NCBI GenBank assembly: GCA_963969365.1
Contig: OZ017746.1
Span: 4,030,001 to 4,094,000 of the forward strand
DNA: 64,000 bases
DNA from: Asterochloris sp. CNOR1
Taxonomy: Eukaryota > Chlorophyta > Trebouxiophyceae > Trebouxiales > Trebouxiaceae
Direction of reading: 5' to 3'
The notes under the pieces were generated by a model. That model did not search any database and was not told the DNA's origin. It saw nothing but the letters and a program-made list of their open reading frames with translations. The position numbers were made by a program, and so were the translations under genes. The first letter of the stretch is position 1. Every line of letters starts with the position of its first letter. Below are positions 1 through 64,000 of this stretch, in pieces.

Positions 1-3000
1 GCCTGGCTGGAACGTACTTCCTTCTTCAAGGTGCCCCGCTCGCACCAGGACGAAGTTGCAGATCAGTGCGGGAAGTTGTTCGAGCAGGTAGGCATCTCTT
101 TAGGCACAAGGGCAGACGCAGCTTGCGGGCAAAGCCTGTAGGGGGCCTACAGCGGGAAGCAGCAATTGCGCAGATGTGTTGCGGCAAGTGGCAGAAGGAA
201 CTTGTGTGAGCACAAGGGCAGGACTCCCTCAGCAAGGGGTGCAAGGTAAGCTGAGTTTGCAGGCGCCTGGCTGGCTCTGGGCAGGTGGGTACAGGCGGGC
301 TGCTCCAGCCGAGTGCAGCACGGATTGGGTAGGCAGGGAGTGCCGCCAAGCACTTGCCTCAAGGAAGCTGCTCAAGCAGGTGAGCAGACGTGCAGAGGCA
401 GCTGTGCAGGAGTTCGTTGGGCAAGCACAGGTTCATCTGGGAAGGCAGTCTACATTGCCAGGTGCACCGCCCTCCTACTGCTGCCTCGAGTGACAGATGC
501 TGTGTGCTGCCGGCTGGTAGGTTGTCCGATGTTGTTCGCTTGCCAATCCCTGCATGCACAGAGCCACTGCTGTACATGATGGCTGTTGTCAGGCGCCCCA
601 GCAGTCGTGGGATGCTGCCAGAGTTGCAGTGGGCCCAATGTCAAAAGTGGCGTCAAGGGCTGTGGCTGAGTGCCAAAGCTTTCTGGTCTCTGTGATTGCC
701 GCTCTTGCCAGGGCAAGGGTGGCCCCTGATCTGGGTCACATGAACACAGCTGACCTCCCCCCAGCGCAGCAGCTGGTGTCCCTACATGATTCAGGGTTGC
801 CCAGCACAAATTGGGCACAAGGGCACCACTTGACCTGAACAAAACTCACACCCCACTGCAGTTGATCGACGAGCTGCTGCCCATGGTGGAGGGCGCCCCC
901 AACCTGGGGGGCCACAACAGGACAGGGGAGTCCATGAAGGCCATCAAGGCGCGCACCAAGCCGCACCAGGGGGACAGTGGGATCCAGGGCAATCAGCGTG
1001 GCAGCGGTGGCCAGCAGGGAGGGCCTGCCACGCCCATGATGGACCCCAGCAGCCTGAACGTCAATTACTACACCAGTGAGTGCACACCAGTCACCTGTGT
1101 TCGGCTCTTTTGCATCTTGCGCGAGGTTTTGCATTTCTTGCCTCGCATACAAGGTATTCCAGAAAGTCCATACTGCACCTTTGATATCGATGATACTTGC
1201 GGCAACTTGCACTGTTGAAGTCCAGAGGCCATGCAACGGGGCGCATGTGTCTCCTCAGGTACATTGGCTCCATCTGCATGCAGCTATCAGAACTGTGCCC
1301 CATGCAAGCCTGCCTTGCAGCGAAGCCTTGGCAGGCCTCCTGGCTGGCACCCTGATGGGTGCGTACCTTGCCTCACGCAAGCCTACCACTACAGAGGTGC
1401 CCACAGCATCTGGCCAGGCCTGCAGGCAGTGCTCCCCATGGTTGCTGGTGCTGGGGATGTGGCCATAGTTGCTGTTGATTGCTAGTGTTGGGTACTTCTG
1501 ACCAGCACAGGCTGAAAGAGTCACATGAACCCTGCGGATGCGGCCAAGCTGCCTGCTTGCTTGCATGGGCAGCAGCATCAAGTCTGTAAGCCGCCTGCAC
1601 TGACACCTGCACATGCCTCTGCCGCCAACTGCCCCGCCACAGGCATGCAGATTGTGGACCAAGCAAGGCCCCCTGCCCCCTCGCCCTCCACAGCTGACGC
1701 ATGCACACATTCCTCTGCAGCCCTGGACCCTGCCACGGGCATGCAGATCTCGCTGCCCATGACGATGAACCCAGATGGCTCCTACAGCCTGCCACCTGGA
1801 GGAATGATGGCAGACCCTAGCCAGCCGCCGCAACCCTACCTGCCACCCTATGCACAGGCGCAGGCTGCCACAGAGGAGGGTGGGGAGGGCACCCAGTCTC
1901 AGCCAGATGCAGGCAAGCTGAGCTTACAGTCAGCAAAGGGACTCTGCGGGTGAAGCCAGCGGGCACAGAAGCAGTCAAGTCCCATCCACTGGGACTGCAG
2001 ACTGGTGCGTGCTGACAGCTGCTGTCTTTGACTGCAGGTGCCTCCAGCACTGCGTCACCAGGGGAGGGCCAGCACTCAGAGCCTGTACGAGAGGCAACTG
2101 GGGGCCAGCCATTGGAAACCCACGGTACTGAGGGGCAGCCTGCCAAGCCAGAGCAGGATGGTGCAGGCGTGCCCCCCTCGCTGTCCATACAGGACATGCA
2201 GATACATCAGCAGGCGCTGCAGGGGATGTGTGTGGCAATCGGACCTCATGGCGCGCCACCGATGCTGCTGCCACAGGGGACGCCCCTCCCAGGTGAGCAT
2301 GTCAACATAAATACTTACAACTATCCATCTGCCTTTGATTCTTCCTGGGTGGCCTCTTCTGAGCCTGCTGTGGCCAGCAAGCTGCAACATGCTGAAAGCA
2401 ATGGCCTGCACGTCTTGCTGTCCCTGAGGGTCAGAGTGAGGGAGCGACGTGCGCAGATCACCAAAGTCCGGGATTTGGGGACTGAAAGCGCTGGCTGGAG
2501 TCAGTCTTCATGTACCTTGAATTATGTCTCCTCTGAGACAATTGGAACAGGAGTTTTGCCTGTCTGGTCCCTGCGTGCAGTTGCCTATCAGCTTGTGTTG
2601 CGGCGAACGCTAACATTTCCGAGATGCAGGCAATGGTTGTAGAATCATGAGACATTGTGCCTCAAGTCCACTTCAAGTAGAGTGGAGCAGAAATGTGCTT
2701 GTGTGGCTGTTGTATGCAGATGGCTACCAGCTTGTGGAGGGGGCGAATCCAGCTGACTATGCACAGTTTGTGGCACCTATGGCTGGCATGGCGCCCCTGG
2801 GGGAGGACACGCCTGGAGACTTTGAGCTGCAGCCTGGCGCAGAGGGAGACCTGAAGAACCTCTCTAAGAATGGGAAGCGGAAGTGAGTATAGCCCAAAGC
2901 CCCATTGTTGCTTCTGCCAAGCTGATTGCATGCAGTGGTGGCATCTGGAGTCCCAAGGGTTCAGCTGTGCTTTGAACAGGGGTACAAGTCTGGCATGAGC

Positions 3001-6000
3001 GTGCATTTTGAAACATTCCCTGTAGACAGGTTGCATCAGCGGCTGTGGCAGCACCTCAGGCACTGAATTGATCTGGTGTGCTGCAGGCCCATTGGTAACA
3101 CAGGCCAAGGGCGGCGGCGGCTGAACGCGCGGGCAGCCCTGCGCGAGGCTGGCAAGTCCAAGCCGCGTCCAGAGACTGTCATGCAGCTGCAGGCGCACCA
3201 GCAGGCGCACCAGCAGACACAGAGGGCTGTCGATGTGGCGGCTCAGGCGCAGGCTGAAGACAGCGACATGGCCACCACGCGCAAGGAGAGCAGGTGGGCA
3301 TCCCTTGCTCTGAGTGCCAAGGGGTTGGTGGGCACCAGTTTCCTGTCTGTGGCAGACACAGTTGCAAGGCCAGCAGCTCAGGCACAGTCCAAAGACAGCA
3401 AGACTGGCTCTGCTGTGACAAGAGCAGGTGGGCGCCGTTGCTCTGCTTGTGGGGCACCTGCTATTTGTCTGGGGTTGGCTCTAGCTGCAAGAATAGCAAA
3501 TGAGGTGGTGGCCCAGGTGCCCATCAACAAGGGCAGCATGGCTCACAGCCATCTGCATCCTAGCCGTCGCCTCAGGATACTAAGTGGGCAGCCGTTCTAC
3601 CCTGGAAATGCTCTGTTCCACTGACATTTGTGCCCCACCTACCTGCAGCCGCCCAAAGACAATGGCGGGGCAGTACATCAGTACCTATGCGAGGATGCAG
3701 GCCAAGGGTGTACGTCAGCTGGTGGCGTCTGCAATCCCTGGCAGCGAGGCCTGGGCGCACGCTCAGCAGCAGGCAGCAGCCCTGGCTGCAGCCCAGGCGG
3801 AGCAGCAGGGCCTGGAGATGATGCAGGCGCAGGGTGAGGGTCATGCCTGGCTGCTTGCATGGCTGATGCAGAGGCCTGCGGGCAAGGCTCAGCAGCAGGC
3901 GGCAGCCCTGGAGCAATGGCCCCAATGATGGAGGCCTTGTGTATCAGGTCTGTCTAGGGCACATTCTCACAGTTCCCACAGGTCGCAACACAGGCAGAGT
4001 GCCCATCACTCCTCATCAACTGTGCAGCCTCTCCTGTGCTCAGCACAGCAGTGATCTTGTGGTGTTGCAGGCCTGGCCAAGATGCCAGCAGCCCCCTCAT
4101 CAGGTTGCCCATCAGTCTTTCAGCTCCCATGCTTCACTCCTGTGCCCTTCTTGACACTGCTGTTGTGATCCCGCAGGCCTGGCAGAGATGACAGCTGCCC
4201 ACAGCTCAGAGGGCATGCCAGGAACACTGTATGCCTACAGCCAGCCGCCGCTGCCGCACCAGCCAGCTCCCAAAAAGCAGCGGAAGAGCGCCAAGGTGGG
4301 TGCTGGTTGTTCGGTGGGCTGCCCTGGCCATGACACCTGGTTGGCAGCATGCTGCTGTCATTCCCTGCAAATTCATGCTGTGCTGAGCTGCCTCAGCCGC
4401 TTCTTTTCCTCAATGTGTGGTCCAGCAATGTTGGGCTGTCCATGGCGTTGGGGAAGGGGGGTGTCACCTGATGGGCGGCCATCTTGCCGTCACCTGTGGC
4501 AGCCGCCGCCCAATGGGCAATTGCGATGAGCCGGCTGTCCTGGCCGCTGTCGCTTTTGCTTGCCGGCTGCACCCAATGGGCTACGACAGCCATGTCGCCT
4601 ACCACGCAGCCTTACTGCTATCTGATGGCTGCCTTGCTGCGTTGGGCTGCTTGGGCCGCTGCCGCCAGATAGGCCACCCCTGGCTGCTGCCACCCAGTGG
4701 TGCACCTCATGGGCTGCCCTGGCTATGGTTACTACTTGGTGGACTAGCTGCTGTGACCCAATGGCTGTCATGGTGCCAGTGCTGTCACCTGATCGGCAGC
4801 TCTGCTGCTGCTGCAGGGCACAGGGCGGCCACGGGGAAGGCCTCCCAGCGCTGGCAAGCAGAATCTGGAGCTCCTTTCAGAAACGGCTGTCAGTGGCCGC
4901 AAGTGAGCACTTGCCCCTTGGCGCTGGTTGGAGGAACCGTTTGCAGCTGGCCCCACCAGTAGTCAGCTGCCTGGCTGCACTCTGAAGCAAGTGGGGCTGC
5001 CAAGTGCTTGTCTATTTGTGCTGGGCTCCTCATGCGGGGTCATATCCCATGTGTGGCGCCGCATCTCAGGCAGAGTCTCCACTCAAGTATCCCTGCCTGC
5101 AGAACAAAGACTTACATGCACTGCTTGAGCAGCCCTGTCAGGCCTGCAGGCTTTGCTAGAGGCCTCATTTAGCTCTGGTTCCTGCCGCCTGTATATAAAG
5201 ATGCAAAGCACCAAGTCGCACAGCGTCAAGAAGCCCTCTGGTGGCAGCATCAGTCTGAGGCGCTGACAAAGCAGCTGTGCCTGCAGAATAAAGCGCCCCA
5301 AGCACATGGAGGAGTACGAGGAGCAGGACATAGATGATGAGGACTATGAGGAGCCGGCTGCAGCCAAGAGGAAGCGCACCAGTCGGGGCAGGGCGTGTCA
5401 GCCGCTGCACCAGCACCAGCAGCAGCTGGAGGCAGCGGTGCACCAGCAGTCGCCTGAGGGGTACATGCCGGACCCGGGCGCCTACAGCAGTGTGCCGGGT
5501 GAGCGAGTGGCGTCTGGTTTGCTGCGAACAGGCTTTTGAGTAAGCGAGTGCTCAGCAGTTGCCTGAGGGGTACATGCTGTGGGCCCTGGCGCCTACAGCA
5601 GTGTGCCAAGTGAGTGGGTGGCGTCTGGTTGGCTGCAGGCGGGCTTCGCGTAAGGGAAGGCACCAGGTGAGTCAAGAGTGGTGTCCATGGGCACATGCTG
5701 AACCAGCAGTACACCGTCAGTTGCCTGAGGGGCATGTGCCGTACGATGGCCCTTACAGCACTGCGCCAGGTGAGTGTGCGGCATATGATTTGCTGCAAAG
5801 TGGCTGGGTGCTAGGTGACTGCGCAACTTGCTGCCTGCAAGTGGAAGCTTTTTTGAAGGCTGCCTGCCGACAACGGCAGACTGGTGTCGCAGGGCCATAT
5901 GCCAGAGACGACGGCGCTGCAGCAGCCATTGCCCGGGGCCCTGCAGCAGTGTGCCAGGTGAGTACCCTGCCTCAGCACCTTCTCTCATTGTTCGGCTGTG

Positions 6001-7458
6001 GGGGGAAATCAGGGACGGGGATGTGCATGCAGCAGCTCCTGCCACGATCAGACCTGCCATGCCGTGTACAGCAATGCACTGGCTGCTGTCCACCTACACT
6101 CTTCCATTCTGGAACAAAAGCTCGTGTTCTGGTGTGGCTGCCTTACCAGCACTCCAAGCATGCCGCCTGTGTTGCCGTTAGTGTAGCCATGACATCTGCT
6201 CAAGGTCATCACAGACTCTGCAGTCCAGAAAAGCAGTTCTGCAAGGCCATCAGCACCGCCAAGTCCGCTGTGCAGACAGCATTTGAGCGGACAGCTGCCA
6301 GGATTCATTCCCGCGGCCAGACTCTGTCATCTTGGGGCCACCTCAACAATCGCTGTGTCCTGCGATTTGAGCTGCCATGCCAGGCCACCTGACTTAGCCT
6401 CCAACACGTCCACCCTGTCCTGTACTGCATGATATGAAAGCAGACATGCGCCAACAGCACTCCCGCTTGTCAAGTGCTCTGCCCTGCAATGCAGGCATGC
6501 CCGGCATGGAGATGAATGTGCAGGCGGCAGAGCAGGCGGAGGCGGCTGCCGCCGCCGGGCTACCCCTGATGCAGGGCAACGGCGTTTACATGCCAGAGTG
6601 GGCCAACGGGCAGACGCCGGAGTGGGCACAGACGGCCCTGCAGCAGGTGAGCCCCAAGCTCTGTGGCTGCCACATGCAAGCACCCACCTGCCACCGTAAA
6701 GAGCTGGTTGCTGGCCACGCCGCATCAGGTTCATCTCCACCTTGCAGGAGGTGTCACGCCACGCGTTGCTGTGCCCAGCCAGTCACAAGCTGCAAACTGT
6801 GCACTGTCCCCCTTGGGTGCCTTTTGCATTAGCCCCCTGAACAGCCATGTGCCTGCAGGCGGCAGGCTGAGCAGTGCCCTCCCCTCCCCTCTCCCCCCGC
6901 CCGGTTCCCTCTGATGCCTATGTCTCAGGCGCTTGCCACGCCCGCTGGTCCCTGCAGCAGCTCACGTGCCTGAAGTCAGCCATCAGTCTGACCACCAGGA
7001 AGCCTGAGAAGACATGCTGGGCTTCCCTGATATTGTGGGTATAGTGGTGGAACCAGGCCCTTGAGGCAAATCATGACACCTCAAGCTGCCTGCTGCAGGC
7101 TGGGGATTCACAGATGGTGCTGGGGCCTCCCATGGGTGACCAGGCTGCAGTCATGCAGGCCGGCATGGGCGTTGGAGACCCTGCACATCAGCAGGCTAGT
7201 GTACATCAGGTGGGCCTCGTTCATTGTCCTGCAGCTGACAGAAGCTTGAGAAGCTGGGCTGCTGTGAGCCGACTGAGGCGCCGTCTTGTACTGTGCTGCC
7301 TGTGTGCTGTTGTCGTGGGGCACACAGTCGTGGGCACTGTGCAGCCTGCTGTCCTGTGCCTCGTCCGTGAGTCCTGACACATGCTGCAGGACTTCACCTT
7401 GACGCCGCCGGTATCACAAGGCCTCAGGGTAGAGATCAAATCAGAGCTTCCCTCCTGA
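1..7458 (+). CDS. AT-hook nuclear protein, family not recognised (5' partial)
   Basis: Fourteen phase-compatible exons: 1-87, 862-1075, 1721-1912, 2038-2292, 2720-2882, 3087-3293, 3649-3833, 4177-4295, 4817-4902, 5287-5498, 5707-5769, 6495-6646, 7114-7209 and 7390-7458, giving 699 residues plus TGA. The start lies left of the window. Visible features are a charged N-terminal part (WLERTSFFKVPRSHQDEV, then LIDELLPMVEG), long Gln/Ala/Pro/Met-rich stretches, a basic GRRRLNARAALREAGKSK segment, an AT-hook-like core GRPRGRPP at 4826-4849, an acidic tract (EEYEEQDIDDEDYEE) next to basic KRKRTSRGR, and a C-terminus VEIKSELPS that contains a sumoylation-like IKSE. Known: AT-hooks bind the minor groove of AT-rich DNA. 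Inferred: a nuclear chromatin or transcription factor; no enzymatic domain is seen. The intron after 1912 uses a GC donor. Exon 5707-5769 is less certain than the rest. Confidence 0.72.
71..386 (+). repeat. Donor-site echo of the first exon
   Basis: The exon end GGAAGTTGTTCGAGCAG at 71-87, with its GTAGGCA donor, recurs as GGAAGCTGCTCAAGCAG at 363-379, followed by GTGAGCA. About 20 of 24 bases match. A weaker copy lies around 174-225. The true donor is chosen because its frame joins the exon at 862. Confidence 0.6.
1612..1750 (+). repeat. Acceptor echo upstream of exon 1721-1912
   Basis: The stretch around 1612-1652 repeats the polypyrimidine tract, splice site and first codons found at 1706-1746, offset by 96 bases. 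Both have CCTCTGC, CCGCCA- or TGCCA-type sequence, then GGCATGCAGAT. On the opposite strand the two copies read as a duplicated peptide motif ICMPVAG, which makes the duplication easy to see. Confidence 0.65.
3746..3911 (+). repeat. Degenerate copy of exon 3649-3833 inside the next intron
   Basis: Exon sequence at 3746-3785 (GAGGCCTGGGCGCACGCTC onward) reappears at 3871-3911 with a few substitutions and one extra base, 125 bases downstream and within the following intron. The extra base breaks the reading frame, so the copy is not a usable exon as it stands. Confidence 0.7.
4030..4210 (+). repeat. Acceptor echo upstream of exon 4177-4295
   Basis: The acceptor region TTGCAGGCCTGGCCAAGATG around 4065-4084 mirrors the real one, CCGCAGGCCTGGCAGAGATG at 4171-4190. 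The offset is 106 bases, and upstream pyrimidine-rich sequence is also partly shared. The later site was chosen because its exon carries a good frame into the AT-hook exon. Confidence 0.6.
5092..5310 (+). repeat. Acceptor echo upstream of exon 5287-5498
   Basis: TGCCTGCAGAACAAAG near 5095-5110 matches TGCCTGCAGAATAAAG at 5279-5294, the real 3' splice site, 184 bases later. Confidence 0.5.
5449..5960 (+). repeat. Four-copy exon-plus-donor module
   Basis: The module encoding roughly PEGYMPDPGAYSSVP plus its GTGAG donor occurs four times, with boundaries at 5498/5499, 5609/5610, 5769/5770 and 5957/5958. Copy 1 ends exon 5287-5498. Copy 2 meets a TGA in the compatible frame. Copy 3 is open (HRQLPEGHVPYDGPYSTAP) and fits as exon 5707-5769. 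Copy 4 is phase-compatible only as an odd Cys/Arg-rich peptide, so I treat it as unused. The array could supply alternative exons or be decaying duplicates. Confidence 0.65.
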
Positions 7459-8029
7459 TCAAACCGACCCATTTGTCGAGTGTCCTGTGCTTGTCATGCT
7501 CATGTCAGACAGAAACAGTGTGCAGTCCCACCTCCTGCATATGTGTGAAAAGCCCTGTCAAATCGACAACACTGCATTCTGAATGCATACTGTGTCAGCA
7601 GATGTGTATCTGTTGCCCCATACTGTCTGAAGAGGCTTCAAAACTTCCAGAGGAGGGGTGCAGTGGCAGCCAGCTCAGCCGATGAGCTCACTTCCAAAGT
7701 GTAAACTGATGACTGGTGTCAATCTGAGTGGGCATGGCAACCTGGGCTGGCCCAAAATCAGACTGAATGAGTATGAAATGGTCAGGGGGAGAGGGCCGGC
7801 ATACACTTGTCTGAATGGCCTGCATGTGTTCTAGTCCTCAGTGAGCAACAGTGGGGCAGGGTCGTTGCCTTAGAGCTAGTGCTGGGCAATTCCTTATTGT
7901 GGGAAGCAACTGGTACAGTCAAACAAGCTACCCGAGTGGCCGCTGGGCCTGTAAAAGCTGCTGCAGGCCATGAAGGGAACCACAGAGCCTGTCACAGCTG
8001 CTGGGTGAGCGCAGCGTGTTGCCAGCAGG
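7459..8029. other. Convergent 3' intergenic region
   Basis: This lies between the stop of the AT-hook gene (+) and the stop of the kinase gene (-). It holds the 3' untranslated regions. I see no coding signal, RNA gene or repeat in it beyond the TGTAA signal at 7700. Confidence 0.6.
7700..7704 (+). terminator. Probable poly(A) signal TGTAA
   Basis: TGTAA, the usual chlorophyte polyadenylation signal, lies 242 bases after the stop of the AT-hook gene. The motif is short, so chance occurrence is possible. Confidence 0.4.
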
Positions 8030-11000
8030 CTACTTGAGCATCCACAGGGCCTGCGACAGCTGCTGGGTCCGGGCCAGGCAGAACGCAGTCAGGTCTGTGG
8101 CCCACTGGTGCACAGGTGCTGCCTGCTGTGGTGGCACCTGGCACAAGCTGTCAACCAGCCACGCCACCACACCCAGGCTCTCAGCAGGGTCCAGGCCACA
8201 GAGAGCGTCCCGCAGCTGCACCTGCAGGCAGCGGGGTTTGTGTGTGGCCTCAATGCACACTCAGAGATGCACCCCTGCTGCACGGGGCGCCCTTGTGACC
8301 CAATGTACCTGCCACAGCAATCAAGAGGGCTGAGACACTCTGCCCTTGCTGAGCCAGGTGCACAATCAGGGCCGCCAGGCGTAGGGTTGTCCAGAAGCAA
8401 GCACGCTGCATGCAGTGTCATGTCAGGTCACAAGCTGGCATAGCTGCCGCTGTCGCTGCTGACCTCCGAGAGTCTGCCCTGCTGCAGGCAAGGTCCCTAC
8501 AAATCACGGCCGTCGAGTCCAGCCATGCAGCTGCCCGCCTTACCGCAGACTCAGACACGCGGCCCTGCTGCACGCGGTGCACCATGTGCTCCACTTCCTG
8601 CACAGCAGTGGCCACCTCTGGCAGCGGCACTGCCAGCGGTTGGGGTGAGCCCCTCAGGGCTGGGGCCAGGTTGCCTGAGCTGCTGTGCAGGAGCTGGGGA
8701 GCTGCAGCACTCTGGGAGCCATAGGGTGAGGGAAGCGGCACCCCTGCACAGCAGACACAGCACCCATTCAGCGTAACAGACAGCAGAAGAAGGCAGAAAA
8801 CAGCCTTGCAAGGGCTCTAGATGGGCTGTGCAGCAGCTGGCGAGTTGCCCTACGCTGCAGACCATGGCATGACATGTGTATGTGGGCAGGTCATACAGGG
8901 AGAGTGTGCCCCGCCCTGACAATGGTCGACCCAATCAAAAACTTGTCAGTGACCCTGCCAACTGTGGCAAACCATATTCTTAGCCTGCATAGCAGAGGCC
9001 TGCATAGCAGGGCCAGTGAGGCGTGGGCTTCATCAAGGCTTCTAAGAGGCAGTGAAGGAGCAGCCTGAGCTGACAGTTGTCACACTCTCTTGCCCTTAGG
9101 GTGAAGAGAAGCGGCGCCCCTGCTAGGCACCAGGAAGCCGCGTTGTTTGAGAGCCTGACAAGCGTGGAACAGCAGCAGAGCAGGTGTGCGACGCCTGATA
9201 AGGTGTAGTCTGCCACCACTCTAAGGAGGACCCATGTGGGCATTGCAGGCAGGCGAGGGCGAGTAAGCATCCAACTAGCAGCGGGTGGGTACGTCTTGAG
9301 TCTCTGCACTCTGCATGTCAGAGGTTGGCTTGCAGCAACGTAGAGGTCAGGGCAAGCAACCAGCAGGTCAGCGTAGCTGAGTTTCATCAACTGTCAATGA
9401 CAGATGACCAAGCAAGGTTTGCACACCTTCTTGGCCTGAGGCATCGTGCAGGCGGCTGCGCTTGTGGCCATTGACCTGTGAGGCATCACTCTCCTCGCTG
9501 CGGTAGCGCTTCTCGCCACGGCCTGCAGCCGAGTCAAAGGTTAGCACGGTATGGACTGCCCTGCAATGGGCATGCTATGCACCGATTGCAGGTACAGGGC
9601 CAGAGAAGGGAGGGGCCCAGGCAGTGAAGCAAAGTGAAAGCTCTGCAGCAGGTGCTCATAGCCCTGAACAATCCCCATGTGTGCCTCAAAGCTGCCAACC
9701 CAGCAGCCCCTTGCACAACATATTGGTATGGTGACCGGTTCAGTCACGAGTCGTCACAAGCTCCCCTCCCAGGCATGCCCAGCAACTGAGGCCAGACGCC
9801 ACAGCCCCAGCCACCTGACCTCACCAGCCAGTGAGTGCATGGTGGGCTTGGCCACTTAATGTACACCGCTGACATCTTCCTGCATCAGCTCTGCAATGGC
9901 CTTGTGCCTGGACCTGCTACATTGGGCAGAGTTGTTGTCCCGCCGGCTGGTTTAATCCTGCTGCATCAGGCGCCGTTGATGTGCGAGCTCTCGACTGACA
10001 CCTCACCCCAATCCACCTGTTCCAGCAGAGAGCTGCTTGCCCGTCAGCTGGTGCACCCCTGCTGCAGCCCGCGCTACTTCAGGTGCCAGCTCTGCAATAA
10101 CCTTGCGCCTGGACCGGCTACATTGGGAAGAGCTGCTCACCTGCCAGCTGGTGCAACCCCTGCTGCGCCAGGCGCCGCTTCATATGCTCTGCAGCCTGCC
10201 GTGCCAGCTCTCGGTTGGAGTCGGCCGTGGCAGGCGGCGTCTGGCCCCGCGCAGAGGCCCTCTGCTGCAGCAGGCACAACCAACTGTCAAAATGTGCCAC
10301 TTGCTCTGCAGACTGCGGCTGACTTCTTCCAGATCTTGCTTGCAGTGTGCCTCGACAGCAGCAACAGAAAAGCCGACATGGCAGAGGGAGCCCAGAGACT
10401 GGGAGCGTCAGGAAACTGGAGGTCACATCAGGGCCAAGTGATCTGAGGTCCAGGCATCCTACCTGATCTCGTGCCTGCTGCTGCCCCCGGCCAGCCTGCC
10501 GCTCCCCGCTGGCAGGTGCCAGGGAGGCGCCTACATCTCGCTGGGGCCGCTCTGAGCTGCCAGGCGGCTGCTGACCTGAGGGCGTTGCGCGAGGCGGGGC
10601 GGCAGGGGCGGCTGCAGAGCGCGGGGCAGCATCGTCGTCTGGGGAGGCGGGGGTATCTGGTACATCCTGCACAAACATGTGAGGCTGCATCACAATGAGC
10701 TTGTTCAATTGCGTAGGCAGTCCCTCCCAAGCTGAGCATGCTATCGAGGTCGAGCAGCAGGCTTGCTGTATGCACCACAAGTGCAGCCTGCAGCATGCAT
10801 GAGACAAGTCTGGCCTGACTGGAGTATGACTTGCACAGAGCATGGTGTGGGGTGCTTGATCTGCAGTGTTGGCCCGCCAAGTTGGGCTGTCCTCAGCAGG
10901 ACAAGTCATCAGAATGCTGCTTCTCAACAGCAGCAGCACCCAGCATGACACGTGTGATGCCGATGAGACCTGGCGATGCCGGAGGGGCCATGCTGCTTTG

Positions 11001-14000
11001 GCACGTGCTGCCCCTAAGGGGATGTCTGAAGGCTGCTGCTGCTGTGCTCATTCTCAACAATGGTATGGTGCAGCGGTGCAGCAACCCACCTGATGCTGGT
11101 GCGACAGAGCGATGCCAACAGGGGCAAGACTGCTTTGGCGCGTGCTGCCCTGGAGTTGCGGCTGCACGCGCGGCGCCAAGGGTTTGGGCTTGGCCTGCAG
11201 AGGGTCGTCTGGGATGCCCTGCAGACAGCACTGGGCTGCGTGGGCGAGCCTGCAGATGTGGCTGGTGGCGGCCGTGGCGCTTAACGCTCTGTGTCTGCAG
11301 CCTACGTCTTTGCAGACGGCTGCGGTGCTTGACGATCTGTGTCAGCAGCGCCCGTTTCTGCAGACGGCTGTGGTGCTTGACACTCTATGTCTGCAGCGCT
11401 CTGTGTCTGCAGCATCCGCGTTCGCAGGCTTTGGGCGCACAAGCACTGCCTGCACAGTTCTGAAAGCCGTTGTACGGCCTCTCAGCCTGCTGTGCCCCTT
11501 ACAATGACCCTTCTCAAGTGGGAGCCAGGTCAGAATGCCTCAGCTTGCTGTCCCCCCAACAAAATTTCTCGACACAGTGAGCAGCCATGCCGCAAAGCAT
11601 GCTCAGTCTTGGTTGTGAGACAGGCAGGTCTGGACCCAGCCAAGTAAGTGCTGCAGGGCAACAGCACGCGGAGAGCACAGCCCTTGCAATGTACAGACAT
11701 GTGCATGGCAGCCACATGATGGCTGCAGGTGCAATGCAGCTTGAGCGGGTGCAGGCAAGTATGAATGCAGGGTGCACCCGCTTGAGCTGCATTGCACCTG
11801 CAGGTGCAGGCAAGTACAAATGCAGGGTCGGCAGCGTTGAGGGATGCAGGCGGTAGGCAGGTGGAGGTGCAATATAGCTTTAGGGAGGTAGACATGGGCA
11901 GCCAGACAACTCAGTGATGTCAGCAGGAGGCACAGGTGGATCACCTCCAGCAGGGTCCTGAGGTTGTCATAGGCCGGCTCGTCCTTCACGCCCAGCTTCT
12001 GCAGCTGGAAAGAGATCTGGCGCAGGCCCTCTGCAGGAAAACAATGTTGTTTACAAGCCTGCCAGCTTCTGCAGCTGGAATATAATGTGGTGCAGCCCCT
12101 ATCCAGGGTGACACGCGGAGCGTCCTGCCAGTTGCTGCAGCTGGAGTAACTTGTGGTGCGGCCCCTGTGCGTGACATGTCAGCAGGACCTCAAAGGAAAG
12201 TTGAGTGGCCACAGCTGGCTTGCCTTGGCAGGAGGACCATGCAACTGCTGCACACCCTAGACTGTGACACGAGGGTCACAGCCACGGTGTGAGCGCTGTG
12301 GGGGCTTTGGATTGAAGCACCATGTTGGCCAAGTACAAAGGGTAACATGCGCCATGCAGGCCAGCTACCCACTGCCCACCCCCTCTGTCCTGACCCAATC
12401 TTGTGTTGGCTTCAAGCTGGCAATGAGCACTGCAGAAGCGTGCAAAGGTCAAGCACCAAGATTCACTGCTCGCCTCAACTCGGACTGGCAGTTGCTTTCA
12501 CGCTCTAACTCAACCTTGCGCCTGCCTTGCACCTCACTCATGCAGGTCTGCATGCTCGCGTCTCTGCTGCTGCTCACCTGGCAGCCTCACATTGGCAGTC
12601 AGCCACTGCGAGGGGTCCTCCAGTGCCATCTGCTTCTGCTTGAGGATGTGCTGCTTGCGCTGGGCGTCACTGACTCCCTCCTCGCGATCCCCCCGCCAGG
12701 TCAAGCCCCCATCGACCATCTCAACCAGCATGTAGAGCCAACTCCACAGGTCATCACGGGGCCCTGCACAAGGGCAGATGCAACAGTGAGCGTCTGTTGT
12801 GTTTAGCATCAAAAGCTACTACTAGTTTTGGCCTCTGCAAAGAGCTGCTTGGTGTGGTTTTGGCTCTTTTAGGTACATTGTGCAGACAACTTGACATGCC
12901 ATTGCGCAGCCCAGCAGGAAGCTGTGCAGCCCGTCTTAGCTGGCTGCATGTAGAGGGTGTTGTGGTGGCCACTGGGTGCTGCCTGCAGCCAGGTGCATGT
13001 GGGTGTATGTTGCCATGCAGGCTGAGCCAGCTCGCAGCTGCTCACACTGTCAGGGCGACACGAAAAAGGAGTGTTTTTCTCTAGCACTCTCCCTGTGTAG
13101 ACTGACTGGGCACAAACATCCATAGTGCATTGCTCACCTGGGTCATCCTCCCTGTGTGCAATTCAAGCAGCAGCAGATCTCAAATCTCTTACCCTGAGGC
13201 TTCTCTTTGTGCGCAATCCATCGCGGGGTCGCCTCAGCAGCAGCACTGGCCCTGGGCCTGCTTTCAGGCAGCACTGACAGGAGCGCTCACCCTGAGGCAC
13301 CTCCTTATGCGCATTCACAGAGGCGTAGGCTGAAGAGCCACGGAAGCCAACCTGTCCCTGCTGCTGCTGGGTGTCCAGAGAGAACTTCTTGGCCAGGCCA
13401 AAGTCGATCACTTTGAGCATCGCTGCAGCGCAGGAGCGCACTTTCAGGGATCTAGGCTGGCATGCAGGCATGACATGTGCTCAGATGCTGTGCATTTTCA
13501 ATCTCATGCAGCTCTCTGAAATGTATTCTACATCGCAACTGCAATGAAGGCAGCATTGCCTGTGGCAGTTCAGCCCCCCCTTACCCTCATCTGAGCCCAA
13601 GGTGCTGCACCACTGGGGAAACATGACAAAGTTGGCTGGCTTCACATCTCGGTGGATGAAGCCCAGCCGGTGCATGCCCTCCAGAGCATCCAGCATCTGC
13701 AGACCTGCATGAGCAGACAGCACTTTCAGGTCCTTCCTCAATGGTGTGGTTGGGAACATCAGTGTTGACCTAAAGGCTTGCCAGCTAGCCAGCAATGCTG
13801 GCCCGCACAGTCATGCTGCAGGCCTGCAACCTGATGACACGGCCGGGCAGACATGCACCTTCGTAAACTGCAGTGTGGTTTTCGGTGACTCAGCAGAGGA
13901 TGCTGCACATGCATGGGCCCTCCTGAGTGCTGCAATGACATAGGGGCACCCCTCAGCCAAAACAGGTCCCTGCCAACTTCAACCTGGCATCTGCTGCCTA

Positions 14001-15361
14001 ACCCCAAGCTTTTGTGTTGATGCCATCGACGGCGCCCATCAGCAGCAATTAGTGACCCAGCAATTCCCCTTCAACAAGCTACTGTGCAGTGCCCCTCATC
14101 AGCAAAGGCTGGGGCCACATACGGCCACAAGCCCCATTCTGAATGAGCCACGAACATGGTGAAAGTCATGCAACAATGGGCCCACGAAACCCATGACAGC
14201 AGCCAACAGCTAACGTGCCCCGCCCATCTACCATGCAGGACCCAGTGAGCTGCACCAAGATTCCAGGTGCTGCAACACCGATCCAGGCCCAGCCAGCGCC
14301 TGTGTTGCCACAGCTGCTGTGGCACACCCCCTGCCACCGTTACCAGTGCAGGGCTCCAGCGGGCGTGCCCCTACAACTGTGCTGTGCGCCACAAGCCATC
14401 TTCACACTGCCAAGTGATCAACCTTCCTATGCGTCTGGCCAGCTCCATGCACAGGCACCCAGACCCACAAGCTTCTTTGCCGCAGGCATCCAGCAGGGAT
14501 GCACCCGCAGCTGCCATGATGTGCCACCTGTACAAGACCAGGCGGCAGCCAGCTCCAGATGGCTTCCTTCTGTGCATGGCCATGCCCATGCACAAGCAAA
14601 CTCACCTGCGATCTTCATCAGGGCAGGGCTCCAGCGTGGTCGCCCCCGCAGCTCTGCCACATTCTGCCCCAGCAGCTCCATCACGATGAAGAATTTGCCG
14701 TCCTGGCTGGTGCCTGAGCCCTTGAGAGCGCACACCAGCTCACACGGCTGCAGCTCCTTGATGACCTGCAGCAATGCCTACTACTGCAGCGCTCTGAGGG
14801 TGCACTGGCCGACAAGTCAGCAGCATGCCCCCCAGGACGCACACTGAAGCTCAACCCTCAAGCAGTGAATAGCAACCTCATGGGGCTCCAGCTGGCTACC
14901 TAGCTGGCCGGGCCTGTAGAGAGAACGTCTGCCAGCCATCACCTGAAGCTCCTGCTGCAGAACGCTCTTCCCGCGGCTCTTGTCCACCTTCTCCTTGTCA
15001 ATCTTGAGAGCGTACTGCAGGGACATGGTACAACTGGGGCCTGAGCTCAGGGAGGGGAGCACCTGTACAGGGGCAAGATGCCATCTGCACTGCAGAGCTC
15101 TATGCCATGGTGAAGCTTTTCCGGGCAGCTGCCGTCTCAGCATCTCTTCGCAGTCAAAGTGCATTTGCATGCAAACAGAGCAAAGCTGCCAATGTGAGCA
15201 ATGCTGATTCCATGCACGTGTCAAGCCTTGGGAGAGCTTACCCGCACATCCTGGGGGCTGTTGGTGTCCCTGACTTCATAGACCTCTGCAGACCTGCCCT
15301 CTCCCAGTCGCCTGTGCACCTGATACTGATTAATCCGATCTCCACGTTGCAAAGCAGGCAT
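8030..15361 (-). CDS. CK1-superfamily Ser/Thr kinase, tau-tubulin-kinase-like
   Basis: Twelve exons join in phase on the minus strand: 15361-15242, 15014-14943, 14765-14606, 13704-13585, 13422-13291, 12763-12578, 12030-11945, 10666-10463, 10264-10141, 9522-9427, 8743-8544 and 8221-8030. They give 563 residues. The first seven exons (about 1-292) form the kinase domain: a degenerate glycine loop LGEGRSAEVYEV, lysine in YALKIDKE, catalytic loop FIHRDVKPANF, magnesium loop IDFGLAKKF, and GFRGSSAYASVNAHK in place of the APE motif, as in CK1/TTBK kinases; then DDLWSWLYMLVEMV. Order and spacing follow animal tau-tubulin kinases closely. The C-terminal half is Gln/Pro/Ser-rich, with an NLS-like GHKRSRLH, and ends in a helical segment (VQLRDALCG to ALWMLK). 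Known relatives phosphorylate tubulin, tau or ciliary-basal-body proteins; the substrate here is unknown. The start ATG sits 15 codons before the glycine-loop LGEG. Confidence 0.85.
9930..10219 (-). repeat. Three-copy donor echo at kinase exon 10264-10141
   Basis: The end of exon 10264-10141 and its donor (10131-10219) recur at about 10028-10092 and again at about 9930-9998. Offsets are 103 and 98 bases, in the direction of transcription. Shared blocks on the plus strand include AGCTGCT-CCGCC-type sequence, CAGCTGGTGCA and CCCCTGCTGC. Only the first copy, at the exon itself, keeps an intact frame and donor that fit the next exon. Confidence 0.65.
11288..11412. repeat. 48-bp tandem repeat in a kinase intron
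   Basis: Units beginning TCTGTGTCTGCAG start at 11288, 11336 (TCTGTGTCAGCAG) and 11384 (TCTATGTCTGCAG), exactly 48 bases apart, with a truncated further copy at about 11400. The middle part GCAGACGGCTG-GGTGCTTGAC is conserved. It lies in the intron between kinase exons 12030-11945 and 10666-10463. Confidence 0.75.
11723..11803. repeat. Near-perfect inverted repeat (hairpin) in a kinase intron
   Basis: The left arm 11723-11753 and right arm 11773-11803 are 31 bases each and complementary at 29 positions, around a 19-base loop. The arms begin and end with CTGCAGGTGCAATGCAGC and its complement. Total length is about 81 bases, similar in size to a small-RNA precursor. Because it is inverted, either strand could fold. 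Confidence 0.8.
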
Positions 15362-15822
15362 GCCACCTCTCCAGTTGCTCACATGAATCACAGTAGTTCT
15401 CACCAATCTACTGGGCTCCTGTACCCCCAAGTTCCTACCTGATAGCTTATTGCCAAAAGTCTTGCAGGCTTCTTGCCACACTTTGGTGTCAGCATCTCGA
15501 ATGACACCATATTCACCAGGCAGCACACCTGATGCAGGGCATTGAAAGAAGACTATCTCACAGCGGGCCACACATCCGAGCGCAGCCCTGCAGGGCACAG
15601 TGTAGGTGGTCCAGGCGATCACTTTGCCCCACACTGTGCTTTGCCACAGCCTTTGCCGGGCGCTATGCCAGCCCTGCTGGCAGCAGGACACAGGAACGCA
15701 TCCTCAGGTGTGCCTGTGCTGCAGATAACACCTCCAGAGGCGTTGCTGCAGCATTGCATGCACCCAGCATTGCTGACAATGCACACTGCCAGCTTGGCAG
15801 CTTTGTGTTGCAGGGGCTGACA
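15362..15822. promoter_or_regulatory. Divergent promoter region, kinase (-) and DUF3110-like gene (+)
   Basis: About 460 bases separate the two inferred start codons, which point outwards, so both promoters should lie here. I see no clear TATA box or other named element. An upstream non-coding or transit-peptide exon of the plus-strand gene could also fall in this stretch (ATG at 15665). Confidence 0.4.
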
Positions 15823-18776
15823 ATGCAACAACACTCCTGCAGGTATCCCGATGGGAGGGTGAGGCACATCCGCTACCCTGCCCCATCTGCTGAGCTTGAG
15901 CAGGACTCTGTGGACAGCCTAGACGCGGTTGACATAGCCCTCCTGTATGAGGACAACTGGCACCCAGACAGGTGTGGCACACTGCTGCGCATCAACTGCT
16001 CTGTGGAACACCTGCTTGATCAGGCAGTGCATCAGCTGCGTGCACAGTCAAGACTGGCCAGCCGTGCAGGGAAGTCGCTGTCTAGGCTTGGGGCATGACA
16101 GCCTGGAGCACATGAGGGGAGCCTTGCTCTGGGTACATTTGCAGGTGCTCTAAGTGCTCTGCACAGTGGTGTCGGCAAAATCTCACAAGCTCCGAGAACA
16201 CATGTCATGCCACAATCCATTGCTGATCTGCAGACGGGTCTCCCTTGACTGAGGCTTGCGTTTGTGAGATCACAGACCATGCACAACCAAATGCTGACCT
16301 GCAGCGGGGACAGCATTTAACTAGACCTGGCATTTGTGTGGCCTTGGATTCATGAGATTGCATACCATGCAGAACCCATTGCTGCCCCACAGTTGGGTCC
16401 CCTAACATTGTCCAGACCTGACATTATGCAGATGCCATGCCACAATTGCTTGCTGACCTGCAGTTGGGATACCATTGACTGGGCCTGGGATGTGCCCAGC
16501 AAGTGGGACCAGCAGCCGCGGCTCCTGGGGCAGTCGCCCGCAGGCAAGGCGATGCAGCAGCCTGTGGCGCAGCCCAGCACACAGCAGCTGCCCAAGGTGG
16601 GCTGCTGGACAATTTTGAAAAAAAGCCCCTCAGGCTGAGATGTGTGAGACCCCTGCCTGCAAAGACACTGGCAGCCTGCTGAGGGCTTGCCTCATCTCTG
16701 CATCAGCAGCACGGGCGGATCTGTATGCGGCATGTGTGGGTGACTTGATGGCCTGTCTCATGAGAAGCGTTCAGTGTCTGTAGCACTGCCCCTGAGATGG
16801 TCGTCCTTGGGGACGAGAGCTTGCAGAGACACTGTGGGGGTTCTCTGATTACAGTGCTTCGCTGTGTGCAGCGACGTGAGATTCCCAGCACGCCAGCTGC
16901 GCTGCTGAAGCAGCTCAACTCGGAGGGCTACCTGCAGGCTCAGGAGCAGCAGCGGCGGAGTGTCAGGGACAGCTACGAGGTGCCTGCCAGCAGGCAGCTG
17001 TGCATTGAACACTTGATGCATGGCGTCTTGCCGCAGCTGTGGGACTTTGCAGTACCCCTGCTCCATGTCCCGTGCTTCACGTCTGCAGCTCATTGCTGAA
17101 GGCGTACCAACTGCAGCCCAAGAGCACAGATCCACTGGGCTGGGCGCTGCCACTGTCCTGAAGCTTGGCAGCATGGCAGCATGCTGCTTAGGCTGTAGTG
17201 CTGCCTCCGAGCTGTTGCACAAAGATTATGGCAGACCTGAGGACTGCACTTTAGATATTCGCCACGCTCATGCAGCTCAGAAAGAAGCTGGGCCTGCAGG
17301 TGCATGAGGGCAGCCCCTGGGTGCAGTCGCGGACGGTGTATGTGCTGGTCATGGCCCAGCAGCCCTTGGAGCAGGCGCTAGTGTACAGCCAGCGCACAAG
17401 GGTGGGTTGGCGTGACATGGAGGACGAGATGACTAAGGTGAAACCCTTTTTGCGCACCAAGGGGATCCTAAAGGGCTGTCAACTGTTGTAAGGTTGAGGC
17501 TGCTTGCTGGGACACCCTGCTGTAGAGGGCCGCAGCATGTGAGGGGGTCGTTCTCTCCGCAGACTGTGTGGATTCTTGCTCAATCAGGGCGCAGATGCTG
17601 AACTCTCACGGACAAAATCCCCACTGCTGAGCAAGGCTTCCCTATTGTCTGTGTCAGCAATCAGGTGCCCATGAGGGCAGGCAGGCGGCACATATGTCTT
17701 CCTGCTGAGTTGAGGGCATCCCTCTGTCAGCCGCTGCTTTTGCTGAAGTCGTCATACTGCCAGCAGAAGCCAAGTTTTTGCTGCTGCACTGCGACTGAGA
17801 CGTCCCTGCCTGTCATGGCTGCGTCATTTCCCCCTTGTCCTAGGCTGCATACACCTGCTCAATGTCGTGCACTTCATTGCTGCATGCGGCTGCTGAAGCA
17901 GCCACCCCAGAATTTGCATGTGCTGGTTGACACGGTCAACTCGCTGTGGCCCCCGGCCCCCAGCTGCTCGAGCCATCGTGCGCGGATGTGTGCTTGCAGT
18001 GCCCTGAGTGGCCGACTTGCCGGCTTGGCTCCACTCACAACCGTCTTGACTGCAGTTGCTCAAGCGGCAGCGGCCTGATGGCAGCCCTGTCATCAAGGTG
18101 GATCAGCTCCTTGATGGCGTGGTTATGTTTGAGGATGCTGCAGATGCAGAGCGCTTTGGCAGCTTCCTGGAGGCAGACACCAGCAGAGAGGTGAGGCCTT
18201 ATGATCATCTGTTATGATCTCCAAAGCTGCATGCTGGAGTGAATGTGCATGGTCTGTGTTCCAGCGCTTCATGGGCCCATGCCTTGGCAATTGCAATGCT
18301 GGTTTGCACGCAGAGCTGATGTGTTGCACTTCTCCATTATTTCTTGCCCAGACATACAATGCTAGATTGCTTGCACAGAGGATTGATTGCAGTGCTTCAT
18401 ATGTTTCTGCCGAGGCACTTGCAGCACCTGTGCCGCCGGTACCCTGCACAGCCAGAGTGTATGTTCATGACCCACACATCCATTTCATCATGTTTCTGTG
18501 GCAATCCCAACGGGCCTACGGGCCTGTTTGGTTGCCTCATGTCCTGTTTTAGTCCACGGCTGCTCTGCAGCTGGGCATTTGCTGAACAGTCTGACTTTTG
18601 CTGACACCCCTGTGTATTTTGAGCAGGTGGCAGTGGTGGCTGTGGACTGCCACAGCATGTTCCGCAATGTCCAAGGCGCCAGAGGGGTGATGGTTCTGTT
18701 TCGGCAAGGGGCCAATCTGCCCATGCCTGCCCAGCTTGCAGTTGCTCTCAGGGGCCAGCAGTCCCTGGAGGACTAG
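15823..18776 (+). CDS. Conserved protein with tentative DUF3110-like C-terminus
   Basis: Six exons chain in phase: 15823-15971, 16464-16596, 16872-16979, 17276-17401, 18056-18190 and 18627-18776, giving 266 residues. The N-terminal exon reads YPDGRVRHIRYPAPSAELE; the second has WDTIDWAWDVPSKWDQQ. The last three exons contain RTVYVLVMAQQPLEQALVYS, then LLDGVVMFEDAADAERFGSF and LEADTSRE, then VAVVAVDCHSMFRNVQGARG. The pattern of a strand (VYVLV), an age-like FEDAADAERF helix and LEAD resembles the cyanobacterial/plastid DUF3110 family, whose biochemical role is unknown; this match is from memory and weak in the middle. The start is uncertain because an upstream exon may carry a plastid transit peptide. 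The stop is followed by TGTAA at 18804. Confidence 0.55.
16207..16490 (+). repeat. Three acceptor echoes before exon 16464-16596
   Basis: Four copies of a pattern CATGC-ACAA-C-TTGCTGACCTGCAG followed by about 40 related bases end their AG at 16233, 16304, 16392 and 16463, so spacings are 71, 88 and 71. The last is the real splice site: only it is followed by an open frame (WDTIDWAWDVPS) in phase with exon 15823-15971. Downstream parts of the copies also agree (TTGACTGAGGC-, TAGACCTGGC-, CAGACCTGAC-, TTGACTGGGCC-like). Confidence 0.8.
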
Positions 18777-19127
18777 GCAGTGGGCAGGCTGTCAGAGATA
18801 TCATGTAAAGTGTGTTGCAAGTCTTCTGGCAGGTTACGGCATTTGTCTCAGCATATCTGACGTTTGGCATTGATGGTTTTGCTGTTGCCTGTACAATGGT
18901 AAGAGCTTTGTAACATACATGGACACAGTCTGCCAAATTGCTGCTGCATGCTGGCTTGATTGCAAGGCTGGGGACAGTGTTCATTGCAAAGACGTGACAG
19001 TGAAAGGAGCTAACCCAGCTCAAGCTGATTCAGGGCACATAGGTTGGTCCACTGCCACCAAGAGGCAGAGTCAGAAGCAGAGCATGCCCTACGCAGTTCA
19101 GTCGAGTGCACTTGTCCTAAAGCATGT
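18777..19127. other. Convergent 3' intergenic region
   Basis: This lies between the stops of the DUF3110-like gene (+) and DDB1 (-). It contains only presumed 3' untranslated sequence. I see no gene or repeat. Confidence 0.6.
18804..18808 (+). terminator. Probable poly(A) signal TGTAA
   Basis: TGTAA lies 28 bases after the stop codon of the DUF3110-like gene, which is close for a chlorophyte poly(A) signal. Confidence 0.4.
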
Positions 19128-22100
19128 CTAGTGTAGTCTGGCCATGTCCTCCACTGTCTTGCTTAGGTCCTCAACAGTAGTATCGCCCATCATGGTGGCC
19201 ACCTGCTGCATGGTCTGGCGGTCAAGGTCCAGATACTGCTCAATCAGGTCGCCGTCCACAAACCCTCTGGGGGGTTTCTTCTGGCGCTGATTGTTGAAGT
19301 GGCGCCACTCAAAGTGGTCCAGGCCGCCCACACCGTGCACCACCTGGCGCAAACAGGCCTGCAGGCACACATACAGACAGTAAAGGCTGCAGAGTCCTAG
19401 CAAAAGCTGTGTGAAGGAAAGCACACTCTCTGAACCACAGGCAAGCTCTTGAGTGTTTTTGTGCACTTGACGGCTCTGCCTGCATGAGCCCTGGCTGTGC
19501 CAGCAGCATGTACTCCACAGGAATTCTAGGTTGTGAGAAGCAGTCACTGCAAAGCAGCATCCTCTTAGTGGCTTGCCAAGACAAGGTCAACACTGGCAGG
19601 GTACCACCGCAATAGACAGGGGTCATGCCAGACCGCTGCTCAGCTGATGTGGGACAACAAGCTTGCCTCCAGTTTCTCCAGGTACTTGAACTGCTGGGCT
19701 GGCAGGGAGGCGATGACCCCAATCACGCCGTTGATGGTTCCAAACAAAAGCGTCTGGATCTTGGCCGCCTCGCTGTCGGGGACCTTCATGACGAGGGACC
19801 CATGGCGGAAGCGGTTGACAAACTCCCCCAGGCCAAAGCAGCCCACCTCCTGCAGGCAGGCCCAGGCCATGTGTGAGGGCAGTGAGGCGTTCAAGTGCTG
19901 GGTAGCTGCCTTAGGTCACAGCAGCCATGTGCAGGCATGCAGGAACAGACAGCACTTGAGGGCAGGAGACAGAGACCCTGAGGCCAGCAGCATGGAGCTT
20001 AGGCAGGTCATCACGCCCGCATGCGCAGGCACCTGATTGTTCAAGCTCGTCTGGGGTGAGTCACCACATGTACTCCTACATGCTCAGTAAAACCACCTCC
20101 TCCCAGACCCAGCATTAGCAGGACGAAGCCTTTCCAGTCTCATGCTTGAAATCACCTCCAGGCAGCTTGTTCTCCTGTCCTCCACAGTTTCCAGCTGAAT
20201 TTGCATTTTAGCCTATCATCCAACGCAGATGCAGCTGATGAATCATGGTCCTGTATTATTGACTGCCGCAGCTCATCTGCACAGAGCAGGCGCACAAAGC
20301 ACTTCACTGGACTGCCTCCAGACGCCAGCTGGCATTGACCCAGGAAGCGGCACTCCTGATGAGTCTGTTGATAGGGTAGCACCTTCTAGATTGCCCGCCA
20401 CGAGGGACCACCACCCCTGCCGCCCAGATGCAGAGTTGCCGCTCCCTGGTGTTCAGCAGCAGACACCACCACAGTTGCACTCGACCCACCTCCAGGCGCC
20501 GCCTGTCGTCGTCTGAGGCAGCAGCGCTGTTTTTGCGCACAGTGAACAGGTTGTACCCGTTCTCCGCCCCCAGGTACGTGTCGTCGTCCAGGATGGCCAC
20601 CGCCGACATCCAGTTGCTGGCATAGTCCTGCGCCCGTAGCTCCAGCACACCCTCGCTGGCGTTGTACAGCAGCAGGTAGATGCTCTTCATCACATCGCCT
20701 GCAATGCAGCAGCAGCAGCAGGCCGTCACGGAGCAGCACCATGTGGGCAGTGTTTACTGGTGTCCAGGACGACCCAGATGCATGGGCCATGCAGGTGCCA
20801 TCAGAAGCGAGAAGGTTGAGTCGCGGAGGTGAGATGTGCTGAGAATCATGGTGCTGAGCTGACCCAGAGATGTCGTATTGTCAAGACAGCACATGTCAAG
20901 CACTCAGCAAACATGCAAAGAAGCCCCTCAGCATGTTGCAGCTTTCATGCAGATGGCGGCCACAGCAACTGGCAGGCACAGCAACAGGGGCCTGTCCAGA
21001 CCCCTACTCACCAACTGTAATGAAGTCGCCCCGCACCGCCACATACAGGCACAGCACGAAGCCTGAGTAGCCGGCTTCAGCAGACAGCTCCATGGAGCCG
21101 TCGCTGCCCTGGCCCCACCCGTACAGCTGCAGGCGGCTGTTGATACCTGCAAGCACCTTGCCCTGCAGCAGGCATCCCATGAACAGTCAATGCCATGGCT
21201 GTTAGCCACACACCTACAGACATCTTTGAAGATCTTCTCCACAAGAGCTGCGAGCTCTTGCAGAACATGTCCTCAAGCGAGGTGGACTGCTGCAGAAACC
21301 CAGTTGCTAGGCACAGCATCCCATGATGAATAATGGTATTTGTGGGCAGGCAAGCTGCACCAGCACGCAAGACAATTCTGGCAAGGGAGAAGAGCTCGAT
21401 GAAACGCCTACTTTTTTTTATTGTTGAGCACGGGCCGCTGCAGGCAGGGTAAAGTGGACGCCAAAGGCAGCCAGTGCTGCCGGCAGCAACCACACAGATG
21501 CAGAGCTCACCCTGAAGCCAGTCACATTGTAGACGGCCCCCTTGACCTCGCGGTCGCACACTGTGACCAGCTTGCCGCCCTGTGCCTCGAAGACCAGGAT
21601 GCGGCCCTGCAGCCCAACAAAAGAAAAGTCAGCAGAATGTTGCTCACAAGTTGCTGGGAGGCAGCTGCACCAGAAATTGTGTCGGCGCTTGCTCAAGGTC
21701 TGGGGACCCCCCTGAAACTTCCAGGGGTATGTGCACACTGCTCTCTGGAGCATGACCCTCCCTGGAGGTCCACAGTGGGCTGAGGCAAGACACTTGCGGG
21801 AAGGGTAGAGCGCATACCAAGCAGTGGTTTTCCATTACTTGTATTCCATCGCTCAAAGCACACTTTGACACCCAAGAGGCCCTTGTGCGCAGGCTGCCCA
21901 AGCCTTGAGGCCAACAGGCAGTGCTTGGCACTCAACGGCGTCATGCACTGATGCCGTTGAATGTCAAGCACTGGCCTGAGGGCGTCATGCCGTGATGCAT
22001 TCTGCCAGACAGCTGTCTGGAGTTGGCTGGCCTTGGCTTCTCTCCAGCTGCAAGACTGACAGCAGGTGCCTCAGCATTGCCATTCTCCAATGTGACTCTC

Positions 22101-25100
22101 TGCAAGACGCACAATCAAGAGGCGGCAGTGAATGAGGTACCCAGAAGCTTCCCCTTTACTGCAGCAGAGCCTAAAGCCTGGGCCACAGGCTTTCACTGCA
22201 GCCTGCCAGAACACAGTGCGCATGGCCCCACAGATTGGCCAAAGCCATTTCTATGTGAAGCTTTCAGAGGTCCACCTGGAGATGAGTGTCAACAACAACA
22301 AGTAGCTTGTGGGACATCAGCAAGTAGGCCTTTCAGCCATGTGAGCATGCATCTGGTTGCCATGAGGGCCGACCACATCAGCCCACAACTTGGCATGAGG
22401 TGCTCCTCAAATAAAACACCAGGATACCAAAGGCTCATCATGAGTCTGATCACGCCTGGAGCGTATCAATTCTGAGCAACAGGCCAGAGCTCCAATAGCC
22501 GCGGTTTTGACTTGCAGCAGTGCCAGCAACACAAACTGCCCTGTGACTGGAACCAGTGCTTGCCATCCACAGCTCGACATGTCAGAAGGAGAAGTCCTAG
22601 AGTAAGATGGGCATCAATGCATGCTGAGCATACAGCCACACCACAGCCAAAACCTGCTTGGCAGACAGTGTCCCGATATGTTGAAAGAGCACCCACTGCG
22701 ATGGCTTTATGATGCAATGGGTGGCATGTCAGCGCATGTGCAGGTCCTTCAGCAACCCAGATGCGTCAGCATGAAGCTCCTAATGGAAACTTGTGGGACT
22801 CAGTGATGCGCAATACAGGGGAGATTGGCCCACTGTCTGGTTCAGTAACACGGTGAGCGCAGCTTACTAGCTATCAAAGTAACAGCACTTCCTGCAGATT
22901 GAAGGTGCATATGGCATGGGAGCACGATTAGCCCTGAGATCAGGACACATGATACCTTCCTGGCACCACCTTCACTGAGCGATGCAGCATGATGCTGGGA
23001 CGTGCAGTGAGTGCAGCGCCAGAAAGACATCTTGTGCCCTGATCTCAGGCCTGTCTGCGCTCCGATGCCATATGCACACATGCTGGGGACATGCAATGAG
23101 GGCGCCAGCAGACAGGGTGCATGGGCCTGAGTTAAGGCAGTGGCATGCGCAGCCTAGCTGAACGGTCCAGCCCCGCAGCATCTGCCAGAGACTTTCATTG
23201 CCACTCCCAACAACAGTACTACACAAGACATGGCCTTGCAACTTTGGGTGCTCTCCCGGTCATCACTGCCAATGCACCAAATAGCAACATGCTGGCTGCC
23301 CCCCAAGACTTCTGCGAGGCCATGTGACGTGCTCTGCCAAGCAGCTCTTGCTTGAAACATCAGCGCTGTACACCAGCTGGCAGCTTTCAGAAGCCAGCAC
23401 CCTGAGATCAGCTCAAGGTGGTGGCCTGTCGAGTGTGGGGGAGCATGCATAATAACATGGCACAGGACCACAGACAGCTCTAGGGTTGGGGCACAAGGTG
23501 CCTTTGCGGCACCACCCTCCACCCTGACAACAGGGCACAAGGTTCCTTCCCAGCGCCAGCCTCTTTGGTGCACCTCAACATAGTGCTGAGGCACACCGAG
23601 AGGCTGGCAGAGGAGAGGGGGCATAGGCTCAAGTCATGCCACAAGCTATGTGCAGAGCTGAACGTCACAGCCCTGCAGCCTCTGCCAGAGACTTTAACAT
23701 ACAGTCTCAACATCAGCACTGCAAATGACACATCTTGATGGTCGAGCTTTGATGCACTTGTGTGCATCTCAGCATGCTGCTCAGCTGCGCACTGCTGGCA
23801 ATCAGGATGATGGCGCCCAGAATTCTGCCAGGTCATGTGGCGTGCTCTGCCTAGCAGCTGTTGCTCTGGCACGTGGCATCATGCCTTGGCTGGCAGCCTC
23901 CAAAAGTTAGCTCTGAGATTTCAGCTTGAGGTGCATGTCTACTGGGATGCAGGGGAGCCATGCACAAAGCCAGACACAAGCATGGCACAGGACCACACAC
24001 AGCCCTGAGACCAGGGCACCAGGTGCCCTTCCTGGCTGCCGATGCAGCTCAGCATCATGCTGGGACGAATAGTGATCGTGCCAACAACCATGGCTCATAG
24101 GTGATATGCACAGCCTAGCTGAGCGCTCCAGCCTAGCTGAGTGCTCCGCAGCCTCTGCCAGAGACATTTATTGCCACTCCCAACAACAGCAGTGCACAAG
24201 ACATGCCCTTGCGGTTGAGCTTGGGTGCCTTGCATGTTGCCACCTCCTGATTGCAACTCAGCGACATGCTGAGCTGCATGCAGGTGGTGACCATGACATG
24301 AAAGGCGTTTACATCTCTGCCAGGCCATGTGACGTGCCCTGCCCAGCAGCTCTTGCCTCAAACATCAGCGCTGTGCGCCAGCCGGCAGCTTTCAGAAGTC
24401 AGCTCCCTGAAGTTAGTCATCTATTGACATGTGGGAGAGCATGCACAAAAGCATGGCACAGGACCACAGGCTGACAGGCTGGCCCCGTTGGCCTGTCATC
24501 CACACAGGACCACAAGCAGCTGTGAGGTCGGGGCACAAAGTGCCTTCCCGGCACCACCCTCAATGAGCAGTTCAGCATCCCGCTGAGGTGTGCATTGGAG
24601 GAGGCAGTGGAAAGGGCGCACAGGCCGTCACAAGGTGTGCACAGCCTAGCTGAGCGTTCCAGCACCGCAACCACTGCCAGAGATCTCCAATACAACTGCC
24701 ACCAACAGCAGTGCACCACACACAGTGCACTGTTTTTGTCGGGAGTCGTGATGGAGTTCTCTCACAGAGTCTTGCGGTCAAGCTTTAAAGTCCATCCATG
24801 TCATCACCTCCAGTGGGCAGATCAGCAGCCTGCTAACATGCACACAGGTGGCAGGAATTTGGAAACGCGTCTCACATTCTGCCAGGTCATGTGGCGTGCT
24901 CTGCCTAGCAGCTCTCGCTGCACAACTGGCACCGTGCCCCAACAGCCCCAAAACCAGCTTCCTGAAGCCAGCTGAAGGTGACTGTCTCTTGGAAAGCGGG
25001 GAGCCTTGCACAAAGCAAGATGACAAGATGGCTCAAAGACCAACCCTGAGTGTTTGTCTGGCTTCGACAATTTGTATTCTGCCAGGTTGGATGGCCTTGC

Positions 25101-28100
25101 CTTTGCACAGCCCAGCAAGCATCACCGACCTCATTAAGGATTGAAGCCTCCACATGCTTGGTGTGCTGTCCAGCTTGAGCCCAAGCAATCTCGTCTCCTA
25201 AACTCCATGCAGCACGCTGTTGCATGAAATCCTATTCTGTATTGCCAGCACCCACCACAATATCCTGCCACAACTCTTTTTGCCATACCTTGCTGGAGTT
25301 GTTCCGTGGAGCTATGGCCTCACACTGCTTGAACAGCTGCACCAGACTCAGAGCCCCAGCCGCACCTTCACCGCACTAGCTGCCATGTGCATCTACACTG
25401 CCTAGTGTCAGTCCTGCCCCCAGAGATCCACTCAGCATTGCTCACCTTGCTGGGCTCATCCTCGTCGGGGTGTGCATAGGCTGTCCCCATCACATAGTAC
25501 CACTTGGGGTCCTCTGCAAACTGTAGGCTGGTCAGGGAGCAAGTGAGCTCATAAGCATCCAGCGTGAAGCGGTCCAGGGTCTCAAAGGTCTGGTCATCCA
25601 CCAGGCGCAGTGCGTCGCGGCCGTCAGCGCCTGCAAGCACACAGAGACGTAATGCGCGTCTACAGAACCCAGAACAAACATAATGCCCCACAGCATGCAG
25701 CAGGAACTCCATTTGCTGCAGCAGGAACAGTGTGGCGCATCAATGCCACTCAATGGGCTTAGACACTGTGCAAGTGGTTGTAAGCTAGTCTCTCACACTG
25801 GCAGGGCCATGATGACCTGACAAATCCATTGCTGCTTGTTATGCAGAGCTGGCCACAGCTGAGCCAGAGGGGTGCCAAATTACAGCGCGCATCCTGAACA
25901 GGCACCGCTTTGCTTCTGTGCGCAGGTCGCGCAACACCTGGTGTGGCGCAGTCTGTCATGGCTCGGTCCAGGATAAGGCAGATGCAGCAGCCATGTGCTC
26001 CCTCACCTGTGGACACAGAGACCCCCAGGGTATGGGTGGTCTCCTGGTGCGCCAGCCGCCGGGGCTGCTCCTCCAGGTACACACTGCGGATGTGCAGCTT
26101 CTGGATCTCGTCGATGCTGCCAATCATGAGGCCGCCCTCCTTGGCCACTGCCAGGCTGTCGGGGAAGGCTGCGCTGTTGAAGCTGGCCATGAAGTTGACC
26201 TGCAGGGTGGGTGGTCCAGTGTGGAACACGCTTGGTGGCGAAGCAAGACCTTGGTGGGAATCACCTTGATGGAGCTTGCGCTGGGCATGCACAGCAGAGG
26301 CCATGCAGCCGCACATGCGCTGCCTCTTTGCAAGTGCATACATTTCGTGCACGACAGCAACAGAGGCAGGACAGGCGGTCAGAATCCCAGAGGGCGACAG
26401 CCAATGCCACTGCCTGGTACGCCGGCTGCCCCCGGATTGCAGTCCTCTTCCCCATCAGGTAGCACCAGTAGTGCAGCAGTCAACAGAGGCAACGCCTCCA
26501 GCTAGACAGGGCATGAGGAGGGTAGGCGCCAGCCCACAGCAGTCGTCGTCGGGTCATCTGCCATTGGGCCACTACAGCTCTTGACGTCCTGACTGAAATT
26601 GTCATTAACAACTACGACTTCCAAGTCTCAGCGGCTTAACGACACCGCCTGTAGGCCCTTGCTTGTCCCTTCTCTCAGTGAGTATTGCTGGCAGCATCTT
26701 GCTGCGCTGCTCAAAATTTGACAATGCAGCCCCCCACACCCATGGGTTCTCACCTCATCCTCATTCACATTGCTGTACAGCAGCTTCATATTGCTGCTGT
26801 GAATGACTGTGGGCCGGTCGCTTGCAGCAAATACGTGGGAGGTGCCGCTGCTGCGAAAAGCCCGCAGGGTGATGGGCTTGGTCCCCAAGCTGAGCGTTTT
26901 GCGGTCGTGCAGCATCCCTGTCTTTGGAGTGAGGGTGAAGCTGGAGAGGCGGCCATCTCCCAGGGCACACAGGAGGTACTGCACGCCCTCGAAGTCGGCC
27001 AGCAGAATGCTGCGGGGGATGACCTGCAATAAGGCAATGATTTGCAAACATGTTGAGATCTGTTGCAGCAGCCCAACGCTGGATAAAGTGTTCTGCACGC
27101 CACCATGGCAGAGGATTGCGCTTGCATTGAGGCCATAAAGAAACCGACTGAGAATCAAAGTGTGCATGTTCTGCAGGCTGCCTTGTGACACTCCTTTACG
27201 ATTGCACCCACCTGTCCCCCCAGAGCCTCTTGGTGCAGCTGCTCCATTGAGGGCAGCCTGTACAGCCGCAGCTGCTGATCCCAAGTGCCTGCTCAGGCAG
27301 CACATCCTTGTTAGCATAGATAAAGTTGCGGCATCAGCAGGACCACCAGCTTGTCGAGTCAGGCAGCATGAACCTCATGCAAACAACTCAGAGTGATCAA
27401 GACTGACTTCAGGTCACTGCTGGACAAGCCAGTGTCCAGACTGGAAGTACAGCAGGTAACAAGTTGTTTGGAGGCTGCACAACGTTGCATGACAGTGCAG
27501 TGCGTGCCGCAGGGCGCATGCCATGCCCAAGGCAAGCAGCATGACATGCACATGCTGCACACAGGGTGACGACACAACGAGGCTGCTCACTGCGGGCATG
27601 CCACTCCTTCATTGCAGAGCATGCCAGTGCCCAACGCTTGCTTTCCACAGGGGAGTGAGAGGGCAGCAAGGGACGGGACCTGGCAACAGAGTAGTGTCCC
27701 CCACAGCACTTGACAGCCTCACCCGCCACAGCAATCTGGGCCCGATCCGGGTCCTCCCCCAGAGGAGTAATGTCCAGGCAGGCCAACTCTGCCTGCAGCT
27801 GCAGGTGCCCTGCCTGCTGTATGGAGCCCGGGCCCACCTCCAGGTACACCAGGTGGCCTGACCCCAAGCCCAGAATGACCTGCATGACAACAGCGTGACA
27901 TGTGGGTAAGTGCCAGCCCAGAATGACCTGCATGACAACAGCATGACATGTGGGTGAGTGCCAGCCCAGAATGACCTGCATGAAGACAGCGTGCCATGTG
28001 GGTGAGTGCCAGCCCAGGATGCATGACAACAGTGTGACAAGCTCGTCAGTGCCAGCCTGTGGATCAGTCCTGGGGCCTCCCAGTCTCCAACCTTGGCAAC

Positions 28101-31100
28101 TACACTACAAAGTTGGTTGGCCTGACTTTAGGCACTGGTGACAGCCATGCCTTGTGGAGCACAATGCTAGACTGCAGAGGGGTTGTAACCCTGCTCAAGG
28201 TGGGCAGAGTTTCAGTGAGCATAGCATTCCACAGTGGTGCGGTCACATGCCTCCGAAACGCAGTGCCAGGCCCCCCTTGTGTGCATCAAAGGTTGCAGAC
28301 GTCCAGCCGGGGCAGATGTGGCAGTACAAGCTGGACAGATGTACAAGGGCATCACAAGAATGCTGCAAACCTCCTGTCAAGCACTAGCTGGGATGTGGGA
28401 TGCCTTGCATGCTGCTACGAGCATGGCTGCACACCTATTTACTCTCTTGAGCTAGCATGACAGTGATGAGAGGCTAGTGCTCTGGATCATGAGGGCTCTC
28501 CAGATTTGCCTCTGATGCCACATTTGCAGACTCTGTCACTATGCAAGACTCACCAGCCATCCCAGACCACATCTGCCGACCCTTTGCTGGCACCCTTCCC
28601 GCCATTTGGGTGCAGCCGCTCACCTGGGTCGCGCTGGCGCTTGCAATTCTGAGCTGCAGTCCTGCAGGGGCTGCCACTGCATGCGACAAAACCATCATGA
28701 TGCCTCACCAGGAAGCCCTCCCATGCCACATCTGTGGAGCCCATCATGATACAAGACTCACCGGCCGTCCCAGGCAACTTTTGCTAACCAATCTTTCCCC
28801 CCTACTTTCTGGTGCAGCCACTCACCTGGGTGGCGCTGGCGGCTGCAATGTTGATCTGCAGCCCTGCAGGGGGCTGCCACTGCTGCACGCTGGCGCCAGA
28901 GGCCGCACTGAGCAGCCGCACGCCGCCTGTGGTGACTTGCACCAGCTGGTCGCCGGCCATGTTCCCGCACAGCAACGTCTGCATGGCAGGCAGCAGCTGT
29001 GTCACCATTTGACTCTGCACATTCCTTCAGGGAACAAGCATGTCCTCAAAACAAGCAACACCCACGCAAGCTCAGGCTGGACACACGCAAAAGATCATAT
29101 CAGCCCCCACCTGCGCATTGGACTCAAAGCCAGGGATCTCTGCCTCATCGAGCTCGTCCTCTGCGCTGATGGCCAGCACCCGTGTCTCCCCCACAAAAGT
29201 CAGCACCAGGTACTTGTCGTACTCGTCGCTGCTGCTGGCTCGTAGGCTCCAGATGCCCTTGATGCCTGCACACAAGGGTGAGAACCTTGTTCAGCCAATC
29301 CTACTGCTATAGGTAAGATGCCTGTGGCTGCAGCTCGGCTCCAGATCCAGAGGCTCTTCATGCCTACAGGCTCATGCAGCCTCACGATGTTGTTTGTTGC
29401 TGATGCATGGGTGCCGGTGGCCTCAACGCCTTTATGCTAAGGCCAGATCATCCCAAGTTGCAGCCACTAGAGCCACCTGACCCCAGGGGTCCTAGTTTGT
29501 ACAGGTACACAAGGCATCAGGCCACATGACCATGATTGTTGGTGTCCGCTCACACACGAGAGCAGGCATCAGCCAAGCATGCCTGCAGTATCAGCCAAGG
29601 GTACTTGTGAAACACGATTGTTTGCCAACCAGACTGCAGCCCTTGGAATCAGGTGGCCACCTAAATACTCTGTTCATGCAAGACAACATGTCTTTTGAGA
29701 GCAGCAATGTGTTCAGCCGTTTTGTACCTCAGCTCTCAAAGCCCTGCAGGTTGACGCTGCAAGCTCAACAGAGCAGAGCCCTGCATTCCCTGAACTGCAC
29801 AGAGAGAACCTCACCTGGCAGCTCGACGGAGGCCTGCTCAATCATGCCAATGCCGTTACGCACAATGCGCAGGCTGCCATCCTGTGCTGCACCTGAGCAG
29901 GTGACTACCTGCAAGCAATCACAATGTGTCTGGGATTCATCAATAAGCAGCCTGGAGCGCTTTAGAGAGATCAGCTGCCATCCTTGCCAGGCCACTATCT
30001 GAAACTTAGTCCTAGGAAAAGATGAAGCCTGGACATGGTGGCTGGTGCTGACGATGGAGCAGTATGCTGTATGGTCAGCATGAGCACACTTGCCGTTGAT
30101 GACACCTGCTTTGCGTACACCTTGATAGATCTCAGGTGAGCAGGCACATATTGAGTGCAAAGTCTGCCACATGCTTCCTCAGCTTTGCAGCCTGCTCTGC
30201 AAAACCAGACAGGGCTGCTGGCCTGAGCTGACACCCTGGCCTGGCCATGACCAGTAGCTGTGCACCCAAAATCCAGACAGGTGAGCTGGCATTGAGCCCA
30301 AGGCCATCTGTAAGCACATGGCTCCAGGAAACCCAGTCCCAGCCACTTTGCATCAGGACTAAAGCAATAGCAAGCTGGACCCTGCCCTGGTCATAGCCCC
30401 TTAGCTGCCCTTCAAGTGCCATCTCCTCCTCCTGTGCTGGCACTGTCTTGAGTGCCCAATCCTGAACACCATTACTATCTGGTGCTGTTCGTTCTACACC
30501 CACGACCCAGGCTGCCTGTGGCCCTGCGTTTACCGTCCCCATTCTGACTATGCTCTGCGCTGATTGCTTGTCTCGATCCCAGGAAATAAATTTTGATATG
30601 ACCCAGTGCGCTTACTTTAGCAAAAAGCAGTATCTTCAAGCAGTTTTCCTGTAATGCATGTGTTGCACCCCTGTCTGGGATGTCTCTCGGCTCAACAGCC
30701 CTGCGGTGTGCCCCTCACCTGACCCTGGCCCTGCCTCTCCAGGTCCACCACAGCCATGTCAACAATGGGGCCCAGGTTGGTCCACCTCTCCAGCACCTCG
30801 ACAAAGTTGGTGGGCTCCGTTGGGTTGGGCGCCTGCGGGTGCAGTCTGATCAGCTGGCTGTCGCCAAACTGGGAGCCCTGCAGGGGTACAGCTTGCGAGT
30901 AAGCAAGGCTGCTAGGGGCATCGCAAATGCAATGTGATCAGCGTCTGTCACAGCGGGAGGCCTGTGGGTGCTTGTGTGAGTAGGACTGCTGGAGGAGCTC
31001 AGGGGGCATCTTGACCAGCACCTGTCACAGTGGGAGCGTTGCAGATGTGAGCAGCAGTTGAGAGGCTGCTGGGCAGTGCTGGGCTAAAGAGAGAGAGTCT

Positions 31101-34100
31101 GCTGTTGAGCTGTGCGCATGCTGAGGCTGCTCATGTGCTGCACCCTGCCTGGGTCGCGGCCTTGATGCCAGCCCAAACGAGCACAGCCCAGAACCCATGC
31201 ATGAAGCGTTTTGCTGTGAGACTAGCCTGTTCAAGGCTGCAGCAGTAGGCAATCACTGAGTCCACTTTGGTGCAGCCAACACACAAACCCTCTGCCCACA
31301 TATAGCAGAGCAGAGCAGCGCAGAACCCAAAACAACCTCAACCCCACAATGAAGACAAGACTGAGGCTGCACCAGCGCGTCCTCGGGAAACACAGAAGAT
31401 TCAAACCCCTGGGCACACCCAAACCCACCACAAAGACCACTCCACTGTCCAGGTAGGCCAGGGCTGAGGCTGCAGAGGTGCGCCCCAGGCTCTCCAGCTT
31501 GAGCCCTACCACCTGCCGCCCATCGTGGTTGAGCACCAACATGTACAGCTGCCCCCGGGTGTCCCCCAGCAGGTAGCGAGAGCCGTCCTCGTCCACCCGG
31601 CCAAACGCCTGCAGCATGCAGGGAGCACTCAGGACAGCTGGTCTGAGCTACAGCTGCGATGCCGTATGTTGAGCATGCCTCAGCCAGCAAAAGCCTGCAC
31701 AAGCAGCAATGCTCTGATACATGGGCCTGTGCTGCTGTGCATTGCAGACAGCAGGCTGCAAGCAGCACAGAAACTGCCAGCAGGTGAAACACCTGTCCTC
31801 GTCCATAGCCAGATGCTTGCAGGCAGCAACAGTGGATGAGTGCCTGAAACGTCCACATGCAGGAGGGCTGCAGACAGTTGCCCTCTGGGATCAATGGCGC
31901 AGACCCCAAGCCAATTCGCTGCAGAGCTCCTGCAGAATGGCTCACCCATGTCACTGTTGCATCAAAGTGACAGGCACTTGGTGCCTCATGTAACAGTGGC
32001 GTTTGGCTTGACAGATCACGCCAAGGCGTACCACAAGCACACACTCCTTTAATGGTGACATTGAGCTGGCAAGCATGCATGGGGCCCGCATGCAGACCAC
32101 AACATCCATATGAAGGTGTCACCCCTTTTGCAAGCACGCATTGGCCTGGCCACAGCCCACCAAAGTGGACCTTTGCTACATATCTGGGTTGCCAGCAGCC
32201 CTCAGCAGCAGATATGCCACGGCAACAATCAGTGACTCTGACAGGCGCAGGCGAGCTGTTCAAAAGCCCAGCAGCCTGCTTGGACAAGACACAGCAGCAG
32301 CGGCTGAACCTGACCCCCACCCGTATGAGGGTGGAGTCAATCTGGCAGGCGCGCATGGGCTGGCTGTCGTGGAAGTAGCAGATCGTGGACTCGCCAACCA
32401 CCACAGCTCCGCCGCGGCGCCCTGTCACCGGAATCAGCATGCAGGCGCTGGGGTCTAGGTTTTGCTGACTCCAGGGGCCCTCCTGAAACTCCTGCAGGCA
32501 TGGACAGCAGGCCTGACCAGATAGGTCACCTTCCAGGCTGGCAAGCAGGCACTGGCTGCCAGGCCTTACCCCTCCTGCGCGTACTTACGACATCGAAACC
32601 AAATCAGAAGCAGGACATTGGGTTCTGTTCAATCCTGGAGCTGCCTTGAGACTCCTACAGTGGACAGAGTTGGGAACTTGTGATGGGCAGCTAGCTGGAA
32701 GGCAGGCATTGGAGGTCAATGCTGCTGGCGCGAGGGTTCCTGGACATCCTGTAGACTGATACAGGTGCATGAGCAGAGAGCCCCACAAGCATGCTGAGTT
32801 GCAAAGGCTGGGCTCCATACTACAGCCCTCCTGAATTTCCTGCAGGCCAACACAGCATGTGGTGGGGAGGCCCAAGTCCAGCCTCTCTACAGGCATGCTG
32901 CTGTGCCCTGCAGTGCATTGCAGCGCTCTGAAACACTCAGCAAGTGGAAGACCTTCTATTCTGACAAGGCCACACCTGCTTTCCCTGCCAGGCACATCCC
33001 AGCTCTTGAGACATTGCAAGCACTGCTGTAAATGCACCAGAAGACAAGTGTAGAGCATGTCTTTTACACATATACATCTTTGGGCACTCTCTGGCACAAC
33101 CCCACCTTGTCCTTGACATTTATCTCATAGGTTTTGACGTGCCGATTGTCCCTGTTGTCCCGAAAGATGATGGCGACAGTGGGCAAGGCGCAGGCGTGCA
33201 GGAAGCAGATGTCAATGACACGCTGCTCATCGATGCGGATGTTGAATGCCTCCTGCAAGTGGCCGTCTGGGCTCATGGGGATGACCTGCAGGCATGAGAG
33301 GTGCTGAAAGATAGGTAGGCGACCAATGCAATTTACCATGGCAAGCAGGGCGGCTGCCTCGGGCCGCATTGCAGGAGCAGGCAGCACACAGCTCTTTAGA
33401 ACTGTGCAGGTGCAAGGCGCTGCTGCAGGAGTTCTGCCAGGGCACCCAGGTGGTTGCTGCATGCTGAAGAGTGGCATATGCCTCGCAGGCAAGACCATGC
33501 TTGGGCCAGAGGCAGCCCTGTGCCTAATGAATTTGATGCAGAGTTGCAACAAGACCCATCAAAGAGCAATGCCGTGGATATGTTGATGAGCAGTGCCAGC
33601 GCCTCACCTTGAAGAGGCCGTCGTACATGTGCAGCCCAATCATTCTGCAACCTGGGTCCACGATGCCAACCATGCCAGCATCCACGGGGCGCCCAACCTT
33701 GTCAAGCACATCGCCGTTTGCAGCTGTCACCAGCTCCTCTGCAGGTCAGCAAGGCAATTTGTTCCTTCATGTGCTCCAACCCAGGGGTTGTGCCAGTAGC
33801 TAGGCCTGTCTGGTTCGACACACAAGATGGCTGTCATCCAAGCATCAGGGCGGGTGGTTGTGTGTTGGGCTCTTTAGTTGATTTGTCTGGGCCACACAGG
33901 CGACAGGGCCTTTGCTGCCACCCACAGCAGCTGTGAATAGGTTGTACAGCCATAGCAAAGCAGGCCGAGCGTGATTGTGAGAAACGCCCGCTGTTGGTGC
34001 CAGCAGGCAGGTAGATCTGCTGACAGATGGGCAGATGTAACTGGAGGCAAAGCGCTGCCCAGCAACGCTCCACAGGTCTGCAGGCCAAAAAGAGTAGCTG

Positions 34101-34901
34101 GGCTCTCTGCTGCCAATGTCCTCCCCCCAACTATGTGTAAAGCCGCAGTGCTCACTTCTGTCTGCATCCCACTCCAGCACAGCCACCTTCTTGTGCTCCA
34201 GTGCCAAAAAAAGAAGATCCTTGTCCCTGCCCTGTAAGACCAGGGGAATGAACATTCAGCCCAGATGGCTGTCAGCCCAGATGTGCAGCTGCTTGAGCTC
34301 TGGGAAGCCTCATCATTGCCAGTTCAATCTGCACAACACACTGTATAGCAGCCCAGCAGGAAAAGCCTTACTGTGGCTGTGCAGCGAACAGCCACTGTCA
34401 GACATCCCAATGCAGCAATTGGACCCCTCACGAGCAGGCCGCTGGCAGCTGGCGCCAAGATCTCTGCAGGTCAGGCTGGCGTGCCAGCCTGGCATACCTT
34501 GGGCCTGTAAAGCTCCATTGCTGCACAGCGCCCATTAATGGGCACATCAACAATGCCCTGCAGGCCACGCAACATCAAGCATGGCCCAACTACTGAGAAG
34601 CTCGATTTGGGCGCATCGGCTCATGCTGCAGGATCTGGAGCAGCTGGGTTGAGCTGCCCGTGCGCAGATCACCTGAAGACCCTCTGGTGTCAAGGTGTGC
34701 ACCTCGATGCGCCGAAACTTCCTGCAGTGTGGGGGCAGAGGACTCAGGCATGTCAGACCAGGAAGTCGAAATGAGGAGCAGGCTCCTGGCATGCAGGCCT
34801 TACGAGATGATCAGATTGATGTCCCCAGCGCCAGTGAAGTTGCCCACCACTGCTTTGTTGACAGCAGTGGGTGTGTGTGCACTGACAACATAGTTATACA
34901 T
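19128..34901 (-). CDS. DDB1: DNA damage-binding protein 1 (DDB1), CUL4 E3 ligase adaptor
   Basis: Twenty-two coding exons join in phase: 34901-34804, 34721-34673, 34557-34498, 34231-34156, 33738-33608, 33285-33106, 32491-32321, 31608-31429, 30877-30719, 29908-29815, 29265-29111, 28978-28826, 27879-27723, 27288-27212, 27023-26754, 26199-26007, 25630-25446, 21606-21511, 21162-21012, 20698-20490, 19849-19667 and 19358-19128. The product is 1085 residues, within the plant/animal DDB1 range. It begins [20 protein letters not shown] and ends TVEDMARLH. Conserved blocks include [117 protein letters not shown] and [15 protein letters not shown]. Known role: three WD40-type beta-propellers that link DCAF substrate receptors to CUL4 in the nucleus, for DNA repair and protein turnover. 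An in-frame ATG at 34922 would add seven residues. The intron after 19667 has a GC donor; the intron 25445-21607 is 3.8 kb. Confidence 0.97.
22931..25100. repeat. Diverged tandem array of about 0.5-kb units in a DDB1 intron
   Basis: Four full units and a partial leading one can be aligned by eye. A marker, GCCAGAGA preceded by GCAGC-type sequence, occurs at 23184, 23684, 24157 and 24676, so the period is about 473-519 bases. A second marker, CATGTGRCGTGCYCTGCC, follows each about 130-210 bases later (near 23322, 23835, 24326 and 24886). A third, GCACAAGGTGCCTT-like, recurs near 22940, 23485, 24012 and 24530. No unit has a long conserved reading frame, and I see no transposase or terminal repeat. 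Confidence 0.75.
27871..28035 (-). repeat. 48-nt tandem acceptor array at DDB1 exon 27879-27723
   Basis: Reading the minus strand, the real acceptor CATGCAG followed by GTCATTCTGGGCT opens the exon at 27879. The same acceptor and first exon bases recur 48 and 96 bases upstream, with exon-like starts at 27927 and 27975, and a degraded copy near 28021. Forty-eight is a multiple of three and the repeats are open in the exon's frame, encoding repeated [15 protein letters not shown]-type peptides. Use of an upstream acceptor would insert 16 or 32 residues without a frameshift. Confidence 0.85.
28560..28900 (-). repeat. Donor echo of DDB1 exon 28978-28826
   Basis: The exon end encoding [14 protein letters not shown] with donor GTGAGTGGCTGCACC, boundary at 28826, has a copy with boundary at 28624, 202 bases downstream. 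The copy encodes [14 protein letters not shown] followed by GTGAGCGGCTGCACC. Flanking sequence (ACAAGACTCACCGGCC versus GCAAGACTCACCAGCC) is repeated too, so the duplicated unit covers about 200 bases. Confidence 0.8.
32640..32850 (-). repeat. Acceptor echoes of DDB1 exon 32491-32321
   Basis: On the minus strand the exon opens CTGCAG|GAGTTTCAGGAGGGC at 32491. A copy CTGCAG|GAAATTCAGGAGGGC lies at about 32839, and a weaker CTGTAG|GAGTCTCAAGGCAGC at about 32655. Both are upstream in the same intron, with spacings of roughly 165-185 bases. Confidence 0.7.
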
Positions 34902-37589
34902 GCATCCCTCGCTGCTGTCCATGCTGTTGGTCCGAGATTCTGCCAAGTAGTCTTGATCAAGCACCAGGCATGGGGTGCGCCACAAGAGCTGATCTGAACC
35001 AATGTGGCAGCTTGACTAAGCTCCACATCCCGGCCGTCAGCACAGGTTGTGCCTGCTGCCAAGGTTCAATTTCAGCAAAGAGTCAGGTCATGTTGCAAAG
35101 TCCTAGACAGCGCCTATCTGACTGTCAAATTATCTGACAACATTTCGGCCGAATGCGCAGCCAGGCTGCATGCACTAAGGGGCCCTGACAAAGTACAAGA
35201 TCAGGCACCTCTAAGGGCCCAGGAAAAGACTTAGAGGTGTAGCCATCTTTCAGAGGCCATCCCGCCACCAGGTCTCGCTGCTACCACAGCCCTGCAGACT
35301 GTGTTGCACCAGCTCTATGGCAGGCTATGAGGAACAGGCCATGCAGACTGTCAATCGTCGCGTCAGCTGCAGCCTTGCTGAAGATGCAGACCAGCGCTGC
35401 ATGTATGCCTGTCCCCCCGGCCTGCACGAGTTGCTGCAGCTGTGGTCATCCAGCATGTCACCAGCAGTTACGCTTCTGCCACACTGTTCTGGCCTTACCT
35501 GCGGCGTGCATGCTGCCGCTGGTCTTGGCATCGAGACATCAAGAGGTGGTCTGACATGACCTGGAGGAGGCAAGCAGAGCGCACAGATTGGTACTTGGGC
35601 CTGGGGAAGAACTGGACACCAGATACATGACTGTGAGATGTCAGTTTGAGAGTCGTCTGCAATAGTTCTTGCCCTTCCAATGCCTGTAGGCAGCCTCCAG
35701 ACTTCAGTGGAAAAATGTTCTGAATCTCCTCACAGCAAGCTCACACTGCTGCAGTCAGTGCGCCTCCAGATTGGCTTTCTGGAGGGAGTACAGAAGGCAG
35801 GTTGCACTGTCATAGTGAGTGGCAGCAGCAATCCCAACAGTTCCGCCTTGCTGCTGACTTCATGCTCTCCGACCATGTGCCATGAAGCACCAGCAGGACA
35901 GGCAGCAGCAAATCTACCCTTGCAAGCCAACCTCAGTCTGCAGGTCGTGGGGGAAAGGGGTTGGCTACTATTGCCGCAGCGTTAGAGCATTTCAAGATCT
36001 GGAGGGCATCTGCTGTGCAGGCCACCCTTGTTGCTGGCCTCAATGGCGCCTCAGGAGCAGGCTCAGTGCTCATCGTGCAGCATGTGGCACTCTTGCCCAG
36101 CCCACTGTTAATTCTATGCACGCCACAGCATGTTGGGCAGAGCAAGCTGTCCCAGCCCCGCCCAGCCCAGCCCAGCCCAGCTAGGCAGACATACGCAGCA
36201 ACACTTACCTGCAGGAGCAGCTGCCGTGATTCTCGACATCCCCCACCACAGTGCTGCCATTGCTTAATACCAGTTCTGTGGCGCAATTGTGCACATGCAC
36301 CACAGGTGCCCCATGCCTGTCCCTGTGCAGGTCACAGCGCGGTGAGATGTGCTGAGCCGCCCAAGCTAAAGAAGCAGCACTAAAGGTCAGACTGCCAGGG
36401 TGATTGGAGGCAGCTCACAAGACACTCAGACACAGGAGTCCCCTCAGATCAGTGGGTCTGAACAGAACTTGCCATAGAGTCGATTAGAGACCTGCTGGCC
36501 CTTAAGGGTGATGATTCAACAGTGAGCACATTGTTGGGCAGGCAATAGATCGTTGGACAGGCACAAGACGCAGTTGTAAACCAAAGGGAGTGGCCAGGGC
36601 CCTGCGAAAGCCGATGATCTGCTCAAGGGGATGGATGAAATACAGCTTGCAGCTGGCATGCTTCAGAGTGGTTGCTGTTACTGCGATTTGATCTACCCCT
36701 TGCAAGATCCTTCTTTGCTCCACACTTTTCTGAGAGCAGCTGATAAAGTGCACTTGGCGCGCCAATCATCGCTTGTCTGTGAATGGTCTGCAGACAAGTA
36801 CAGGGGTGGTAACGTCAAGCCTTGCATGTGTACTGAAGATAGTGGAAGGCCACCAGTTGCTTGTGTTGCCAAGCAGAGCATAGACCCATCTCTAGGCTGC
36901 AGGGAGGGCAAATAGTGAGCTGGAACGAGCTAGCGCTTGGCACATTCTCACAAATGCCTCACCGGTCCAGGGCCTTCTTGGCATGGCTGTTGTCGCACCA
37001 CGGCTTCTGCAGGCCAGCAAAGAGAGGGGTCAGTTCAGCATATGTGGGCAAACAACTCCCAGCAAGCGCATGTTCAAAGCAAGCATTCGAACAGCAAGCC
37101 CGCCCACTCACATTCTTGCTCTTGCCACACCAGCACTTGGCACGTGCCTGCAGGGGTGGCAGAAACATCAGCACCGCAGGAATCCAGAAGTCTGCCACGG
37201 ATTGGAGCATAGCAGCCAGATCAAGGGCAATCACAAATGCATGCACTTTTTGACAGGAAGCTCTGGCCCCACCATTGACTGGACTTGCACAGGTCTGAGG
37301 ACTGCTTCCGACCTCTCTTGGGGGGCTGCCTGCTGTTGCTGTGTGGATGAGGCTGCAGCGCAACGCACATGCACAGCCCGGGTGGACATGAGTGCGGCAG
37401 ACATGGTGCACTGCCTAGGGGATTAGAGGCTCCTTGTACTGGCCTCTGAAGTTCAGCCTGTCAGGTAGGCCGCACAGGGTGCAGCTGGCTGATGGGCCAG
37501 ATGCTTGCCCCGGTAATGATGTCTTCCTCACTGCCGAGGCAGGCTGTATAAGCAAAGAGGCGGATCTTAGAAAATTTCGAGTCTGGCCC
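34902..37589. promoter_or_regulatory. Divergent DDB1 / SRFR1 promoter region
   Basis: This 2.7-kb region separates the start codons of DDB1 (-) and the SRFR1-like gene (+). It must contain both promoters and probably 5' untranslated exons and introns. None of its open frames looks like a real protein: none chains with neighbours or resembles a family. A short low-complexity run lies at 36159-36181. I recognise no transcription-factor site with confidence. Confidence 0.45.
36159..36181. repeat. CCCAG-rich microsatellite
   Basis: Imperfect CCCAG/CCCAGC units repeat four to five times within the DDB1/SRFR1 intergenic region. Confidence 0.6.
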
Positions 37590-40500
37590 ATGGCAGATCA
37601 CTTTGGAAAATTGATCACCGCTGGACAGTACTCCTCTGCTGTCAAGCTCATCGAAAAGGCCATCTCTGCTGAGCAAGATGGATCCAAGGACTCTGCCACC
37701 CTTGCCTGCCTGCACTGTAACCTCGCACAGTGCCATCAGCAGCTTAAGCTCAACAGAAAGGCGCTCAAGGTGCGTCCCTGTGGCCTGTGAGCTCCAGGAG
37801 CATTGGCTGCAATCGTGGTTGTGCCTCGTGGTCTGTTGCAGACCAGTGTGCACAGCACTCACCCCTGCTCATGGTGCTACAGGACTGGGACACTGCTCTG
37901 CAACAGGACCCTGCCTGCACACTGGCACTGGTGCAGAAGGGCAGGCTGCTCTGTGTCTTCAAGAAAGGCCAGGTGAGCAACCGACACAGATGACAGCCTG
38001 TCATGCCTGCCCTCTTGCATTGCAAGAGATCTACCCATCACTAGGGCTGGTGACAGTTGCAGAAGTAGACATGGGTTTCACTGGAGCAAACTGGGACATG
38101 CTGCACTCGCTGCCAGTTGCAACTCAGAGCTTAATGGTGACACTGCTGCTCAGACGTCACCACACCACGTGCTGCAGTACGAGCAAGATGCCAAGGGCCT
38201 GTGGGAGCTGGCGGTGGCCACTGCTAAGCCCTGCACAGATGTGGGCTTGCTGATTGAGGCCAGCAATCTCATACAGCATCCCAGCATGGCGCTAGCTCAA
38301 CAGTGCACTGCCAATGGAGCGCTGCCTGCTGGGGACAGCAGCCAACACCTTAAGGTAAGCTGCATCAAGCCTCGCATAGCTGGCTGCCAATTCAGTGACG
38401 CAAGTGTGCACATAGCTTTGACGGGCCAGGCAGCAACGATCATATTCGCTGAGTCCCAGCTTATAGCCCTGCTGCCCTGCAGGCTGCCACTGCTGCCAAT
38501 GGGGTGTCGCAGGGTTCCACACAGCGCCCGCCCACTTCTGCAGGCCAGGCTGTCTCCCGCCTGCAGTCCCCTGCTGCCAAGAGGGCTGCAGCTCAAAAGA
38601 TGGGCTTGACGGCGCCAGCTGTTGGGGTGGCTGTGCTGCACATCAATGCAGGGAGGCTGGATGCAGCAATGCAGATGCTGGATGACATCATCGAGCATGC
38701 CCAGGGCCCCGATGTCAGCGCCCATGTGGCTCGGGGCACTGCACGAGCCATGAGCAACCAGCTGGCAGGTGCGAAGGGCTGTGCAGGCGGTGTGTGACAA
38801 GCTTGCATTTGCTGAGGCGCACTGCCAAACTCTCACACCTGGTGCGAGGTGTGATGTGGTGTGGCCGCCTCAGGGCACTCATCGAGCCATGAAACACCTT
38901 TTGGCACACGAGCAGGGTCGTGCAGGCAGGCCTTGCACAGTTTTCAGACCTGATGTGAGTGCTGCCTCTGGGCCATGTGCAAGCATTCAAGTGCTAGCTG
39001 GCGGGTGTTGCAGCTGCTGAGATACAGTCTGGCATTCTCTGCCCTTAGAGCCTTGATATGGCAGCCTGGGTCCCTTGGGCATTTGCTGAGCCCCCCAGCA
39101 CTGGCGGCAGGTACCCTGCTGGCAGAGCATCAAAGGCCAGCAATTGCGAAGACGGCCTGAATCAAACACTCACCCGCTGTGTGGCTCAGTGCTTGCCAGG
39201 GCGGCCATACAGCCCGCGGGTTGTCACTGCCCCTTTCAGCCCGACGAGAGCGCTTGTGCACTTTGCCATGCCTGTGAGGCTGTACATCTGCATTGCACCA
39301 TGGCGTATGACAACACGTTTCCTTACTGCAGAGGCTGTGGAGGACTTCAGCGTGGCCTGCCAACTGATGCCTGAGTATGGGGACGCCTGGAAGCGGCGTG
39401 GACAGGCACGCAGCGCCCTAGGGGAGAATGAGGGCGCTCTGGAGGTGTGCTTTGCTGTTGTTGCCCTCAAGTCTGCACCTGCATGCTGTGCATTTCCTGC
39501 GGCCTCTGTCCTGTTGGGCGCTGTAGAGGTCCTGCTATGTATAGCGCGTGGGTATCTCAGATGGCACCTAGAAGTCTGCAAGCGTCCCTGGAATGCTGTG
39601 CCTTTTCTGTCCTGTGAGAATCTTTGAGACTTTGTTGCATATGGATGATGGCACGCTCGGAGTCAAAAGCATGGCTGCTAAGTAGGAGAAAAGAGGCAGC
39701 ATGATGTTGAAACGCGACATGTAGCCCTGGGGGTGGGGGGGCTCTCAGCACGCTTTTGAGTCACGAAACTGGAAAACACATGCTGTGCTTCTGCTGAGGC
39801 CTCTATCCTGCACTTGAGGCTCTCAGCACGCCTTTGAGTCACAAAACTGGCTGCTGAGCAGGAGTTAGGGTACAGTGCATTACAAAGGCGATGCATGGCA
39901 TATCAAAACTGTACTCTAGGGCTTTGGCAAGCTTTCCCCCGCTCCACCATGCTGGGCATCAGGAACCCACTGAGGCTAGCACTGCACAAATCTGCTTCAG
40001 TATCAAAGGGGAACACAAAGCGGCTGGGCAATAAGGAGTTGTGTGCTTGGCTGGCCCTGGCGCTGCACACCCCTGTTTGGACGACCTCAAGCGAGAAAAC
40101 TATGCGTAACGCTCTGAAGGACCTGCATACCCCGCTGAAGCTGGCGTTGCACACCACTGTTTTGACACCCCTGCTTATAACAACACATGCGCTGTGGTCT
40201 ACAACAGCTGCAATCGACACCCATGATGGCAATTCAGATGAGAAACTAGAAAGCTGGCTGTTCTCTGCAGGACCTTCAGACATCGTTGAAGCTGGCGGTG
40301 GATACCCTGTCCAGAGCAGAGATTCAGCTGGAGATGGGGATGGTGCATCAAAAGCTGCAGGACTTCAGGGCTGCTGTGACCCAGCTTTCTGCGGTGTGCA
40401 ACATGCATGCTGCCGTGCCGTGTCAATAAGCTTGCATGTTATCAGCAGAATCAACCAAGTTTCTCATTGGATGCAGCGCCTGCTACCTGTTGCATGTGAC

Positions 40501-43500
40501 GCCAGCCACATGAATCAGTGCCCATGGATTTTCAATGTCGGGCTGCACTCATTCAGTTTGTGGTGCATAGGCTTATGCGGCCACCTGTCAAGCCCCATCT
40601 AGGCCCCAGCTGCCCAGCACATCCAGCCATGCGGGCTCTCACGTTGCACTGTGCTGAGCTTGACCTGCTGGCCACCAAGGACCATATCGCAAAGGCTTGT
40701 AGCATGTCCCCCTTCAGCTTCCCTGAGCTAGCTTGTGCCTGCAGGCCGCCAAGGTCCTCAATAATAATGCCCAGGTGTGGAATATGCTTGGGCGCTGCCA
40801 GGTCAGCTCAGGGGACGTGACTGACGGCATTCGCTCCTACCAGCGGTCCCTGCGCATCCAGGACAGCAGCCGGGAGGCCTGGTTCAACCTCGCACAGGCC
40901 AACAAAGAGGTGGGTCTGTGCCGCCATGGTGTGCTGCTGTTGTTATGCAAGCTTGCATCCTGGGTCTGTCTCCTCTGCTCCGCAGCAGCTGGGCTGGTGG
41001 TGGGTTGCAGTAGTGCTGTTTTGGCATGTTGGCAGCGCCTTCTCACCAGCTGCTGCGGCTGCTGCTTTGGCGCTGCTGCCGCCCCACATGTCAGCTGGGT
41101 GACGAGGGGTCTCTTGTGAACTTACCTGCTGCCAGGTTTCTGCTGGAAAGATAAGCGGCCCGCCCTTCGTTTCTGTTGCCTGTCGACTCAGCAGCAGGTA
41201 GAGAAGGCTTTGCTGAGGGGCAGCCTGATCTGCTGCTTGCCTGCTTCATACTGGCAGACACTGTAGAGCCCTAGGCTGCTTCCACATGGTTCCTGCTCAC
41301 AACCATGTTGCTGCCTGTGCAAGTCGCGCCTTACATGCTGCAGATCGGGAACTTGGCAGAGGCTGAGGCTGCCTTTTCCAGGGGTCTACACCTGGGCAGC
41401 AGCGACCGGCAGGCAGTGCAGGCACTGCGGGTGCTGGCCCACATGAAGCAGGGGATCGGGGAGCACAGTGAGGCGGTCAAAGTGCTGACGCGTGCGCTGG
41501 ACGTGGGGGTGAGGGACCAGATGGTGCAGTGTCACTTCCTCAGAGGTGGGCTGGCTGGCTTCTTTCTGTGCCTTGCATGCATACTCACAACGGTCTGCAG
41601 AGAGGCAGGCAGACACAAGCAAATGGAGCAGTTTGGGTCGTCAGACGTGCAGCTCTTCATCTTCATCTGTGATGTGGGCTGTCTTGTGGCAGCCTTAGGC
41701 ATGCGCACAGATGGGCTCAGATTTCTCCCAGAGCTGTGCATGTCTGCTTGTGAGCGGGTGACTGTGAACTAGTCTGTGCATGGGAGTAGATAAGATGGGG
41801 CAGTGCCAAAATCTCAGAGTGAGCTGTGGTGCAGGAGTTGTGTCTGTGAATCGTGTGAGCTGCCACAATCTGGTGGAGAATGCCAACCAGCTCTTGTGCA
41901 TCACAGCCGCATGTTCTTGCAATCCATCAAAGCACTGAAGGGAATGAGTACACAGCCAGATGGCTCAGCTTGCCGGGGGTGCAGCAGTGCAGGACTACTC
42001 ACGTGTCCTTTCTGATCACGAAGCTGCCCTTTCGCTGCACTGCAGGTGCCTGCTACCACGCCTTAGGTTACCACGCCAGGGCCGTGCAGGACTATCAGCG
42101 TGCCTTTACTGCTCCTGCCAATCCTGACGCCCCTGAGGAGGAGCATTTCCAGCAGTTCCTCTCCTTCTATCAGAAAGAGCATGCCCTATGGATGCACAGC
42201 CGGCTGGATACCTCGATCCAGGAGTTCTGTTTGGACAAGGATCTGCTGCCCAGCTTCAAGGTGAGAGTATTGGCCACTCATAGCTTGCAGAGCACCTGCA
42301 CAGCCGGCTGAGCACCTCATCCTGCACTTAGGCCTTGAAGTCAAACTGCTGCCCAGCTGCAAGCCTTGCGGCTGCTTTGGCTTTCTGTACGGTCATACAT
42401 GCATGAGACTGCTGGACATGCACACCCATTGCTAGCACCAGAACCTGCTGCCCAGCTCGAGAGTGAGTTTTGCGTATTGTAAGTGGTCTCCTAGCACAAC
42501 ACGCCTCTGCTGAGGATCTCCTAGTGCCATTGTTAGACAGGGCAAGTTGTCTGAGTTGCATCAGTTTGCAGGTAGGCTCCTGCATTGGCAAAGGTCATCT
42601 CCATGAATTTAGAACCTGCAGACACTCAGATGCCAGGGTTGCGCTGATAGGGACATGCCTCACAGTGACACTGACAGGTAAGAGCTTCACGACAGTGCAC
42701 GTTGCCGCTGCACTCAGCTGCTGGCATCCTGTTTGCACGGAGGTGTGGGGCAAAGGTGGTCATGGGCTTGTTTCACGTGGGTCGACTGCTGTTCAAGTCC
42801 GACTGGGTGCAAACACAAATCACATCAAGATGACCTGCTTGTTTGTCTCAGGTGCGCAAGTGCTGGCACGTTGTGGTCTTGGAAGATTGTTCCAGTGAGG
42901 TGCTTGCCATCTGTGCCCAGCTGGGTATCCCGGTAGTCAAGGTTTCCGCTTGGACTGCAAGAATCCTGATGAGGCCATCCGCGCCACACGGTTCTTGAGC
43001 CACTAGGCAACTCAAGGCAGGCAGCTTCTACAGTAACCTGCGCCCTCCCTGTTGCAGGAGAACTGGTGCAAGAAAGGGCCTCCAAACCAGGAGCTGCTGT
43101 CTCAGTACAGGCCTCAGCCACCCATCCAGTCAGACGAGCCTGCAGTACCCCCCGCCGACCCACAGAAGGTAGGTTTGCATTGCCTTGATACGATAGCTCT
43201 GTCCATGTGGATGTCCTGCCATACAACCCCGCCCAGCAGCTTGCTGGCCGCACCTCTGTCATCACCTGGTACTGGTCTCACTGAAGGCAAATGCAGAAAC
43301 CACAACTGCATAGTCAGCTCCCTCTTATCAGCAAAACTTGCTGCGTCCAACAGCCCTTCACAGCAGCACACCTGTCCAGGCTGTGGACGCCACCAGGCTG
43401 CCTTTGCACATGCCCTGACCTGACCAGTGGCCTGGCCTGCAGGTGGCACGGTTGTGTGCATTTGGCCACAGCGTCGGCAAGCTACTCCAGTACCGCCACC

Positions 43501-46500
43501 AGGGCTTCCTGCCTAACAAGCGCCAGCAACTCAGTGGGGGCCTGGCTGCTCTGGAGATGGCACAGACCCTGCGCAATGTGGTGGGTCTGTGCATGACTCC
43601 AGAGCACATGACCGTGTCCATGTCTGTGTCCAGCTTTGTGGGGATTGATGAGTCTTGTGATGAAGAGATGTGTGCAATGTGGTGAGCACATGCATGACCC
43701 CATAGCACACATTTGTGCCACTTCGGGTTCATGGCTTTTCTAGGACTGCTGAGCCTGTCATGAACAATACATGTCCCGTATATTGGAGTGTCATGCAATG
43801 AAGGAAGCTGCCTTTGAGTTCAATGCTGCGCAGAGCTGCTAAGTCAGGCCAGGACTGCCGCTGTACCAGGCAAGCAGCAGCAAGCTACATACACAGACTC
43901 TTGGAGCACGATTGTCATTGCCACCCACAGGGCAGGTGGCAAGCCTTACCTCCCGCTGGCCTGCCAGGTGAAGCGGCAGCGAGCTGGCGCCCAGGCGGCG
44001 GTGGCAACAGCTGAGGTCTGGGACTGGCGTATCCTGAGCCTTCCATTGCCCTGCAGGTGAAGGACAGGCAGCAGCGAGGACCTGGCGCAAAGACTGCAGT
44101 GCAGACAGCTGGGGCCAGCGTTGGGGGTTGGGATGCAAAGCCACCCACGACATCTGCTGGCGGGTTCCATGAGTTCTGCTGGCGGGATGCCATGGACGTG
44201 GTGGTCCGGTGGCGCCAGCTGTCAGAGCCCAATGATCAGGTCAGCACTGATCAAGTGTCATGCAGAGGAGTGCAACAACCAAGATGTCCACCATCAGAGC
44301 CCAGCGACCAAGTCAGCAGGGTTCATTGGAATGCACCTCTTGTTGAGATGGCGTACCATTGCACTCCTCAACTGTATTGCAGCCACCGATTTTGGTGTTG
44401 TACAAGTGCTCCAAGCTCTTCCTGCAGTGACGTTGGGTGGCGATCCGCTCTCAGGCCAAATACCCAAAAATTAGTTGCAGCTACCTCTGTCAGGCTTGGA
44501 GGACACAGTGCACTGCTACCTGCAGGGGTCCTGTGGGCACCTTGTGGGAGCAACATGCCAGAAGCTGCTGGATAGTGGGTGATGTGCTTAGTCTGACATC
44601 TCCTCCCAGTGTACATCTCAATGAAAGAAGGGCTGGCCTGCAGGTGGTGCAGGATGGGCGCTGAGTACAGTGATACCCAGATGGTGACTCTGCCAGCTGA
44701 CCCTGGACCTGCCTGCAGGCAGTCAAGCTGTGTCTGCTGACCAAGGTGAGTGTTGAGACCAACCAGGCCTTAAGCAGGGGGGCCTCAACTCATATCACGG
44801 CAGCTGCCTGTGCAGGTGGTCTGAGTGCATCTGAACACTCAGCAGGGCTCTGCTCAGCTCCATGATCCCTGGCAGGGCGATGTATGAGAATGCCCCTCTG
44901 AGATCAACCCTCACTGCAGCCTGCAGGAAGTATGGGAGGACCTGCAACCCAGCATGGCTCTGCTCAGCTTCTTGCTCCCTGGCATGTCACACGTCTGAAC
45001 TTGCCGCGGTGAGCTGGCCACCCACTGCTGCCTGCAGGAAGTATGGGTGGACTTGCAACCCAGCAAGGCTCTGCTCAGCTTCTTGCTCCCTGGCATGTCA
45101 ATGTCTCACATTTCCCCTGTAAACTCACCACCCACTGCAGCGTGCAGGACATCTGGATGGACCTGCAACCTTGCAGGCTTCTAATCGGTGAGACACCCCA
45201 GGCGTGTCAACTTCTCAAAGCACCTCTCTGAGCTCGCCCCCTGCTGCTGCCTGCAGCACATGTTGGTGGACCTGCGACCCAGCAGGGATCCACTCAATGA
45301 GACCTTCCAGGCATGCCAATTTCTCAAAGCAGCCCTCAGAGCTGACTTGCAGCTACTGCCCCATAGGTGGTCTGGGTGGACCTGCTGACTAAGAAGGAGT
45401 TTGAGGCCGGGTTTGGCAGCCACACGCCCATCTTCTGTGGGCAGACCAAGTGTGTGCGCTACTACATGAACTTCGAGCGCGCGATGGCGGTGGTCAAGCA
45501 GTGTCTGGACCGCGATGGGCGTGCTTTCGACCAGCACAACAACCCTGGTAGGTTCTAGTGAGCAGTGCACAGCATCTGGCCAGCAAAATGATGTCTGGTG
45601 GATTGGCACCTGTGCTGCCTGAGGGGGCTGCAGACCTACTGTCAGTAAAGCTGTTAATCTGGCATTTTGTCGGAGCTCTTGGTGGGGGTATGGAGATGGG
45701 GGCACCAGCACTCAACTCTGTGAAGCGCCTGCAGCGGTTCAATCCCGTCAGGGCAGTACCGCACAACACCACAAGCTGCACACATGCCTTCTTGTGTAGG
45801 CCGCCAGCAGCAGTCCCCCTTAGCTGGCGACAACAGGCTGCCTTCTCATAGACCATCTCTGCATCACCTTGCCTTCGGCAGCCATCCTGGGTGACCTCTG
45901 CATGTGGCCTCTTCACAGGCCCTATCTTGCAATCGTCAGCATGTTCCTGTCTGCTGCAGTTTCCCTGACTGGCAACTGCAAATGCTGCCCCTTCTATGCT
46001 GACAAAACCCCCCTGCCTGCCAGCTCATACAACTCCTGCCTTGGGCAGAAGTGTATGCAACATCTCAGGCTTCTGTCGTCTGCAGTCCCCCTGGCTGGCG
46101 ACCACAAGCGAGCAGAGATCCAGTCAGTCAAGACGGCTGAGGATCTGTGGAAGGCCATTGGCAGGGACAGCTGGATCGTGGTGCCCATCGACAGCACGGC
46201 ACGTCCAGGTGGGCACTGTGGAAGCCCTGGGGGGGTCTTGCAGAGCCTCAGGAGCTGCACGGACATCTGCCTGCGTTGCCCTGCGCTGCAGGAGGGGCAA
46301 TCAGCAGCGCACAGAAGGGGAGCCATGGCTCCCTGTGCATGCGCCAAGCACAGCTCACTACTGAGGCTGTAGTGAGGCTGTAGGGCGAGGCCAGCAGCGG
46401 CAGAGCATGGGCTGGCACCACAGTCCTGCATGGTTGTGGTACTGACTGACAGAACCATGTCATGAAGGCGTCTCTCCAACGGCGGCTCTCCAACAGCTGG

Positions 46501-49500
46501 TGGCTGCAGAGAGCAGCCTGGCGGCACAGGTCCACAGGGCTGCTCTGCTCACGAGACATGCTCAAGCCAACTTGCAATCACTGCAGCGGGGTGGATGCAT
46601 CAAGTGAAACAAACCGAACAAAAGCTTCTGGGTACATAATATCAGCTTTCATTGAAGCTGGGCCTGGACTCCTTCCAGGCGCTGTCAGGCCTGGTCTGTA
46701 CAGCTTTCCAGGTAGGTACTAACATCCTCTGGCGCGCCTGCCGCAGGTCTTGATGGGTCCTGGCATGGCCTTGCATGTCGGCTGCTGCCCAAAGTGAATA
46801 ATAATCCCCATGGCAGTGGCTGGGGTAGCGAACTCCACTGGCACCTAATGAAGGGCGCCATTCATGGCGTGACTCATTATCTGATGTGGTGGTGTGCTGC
46901 CTGAGGGCCGTCACCGTTACGACTGCTGTTCACTAGGCCTTCAGGTCCATGCTGATGTTACCTGTTACCTCATGGTTCTCCTACTTGGCAGGCGGCAGAC
47001 CCTATACGCTGTGGTGCCACTTTGCAGAGTGCTGTGTTTCGATGAACGGTCGCCAGCCCTGTCCTGTGCACATGCATTCATCTGCTCCAGGTGTCCCGCA
47101 GTACAAGGCATTGGGCACACCAAGTCATGCTTGACTGACATTTTGCTCAGCTTGGAGGCCCTGACACCTCAAAGCTGCCAGATTGTTGGTGGCCTGCCTG
47201 AGCCCATCTGCTCAGGTGAGCAGCCTTCGGCACTTGCAGCTTTGGTTTCAGTATGCTTTTCTGGAGTTAAGCTGGGGCTGGGCGTCATTTGCAGGGTTGC
47301 TGAAGCTATCTGGCACCACATAATGGGATGTGACCACACAGACCCTGAACTGCAGCCTGATTGCAGGGTGCCCAAGCAGATCTGCTGATCAGGTGCCTGA
47401 CATGATGAAATGTCTTGTGGCGGCCAGACTTAGTGCAGGCTACCTTTCAGGATTATCATATCCATATTGCTCTTGCTGCCAGGCAGCCAAGCAGAATGCA
47501 CCTGAATTCTGCCTCTTGCTTGGCTCCAGTGCCTGGCAGGCCTTAGTGGCATGGCTTGGGCACATTGGCTGCCCTTGCGTCCTTGTAGAAGAACTGCTGG
47601 CTTTCGTGTGGATGGTGTGCTGCAGCTGCGACCAAATGCCATGTGGCAGCAGACACTACTGGCTCCAGGTGCTTTGGTGCACAGCGGACTTGCACAGGTG
47701 GTGCAGACTCACAGTCTAGGCAGGCGCATTCAGTGCATACGTTGAGGGGTTGTGGGCAACTCAGTGACGCCTGAGCTGTACTTCCACCACCATTGTTCAA
47801 GGTGCTCATGTGAGGAGACTGCATGTCTTGTGAGATTTTAGCTTGGACTCTCAGGGTACATGAGTCTGGCAGGCACCCTGAGGATGTGTTCAAGAGGCAG
47901 CCCTCCCAGGCTGGCAGCTGGCATGCAGCTGTGAGCACAAACTCTGTGTCCTGCTTACAGGATTGCTGCACAGTCAGCCTCGTCTCTGGGGCGAGCAGCA
48001 CTGTCACTGTTTCAGGATATCTTGCCCAAGCAAGCAGGCCTTCATGTGGTGAGCCTATGTCTCCTGCAGGGCACACCATGGAGGGCACGAGGCTGACCAT
48101 TGTCAAATTCCCCAAGCAGCCTCATGCCTATGAGTTCAGCATCCGCACACCTGTGACGCCAAGCAGATGGGCTGAGTTTGACCAGGTGACCTGCTTTGTT
48201 TCCTGACTTCATGATCCCACAGGGATGAACTGATGTGTGACCCATGCAGACTTGAGCTTTTGAGGTCGACCAGGTGATCTGCTGTGCAAATGCAGTGTGG
48301 CGCAAGCACTCATGTTGACCCTGCTGGTATGATGTAAAATATACTTGCCCCTCAACATGAATTGGTGCCTGAGGGGCCTATGCACTGAGATCACCTGAGG
48401 TTATCCTGTGCCCTGCAGGAGTTCACCCTGCTGTTCACCCAGCTGATGGATGCCATGGTGGAGGGCGACAAGCCTGCCATCGCCCACGCAGCTCTGACCT
48501 TCATCTTCTACTGGTGAGCTTGGCTGCCTCCCTGCCTGCGATCCTGTATCTGGAGGGCTGGGGGATCTCATTCTGATTGGTCAACCTCTAGCGCTCGCAA
48601 GCGAGCCAGGGAGGGAGAGGAGGCTCCACCATCTGTATGGGTTGAAGCTGTGGTGCGAGCATTGTTCTGAGGCCATCAGCGCGCTGGCTGTCGTGTGTCA
48701 CATGAGGCGGCCCACCCAAACAAGCAGCTGTCTGGGTCTAGGTGACCAGCGCTTGGACCTGCTGGCCTTCCAGACTTGCCATTGTGCGTCTGCCATCTGT
48801 GCTCAAGCATGCAGCAGAGCTTCAGAACTGCCCTGCCCGCCTGGGCTCGAAACCCACCTGTTGGCTGGACTGGCTGTGAAAGATTGCCACTCCAGCCACA
48901 CACTGTGCACAGACTTGAGCCTACATCTGGGTCTTGGCTGAAGGGAACACGTTGTCATACCAGCTGCAACAGGGCTCCACAATCTTTGGCGTCCTCTGTT
49001 CGACTGAACCTGCTGAGTTCAGCATGACCTGCACACATCATGCCCTCTCTTGTGGGCCTCAGAGTGTCACGGTGGCTCATCTTGCTTCCGCTTCACCCGG
49101 CATGTGCAGGTACAACTTCATGCCCCTGGCCCGAGGCACTGCAGCTGTGGGCTACATCACCCTGCTGGGCATCTTCCTGGCAGCCGGAATGCCCATTACT
49201 GCGCCCATCCCCCAGGTCAGCGGGCTGACCACCTGTGCACAGGGGTGTGCCCTGGTCTATGGCGGTGCCAGGGTGCCTACTGTCACGCCCTGCAGGTCGA
49301 TTGGCTTGCGACGGCTTGTGGCCACGCGTGCCAACCTGTTTGGCACTTGGCACAGTCTGCTGGCTGTTGCAGCTCTTGAGAGGACTCTGCTGGCATGTCA
49401 CTGCCTCAACTGGTGCTTCTCACTTGAACTTCTCACTTGACAGCACAGTCAGCAAGTGGGGCGCCCCCTGCCGGAACATCTTGTCATACTCCTGCTGCTT

Positions 49501-50457
49501 CTGTGCCGGTGTGCATTCATCATCAGGCGGTTTGCCATGCCAGTAATGGCATGCCTCAGATTGTATGTCCCCACAGTGGCAAGAGCACTCCACTCTTCAA
49601 GGTGCCTTGAGCACTGACGGTACACCTTTTGCAGGGTTACCAGATGAAGTGGCAAGGTCGTCACCTGTCAAGATCTCCTGGCTGTTGCAGGGCTGCCAGG
49701 TGGACTGGGAAGCCATCCTGTCCCCCAACCCTGCTGCCTTCATTGCCAGCGTCAGCCCCTGGCTGTACCCGGCTGCTGCCAGGGAGCCTGTCCAGCCGCC
49801 CTCTGGCACGGGCGGGCTGCAAGCTGCCTCTGCCAAGTTGGACTCTGGCATTGCTGAGGCGCAGCCTCCCTCAGGTGAGAGTGGTGTCTGCATTGAGAAC
49901 GATTAAGGAGGAATGTGCCGCGCTCACCTAGATCCCACTGCGGCTGATGATGACAGCAGGATGATGTTTATGTCATTTTAGGGGTATCTGGAGGGTGTGG
50001 GACAGCAGCTTCCTGTGACCTGCTGGAGTGTATGACCTTCTGGCCTATTGCTATGCAGCCTGGCAGCCAAATGCAGAGCCATGCTGCAGAGGATGCCTGC
50101 CCTCTGCATGTGCACCTGCTTGTTGCGAGTGAGGCACAGAGCTTCCCAGCACCATGGGGGGCACACTGGGGAGGACATGTGAGCACAGCATATTCATGCT
50201 TGAGTACAAGCGCTGCTTCCTAAGCTGCAGGCAGCGGCGCCCAGGAACAGCAGCAGCCAGCAGGAAATAGGGCATCCACGCTGCCTGGAAGAGCAGTGCC
50301 TACCTCAGCATCAGGCAGGACGGATCCCCAGCAAGGTGCGGGCAAGGCTGTGGAGCAGAAGGATGTGGTGGCCACGCTGCCATCTGTGGCAAGGGTTTTG
50401 GACACAATGCGCAAGCGCCTGGAAGCTCTGAATGGGCCTGGCGCAGAGCGCATCTGA
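37590..50457 (+). CDS. SRFR1: SRFR1 / TTC13-type tetratricopeptide repeat protein
   Basis: Nineteen exons chain in phase: 37590-37769, 37883-37972, 38178-38354, 38483-38768, 39332-39444, 40271-40393, 40745-40909, 41344-41545, 42046-42260, 43058-43168, 43443-43580, 44057-44239, 45367-45547, 46116-46208, 48070-48185, 48419-48513, 49110-49215, 49691-49874 and 50231-50457, giving 994 residues. The N-terminal half is TPR repeats (for example NLAQCHQQLKLNRKALK, WNMLGRCQVSSGDVTDGIRS, CYHALGYHARAVQDYQRAF). The C-terminal half carries the family signature seen in Arabidopsis SRFR1 and animal TTC13: GFLPNKRQQ, CWRDAMDVVVRWRQLSEPND, FGSHTPI, LEGTR-like MEGTRLTIV, EFSIRTPVTPSRW, WYNFMPLARGTAAVGYITLL and QVDWEAILSPNPAAFIASV. 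YITLLGIFLAAGM is a possible membrane helix. In plants SRFR1 restrains TIR-NLR immunity and binds TCP factors and EDS1; the algal role is not known. The start ATG opens the first TPR directly. Confidence 0.94.
42241..42475 (+). repeat. Donor echoes of SRFR1 exon 42046-42260
   Basis: The exon end CTGCTGCCCAGCTTCAAG with its donor (boundary 42260) recurs as CTGCTGCCCAGCTGCAAG at 42363 and CTGCTGCCCAGCTCGAGA, followed by GTGAGT, at 42462. Spacings are about 103 and 99 bases. The 42462 copy still carries a good donor motif. Confidence 0.75.
43560..43715 (+). repeat. Donor echo of SRFR1 exon 43443-43580
   Basis: GCGCAATGTG|GTGGGTCTGTGCATGAC, boundary 43580, recurs as GTGCAATGTG|GTGAGCACATGCATGAC with boundary at 43681, 101 bases on, followed by matching CC-AGCACA sequence. 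Confidence 0.7.
43955..44110 (+). repeat. Acceptor echo of SRFR1 exon 44057-44239
   Basis: CTGGCCTGCCAG|GTGAAGCGGCAGCGAG at 43956-43983 precedes the real CATTGCCCTGCAG|GTGAAGGACAGGCAGC by 89 bases. Similarity continues into the exon (VKRQRAGAQAAVATAE versus VKDRQQRGPGAKTAVQTAG). Confidence 0.7.
44640..45390 (+). repeat. 110-bp-period acceptor array ending at SRFR1 exon 45367-45547
   Basis: Six acceptor-like AGs lie at 44815, 44926, 45037, 45147, 45256 and 45366, spaced 111, 111, 110, 109 and 110. Each is followed by related sequence of the type GAAGTATGGGTGGACCTGCAACCCAGCA; the last is the true exon start, GTGGTCTGGGTGGACCTGCT. The body of each unit (TCTGCTCAGCTTCTTGCTCCCTGGCATGTCA, shown here only by type) is also repeated. 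Less regular copies may start at 44643 and 44717. Only the final unit opens into the conserved FGSHTP exon. Confidence 0.9.
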
Positions 50458-50831
50458 CATCAACACAACAAGGGCACTTCATCGAGCGATGTTGAAGAGG
50501 TCCCTGACTTTCCCAGGCCCCACATCTGGATGAGTCCAAACAGTGCAGCAGCTTTCATTAGGCCCTTCCATTGCTAACCCCCTCTTCATCTCAGAACACA
50601 TGCACAGTGCTCCGCAGCAAAGCAAACACGGCAGCTGGTATGATTTGTGCCATGACAGCTCTTGCTTGACATTTGGTTGTGTAGAGTGACGCCAATAGGT
50701 GTCTCTGCAGCAAGTGAGGCTTAAAACTACATCTCATGAATTGAATCAAACACAGCAAAGAGGCCAATTCATGACGAGAGCTGCCCCATGCTGCAGCTGG
50801 TCACAAGAATTTCATGCAGAGCAAGCTGGCG
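50458..50831. other. Convergent 3' intergenic region
   Basis: These 374 bases lie between the stops of SRFR1 (+) and ARL2 (-). I see no coding sequence, repeat or TGTAA signal on either strand in the expected orientation. Confidence 0.6.
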
Positions 50832-53332
50832 TCAGTCCAGCACGAATATCCTGGAGCGTACATCGGCCGTGACCCACTCAAACCCATCCAGCAGGCCAGC
50901 CCCCGATACTGCGCTGCAGGCTATCACGCGCCAGTGCCTGGTGCCCATAGCCTGCAGGTCAAGGGCCTGTTCTATTTGCTCAGCGGTCAGCGCTCCCTGG
51001 ATGTCCTGCTTGTTTGCAAATATGAGCAGGCTGGCCCCGGCCAGGCGCTCCTCCTTAAGCAGGCCGTGCAGCTCCTGACGGCAGTCCTGGAGGCGTTGGG
51101 TGTCGGCGCTGTCCACCACCCAGATCATGGCGTCCGTCTGCAGGCAAGCAGGGGAACAGCATTCGGTGCAGTCGTGAGGGTGCTGCGCCACCGCTAAAGC
51201 TCTCCTGCAGGCTCTGAGCATCTGCGCACGGGCATTCATGCCAAGAATCATGCTTCCATCTGCAGGCAGGTATGGGTAACCCCTTTGACACCAATGGGCT
51301 CCGAGAGTGTAGACCTGCAGGCACATGCTGTGCCTTAAGTCACTGCAGTTCTCTGCAGACAGACAGGGGAGCAGTACGAGGCTGCAGCAGACATAACCAT
51401 GTCCTGATACAGAGGGTGTCATTCTGCTGTTGCGGGGCGTCCCCACCATCTACCATTCTGATCATGGCATTTGTTGCACAGTAGCTGCACTGCCTTGCTG
51501 CAGAATCACCAATGCTGCCTGCACACCGCATCAACATCATCTGAGGCGTGAGGGGCCGAAGACGCTGCGCTTTCATCGGCAGAACCACTATGAGCAGGTC
51601 TGCTGCTGAAGTTGTGTCTGAATGCAGCAGGAGCAGTAGCAGCAGCGCAAGGGGCTTTGTTGCAGCGCCGCCAGCACCCCGGGTGGAGGAAATTGCGTGG
51701 AGCCCAGAAGGGTAAACCACATGGGACATGCCTGCACATCCTGCACGCCTCTCCCTGCTGCTGGAAGGCTGACGTGGCTGAGTTCTCTAAGTGTCCAGGC
51801 AGCAGAGCTGCAGCGCACTCTGAGCTTTGCCTGGGTCAGAGCGACACATGCCATAGTACCTGCTGCCCAGGCTTGCACAGACTGCGCCTGTCTCCCTCCT
51901 CACAACAGCAGCAAAAGGCTGCAGCTCTGAACTTTGCCTGGTTGAGAGCAACAAACGCCCAGGTACCTGCTGCCCAGGCTTGCACAGACTGCGCCTGTGC
52001 CCCTCCTCACAACAGCAGCAAGAGCCATGCTTTATGTAGAGACTGTTGCTGCAGGTGCTGCCATCCTGCCGCAGGGCATCAGGCAGCCCACGCTCTGTAG
52101 CGGCTCGGGTGGCTATCTGAGGGAGCAGCATCAGGCTGTGCGGGCCCCTGTAGTGTCTGGCCCCACCCTACAAGCTGGCCCTCACTGACAGCCGCTCACA
52201 CAGCAGTCACTGGCTGCAGGACATCTGCCACAATTTGTGGGCAGACTGGTGTGGCTCGAAGCTATGCTGACTGAACAGGAGCGCTGTATCTGATGAGCTA
52301 GCAGCAGCCTGCACGAAATGTTTCACTGCCAAGGCGGGGTGCTGCCATGCTGGCTCCACATCCAAGCAGCGACAGACCTGCCCACAACAGATTTGCAGGC
52401 TGGTTGCAGCCTGTCACAGCTGCCGGCATGTCACGACTCTGTTCATGCAATATCAGCAGCAGGCCAGAGGGCCACAACAGCCCTGCCTGGCATTGCTGAC
52501 TGAGCTCCTGGCGTTGCAAGTCAGCAGCAGACCTGCTCATAGTAGTTCCGCCAGTACGAGCGCAGCGTCTTCTGCCCCCCCACGTCCCAGATGTTGAGGC
52601 GCCCGTCGTGGAATTGCATGGTCTTGATGTTGAACCCCAGCGTGGGGCTGACCGTGCTGGTGTCCTCTCCGTTGATACGCTTCACGATGGTAGTCTTGCC
52701 TGCAGGGGTGCAGGTTTCTGTGGTCAGGTGCTGGCAGCTGGGCTCATATACCTGCAACTGCCCCTGTGGGGTATCGGCTGTGCCTATCCAGCCTGCCGTA
52801 GTAGTCTTGCCTGCCGGGGGATCAGGCTTCTGCAGCCAACTTCATGCAGCTGGAACTCGTGTAGCTGCAGCTGGACCTTTGGCCCAGCGATGATGCAGTT
52901 CAGCCTGTACTGCGCTGCGACAGTGGCGCCTGAAAGGCTTGGTTATGATGCTCCAGCCTGAGATGCATTGCAGCAGCGGTGCCTGTGGGCATGCTGTTGG
53001 GCTGCTGCGGCCTGAGGCCTGTGGGGCAGGTACTGGGTCAGGTGGTGCTGAGGTGCATATCTGTAGCTCTGCCTGTTGAGCAAGAACTGGGCAAGGACTG
53101 TGTTGTGCTGATGGTCAATGATTTGGGGGCTCCTGGAGTCCATTCTGTACCATCTGGTGCAGGCAGAGACTGCAGCTGTGCCTGCTCGATGTAGGCACTA
53201 CAGTGTGGAGATCAGCCTATAGTTTGTGTCTCCCAGGTCAGACAGCTTACCTGCATTGTCCAGCCCCACCATCAGGATGCGGATCTCCTTTTCTCTCCTC
53301 TTGACCTTCCTGATGATGGTGAGCAGGCCCAT
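50832..53332 (-). CDS. ARL2: ADP-ribosylation-factor-like GTPase ARL2
   Basis: Three exons, 53332-53251, 52699-52533 and 51137-50832, join in phase to 184 residues, exactly the usual ARL2 length. The protein starts [20 protein letters not shown]-box motifs are complete: GLDNAGKT (P-loop), the switch-I threonine within [16 protein letters not shown] (switch II), NKQD and SAVSG-type CSAVSG. Gly2 is present, but ARL2 proteins are typically not myristoylated. Known role: ARL2 cycles GTP with tubulin cofactors TBCC/TBCD/TBCE and binds PDE6D/BART, controlling tubulin folding and cargo release; the plant ortholog is TITAN5. The intron 52532-51138 is 1.4 kb and unusually structured, with inverted and direct copies of both flanking exons. 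Confidence 0.96.
51190..51485 (-). repeat. Two degenerate copies of the ARL2 third-exon start
   Basis: The real exon opens at 51137 with codons for [17 protein letters not shown] after CTGCAG. A copy at about 51425-51478 encodes [17 protein letters not shown], about 340 bases upstream. A weaker one at about 51200-51262 follows its own CTGCAG and aligns at the DNA level around CCTGCAGAYGGA-GC-ATGAT. Both sit on the same strand as the gene and carry no intact remainder of the exon. Confidence 0.7.
51547..51610 (+). repeat. Inverted copy of ARL2 second-exon end and its donor
   Basis: On the plus strand, opposite to the gene, GAAGACGCTGCGCT at 51558-51571 and ACTATGAGCAGGTCTGCTGC at 51587-51606 copy the end of exon 52699-52533 together with its GTCTGC donor. 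About 45 of 52 bases match. Because it is inverted, the pre-mRNA of this intron is complementary to the exon-2 donor region, about 0.9 kb away. Confidence 0.85.
51818..52025. repeat. Two-copy 106-bp tandem repeat in the ARL2 intron
   Basis: Units start CTCTGAGCTTTGCCTGG at 51818 and CTCTGAACTTTGCCTGG at 51924. Each contains CTGCTGCCCAGGCTTGCACA and CCTCCTCACAACAGCAGCAA, with about ten differences over 100 bases. Confidence 0.85.
52690..52860 (-). repeat. Acceptor echo of ARL2 exon 52699-52533
   Basis: On the minus strand the P-loop exon opens GCAAGACTACCATCG at 52699. GCAAGACTACTACGG, preceded by a CAG, starts at 52810, which is 111 bases upstream. The sequence around both (GCAGCTGG-CT, CAGG-TTCTG) is also repeated. 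Confidence 0.75.
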
Positions 53333-53373
53333 GCCGCCCAAGTGCCAAGATCAATGCTGCCAGGAATCACGCC

Positions 53374-56103
53374 ATGACCAGATCCGATCTGGACAAGTCA
53401 GCCATTCGCAGATATTGCCGCTCTCTGCCTCTGCTTGAGGACGGCACATTTGAGAGGGAGCTCAACAGGTCTGACTGTTGACCACATGAAACACCATTGA
53501 GTGTCTGTGCATTCTTCACAGCTGCAATCTGTCCTGTATTGCACTCCACTGGACATGAATCTGGCGGCAAGAGTCCGAAGCTGTGATGTGGCTCATGTCA
53601 CCGACAACATGAAAACATATGCTGTACAATGGCCAGCAGCCAGGCACAGATCGGACACGGGGGACCGTACTTCTGCAGAGGTGGAGACTTGGCCAGCTGA
53701 TCTGCCTGGCAGCCTTGCATGCTGACTTTCTTGCTGCAGGCATCAGGGAGTGGCAAGGGCTGGTCTTTCAAGCAGCTGCAGGAAGGGTAGATCACAGAGA
53801 GCAGCCAGCATGAGGACAGGGGGCCCTTCCTTACAGGCAGGCCTTGTGATGCCATGTACTGGCTCTGTACAGCAGGAGCGTCAGAGCAGAGCGCCCTGCT
53901 ATGCTGATTGGCAGTGGCAGCCAGTGGAGCAGCTCAGTGCCCCAGTGGGGTGGCAGCCAGTTCAGGACACATCTTGTGCTCTCTCTCAGGTGGCAGGCAC
54001 CGGGCAACCCAAGTGCCCACGGTGCCAGTCAGCCATGCCTTTAGGCACCCTCCTGCATTCTGACAGGGTTGACAGTGCTGCAGGCTGCATGTCATGGACA
54101 TTCGAGATCATCGTGACACAATGTTCCATCAAGATCTCTTGACAGTGATCTCCGCAGGCTCTGAGCTGTGGTATCACACAATCTCGAGCTGGCAGCTCTT
54201 GCATGCAGGCGGAGCGGCTGCAAAGCTTGCAGAAGGAATTACAGGCAGTCAGGGAGAGACGGGAGGAACTGCTGGAGCATCAGCAGGAGGAGCTGCTCAA
54301 GTATGAACCAGATCAGACTAAAGTGGAACAACTACATCCAGCCATTGTGCTGCGGACTACAGCTGAGCAGAACCTGCTGGACGAGTGGGCACTGCTGGAG
54401 GGCCACCATGCAGGTGAGCAATGCGGCAGAGCGCCTAACGCATGGTGGCAGGCAGCCCATCTTGTGTAGGGCTCAGCCAGCATCCTGCAGCCTGTCAATC
54501 CATTATTGTGTTACCTGACTACCAGGTAGTGGTGGTGGCTGCGGTGGTCCACCTGCTGGACTTGGCAGCACCAGGGCCGTGCATTAAGGCACCTACTGGC
54601 ACAGACTGCATGCATGGATTTGCATGCTGCGCACCACGCCTTGCGGAAGCCCCCCGTTGCTGCAGCCACACTATTGACTGCCTTGTCCAGAGATTGCAAG
54701 GGATGACGGTAGGGCGGCTCCATGGAGAGTGGCAGCATAGGCAGGTGGCAAGTGCCGGAGCAGGCGGCACCAGCTTGCACCGCACCTCTTGGGTGAACCA
54801 CACAAAGGGGCTGCAGCAGGGTCATCGAGAGCCAGCACTGCAGCAGCATGTCCCTGGCCAGTAAACGCCTGCCGCCAGCTCGGCTTTGCGGCTAGTCAGT
54901 GCTCAGAAGCTGGACCATAGTGCCCACCGCGGCCTGCAGGAGGCTGGTGGCGCCTGCTGCACATAGCTGACCTGACAGCTGCACCATGGTGGAGGAATTG
55001 CCATGCTGCCGGTCAACGCACCCTTTCAAGAGTCTGTGGCGTCCTGCTGCACATGGGACGCAGTGTAGCATCCTGAAGACGCTGATCAGCTCTCAACTGG
55101 TGGGGTCTTGGGTCTTTGCAAGACCTGTCGCCGCCCAGCTGGTGTGACGGGCCGCCCCCTTTGATCGGCTTCCAGAGGTGCTCGGTGCGCCACGCAGCAG
55201 GAGGACTGACCAGAGGGTGCTGCCTGCAGGGCTGAAAATCTCTGCAGAATGTGTAAGTTTGCAGCGGAAATTCCCAACTTCCCTGAGCAGCCAGATGAGG
55301 ACGGCTTCCTGCACTTCCCTGTGCCTGTCCCATTCTTGGAAGGGAGAACAGACATGTTTGTGCGTGATGTCCACAAGGCGCTCTGGGATCACGTCGCCAA
55401 CAGCAGCTCGAATGGCTTTCTGTTTACCGGCAACGCAGGCATCGGCAGGACATCATGGTGGCTGGTGTGGGTTCTCATCAAGTGAGGGCAGCTCCTGGTG
55501 CTGAAGGTTGCATACAGTGAGGTGCTGTGAAAAGTCTCCAAGGAGCATGACCTGAAAGCTGGCATCTTTGAGACACTGGAGCAACTTGACAGCAGCATCA
55601 ACCCAGCTGTTATGTGGCGGTGCACACCCAAGGCACCTTTGCTGCCTGGCTCCATGGAATGACAGTACCCAAATTGCCTCAATCAGCTTCAGACCAGGTG
55701 AAGCAGCACCGCACCAATCTTAAGCAACATGTTCTGTTGCTTGAAGCAATCAATTGATTCAAGCAACAGAACGTGGTGCAGATGATTGATCGGAAGCCTT
55801 TGAATTTGGGATTGCCATCAAGTACTCCCCAGCAAAATGTGCCATGCAAGACTTCCAGTAAGGCCCTGCCAGAGCCACAAGTCCCTGTCACAACGACGGT
55901 AATGGAATTGGATTATGCAGTGGCTCCTGTTTCCTAGGCCTGCTGCTTTCATGCCTGCCCATTCAGCTCCATCATCACCCGAGCCCGACAACCTATGGCA
56001 ACTCAAGAAAGAATGCAGGGAGCAATACTCGATGCATATCCTTGCACCCTTGGAGATCCAAGCTGTCAAAGATCTGATTCGCATATGTGGCAAGGAAAGC
56101 TGA
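53374..56103 (+). pseudogene. P-loop NTPase gene of RHS/Crinkler kind, probably decayed
   Basis: Recognisable pieces on the plus strand are: 53374-53468 (MTRSDLDKSAIRRYCRSLPL, possible first exon); 54209-54413, a coiled coil with LQSLQKELQAVRERREELLE; 55265-55483, with FVRDVHKALWDHV and a Walker-A-like GNAGIGRTS; and about 55968-56103, with SSPEPDNLWQLKKECREQYS. The second and third pieces join in phase. In many algal, oomycete and protist RHS/Crinkler proteins a receptor-like head is followed by FVR-, GNPGIGKS- and TSP-type motifs in this order, so the family assignment is reasonable. Here the Walker lysine is arginine, a stop follows directly at 55484-55486, no compatible exon joins the two halves, and the Walker B part is not found. 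The function of such proteins in algae is unknown. Confidence 0.5.
55727..55772. repeat. Near-perfect palindrome
   Basis: ACATGTTCTGTTGCTTGAA and TTCAAGCAACAGAACGT flank a short AT-rich centre (CAATCAATTG). The arms are about 18-22 bases with only one or two mismatches. It lies between the P-loop and C-terminal pieces of the decayed NTPase gene. No target-site duplication is obvious. Confidence 0.75.
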
Positions 56104-57225
56104 CCTCAATGCACAATTGGTATCTCAGATGGAAATGGGCCTGGTCAGGGCGCCTTGTGCGCACAGACTGCTGGCATGCCTGGCCCCCAGCTTGCTAGTT
56201 GCCTCTGCAGGTAGACGCTGCACTGAGTGCAGAGCAGCCCCACCTGACCCTGCAGATTGCTTTCCAGCGGAAGAAGTGGCAGTGGGTCTGTCTGCTGAGG
56301 ATGGCAAGTGACATTCACGCCAGCCATAGTGGGTCGCTCTGATGGTCTGTGCTCTTTTTAGGACGCAGGATGGTGCAGCTGGCAGGCTTGGGGCTTTGTT
56401 GTTGACAGGGTGCTGCTGATGTTACATGAAAGGCTCCCACCTGTCTGGACAGATTGTCTGAACAGCCTGTCTGGACAGCACACTCATAGTCTGCACCCAA
56501 TGTTGCCTGTTTTAACCGCATGGCCCTGGGCAGCGTCCAATTTCAGCAGTCCTATTGAGCAGGGCCAGAGGTCAAAAATTGTGGGAAGGTTGATGGTGAT
56601 CTAAAGCTTTGACCTGATCATTATTGCCCAATACAGGAGATGCCCTCAGTAACTTGTTGCCAGGCTCTGAGTCGAGATTTCAGACTTCCATCACAGTGTC
56701 AGCCTAGGGTATCTGACATCACCTCATGCATTATGATGTCTTCCTGGCCTAGTCTCCTGCTCCACCAATGTCTGTGCTGTGCCTTGAGCTGACCACTAAC
56801 TTGTTTGAGCTATCCCTGTTGCAGGGTCAGAGCTCAATGGACTTGGATGGGTGCCTCTGTATGTCCATCCAACCTTCAGACAACATATGCAGCCAGGCAG
56901 GGCCCACTGTCACTCCCGACCTCAGCACAAGCTTCATCTGCCCAGGACCATCTTGACATATCTCATGCGCTCAACAGCTGCCGCCCGGGGGTTTTGCCGT
57001 TCTGCTGGCAATGGTCTGCCTCACTTCAGCTGATGTCGCCAGCAGCAAGAGGGTTCTACTGAAGATGCCTGTGCCAGGTAAAGCAAATGTATCTGTACAG
57101 CTGACAGACAAGCCCAAGGCAGCGCCTGTTGTGCCCATGTAGTGGGTCAGTAGCACAGCACTGCTTTGCCACTGTAGCACCATGATATGCACAGAGGTTG
57201 ACTGGTGTCCACTGCTGCATGAGTC
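56104..57225. other. Stretch without a convincing gene
   Basis: I find no exon chain or known domain on either strand. Short open frames here have no family resemblance. It probably includes the 3' remains of the decayed NTPase gene and the promoter or 5' exons of the Cys-rich gene. Confidence 0.5.
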
Positions 57226-57540
57226 TTGTGTTGCAGGTGCAACAACTCCAGGAGAACGATCCCCTGTGCTGACCAAATGGCATCCCCTGCCCAGGTTGCA
57301 ACACACTCCAAAAAATGTCTTTGCAGGCGCCCCTGGCACAGAGCCCTCAGGACCAGCAACGCCGGGTTTTCACAGAATACTGTCTCTGTGCAGGCAACAA
57401 CAGATTCAAGGTCGGAACTGCAGGCACTACTCCTGCTCAGAGCCCTGGCCACCAGTATGGCATATCCAGGCAGCAACACATGTCCACAGCGCTCTGCAAG
57501 AACCCCTGGCACAGAGCTGCCCGCATCCAACCCTGTATAT
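57226..57540 (+). repeat. Short repeated exon-like units with acceptors
   Basis: Units of the type GCAGG-(GCACCCCTGG / TACTCCTGC)-CAGAGC recur near 57235, 57328, 57420 and 57500. Translated, they give GATTPGERSP, GAPGTEPSGP, GTTPAQSPGH and RTPGTELPAS, each preceded by an acceptor-like CAG or AAG. They may be real short Pro/Thr-rich exons of the downstream gene or echoes of exon 57501-57622. Confidence 0.5.
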
Positions 57541-58224
57541 GAGTCCCCCGCACCGCCCACCACTTCCACGCCTCCCCCTGCTTCATCCGCCCCAGTCACC
57601 CCAACCTCAGAGCCAACCCCCAGTAAGCCGGATGCAGTTGCATGACCGCCTCCTGTTCATGCTGCAGGGGTTCCATCTCCCCCATGTCTGTTGCACTGGC
57701 AACTCACACAGCCCTGTCGAGCGCACAGTCCTTTTGTGCCTGGCGTACTCAACCAGCTTATGTGTTTGTCTATCAACCCATATACATGCGGATTGCCTGG
57801 TGGCCACATCTTCCTTGTGCATGGCATTTTCAGTGTCATATGTCTGCCTGGACGCTGAAGTGCCCTTGTCACCTTCTGCAGGCAGCACATGCACGTACAT
57901 TGGTGGTGGAGACCCCTGTAAGCCCTCAGGCATGTGTGCCGCTGGGCAGTGCACCCCCAACATCGATGGCCAGGGCTCTTGCACAGATGACTTCAGTGGT
58001 GAGCTGGCATGCATTCCACCGTACAAAACTACCCTTACAGCTTGCCAGCAGCAGTGGTGCTGTGAAGGCTCTGCCTGCTTACGCTGCCTGCACCAACCTG
58101 TAGGTGATGGATATGCCTACGTGGTCTGCTCTGCTGATGCACCCTGCGGTGCTGGGGAAGTTTATCAGTACTCTTCCTGTTTTAGTGGCCAGGCAGGCAA
58201 GGGCAAGTGTTTTACGCTGGTCTG
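57501..58224 (+). CDS. Cysteine-rich, probably secreted or cell-wall protein (5' end uncertain)
   Basis: Two exons fit: 57501-57622, a Pro/Thr/Ser-rich linker (ESPAPPTTSTPPPASSAPVT), and 57882-58224, a domain with about 15 cysteines in some 114 residues, including CTYIGGGDPCKPSGMCAAGQ and WCCEGSACLRC, ending CFTLV before TGA. They join in phase. Paired short-spaced cysteines with Gly-rich loops suggest a disulfide-bonded extracellular fold, with the linker likely O-glycosylated as in algal wall proteins. I recognise no named family, and no signal peptide can be placed because the upstream exons (perhaps the units at 57226-57500) are unresolved. The next signal downstream is TGTAA at 58421. 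Confidence 0.5.
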
Positions 58225-58420
58225 AGCTGGATCTGTTTGTGGTGGAACTATTGTGTTGCTCATTTTGGTTGGGTCAGCCACCTAAACCTAGCTGTACCCC
58301 TTGATACAGTACCCCCCTCGCATTGAACATTGTCATGCCATGCCATGCATGACGCAACCTCGGTGGTCCACATGCTGTGGCCGACATGGTTGCCTCCTGC
58401 GCCAAGGGATTGATGACTCC

Positions 58421-58425
58421 TGTAA
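58421..58425 (+). terminator. Possible poly(A) signal of the Cys-rich gene
   Basis: TGTAA occurs about 200 bases after the stop codon. Short motif, modest support. Confidence 0.3.
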
Positions 58426-58594
58426 GTGACTGCCATACCAGCGGGCTGTGCCACCAAGCACTGATTACAGTAAGGTTGTGCTGCTCATGTTCAGCAGTGG
58501 CCCGCGTGTTCATGGACATCTTTCCTGCCATCCCAGACTTGTGTGTATTATTACTACAGCACATGAAACCCAGCTTATCCAGTCTGCAGCGCCA

Positions 58595-58599
58595 TTACA
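58595..58599 (-). terminator. Possible poly(A) signal of plastid SecY
   Basis: TTACA on the plus strand is TGTAA on the minus strand, 191 bases past the SecY stop. Confidence 0.35.
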
Positions 58600-58789
58600 G
58601 TTCACTGATCATTCAAGTGCTGAATTATGGCATGCATTGAGCACCAGAGGTGGAGCTCAAAGATTTTCATGCAAGCATCTGAGCTCAGCCGTGGAGTGAC
58701 AGCTCAGCCCATAAAATATCCTTAGGATCTCATGGACTTGCACAGGGTGTCCACCTTTCTTGCTTCGTTAATTTGTTCTGTCTGGCCAC

Positions 58790-61700
58790 CTAGACGTCCA
58801 TGTCCTTGTACAAGTCATCTAGGTTACCATACTGGCTCATGGCCTGCTCTGCGCGCACCTTGCGGGCAGTGTCGGTGGCTACGCCCACCAGGATCAGCAC
58901 TGACGTCCCCGCAAAGCCCCGGAAGGCCTGCAGGTGGCATCTGGACAAGTGAATGATAGATAATCGGTGAGGGGTGGCCTAAAGTGTGCCAGGCATAGCA
59001 CATTGCCAGCTCGCGCTGGCCAATGGCCTGCTGCTGATTGCATTCACCATTGGGGTCAGGAGGCCTTGAGTGTGCCAGGCACATTGTGCTGCATCTGCTT
59101 GGCACCCAGGGTCCTGCTGCTGATGCTATCATGGCCGATGGCAGGTGGCCGCAAGATTGTCAGGCATGCATCAGTGCAGCCCATCAATCACATGCCGCCC
59201 TCGGTGACGCTTGGCGTGCGCGAGTTGATGTCCACAACACATGCAGATGTGGGCCATCCACCAGCCGCACAGCAAAGGCGGCCGCTGCCCCTACTGAACC
59301 CTAGGGCAGCTCACCTGCAGATGGGTCAGCCCCTCAACTGCAGCAGGTGCCGCAGCCAGGGCTCCCAGGAAGGCAGACCCCAGGATGGACATGCGCTGCA
59401 GGGTGCCCGTGATGTAGTCGGCCGTGGCGCGCCCTGCAGATGAAGGAAAAGCAGAGTTCAAGCAGAGGCAGCCTCCAGCTGGTGGCGCCCTGCGGGGGGT
59501 TGGGGGGGAGGGAGGGCAGCCGTTTCGGGGAGCTCAAGCTGCCTGGGCACCATGCAGGCCACCTGCTGTCACATATGTTGTGCTGCTGCCCCACACCATG
59601 TGCATGGCTGCCTGCGAACATGCTACTGAGGGATGCAAGCTTTGTCAAGCTGTCAGTGTGCAAGCAGAGAGCTGTGCCTGGTGGGGGCAGAGAATGTCCC
59701 AGGAAAGCAGAGGGGTGCAATTCACAGAGAGCCCAGGGCGCGTCATTAAGTCAGAACCCCACCACAGAGAGGGAGCTCAGGCAGAAGCAGAAGGCAGCTC
59801 CACAGTGCAGCTGGTAGAGAGCCCAGGCTGCTTCAGGCACCCAGAACCCTCAGTACAAAGTAAGAACAGCACCCCACATGGCAGTCTCATGTCGCTGTAG
59901 CAGATCTAGTCAGATGAAGCACTGCTCCATGCAAGCTGCTCCGATGCACAGGCCTTTGCTCAGGCATGGGAGGGCTGTATCGACCCAAGGCAGCCATGCC
60001 TCAAGGCAGCAAGTGCACGGCTGCTCAGAAGCCAGAGGCCGCATCACACATGCTTTTTAGTCCTCAAAGAAAGTTTCTTTGAGTGAGAGGTGTGATGGGC
60101 CTGTGCAGCCGTGGCAGACCTGGGTGCAAGGAAAGCGCACCCCACAGAGATTGCACGCAATGGGGAGAGAGCAATGTGGCGAACCTGGCAAGATCAAGCT
60201 GTGTCCCATGCAGATGGCAGACCCAAGAGTGAGAGCGGTGTGGCAACCCTGGGGACATGAGGTTGTGTCTCATGCAGATGGCAGGCACAGGGCAAGAGCG
60301 GTATTGCAAACCTGGGCGCAGGAGATTGTGTACCATACATATGGAGCGCACAGGTTATGGCAGACCTGGGCGGATAGCTGGGATGGAGGCCCCACTGCGC
60401 TTGAGCTGCTCAGCCAAGTCCTTGGGCTCCAGCTGGAGGAAGGTATAGTAGTAGTTGAAGGCTGCAATAAGGGCGATGTTGGTCTGCAGGCCGCCCAGGG
60501 GAAGTTTGAGTAGATGCTAGCTGCCAAAGACCAAACTCTTGTGGTCTTCCCCAGGGCACTGTCAGTATTCAGATCGTGGGAAGGAAATTCTGTGAATTCT
60601 GGCTGCCACAAGAGCAAGCTGGCCTGATTGCCTCAGGAGTGATGCCAGTCTGCAGGCAGCCAGAGATGTGATGAGGCATGCAAAGACCTTGTGGACCCAT
60701 GTGGCCCGGCAGGCTCTCTGGCAGGGCCCATGCAAAGACATTGGGGACCCGTTAAGACTGGCAGGCTCATTGGCAGAGCTCAAGAGCTAATGAATGTGCA
60801 GCACAGCTATCCTGCCAGCCAAAGGGCCAGTGTTGCCAGCGGGCAGGCAGTCACTACTGGACCTAAGTCCGTTGTGATCACCCCTCTGATGTGATTGAGC
60901 CCAAGTGTCCCAACAGGGCTTGGCCATGTAGGGTCAAAGCTGAGCGGAACATGGGCCCACTCTGTGTGCCAGGCCTCCTGATTTTCTGGCGAGTACGCGG
61001 CATGGCAGAGCTCAGGCAGAAGGTGAGTCTGGGGTTGCAGCCACGGAATCCATGTTGGAGGCCGCAGCTGGGGACATCTTGATGTCAGGCAGCCAGAAGT
61101 GCAGTAAGGCATTTTCAGGACGGGCCAGTAAAGGAGCTGGGACCCTTCAGGCCAGTCAGGACTGTGTCGAATCTCTGAGCTGCCTTATGCAGCTCCCAGG
61201 TGCTGAGTCACGCGATTGGCAAGCAGCCTCATGCTCACCGGCAAGTAGAGTGGCCCGTTAGGGGCCAGCGCGCGTGCGCCCTGCTGCAGACCAGGGATGT
61301 TACCCAGGTAGCGCTCCAGGGCTGTGGGCAGGGCCAGCAGGGAGGATGAGAAAATGACTGGCATCACTCCCGTCGCATTCACCTGCAGGAGAGCGAGAGC
61401 CACTGTCCCCCGCTTTGCAGCTTGTCACTGCCTCAGAAACCAGTCAGGCTGGCACCTGCTCTCAAATGCTGTTCCCAGGCTTGACAGACCCTCAGGATGT
61501 CTGCCATTCACATGTAGTGGCTGATCACATGCCAGCACAACACACAGCACAGCACGACAGGTTGCTGAAGGGCAGACATCTGAGCTAAGTGAGCGCCATT
61601 CGAGTGCCATTGCCAAACCCGCACGCACCTTGAAGGGCAGGTAGCTCTGCTTGCTGAGTGCAGCATTGCGGTAGCGGTTGGCGTAGTTGATGGGGATCTT

Positions 61701-63882
61701 GCGCTCTGCCTCCTGCACCAGCGCCCACACGGCTGGTAAAGGTGCCTTGTCATCTGTTTGTGCATTGGTTCCAGCTGTACCCACAGTCAGCAGCATTTCG
61801 CCTGCAGCACCCCTGGTACCAGTGCTTTGCAGGCAGCCATGCTGGCATGTCACTTGCTGGAACCGGTTGAGGGACTTTCCCTAGGACTGAAAGGCCAGCG
61901 CAGATTGGTGGTTTGACGGGTAGGGTTTGGCCCTCTACGCATCTGCTTCTCTCTGGCTGCCGCTTGACGTCCCTCACGTGCCTGGCAGGCCAACTTGTGG
62001 CAGTCCCTCGTGTCGCAAGCAGCACCACAACAGGTAGGCAATGCGACAGAAAACCCACCAGCAGCCGGGCATGATGGCCAAGAAGATGGGGGCACCCTCG
62101 AAAGGCTACATCCAGCAGTGAGGGTGAGTGACCCAGCTGGCCTGACGGCTTTGTTGTGAGCAAAGACGCAGCATACCTGCACGTACACGATGCCCAGCGT
62201 GGTTGCCAGAAAGGCTGCTGCATAGATCGCCAGGTTGGTAGGGGAGCGCTGTCCGGTCGTGAGGGCAGCCCCCACAGAGGTGGGCAGCGCAGACCCAATG
62301 TTGGCAAAGATGAGCAAGGAGGTCCCGTTGCCCAGCTTGAGGTCATCGATCTCATCAGCCACCTGCAGGCACAGAGGGAGGGTTTGGTTTCAGCAGCTGA
62401 GCCCTCAGTGCTGACACCGCCCCAAGGGTGCAGGGCAGCATAGTAAGCTGCTGGCGCCATCTGCGAGCGTGGGACGGACAGGTCTCTGTGTGTGCACTAC
62501 ACACGGCGGGTAGAGCTTCCCCAAGGTGTTGGCAAGAACTGCGTGTTGCCAAATTGTTGGTTTCATTATGTTATCAGCCACCTGCAAAAGCGACAGAAAT
62601 TTATGTGCATTTCACACCTCAGAGGACAGGTCACCAGGGGTACTGTGCGGACAACACATCCAGGGCAGCAGGATCACAGTGCTTGCACCACACAAAAGGA
62701 AGCTGGAGAAAGGCATTGACCCCAACTCATGGACAGCAGAAGTGAGGTGCTGGCATGATCTGCAGGCCAGCAGGAGGACAGTGCTGGCACCAGTACTGTG
62801 CAGCTGGGCTAAACTGCTGAACCACTTCCCGGCGTGGGGTGCGCCACCTGCTAGAAAGCTTTCAGCTTGGACAATTCGACATTTGGCGGGGACATCCGCT
62901 GTCCAGCTGTGGGCCAAGCTGATCAGCCTCCTTCTCAGAGTGCATACAGAGCTCGCGGTCATGCGGGCTGAGCGCGTCTGCGCAGGGTCCATTATGGAGG
63001 AGATGCACTGCTCACAGTAACCTCAGGCTTCTGAGGCAGCCCAGGTGTCACACAGCGCGAAGCCACATGGCGGGCAGACTCACGTGGATGAGCACCATGC
63101 TCCCCGCTGTCAGGGTGAGGGTGTTCACCAGCAGCCACCCCGGGGTGAAGTCGGTGACAAAGGGCCTGATGTAGCTCAGCTGCCCCACTGCCTGGCCCAC
63201 AGCAAACAGGAGCGCTGCAGGGGACACCAGGTCTGAGCGCTCAGCTTTAGCTCACACAGTGGGGGACTGGCAGCTGCATAGAGTGGTACAGCGCGGGCAA
63301 CGCCTTGCTTTGCTTTCGGCGCAATAGGCAAGCCCAAACAAACATGCTGGAGGGGGCCCATATTCTCCTACAGGGCACAGCCTTCGATGGGGGCCACCAC
63401 CCTAGCCATGGCCCCAGCATATGCTGTGCCGAGCAGACATGTTCACAGCACCTCAGAAAGCACATTGGGCACACAGCACCAGCCCAAGCTCTGGCGCAGA
63501 CAAAGCAGGAGCTCACAGCAGCACCGCTTGCACCAGCTTAAAGCGGGGGGTGCCAGCCATGCTGTGAGCTCATCAGGGAACTGATGCTGCTTGGCCACTG
63601 ACGCTGCTGTCTATATGCAGGCCTGTGCAGCAGGCTCTGCTTTGTCTGGCCAAGCACAGCGTGTCCAGCTCCCACAAGACACAGCATTGAGCAGTCCCAG
63701 TCATGGAATGCCGCACCAGTGAAACGCCACATCGGATGGTTCAAGCTCACCAGCAAATTTCTGATACTGCTTGAAGGTCTCGCGCCCCTGCGTACCCTCG
63801 TCGCGCTGCAATCGCTTCAGAGAGGGGAAGGACGTGGCCAGCAGCTGTAATACGATGGATGCATTGATGTAGGGCACAATGC
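58790..63882 (-). CDS. SCY1: Plastid preprotein translocase subunit SecY (SCY1), N-terminus missing
   Basis: Eight exons chain in phase on the minus strand: 63882-63751, 63214-63084, 62362-62177, 61712-61629, 61382-61239, 60483-60366, 59433-59315 and 58927-58790, about 350 residues. The transit peptide and first membrane segment lie beyond the right edge. Hallmarks of SecY are in order: [15 protein letters not shown], a [20 protein letters not shown] segment, [71 protein letters not shown] and [20 protein letters not shown]. The ending matches plant SCY1 of the thylakoid translocase rather than ER Sec61-alpha. Known role: forms the channel with SecE/SecA in the thylakoid membrane. Several introns hold tandem copies of splice-site sequence. 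Confidence 0.95.
58970..59110 (-). repeat. Two-copy repeat of about 86 bp in a SecY intron
   Basis: GTGGCCTAAAGTGTGCCAGG near 58974 and GAGGCCTTGAGTGTGCCAGG near 59060 begin two related units in the intron between exons 59433-59315 and 58927-58790. GCACATTG and GGCC-GCTGCTGAT-type sequence is shared further on. Confidence 0.6.
60105..60375 (-). repeat. Four donor echoes of SecY exon 60483-60366
   Basis: The real donor region, TGGCAGACCTGGGCGG on the plus strand (boundary 60366), recurs in forms TTGCAAACCTGGGCGC (60312), TGGCAACCCTGGGGAC (about 60249), TGGCGAACCTGGCAAG (60185) and TGGCAGACCTGGGTGC (60120). Spacings are 54-65 bases. Blocks such as CATGCAGATGGCAG between them are repeated as well. 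Confidence 0.8.
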
Positions 63883-64000
63883 CTGCAGCAGCACTTGACA
63901 AAGTGGACATGCAGTTATGGGCTAAATCACAGTAGAGGCAATAATTCACGGCACAACTTCTCCAGCGGCATCAGTAGTGTGGCCATGGGAAGCCAGCAGC

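Follow-up and report, generated by a model that had tools for sequence, protein, structure and literature searches.

Decayed copies of exon–intron junctions inside Asterochloris introns as probable relics of old local tandem duplication

The evolution of intron length is often attributed to mobile elements or small indels. In the window, by which we mean the whole stretch of 64,000 nucleotides of Asterochloris sp. CNOR1 analysed here, sequence spanning exon–intron junctions had been seen to recur inside the adjoining introns. The questions raised by this locus are whether such echoes exceed chance and whether they record the birth of introns, an insertion, additional exons or the growth of existing introns.

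We tested 336 introns from self-predicted gene models spanning 324 kb; these were retained from 572 after the exclusion of introns longer than 1500 nt, with a flanking exon shorter than 30 nt or with a weakly coding flanking exon. The gene finder was trained on the same DNA and its models tend to merge neighbours; there are 35 models per 324 kb, and about 56 would be expected at the Asterochloris density of 173 genes per Mb. Besides this density, the published account gives 9 introns per gene and a GC content of 56–62% over 98% of the genome (PMC6652019), and the GC content of the window is 0.55–0.61. The DDB1 model matches human DDB1 with E 7e-299; scans for DDB1 in two contig collections, one of them viral, yielded no relative. 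Pfam assigned five of seven further protein segments (kinase, CDGSH, TPR, SecY and Arf) and gave no family for the other two; their names, AT-hook and DUF3110-like, are labels from the first reading of the sequence, as is SRFR1 for the TPR gene. An Rfam search of the window returned no match. Exons of light-harvesting proteins are also present (31 matches).

At p ≤ 0.01 relative to control introns, the exon flank matched its own intron at 34 of 331 donors and 36 of 330 acceptors over the 324 kb, with about 3.3 expected on each side. Reverse-complemented flanks stayed close to chance at the same threshold, with 5/331 and 0/330, and flanks taken 50–100 nt off the junction gave 11/285 and 1/283. 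The window alone accounts for 15 of 124 junctions (donor 8/62, acceptor 7/62); beyond it, echoes were found at 26/269 donors and 29/268 acceptors, including 5/61 and 7/61 on six other contigs. The corresponding values in the strict set were 25/195 and 27/195, and 25 of 33 gene models contain at least one significant exon-flank echo. With controls below the real counts, the original prediction of junction-spanning repeats on both the donor and the acceptor sides is confirmed, and the echoes extend beyond the window.

The proposed check, self-alignment of introns with their exon flanks in comparison with shuffled sequence, points the same way: the 336 units contain 133 direct repeats and one inverted repeat, and five runs of dinucleotide shuffling gave 5, 2, 2, 2 and 1 direct matches. 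Tiles of 1.5 kb over all 324 kb yielded 372 direct versus 15 inverted raw matches, and a cruder count in 2-kb chunks of a 264-kb block, which may double-count inverted pairs and include palindromes, yielded 184 direct and 53 inverted. Local duplication is detectable in 86 of the 336 introns, and detectable copies hold 11% of intron bases, a minimum estimate since internal pairs are the first to become unrecognisable with age.

In the window, 24 of 64 confident introns carry a significant local direct repeat, the best of which crosses or abuts a splice junction in 17 (8 donor, 9 acceptor), is internal in 5 and is of another kind in 2 (features in Table 1). Over all 86 introns with matches, the best repeat crosses or abuts a junction in 57, the other copy being intronic. 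Junction repeats were found in the AT-hook, kinase, DUF3110-like, DDB1 and SRFR1-like genes, as had been claimed; the claim does not extend well to the SecY/ARL2 parts, where the three best in-window repeats are internal and one weak acceptor case occurs (intron 51138–52532, p 0.010).

Table 1. Echoes and related repeats in the window (positions in the window; spacing in bases).
Position	Strand	Feature	Details
2543–2747	+	Acceptor-side echo pair, AT-hook gene, intron 2293–2719	69.7% identity, spacing 140
3213–3505	+	Donor-side echo pair, AT-hook gene, intron 3294–3648	Copies 3213–3382 and 3352–3505; 62% identity, spacing 139; flank p 0.005
5287–5498	+	Exon of AT-hook-labelled gene	Predicted exon; last 47 nt and donor repeated in intron; alignment 80/98
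5561–5657	+	First inner echo of the end and donor of exon 5287–5498	Spacing 109 and 271; weaker further copy to about 5879
10955–11150	-	Donor-side echo pair, kinase gene, intron 10667–11089	78.3% identity, spacing 137; p 0.005
13162–13338	-	Donor-side echo pair, kinase gene, intron 12764–13290	67.9% identity, spacing 97; p 0.010
14348–14668	-	Donor-side echo pair, kinase gene, intron 13705–14605	62.6% identity, spacing 143; p 0.005; genome-wide match to self only
16194–16494	+	Acceptor-side echo pair, DUF3110-like gene, intron 15972–16463	64.6% identity, spacing 160; alignment 51/68 across CTGCAG
20285–20528	-	Donor-side echo pair, DDB1, intron 19850–20489	66.7% identity, spacing 174
27838–28057	-	DDB1 exon 27838–27879, its acceptor and first bases repeated about four times (48 bp each) in the preceding intron	Tandem array 27867–28057, period 48, 4.1 copies
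28624–28653	-	Donor-side echo of DDB1 exon 28826–28978	21/24 bases identical to exon end (counted by eye); predicted as exon by gene finder
31609–32320	-	DDB1 intron echoing both flanking exons	Donor p 0.010, acceptor p 0.005; alignments
38730–38927	+	Donor-side echo pair, SRFR1-like TPR gene, intron 38769–39331	71.2% identity, spacing 139; p 0.005
40112–40310	+	Acceptor-side echo pair, SRFR1-like gene, intron 39445–40270	79.6% identity, spacing 151; p 0.005
42193–42363	+	Donor-side echo pair, SRFR1-like gene, intron 42261–43057	72.1% identity, spacing 104; p 0.005; genome-wide match to self only
43570–43764	+	Donor-side echo pair, SRFR1-like gene, intron 43581–44056	69.1% identity, spacing 101; acceptor echo in same intron, p 0.005
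44840–45343	+	Array of about five copies of 109–111 bp	Exon calls within uncertain; genome-wide match to self only
51799–52024	-	Intron-internal tandem pair, intron 51138–52532	84.3% identity, spacing 107

The range of spacings is wider than the 48–111 bases first proposed: in a scan of 15–700, 137 of 153 repeat diagonals, which are mutually dependent within arrays though counted separately, are spaced 15–214, the densest interval being 95–105. The best repeats have a median spacing of 143, and the introns that bear them a median length of 542. The ratio of alignment length to spacing has a median of 0.45, that is, repeats often span only part of their spacing, for which old decay may be the explanation, and head-to-tail adjacency of the copies does not emerge in each case. 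No local repeats were found in 26 intergenic segments (12.7 kb), a small sample lying near genes, and this result counts against neutral duplication everywhere.

The predominance of junction-crossing repeats could mean that duplication favours junctions, where it would be seeded by a splice-site motif or by a break tied to transcription, so that introns grow from their edges. When the 9 of 86 repeat-bearing introns in the class "other" are omitted, 57 of 77 classified repeats cross or abut a junction, with 35 expected under uniform placement; in the strict set the share is 44/55. Simulations with mixed ages or with fixed ages of 0.10–0.25 give a junction share of 0.52–0.59 (p 7e-5 to 0.004 against 57/77), and an earlier simulation gave 0.52–0.57 (p 7e-5 to 0.0014). 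At 0.30 substitutions per site per copy, however, the simulated share is 0.71 (p 0.32); this is the only age that reaches the observed value, and it shows that old age and exon conservation can reproduce the junction share. In a test restricted to intron sequence, segments with a copy elsewhere in the same intron numbered 16/200 and 12/200 at the two edges (8.0% and 6.0%), versus 16/200, 21/200 and 22/200 in the interior (8.0–11.0%). The exon edges of the same 200 introns had an intronic copy in 27 and 30 cases, and they look enriched because one copy is conserved, as exons change slowly. It should be noted that an edge segment can find partners in one direction only; uniform duplication might then yield fewer matches at edges than observed, and equal rates at edge and interior allow a mild preference. 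The intron-only test therefore speaks against edge preference, though short of full exclusion. We regard targeting of the edges as unlikely, and of the proposal that introns expand mainly at their edges by local duplication, we retain the local duplication and not the emphasis on edges.

As a rule, the inner copies are not working exons. Of the two copies, it is the outer one that runs on into the exon, as had been claimed. Among inner copies the reading frame is broken in 24 of 45; stops (12 per 685 codons) occur at 0.0175 per codon, near the intron rate of 0.0216, and the spacing is a multiple of three in 11 of 48 repeats. The comparison of stops and coding scores with true exons is partly circular, the absence of stops in true exons being a property of the model. 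These values weigh against the view that the inner copies serve as exons, alternative or mutually exclusive, that the gene models missed. That view could draw on the DDB1 donor echo at 28624–28653 (open and predicted as an exon), on the 48-bp DDB1 acceptor array (open by eye) and on the positive coding score of 13 of 45 inner copies; we consider this view very unlikely. Identity between copies is 0.767, 0.766 and 0.719 at codon positions 1, 2 and 3, and the lower value at position 3 is what coding constraint on the outer copy would produce.

The inner copies also bear decoy splice sites, as predicted: 11 of 19 decoy donors have GT and 2 have GC, and 21 of 29 decoy acceptors have AG. Purging selection on decoys was considered and rejected, the counts of strong splice-like intronic sites on the sense and antisense strands being without clear bias (donors 209 versus 246 at the 25% cut-off, acceptors 280 versus 270); nor do donors give any sign of selection retaining decoys. 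Acceptor decoy positions are conserved at 0.862, versus 0.756 for exon positions, which perhaps reflects easier detection through the common CTGCAG motif.

Two further origins would make the echoes a by-product of the arrival of introns or of insertions into them. Introns could have been born when an AGGT-containing piece of exon was duplicated in tandem, leaving the echoes as birth traces; this mechanism is documented in other eukaryotes (PMC3443670) and shares with our case local tandem duplication within genes and the copying of splice-like sites. It differs in that in-register donor/acceptor similarity of at least 0.5 was found here in 0 of 308 introns (mean 0.357 versus 0.354 in controls), and the median spacing is far from the median intron length. 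The introns therefore seem older than the duplications, and AGGT-based intron gain, mentioned in the original prediction, finds no support and is highly improbable. Still less credible, close to negligible in our estimate, is an origin from a mobile element or from a family of introners that entered the introns. The genome does contain a young dispersed repeat (97% over 350 bp between two copies), but 324 kb gave 8 dispersed matches, the copies hold the sequence of the flanking exon itself, and when four introns or arrays were searched against 56 Mb, with simple repeats and highly frequent words passed over, each proved unique or almost unique. Three of these probes matched only themselves, and the fourth gave one internal inverted match and one 49-bp match elsewhere. 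Introner elements, as described in PMC9860276, are likewise a genome-wide process shaping introns, but here the four probes revealed no family common to introns.

The age of the copies bears on when the duplications took place. None of 97 non-redundant repeats of at least 60 bp reaches 85% identity; under stricter scoring 3 of 66 such repeats reach 85% and none 90%, and default blastn gave 11 local matches at 85–97%, of which one is a palindrome and the longest measures 84 bp at 86.9%, so that the scarcity of young copies varies with scoring. Simulated steady birth would place about 30% of copies at or above 85% identity. A simulated age of 0.20–0.30 fits the identities, and 0.30 fits the junction share as well. 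The scarcity of young copies suggests a past pulse of duplication. That most genes went through a past episode of intron growth by local tandem duplication, since almost halted, is a tentative reading to which we give somewhat less than even weight; the halt could have come, for instance, from an altered repair pathway or from renewed selection against longer introns once a phase of small population size had ended. In an alternative form of this reading, fresh tandem copies would diverge unusually fast early on.

Minisatellite-like arrays resemble a few of these introns, which are multi-copy (DDB1 with period 48, and 44840–45343 with 109–111), whereas most cases here are single diverged pairs, many with exon bases. 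Gao and Lynch reportedly described, in 2009, internal gene duplication across exon–intron boundaries. Their duplications and ours have in common the direct duplication of a boundary-holding segment and the extra splice sites that result; ours differ in giving longer rather than new introns, in units of about 100 bases, in their presence in 25 of 33 gene models and in the small number of young copies. Among the titles and abstract openings listed for work on intron gain and growth, on duplication and on the genomes of trebouxiophytes, a set that included few subscription papers, none described this pattern.

Taken together, our results make it likely that the echoes are relics of old local tandem duplications across introns, in which the outer copy kept working and the inner copy decayed, with growth lying mostly in the past. 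Units mostly of about 15–210 bases, commonest near 100, would have arisen throughout introns, presumably by an error of repair or replication. Where a unit took in a donor or acceptor site, the exon and the working splice site would have stayed with the outer copy, selection settling on this outer site, and the inner copy would have become extra intron. Such a duplication may have been harmless as the outer copy went on working, and the inner copy with its decoy site could then decay without clear selection. Junction-crossing cases would be the most visible, purifying selection holding the exon copy nearly unchanged. By simulation, most visible duplications would be old, at about 0.2–0.3 substitutions per site per copy, and growth would belong mainly to a past period.

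Echo copies can mislead gene prediction, as with the DDB1 echo that was predicted as an exon. If the past-episode reading is true, introns are layered duplication fossils, and the exon edges are preserved references that allow dating. Since junction-crossing events carry a conserved exon reference, how fast and when introns grew can be measured within a single genome.

Degenerate copies of exon/intron junction sequence inside the adjoining intron ("splice-boundary echoes") are real and general, as the original prediction had proposed. For each junction, 50 nt of exon, excluding the bases closest to the splice site, were aligned to its own intron and compared with 200 same-length intron samples taken from elsewhere. 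At p ≤ 0.01, the flank matched its own intron at 34/331 donor and 36/330 acceptor junctions, about ten times the expectation; reverse-complemented flanks gave 5/331 and 0/330, and exon sequence 50–100 nt from the junction gave 11/285 and 1/283. The same test in a strict subset gave 25/195 and 27/195. Echoes were present at 8/62 donor and 7/62 acceptor junctions in the window and at 5/61 and 7/61 on six other contigs, and 25 of 33 gene models had at least one echo junction. An echo was found on at least one side of 69/336 introns and on both sides of one; the frequency rose with intron length, as would be expected if each duplication lengthened its intron.

The introns come from a gene finder that we wrote, whose training set comprised the window, an adjoining 200 kb, and six 10-kb stretches of other contigs (324 kb analysed in total, from a genome of 56.4 Mb in 21 contigs). 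It returned 35 gene models with 572 introns, of which the 336 with well-supported flanking exons were retained. The self-trained models hold up at checkable places: the alignment of the DDB1 model to the human protein has an E value of 7e-299, and Pfam kinase, CDGSH, TPR, SecY, and Arf domains were found in five of seven other protein segments, with no Pfam family for the two labelled AT-hook and DUF3110-like in the original prediction. In the 324 kb including the window, CTGCAG acceptors were strongly favoured (194/336 introns) and GC donors occurred in 30/336, counts that derive from self-trained sites and are perhaps overstated in sharpness. One predicted model joins DDB1 to a CDGSH iron-sulfur zinc-finger segment (36963–37736), which is probably a separate adjoining gene.

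When each of the 336 exon–intron–exon units was compared with itself, 133 direct repeats and one inverted repeat were obtained, with direct repeats in 86 units; shuffled units gave 1–5. Raw counts in 1.5-kb tiles over the whole 324 kb were 372 direct versus 15 inverted, and a cruder count in a 264-kb block gave 184 direct and 53 inverted, the inverted pairs possibly being doubled and including palindromes. Spacing was 15–214 in 137 of 153 repeat diagonals, most densely 95–105. No local direct repeats were found in 26 predicted intergenic segments (12.7 kb, a small sample), versus 45/307 introns; in a tally that counts the window twice, repeats covered 257 of 32,642 intergenic and 28,891 of 274,086 intron bases. 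Sequence segment L006 holds a gene-sized tandem duplication (about 2093–4287 and 5607–7979; 78% over 945 bp and 71% over 1138 bp), and we take the start of the duplicated-gene model to resemble a short-chain dehydrogenase.

The proposal that introns grow mainly at their edges was not supported. Classified repeats crossed or abutted a junction in 57 of 77 cases, where uniform placement predicts 35, but this share is inflated because exon conservation keeps such pairs detectable longer; simulated neutral placement gave a junction share of 0.52–0.59 at young or mixed ages and 0.71 at age 0.30 per site per copy. The cleanest test used intron bases only, edge and interior segments of 200 introns being scored for a copy elsewhere in the intron. 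Edges showed no excess of copies (16/200 at the 5′ and 12/200 at the 3′ edge, versus 16, 21, and 22 of 200 at points one third, one half, and two thirds of the way along the intron), though a mild edge preference may be masked, since the possible partners of an edge all lie to one side.

The expectation that inner, intronic copies carry decoy splice sites was borne out. GT was intact in 11/19 decoy donors, with two further GC, and AG in 21/29 decoy acceptors, where about 59% would be intact if both bases decay like exon positions 1 and 2 (0.766 alike); decoys are therefore not purged, and acceptor decoys are if anything better preserved. Sense-strand splice-like sites in introns overall showed no clear excess and no clear deficit. 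In 45 pairs, each with at least 24 exon-derived bases, the frame of the inner copy was broken in 24, the coding score was still positive in 13, and stops occurred at 0.0175 per codon, close to the 0.0216 of random intron segments. Echo spacing was divisible by three in 11/48. Between outer, exon-side copies and inner copies, divergence was higher at codon position 3 than at positions 1 and 2, the pattern that constraint on the outer copy would produce.

Examples of splice-boundary echoes in the window
Feature	Position	Observation
AT-hook donor echo	5498	80/98 bases aligned
Kinase donor echo	intron 13705–14605	66/97 bases aligned
DDB1 acceptor array	27838–28057	about four 48-bp acceptor copies, intron upstream of exon 27838–27879
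DDB1 donor echo	28624–28653	mistaken for an exon by the self-trained gene finder
DDB1 intron, echoes of both flanking exons	31609–32320	alignments
SRFR1-like (TPR gene) acceptor echo	40270	39/49 bases aligned

The reading frame of the 48-bp DDB1 array seems open when judged by eye, and an inner acceptor, if used, would insert 16 codons per unit. Imperfect repeats spaced by about 500 bases occur in a predicted 3.7-kb DDB1 intron (21607–25288), which also contains a 173-bp inverted self-match (74%).

Across the 324 kb, identity stayed below 85% in every one of 97 non-redundant local repeats with a length of 60 bp or more; stricter scoring placed 3/66 at 85–90% and none above 90%, while shorter cores reached 90% (52 bp) and 97% (34 bp). 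In the unit set, 0/48 repeats exceeded 85% identity, versus about 30% predicted by a simulation of steady birth at ages 0–0.3. Constant birth and loss should not give fewer young than old copies, so either the birth rate has fallen or new copies diverge fast initially. Recent duplicates as such are detectable in this genome, since one young dispersed repeat, perhaps a recent mobile element, is present (segments L009:9616–9965 and L026:1–350; 97% over 350 bp).

Duplications spanning exon–intron boundaries are reportedly a known class, described by Gao and Lynch in 2009. Tandem duplication is an established source of introns (PMC3443670), but intron birth by that route, including the AGGT duplication mentioned in the original prediction, is not what is observed here, in-register donor/acceptor similarity being found in 0/308 introns. 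Among the literature matches listed, whose coverage is incomplete, none reports a green alga in which old local duplications have lengthened introns on a wide scale. The preferred interpretation of the echoes is tandem duplication that is nearly neutral and occurs all along introns, clearest where the exon has preserved one copy, and the age structure of the copies is the unexpected part of the finding.
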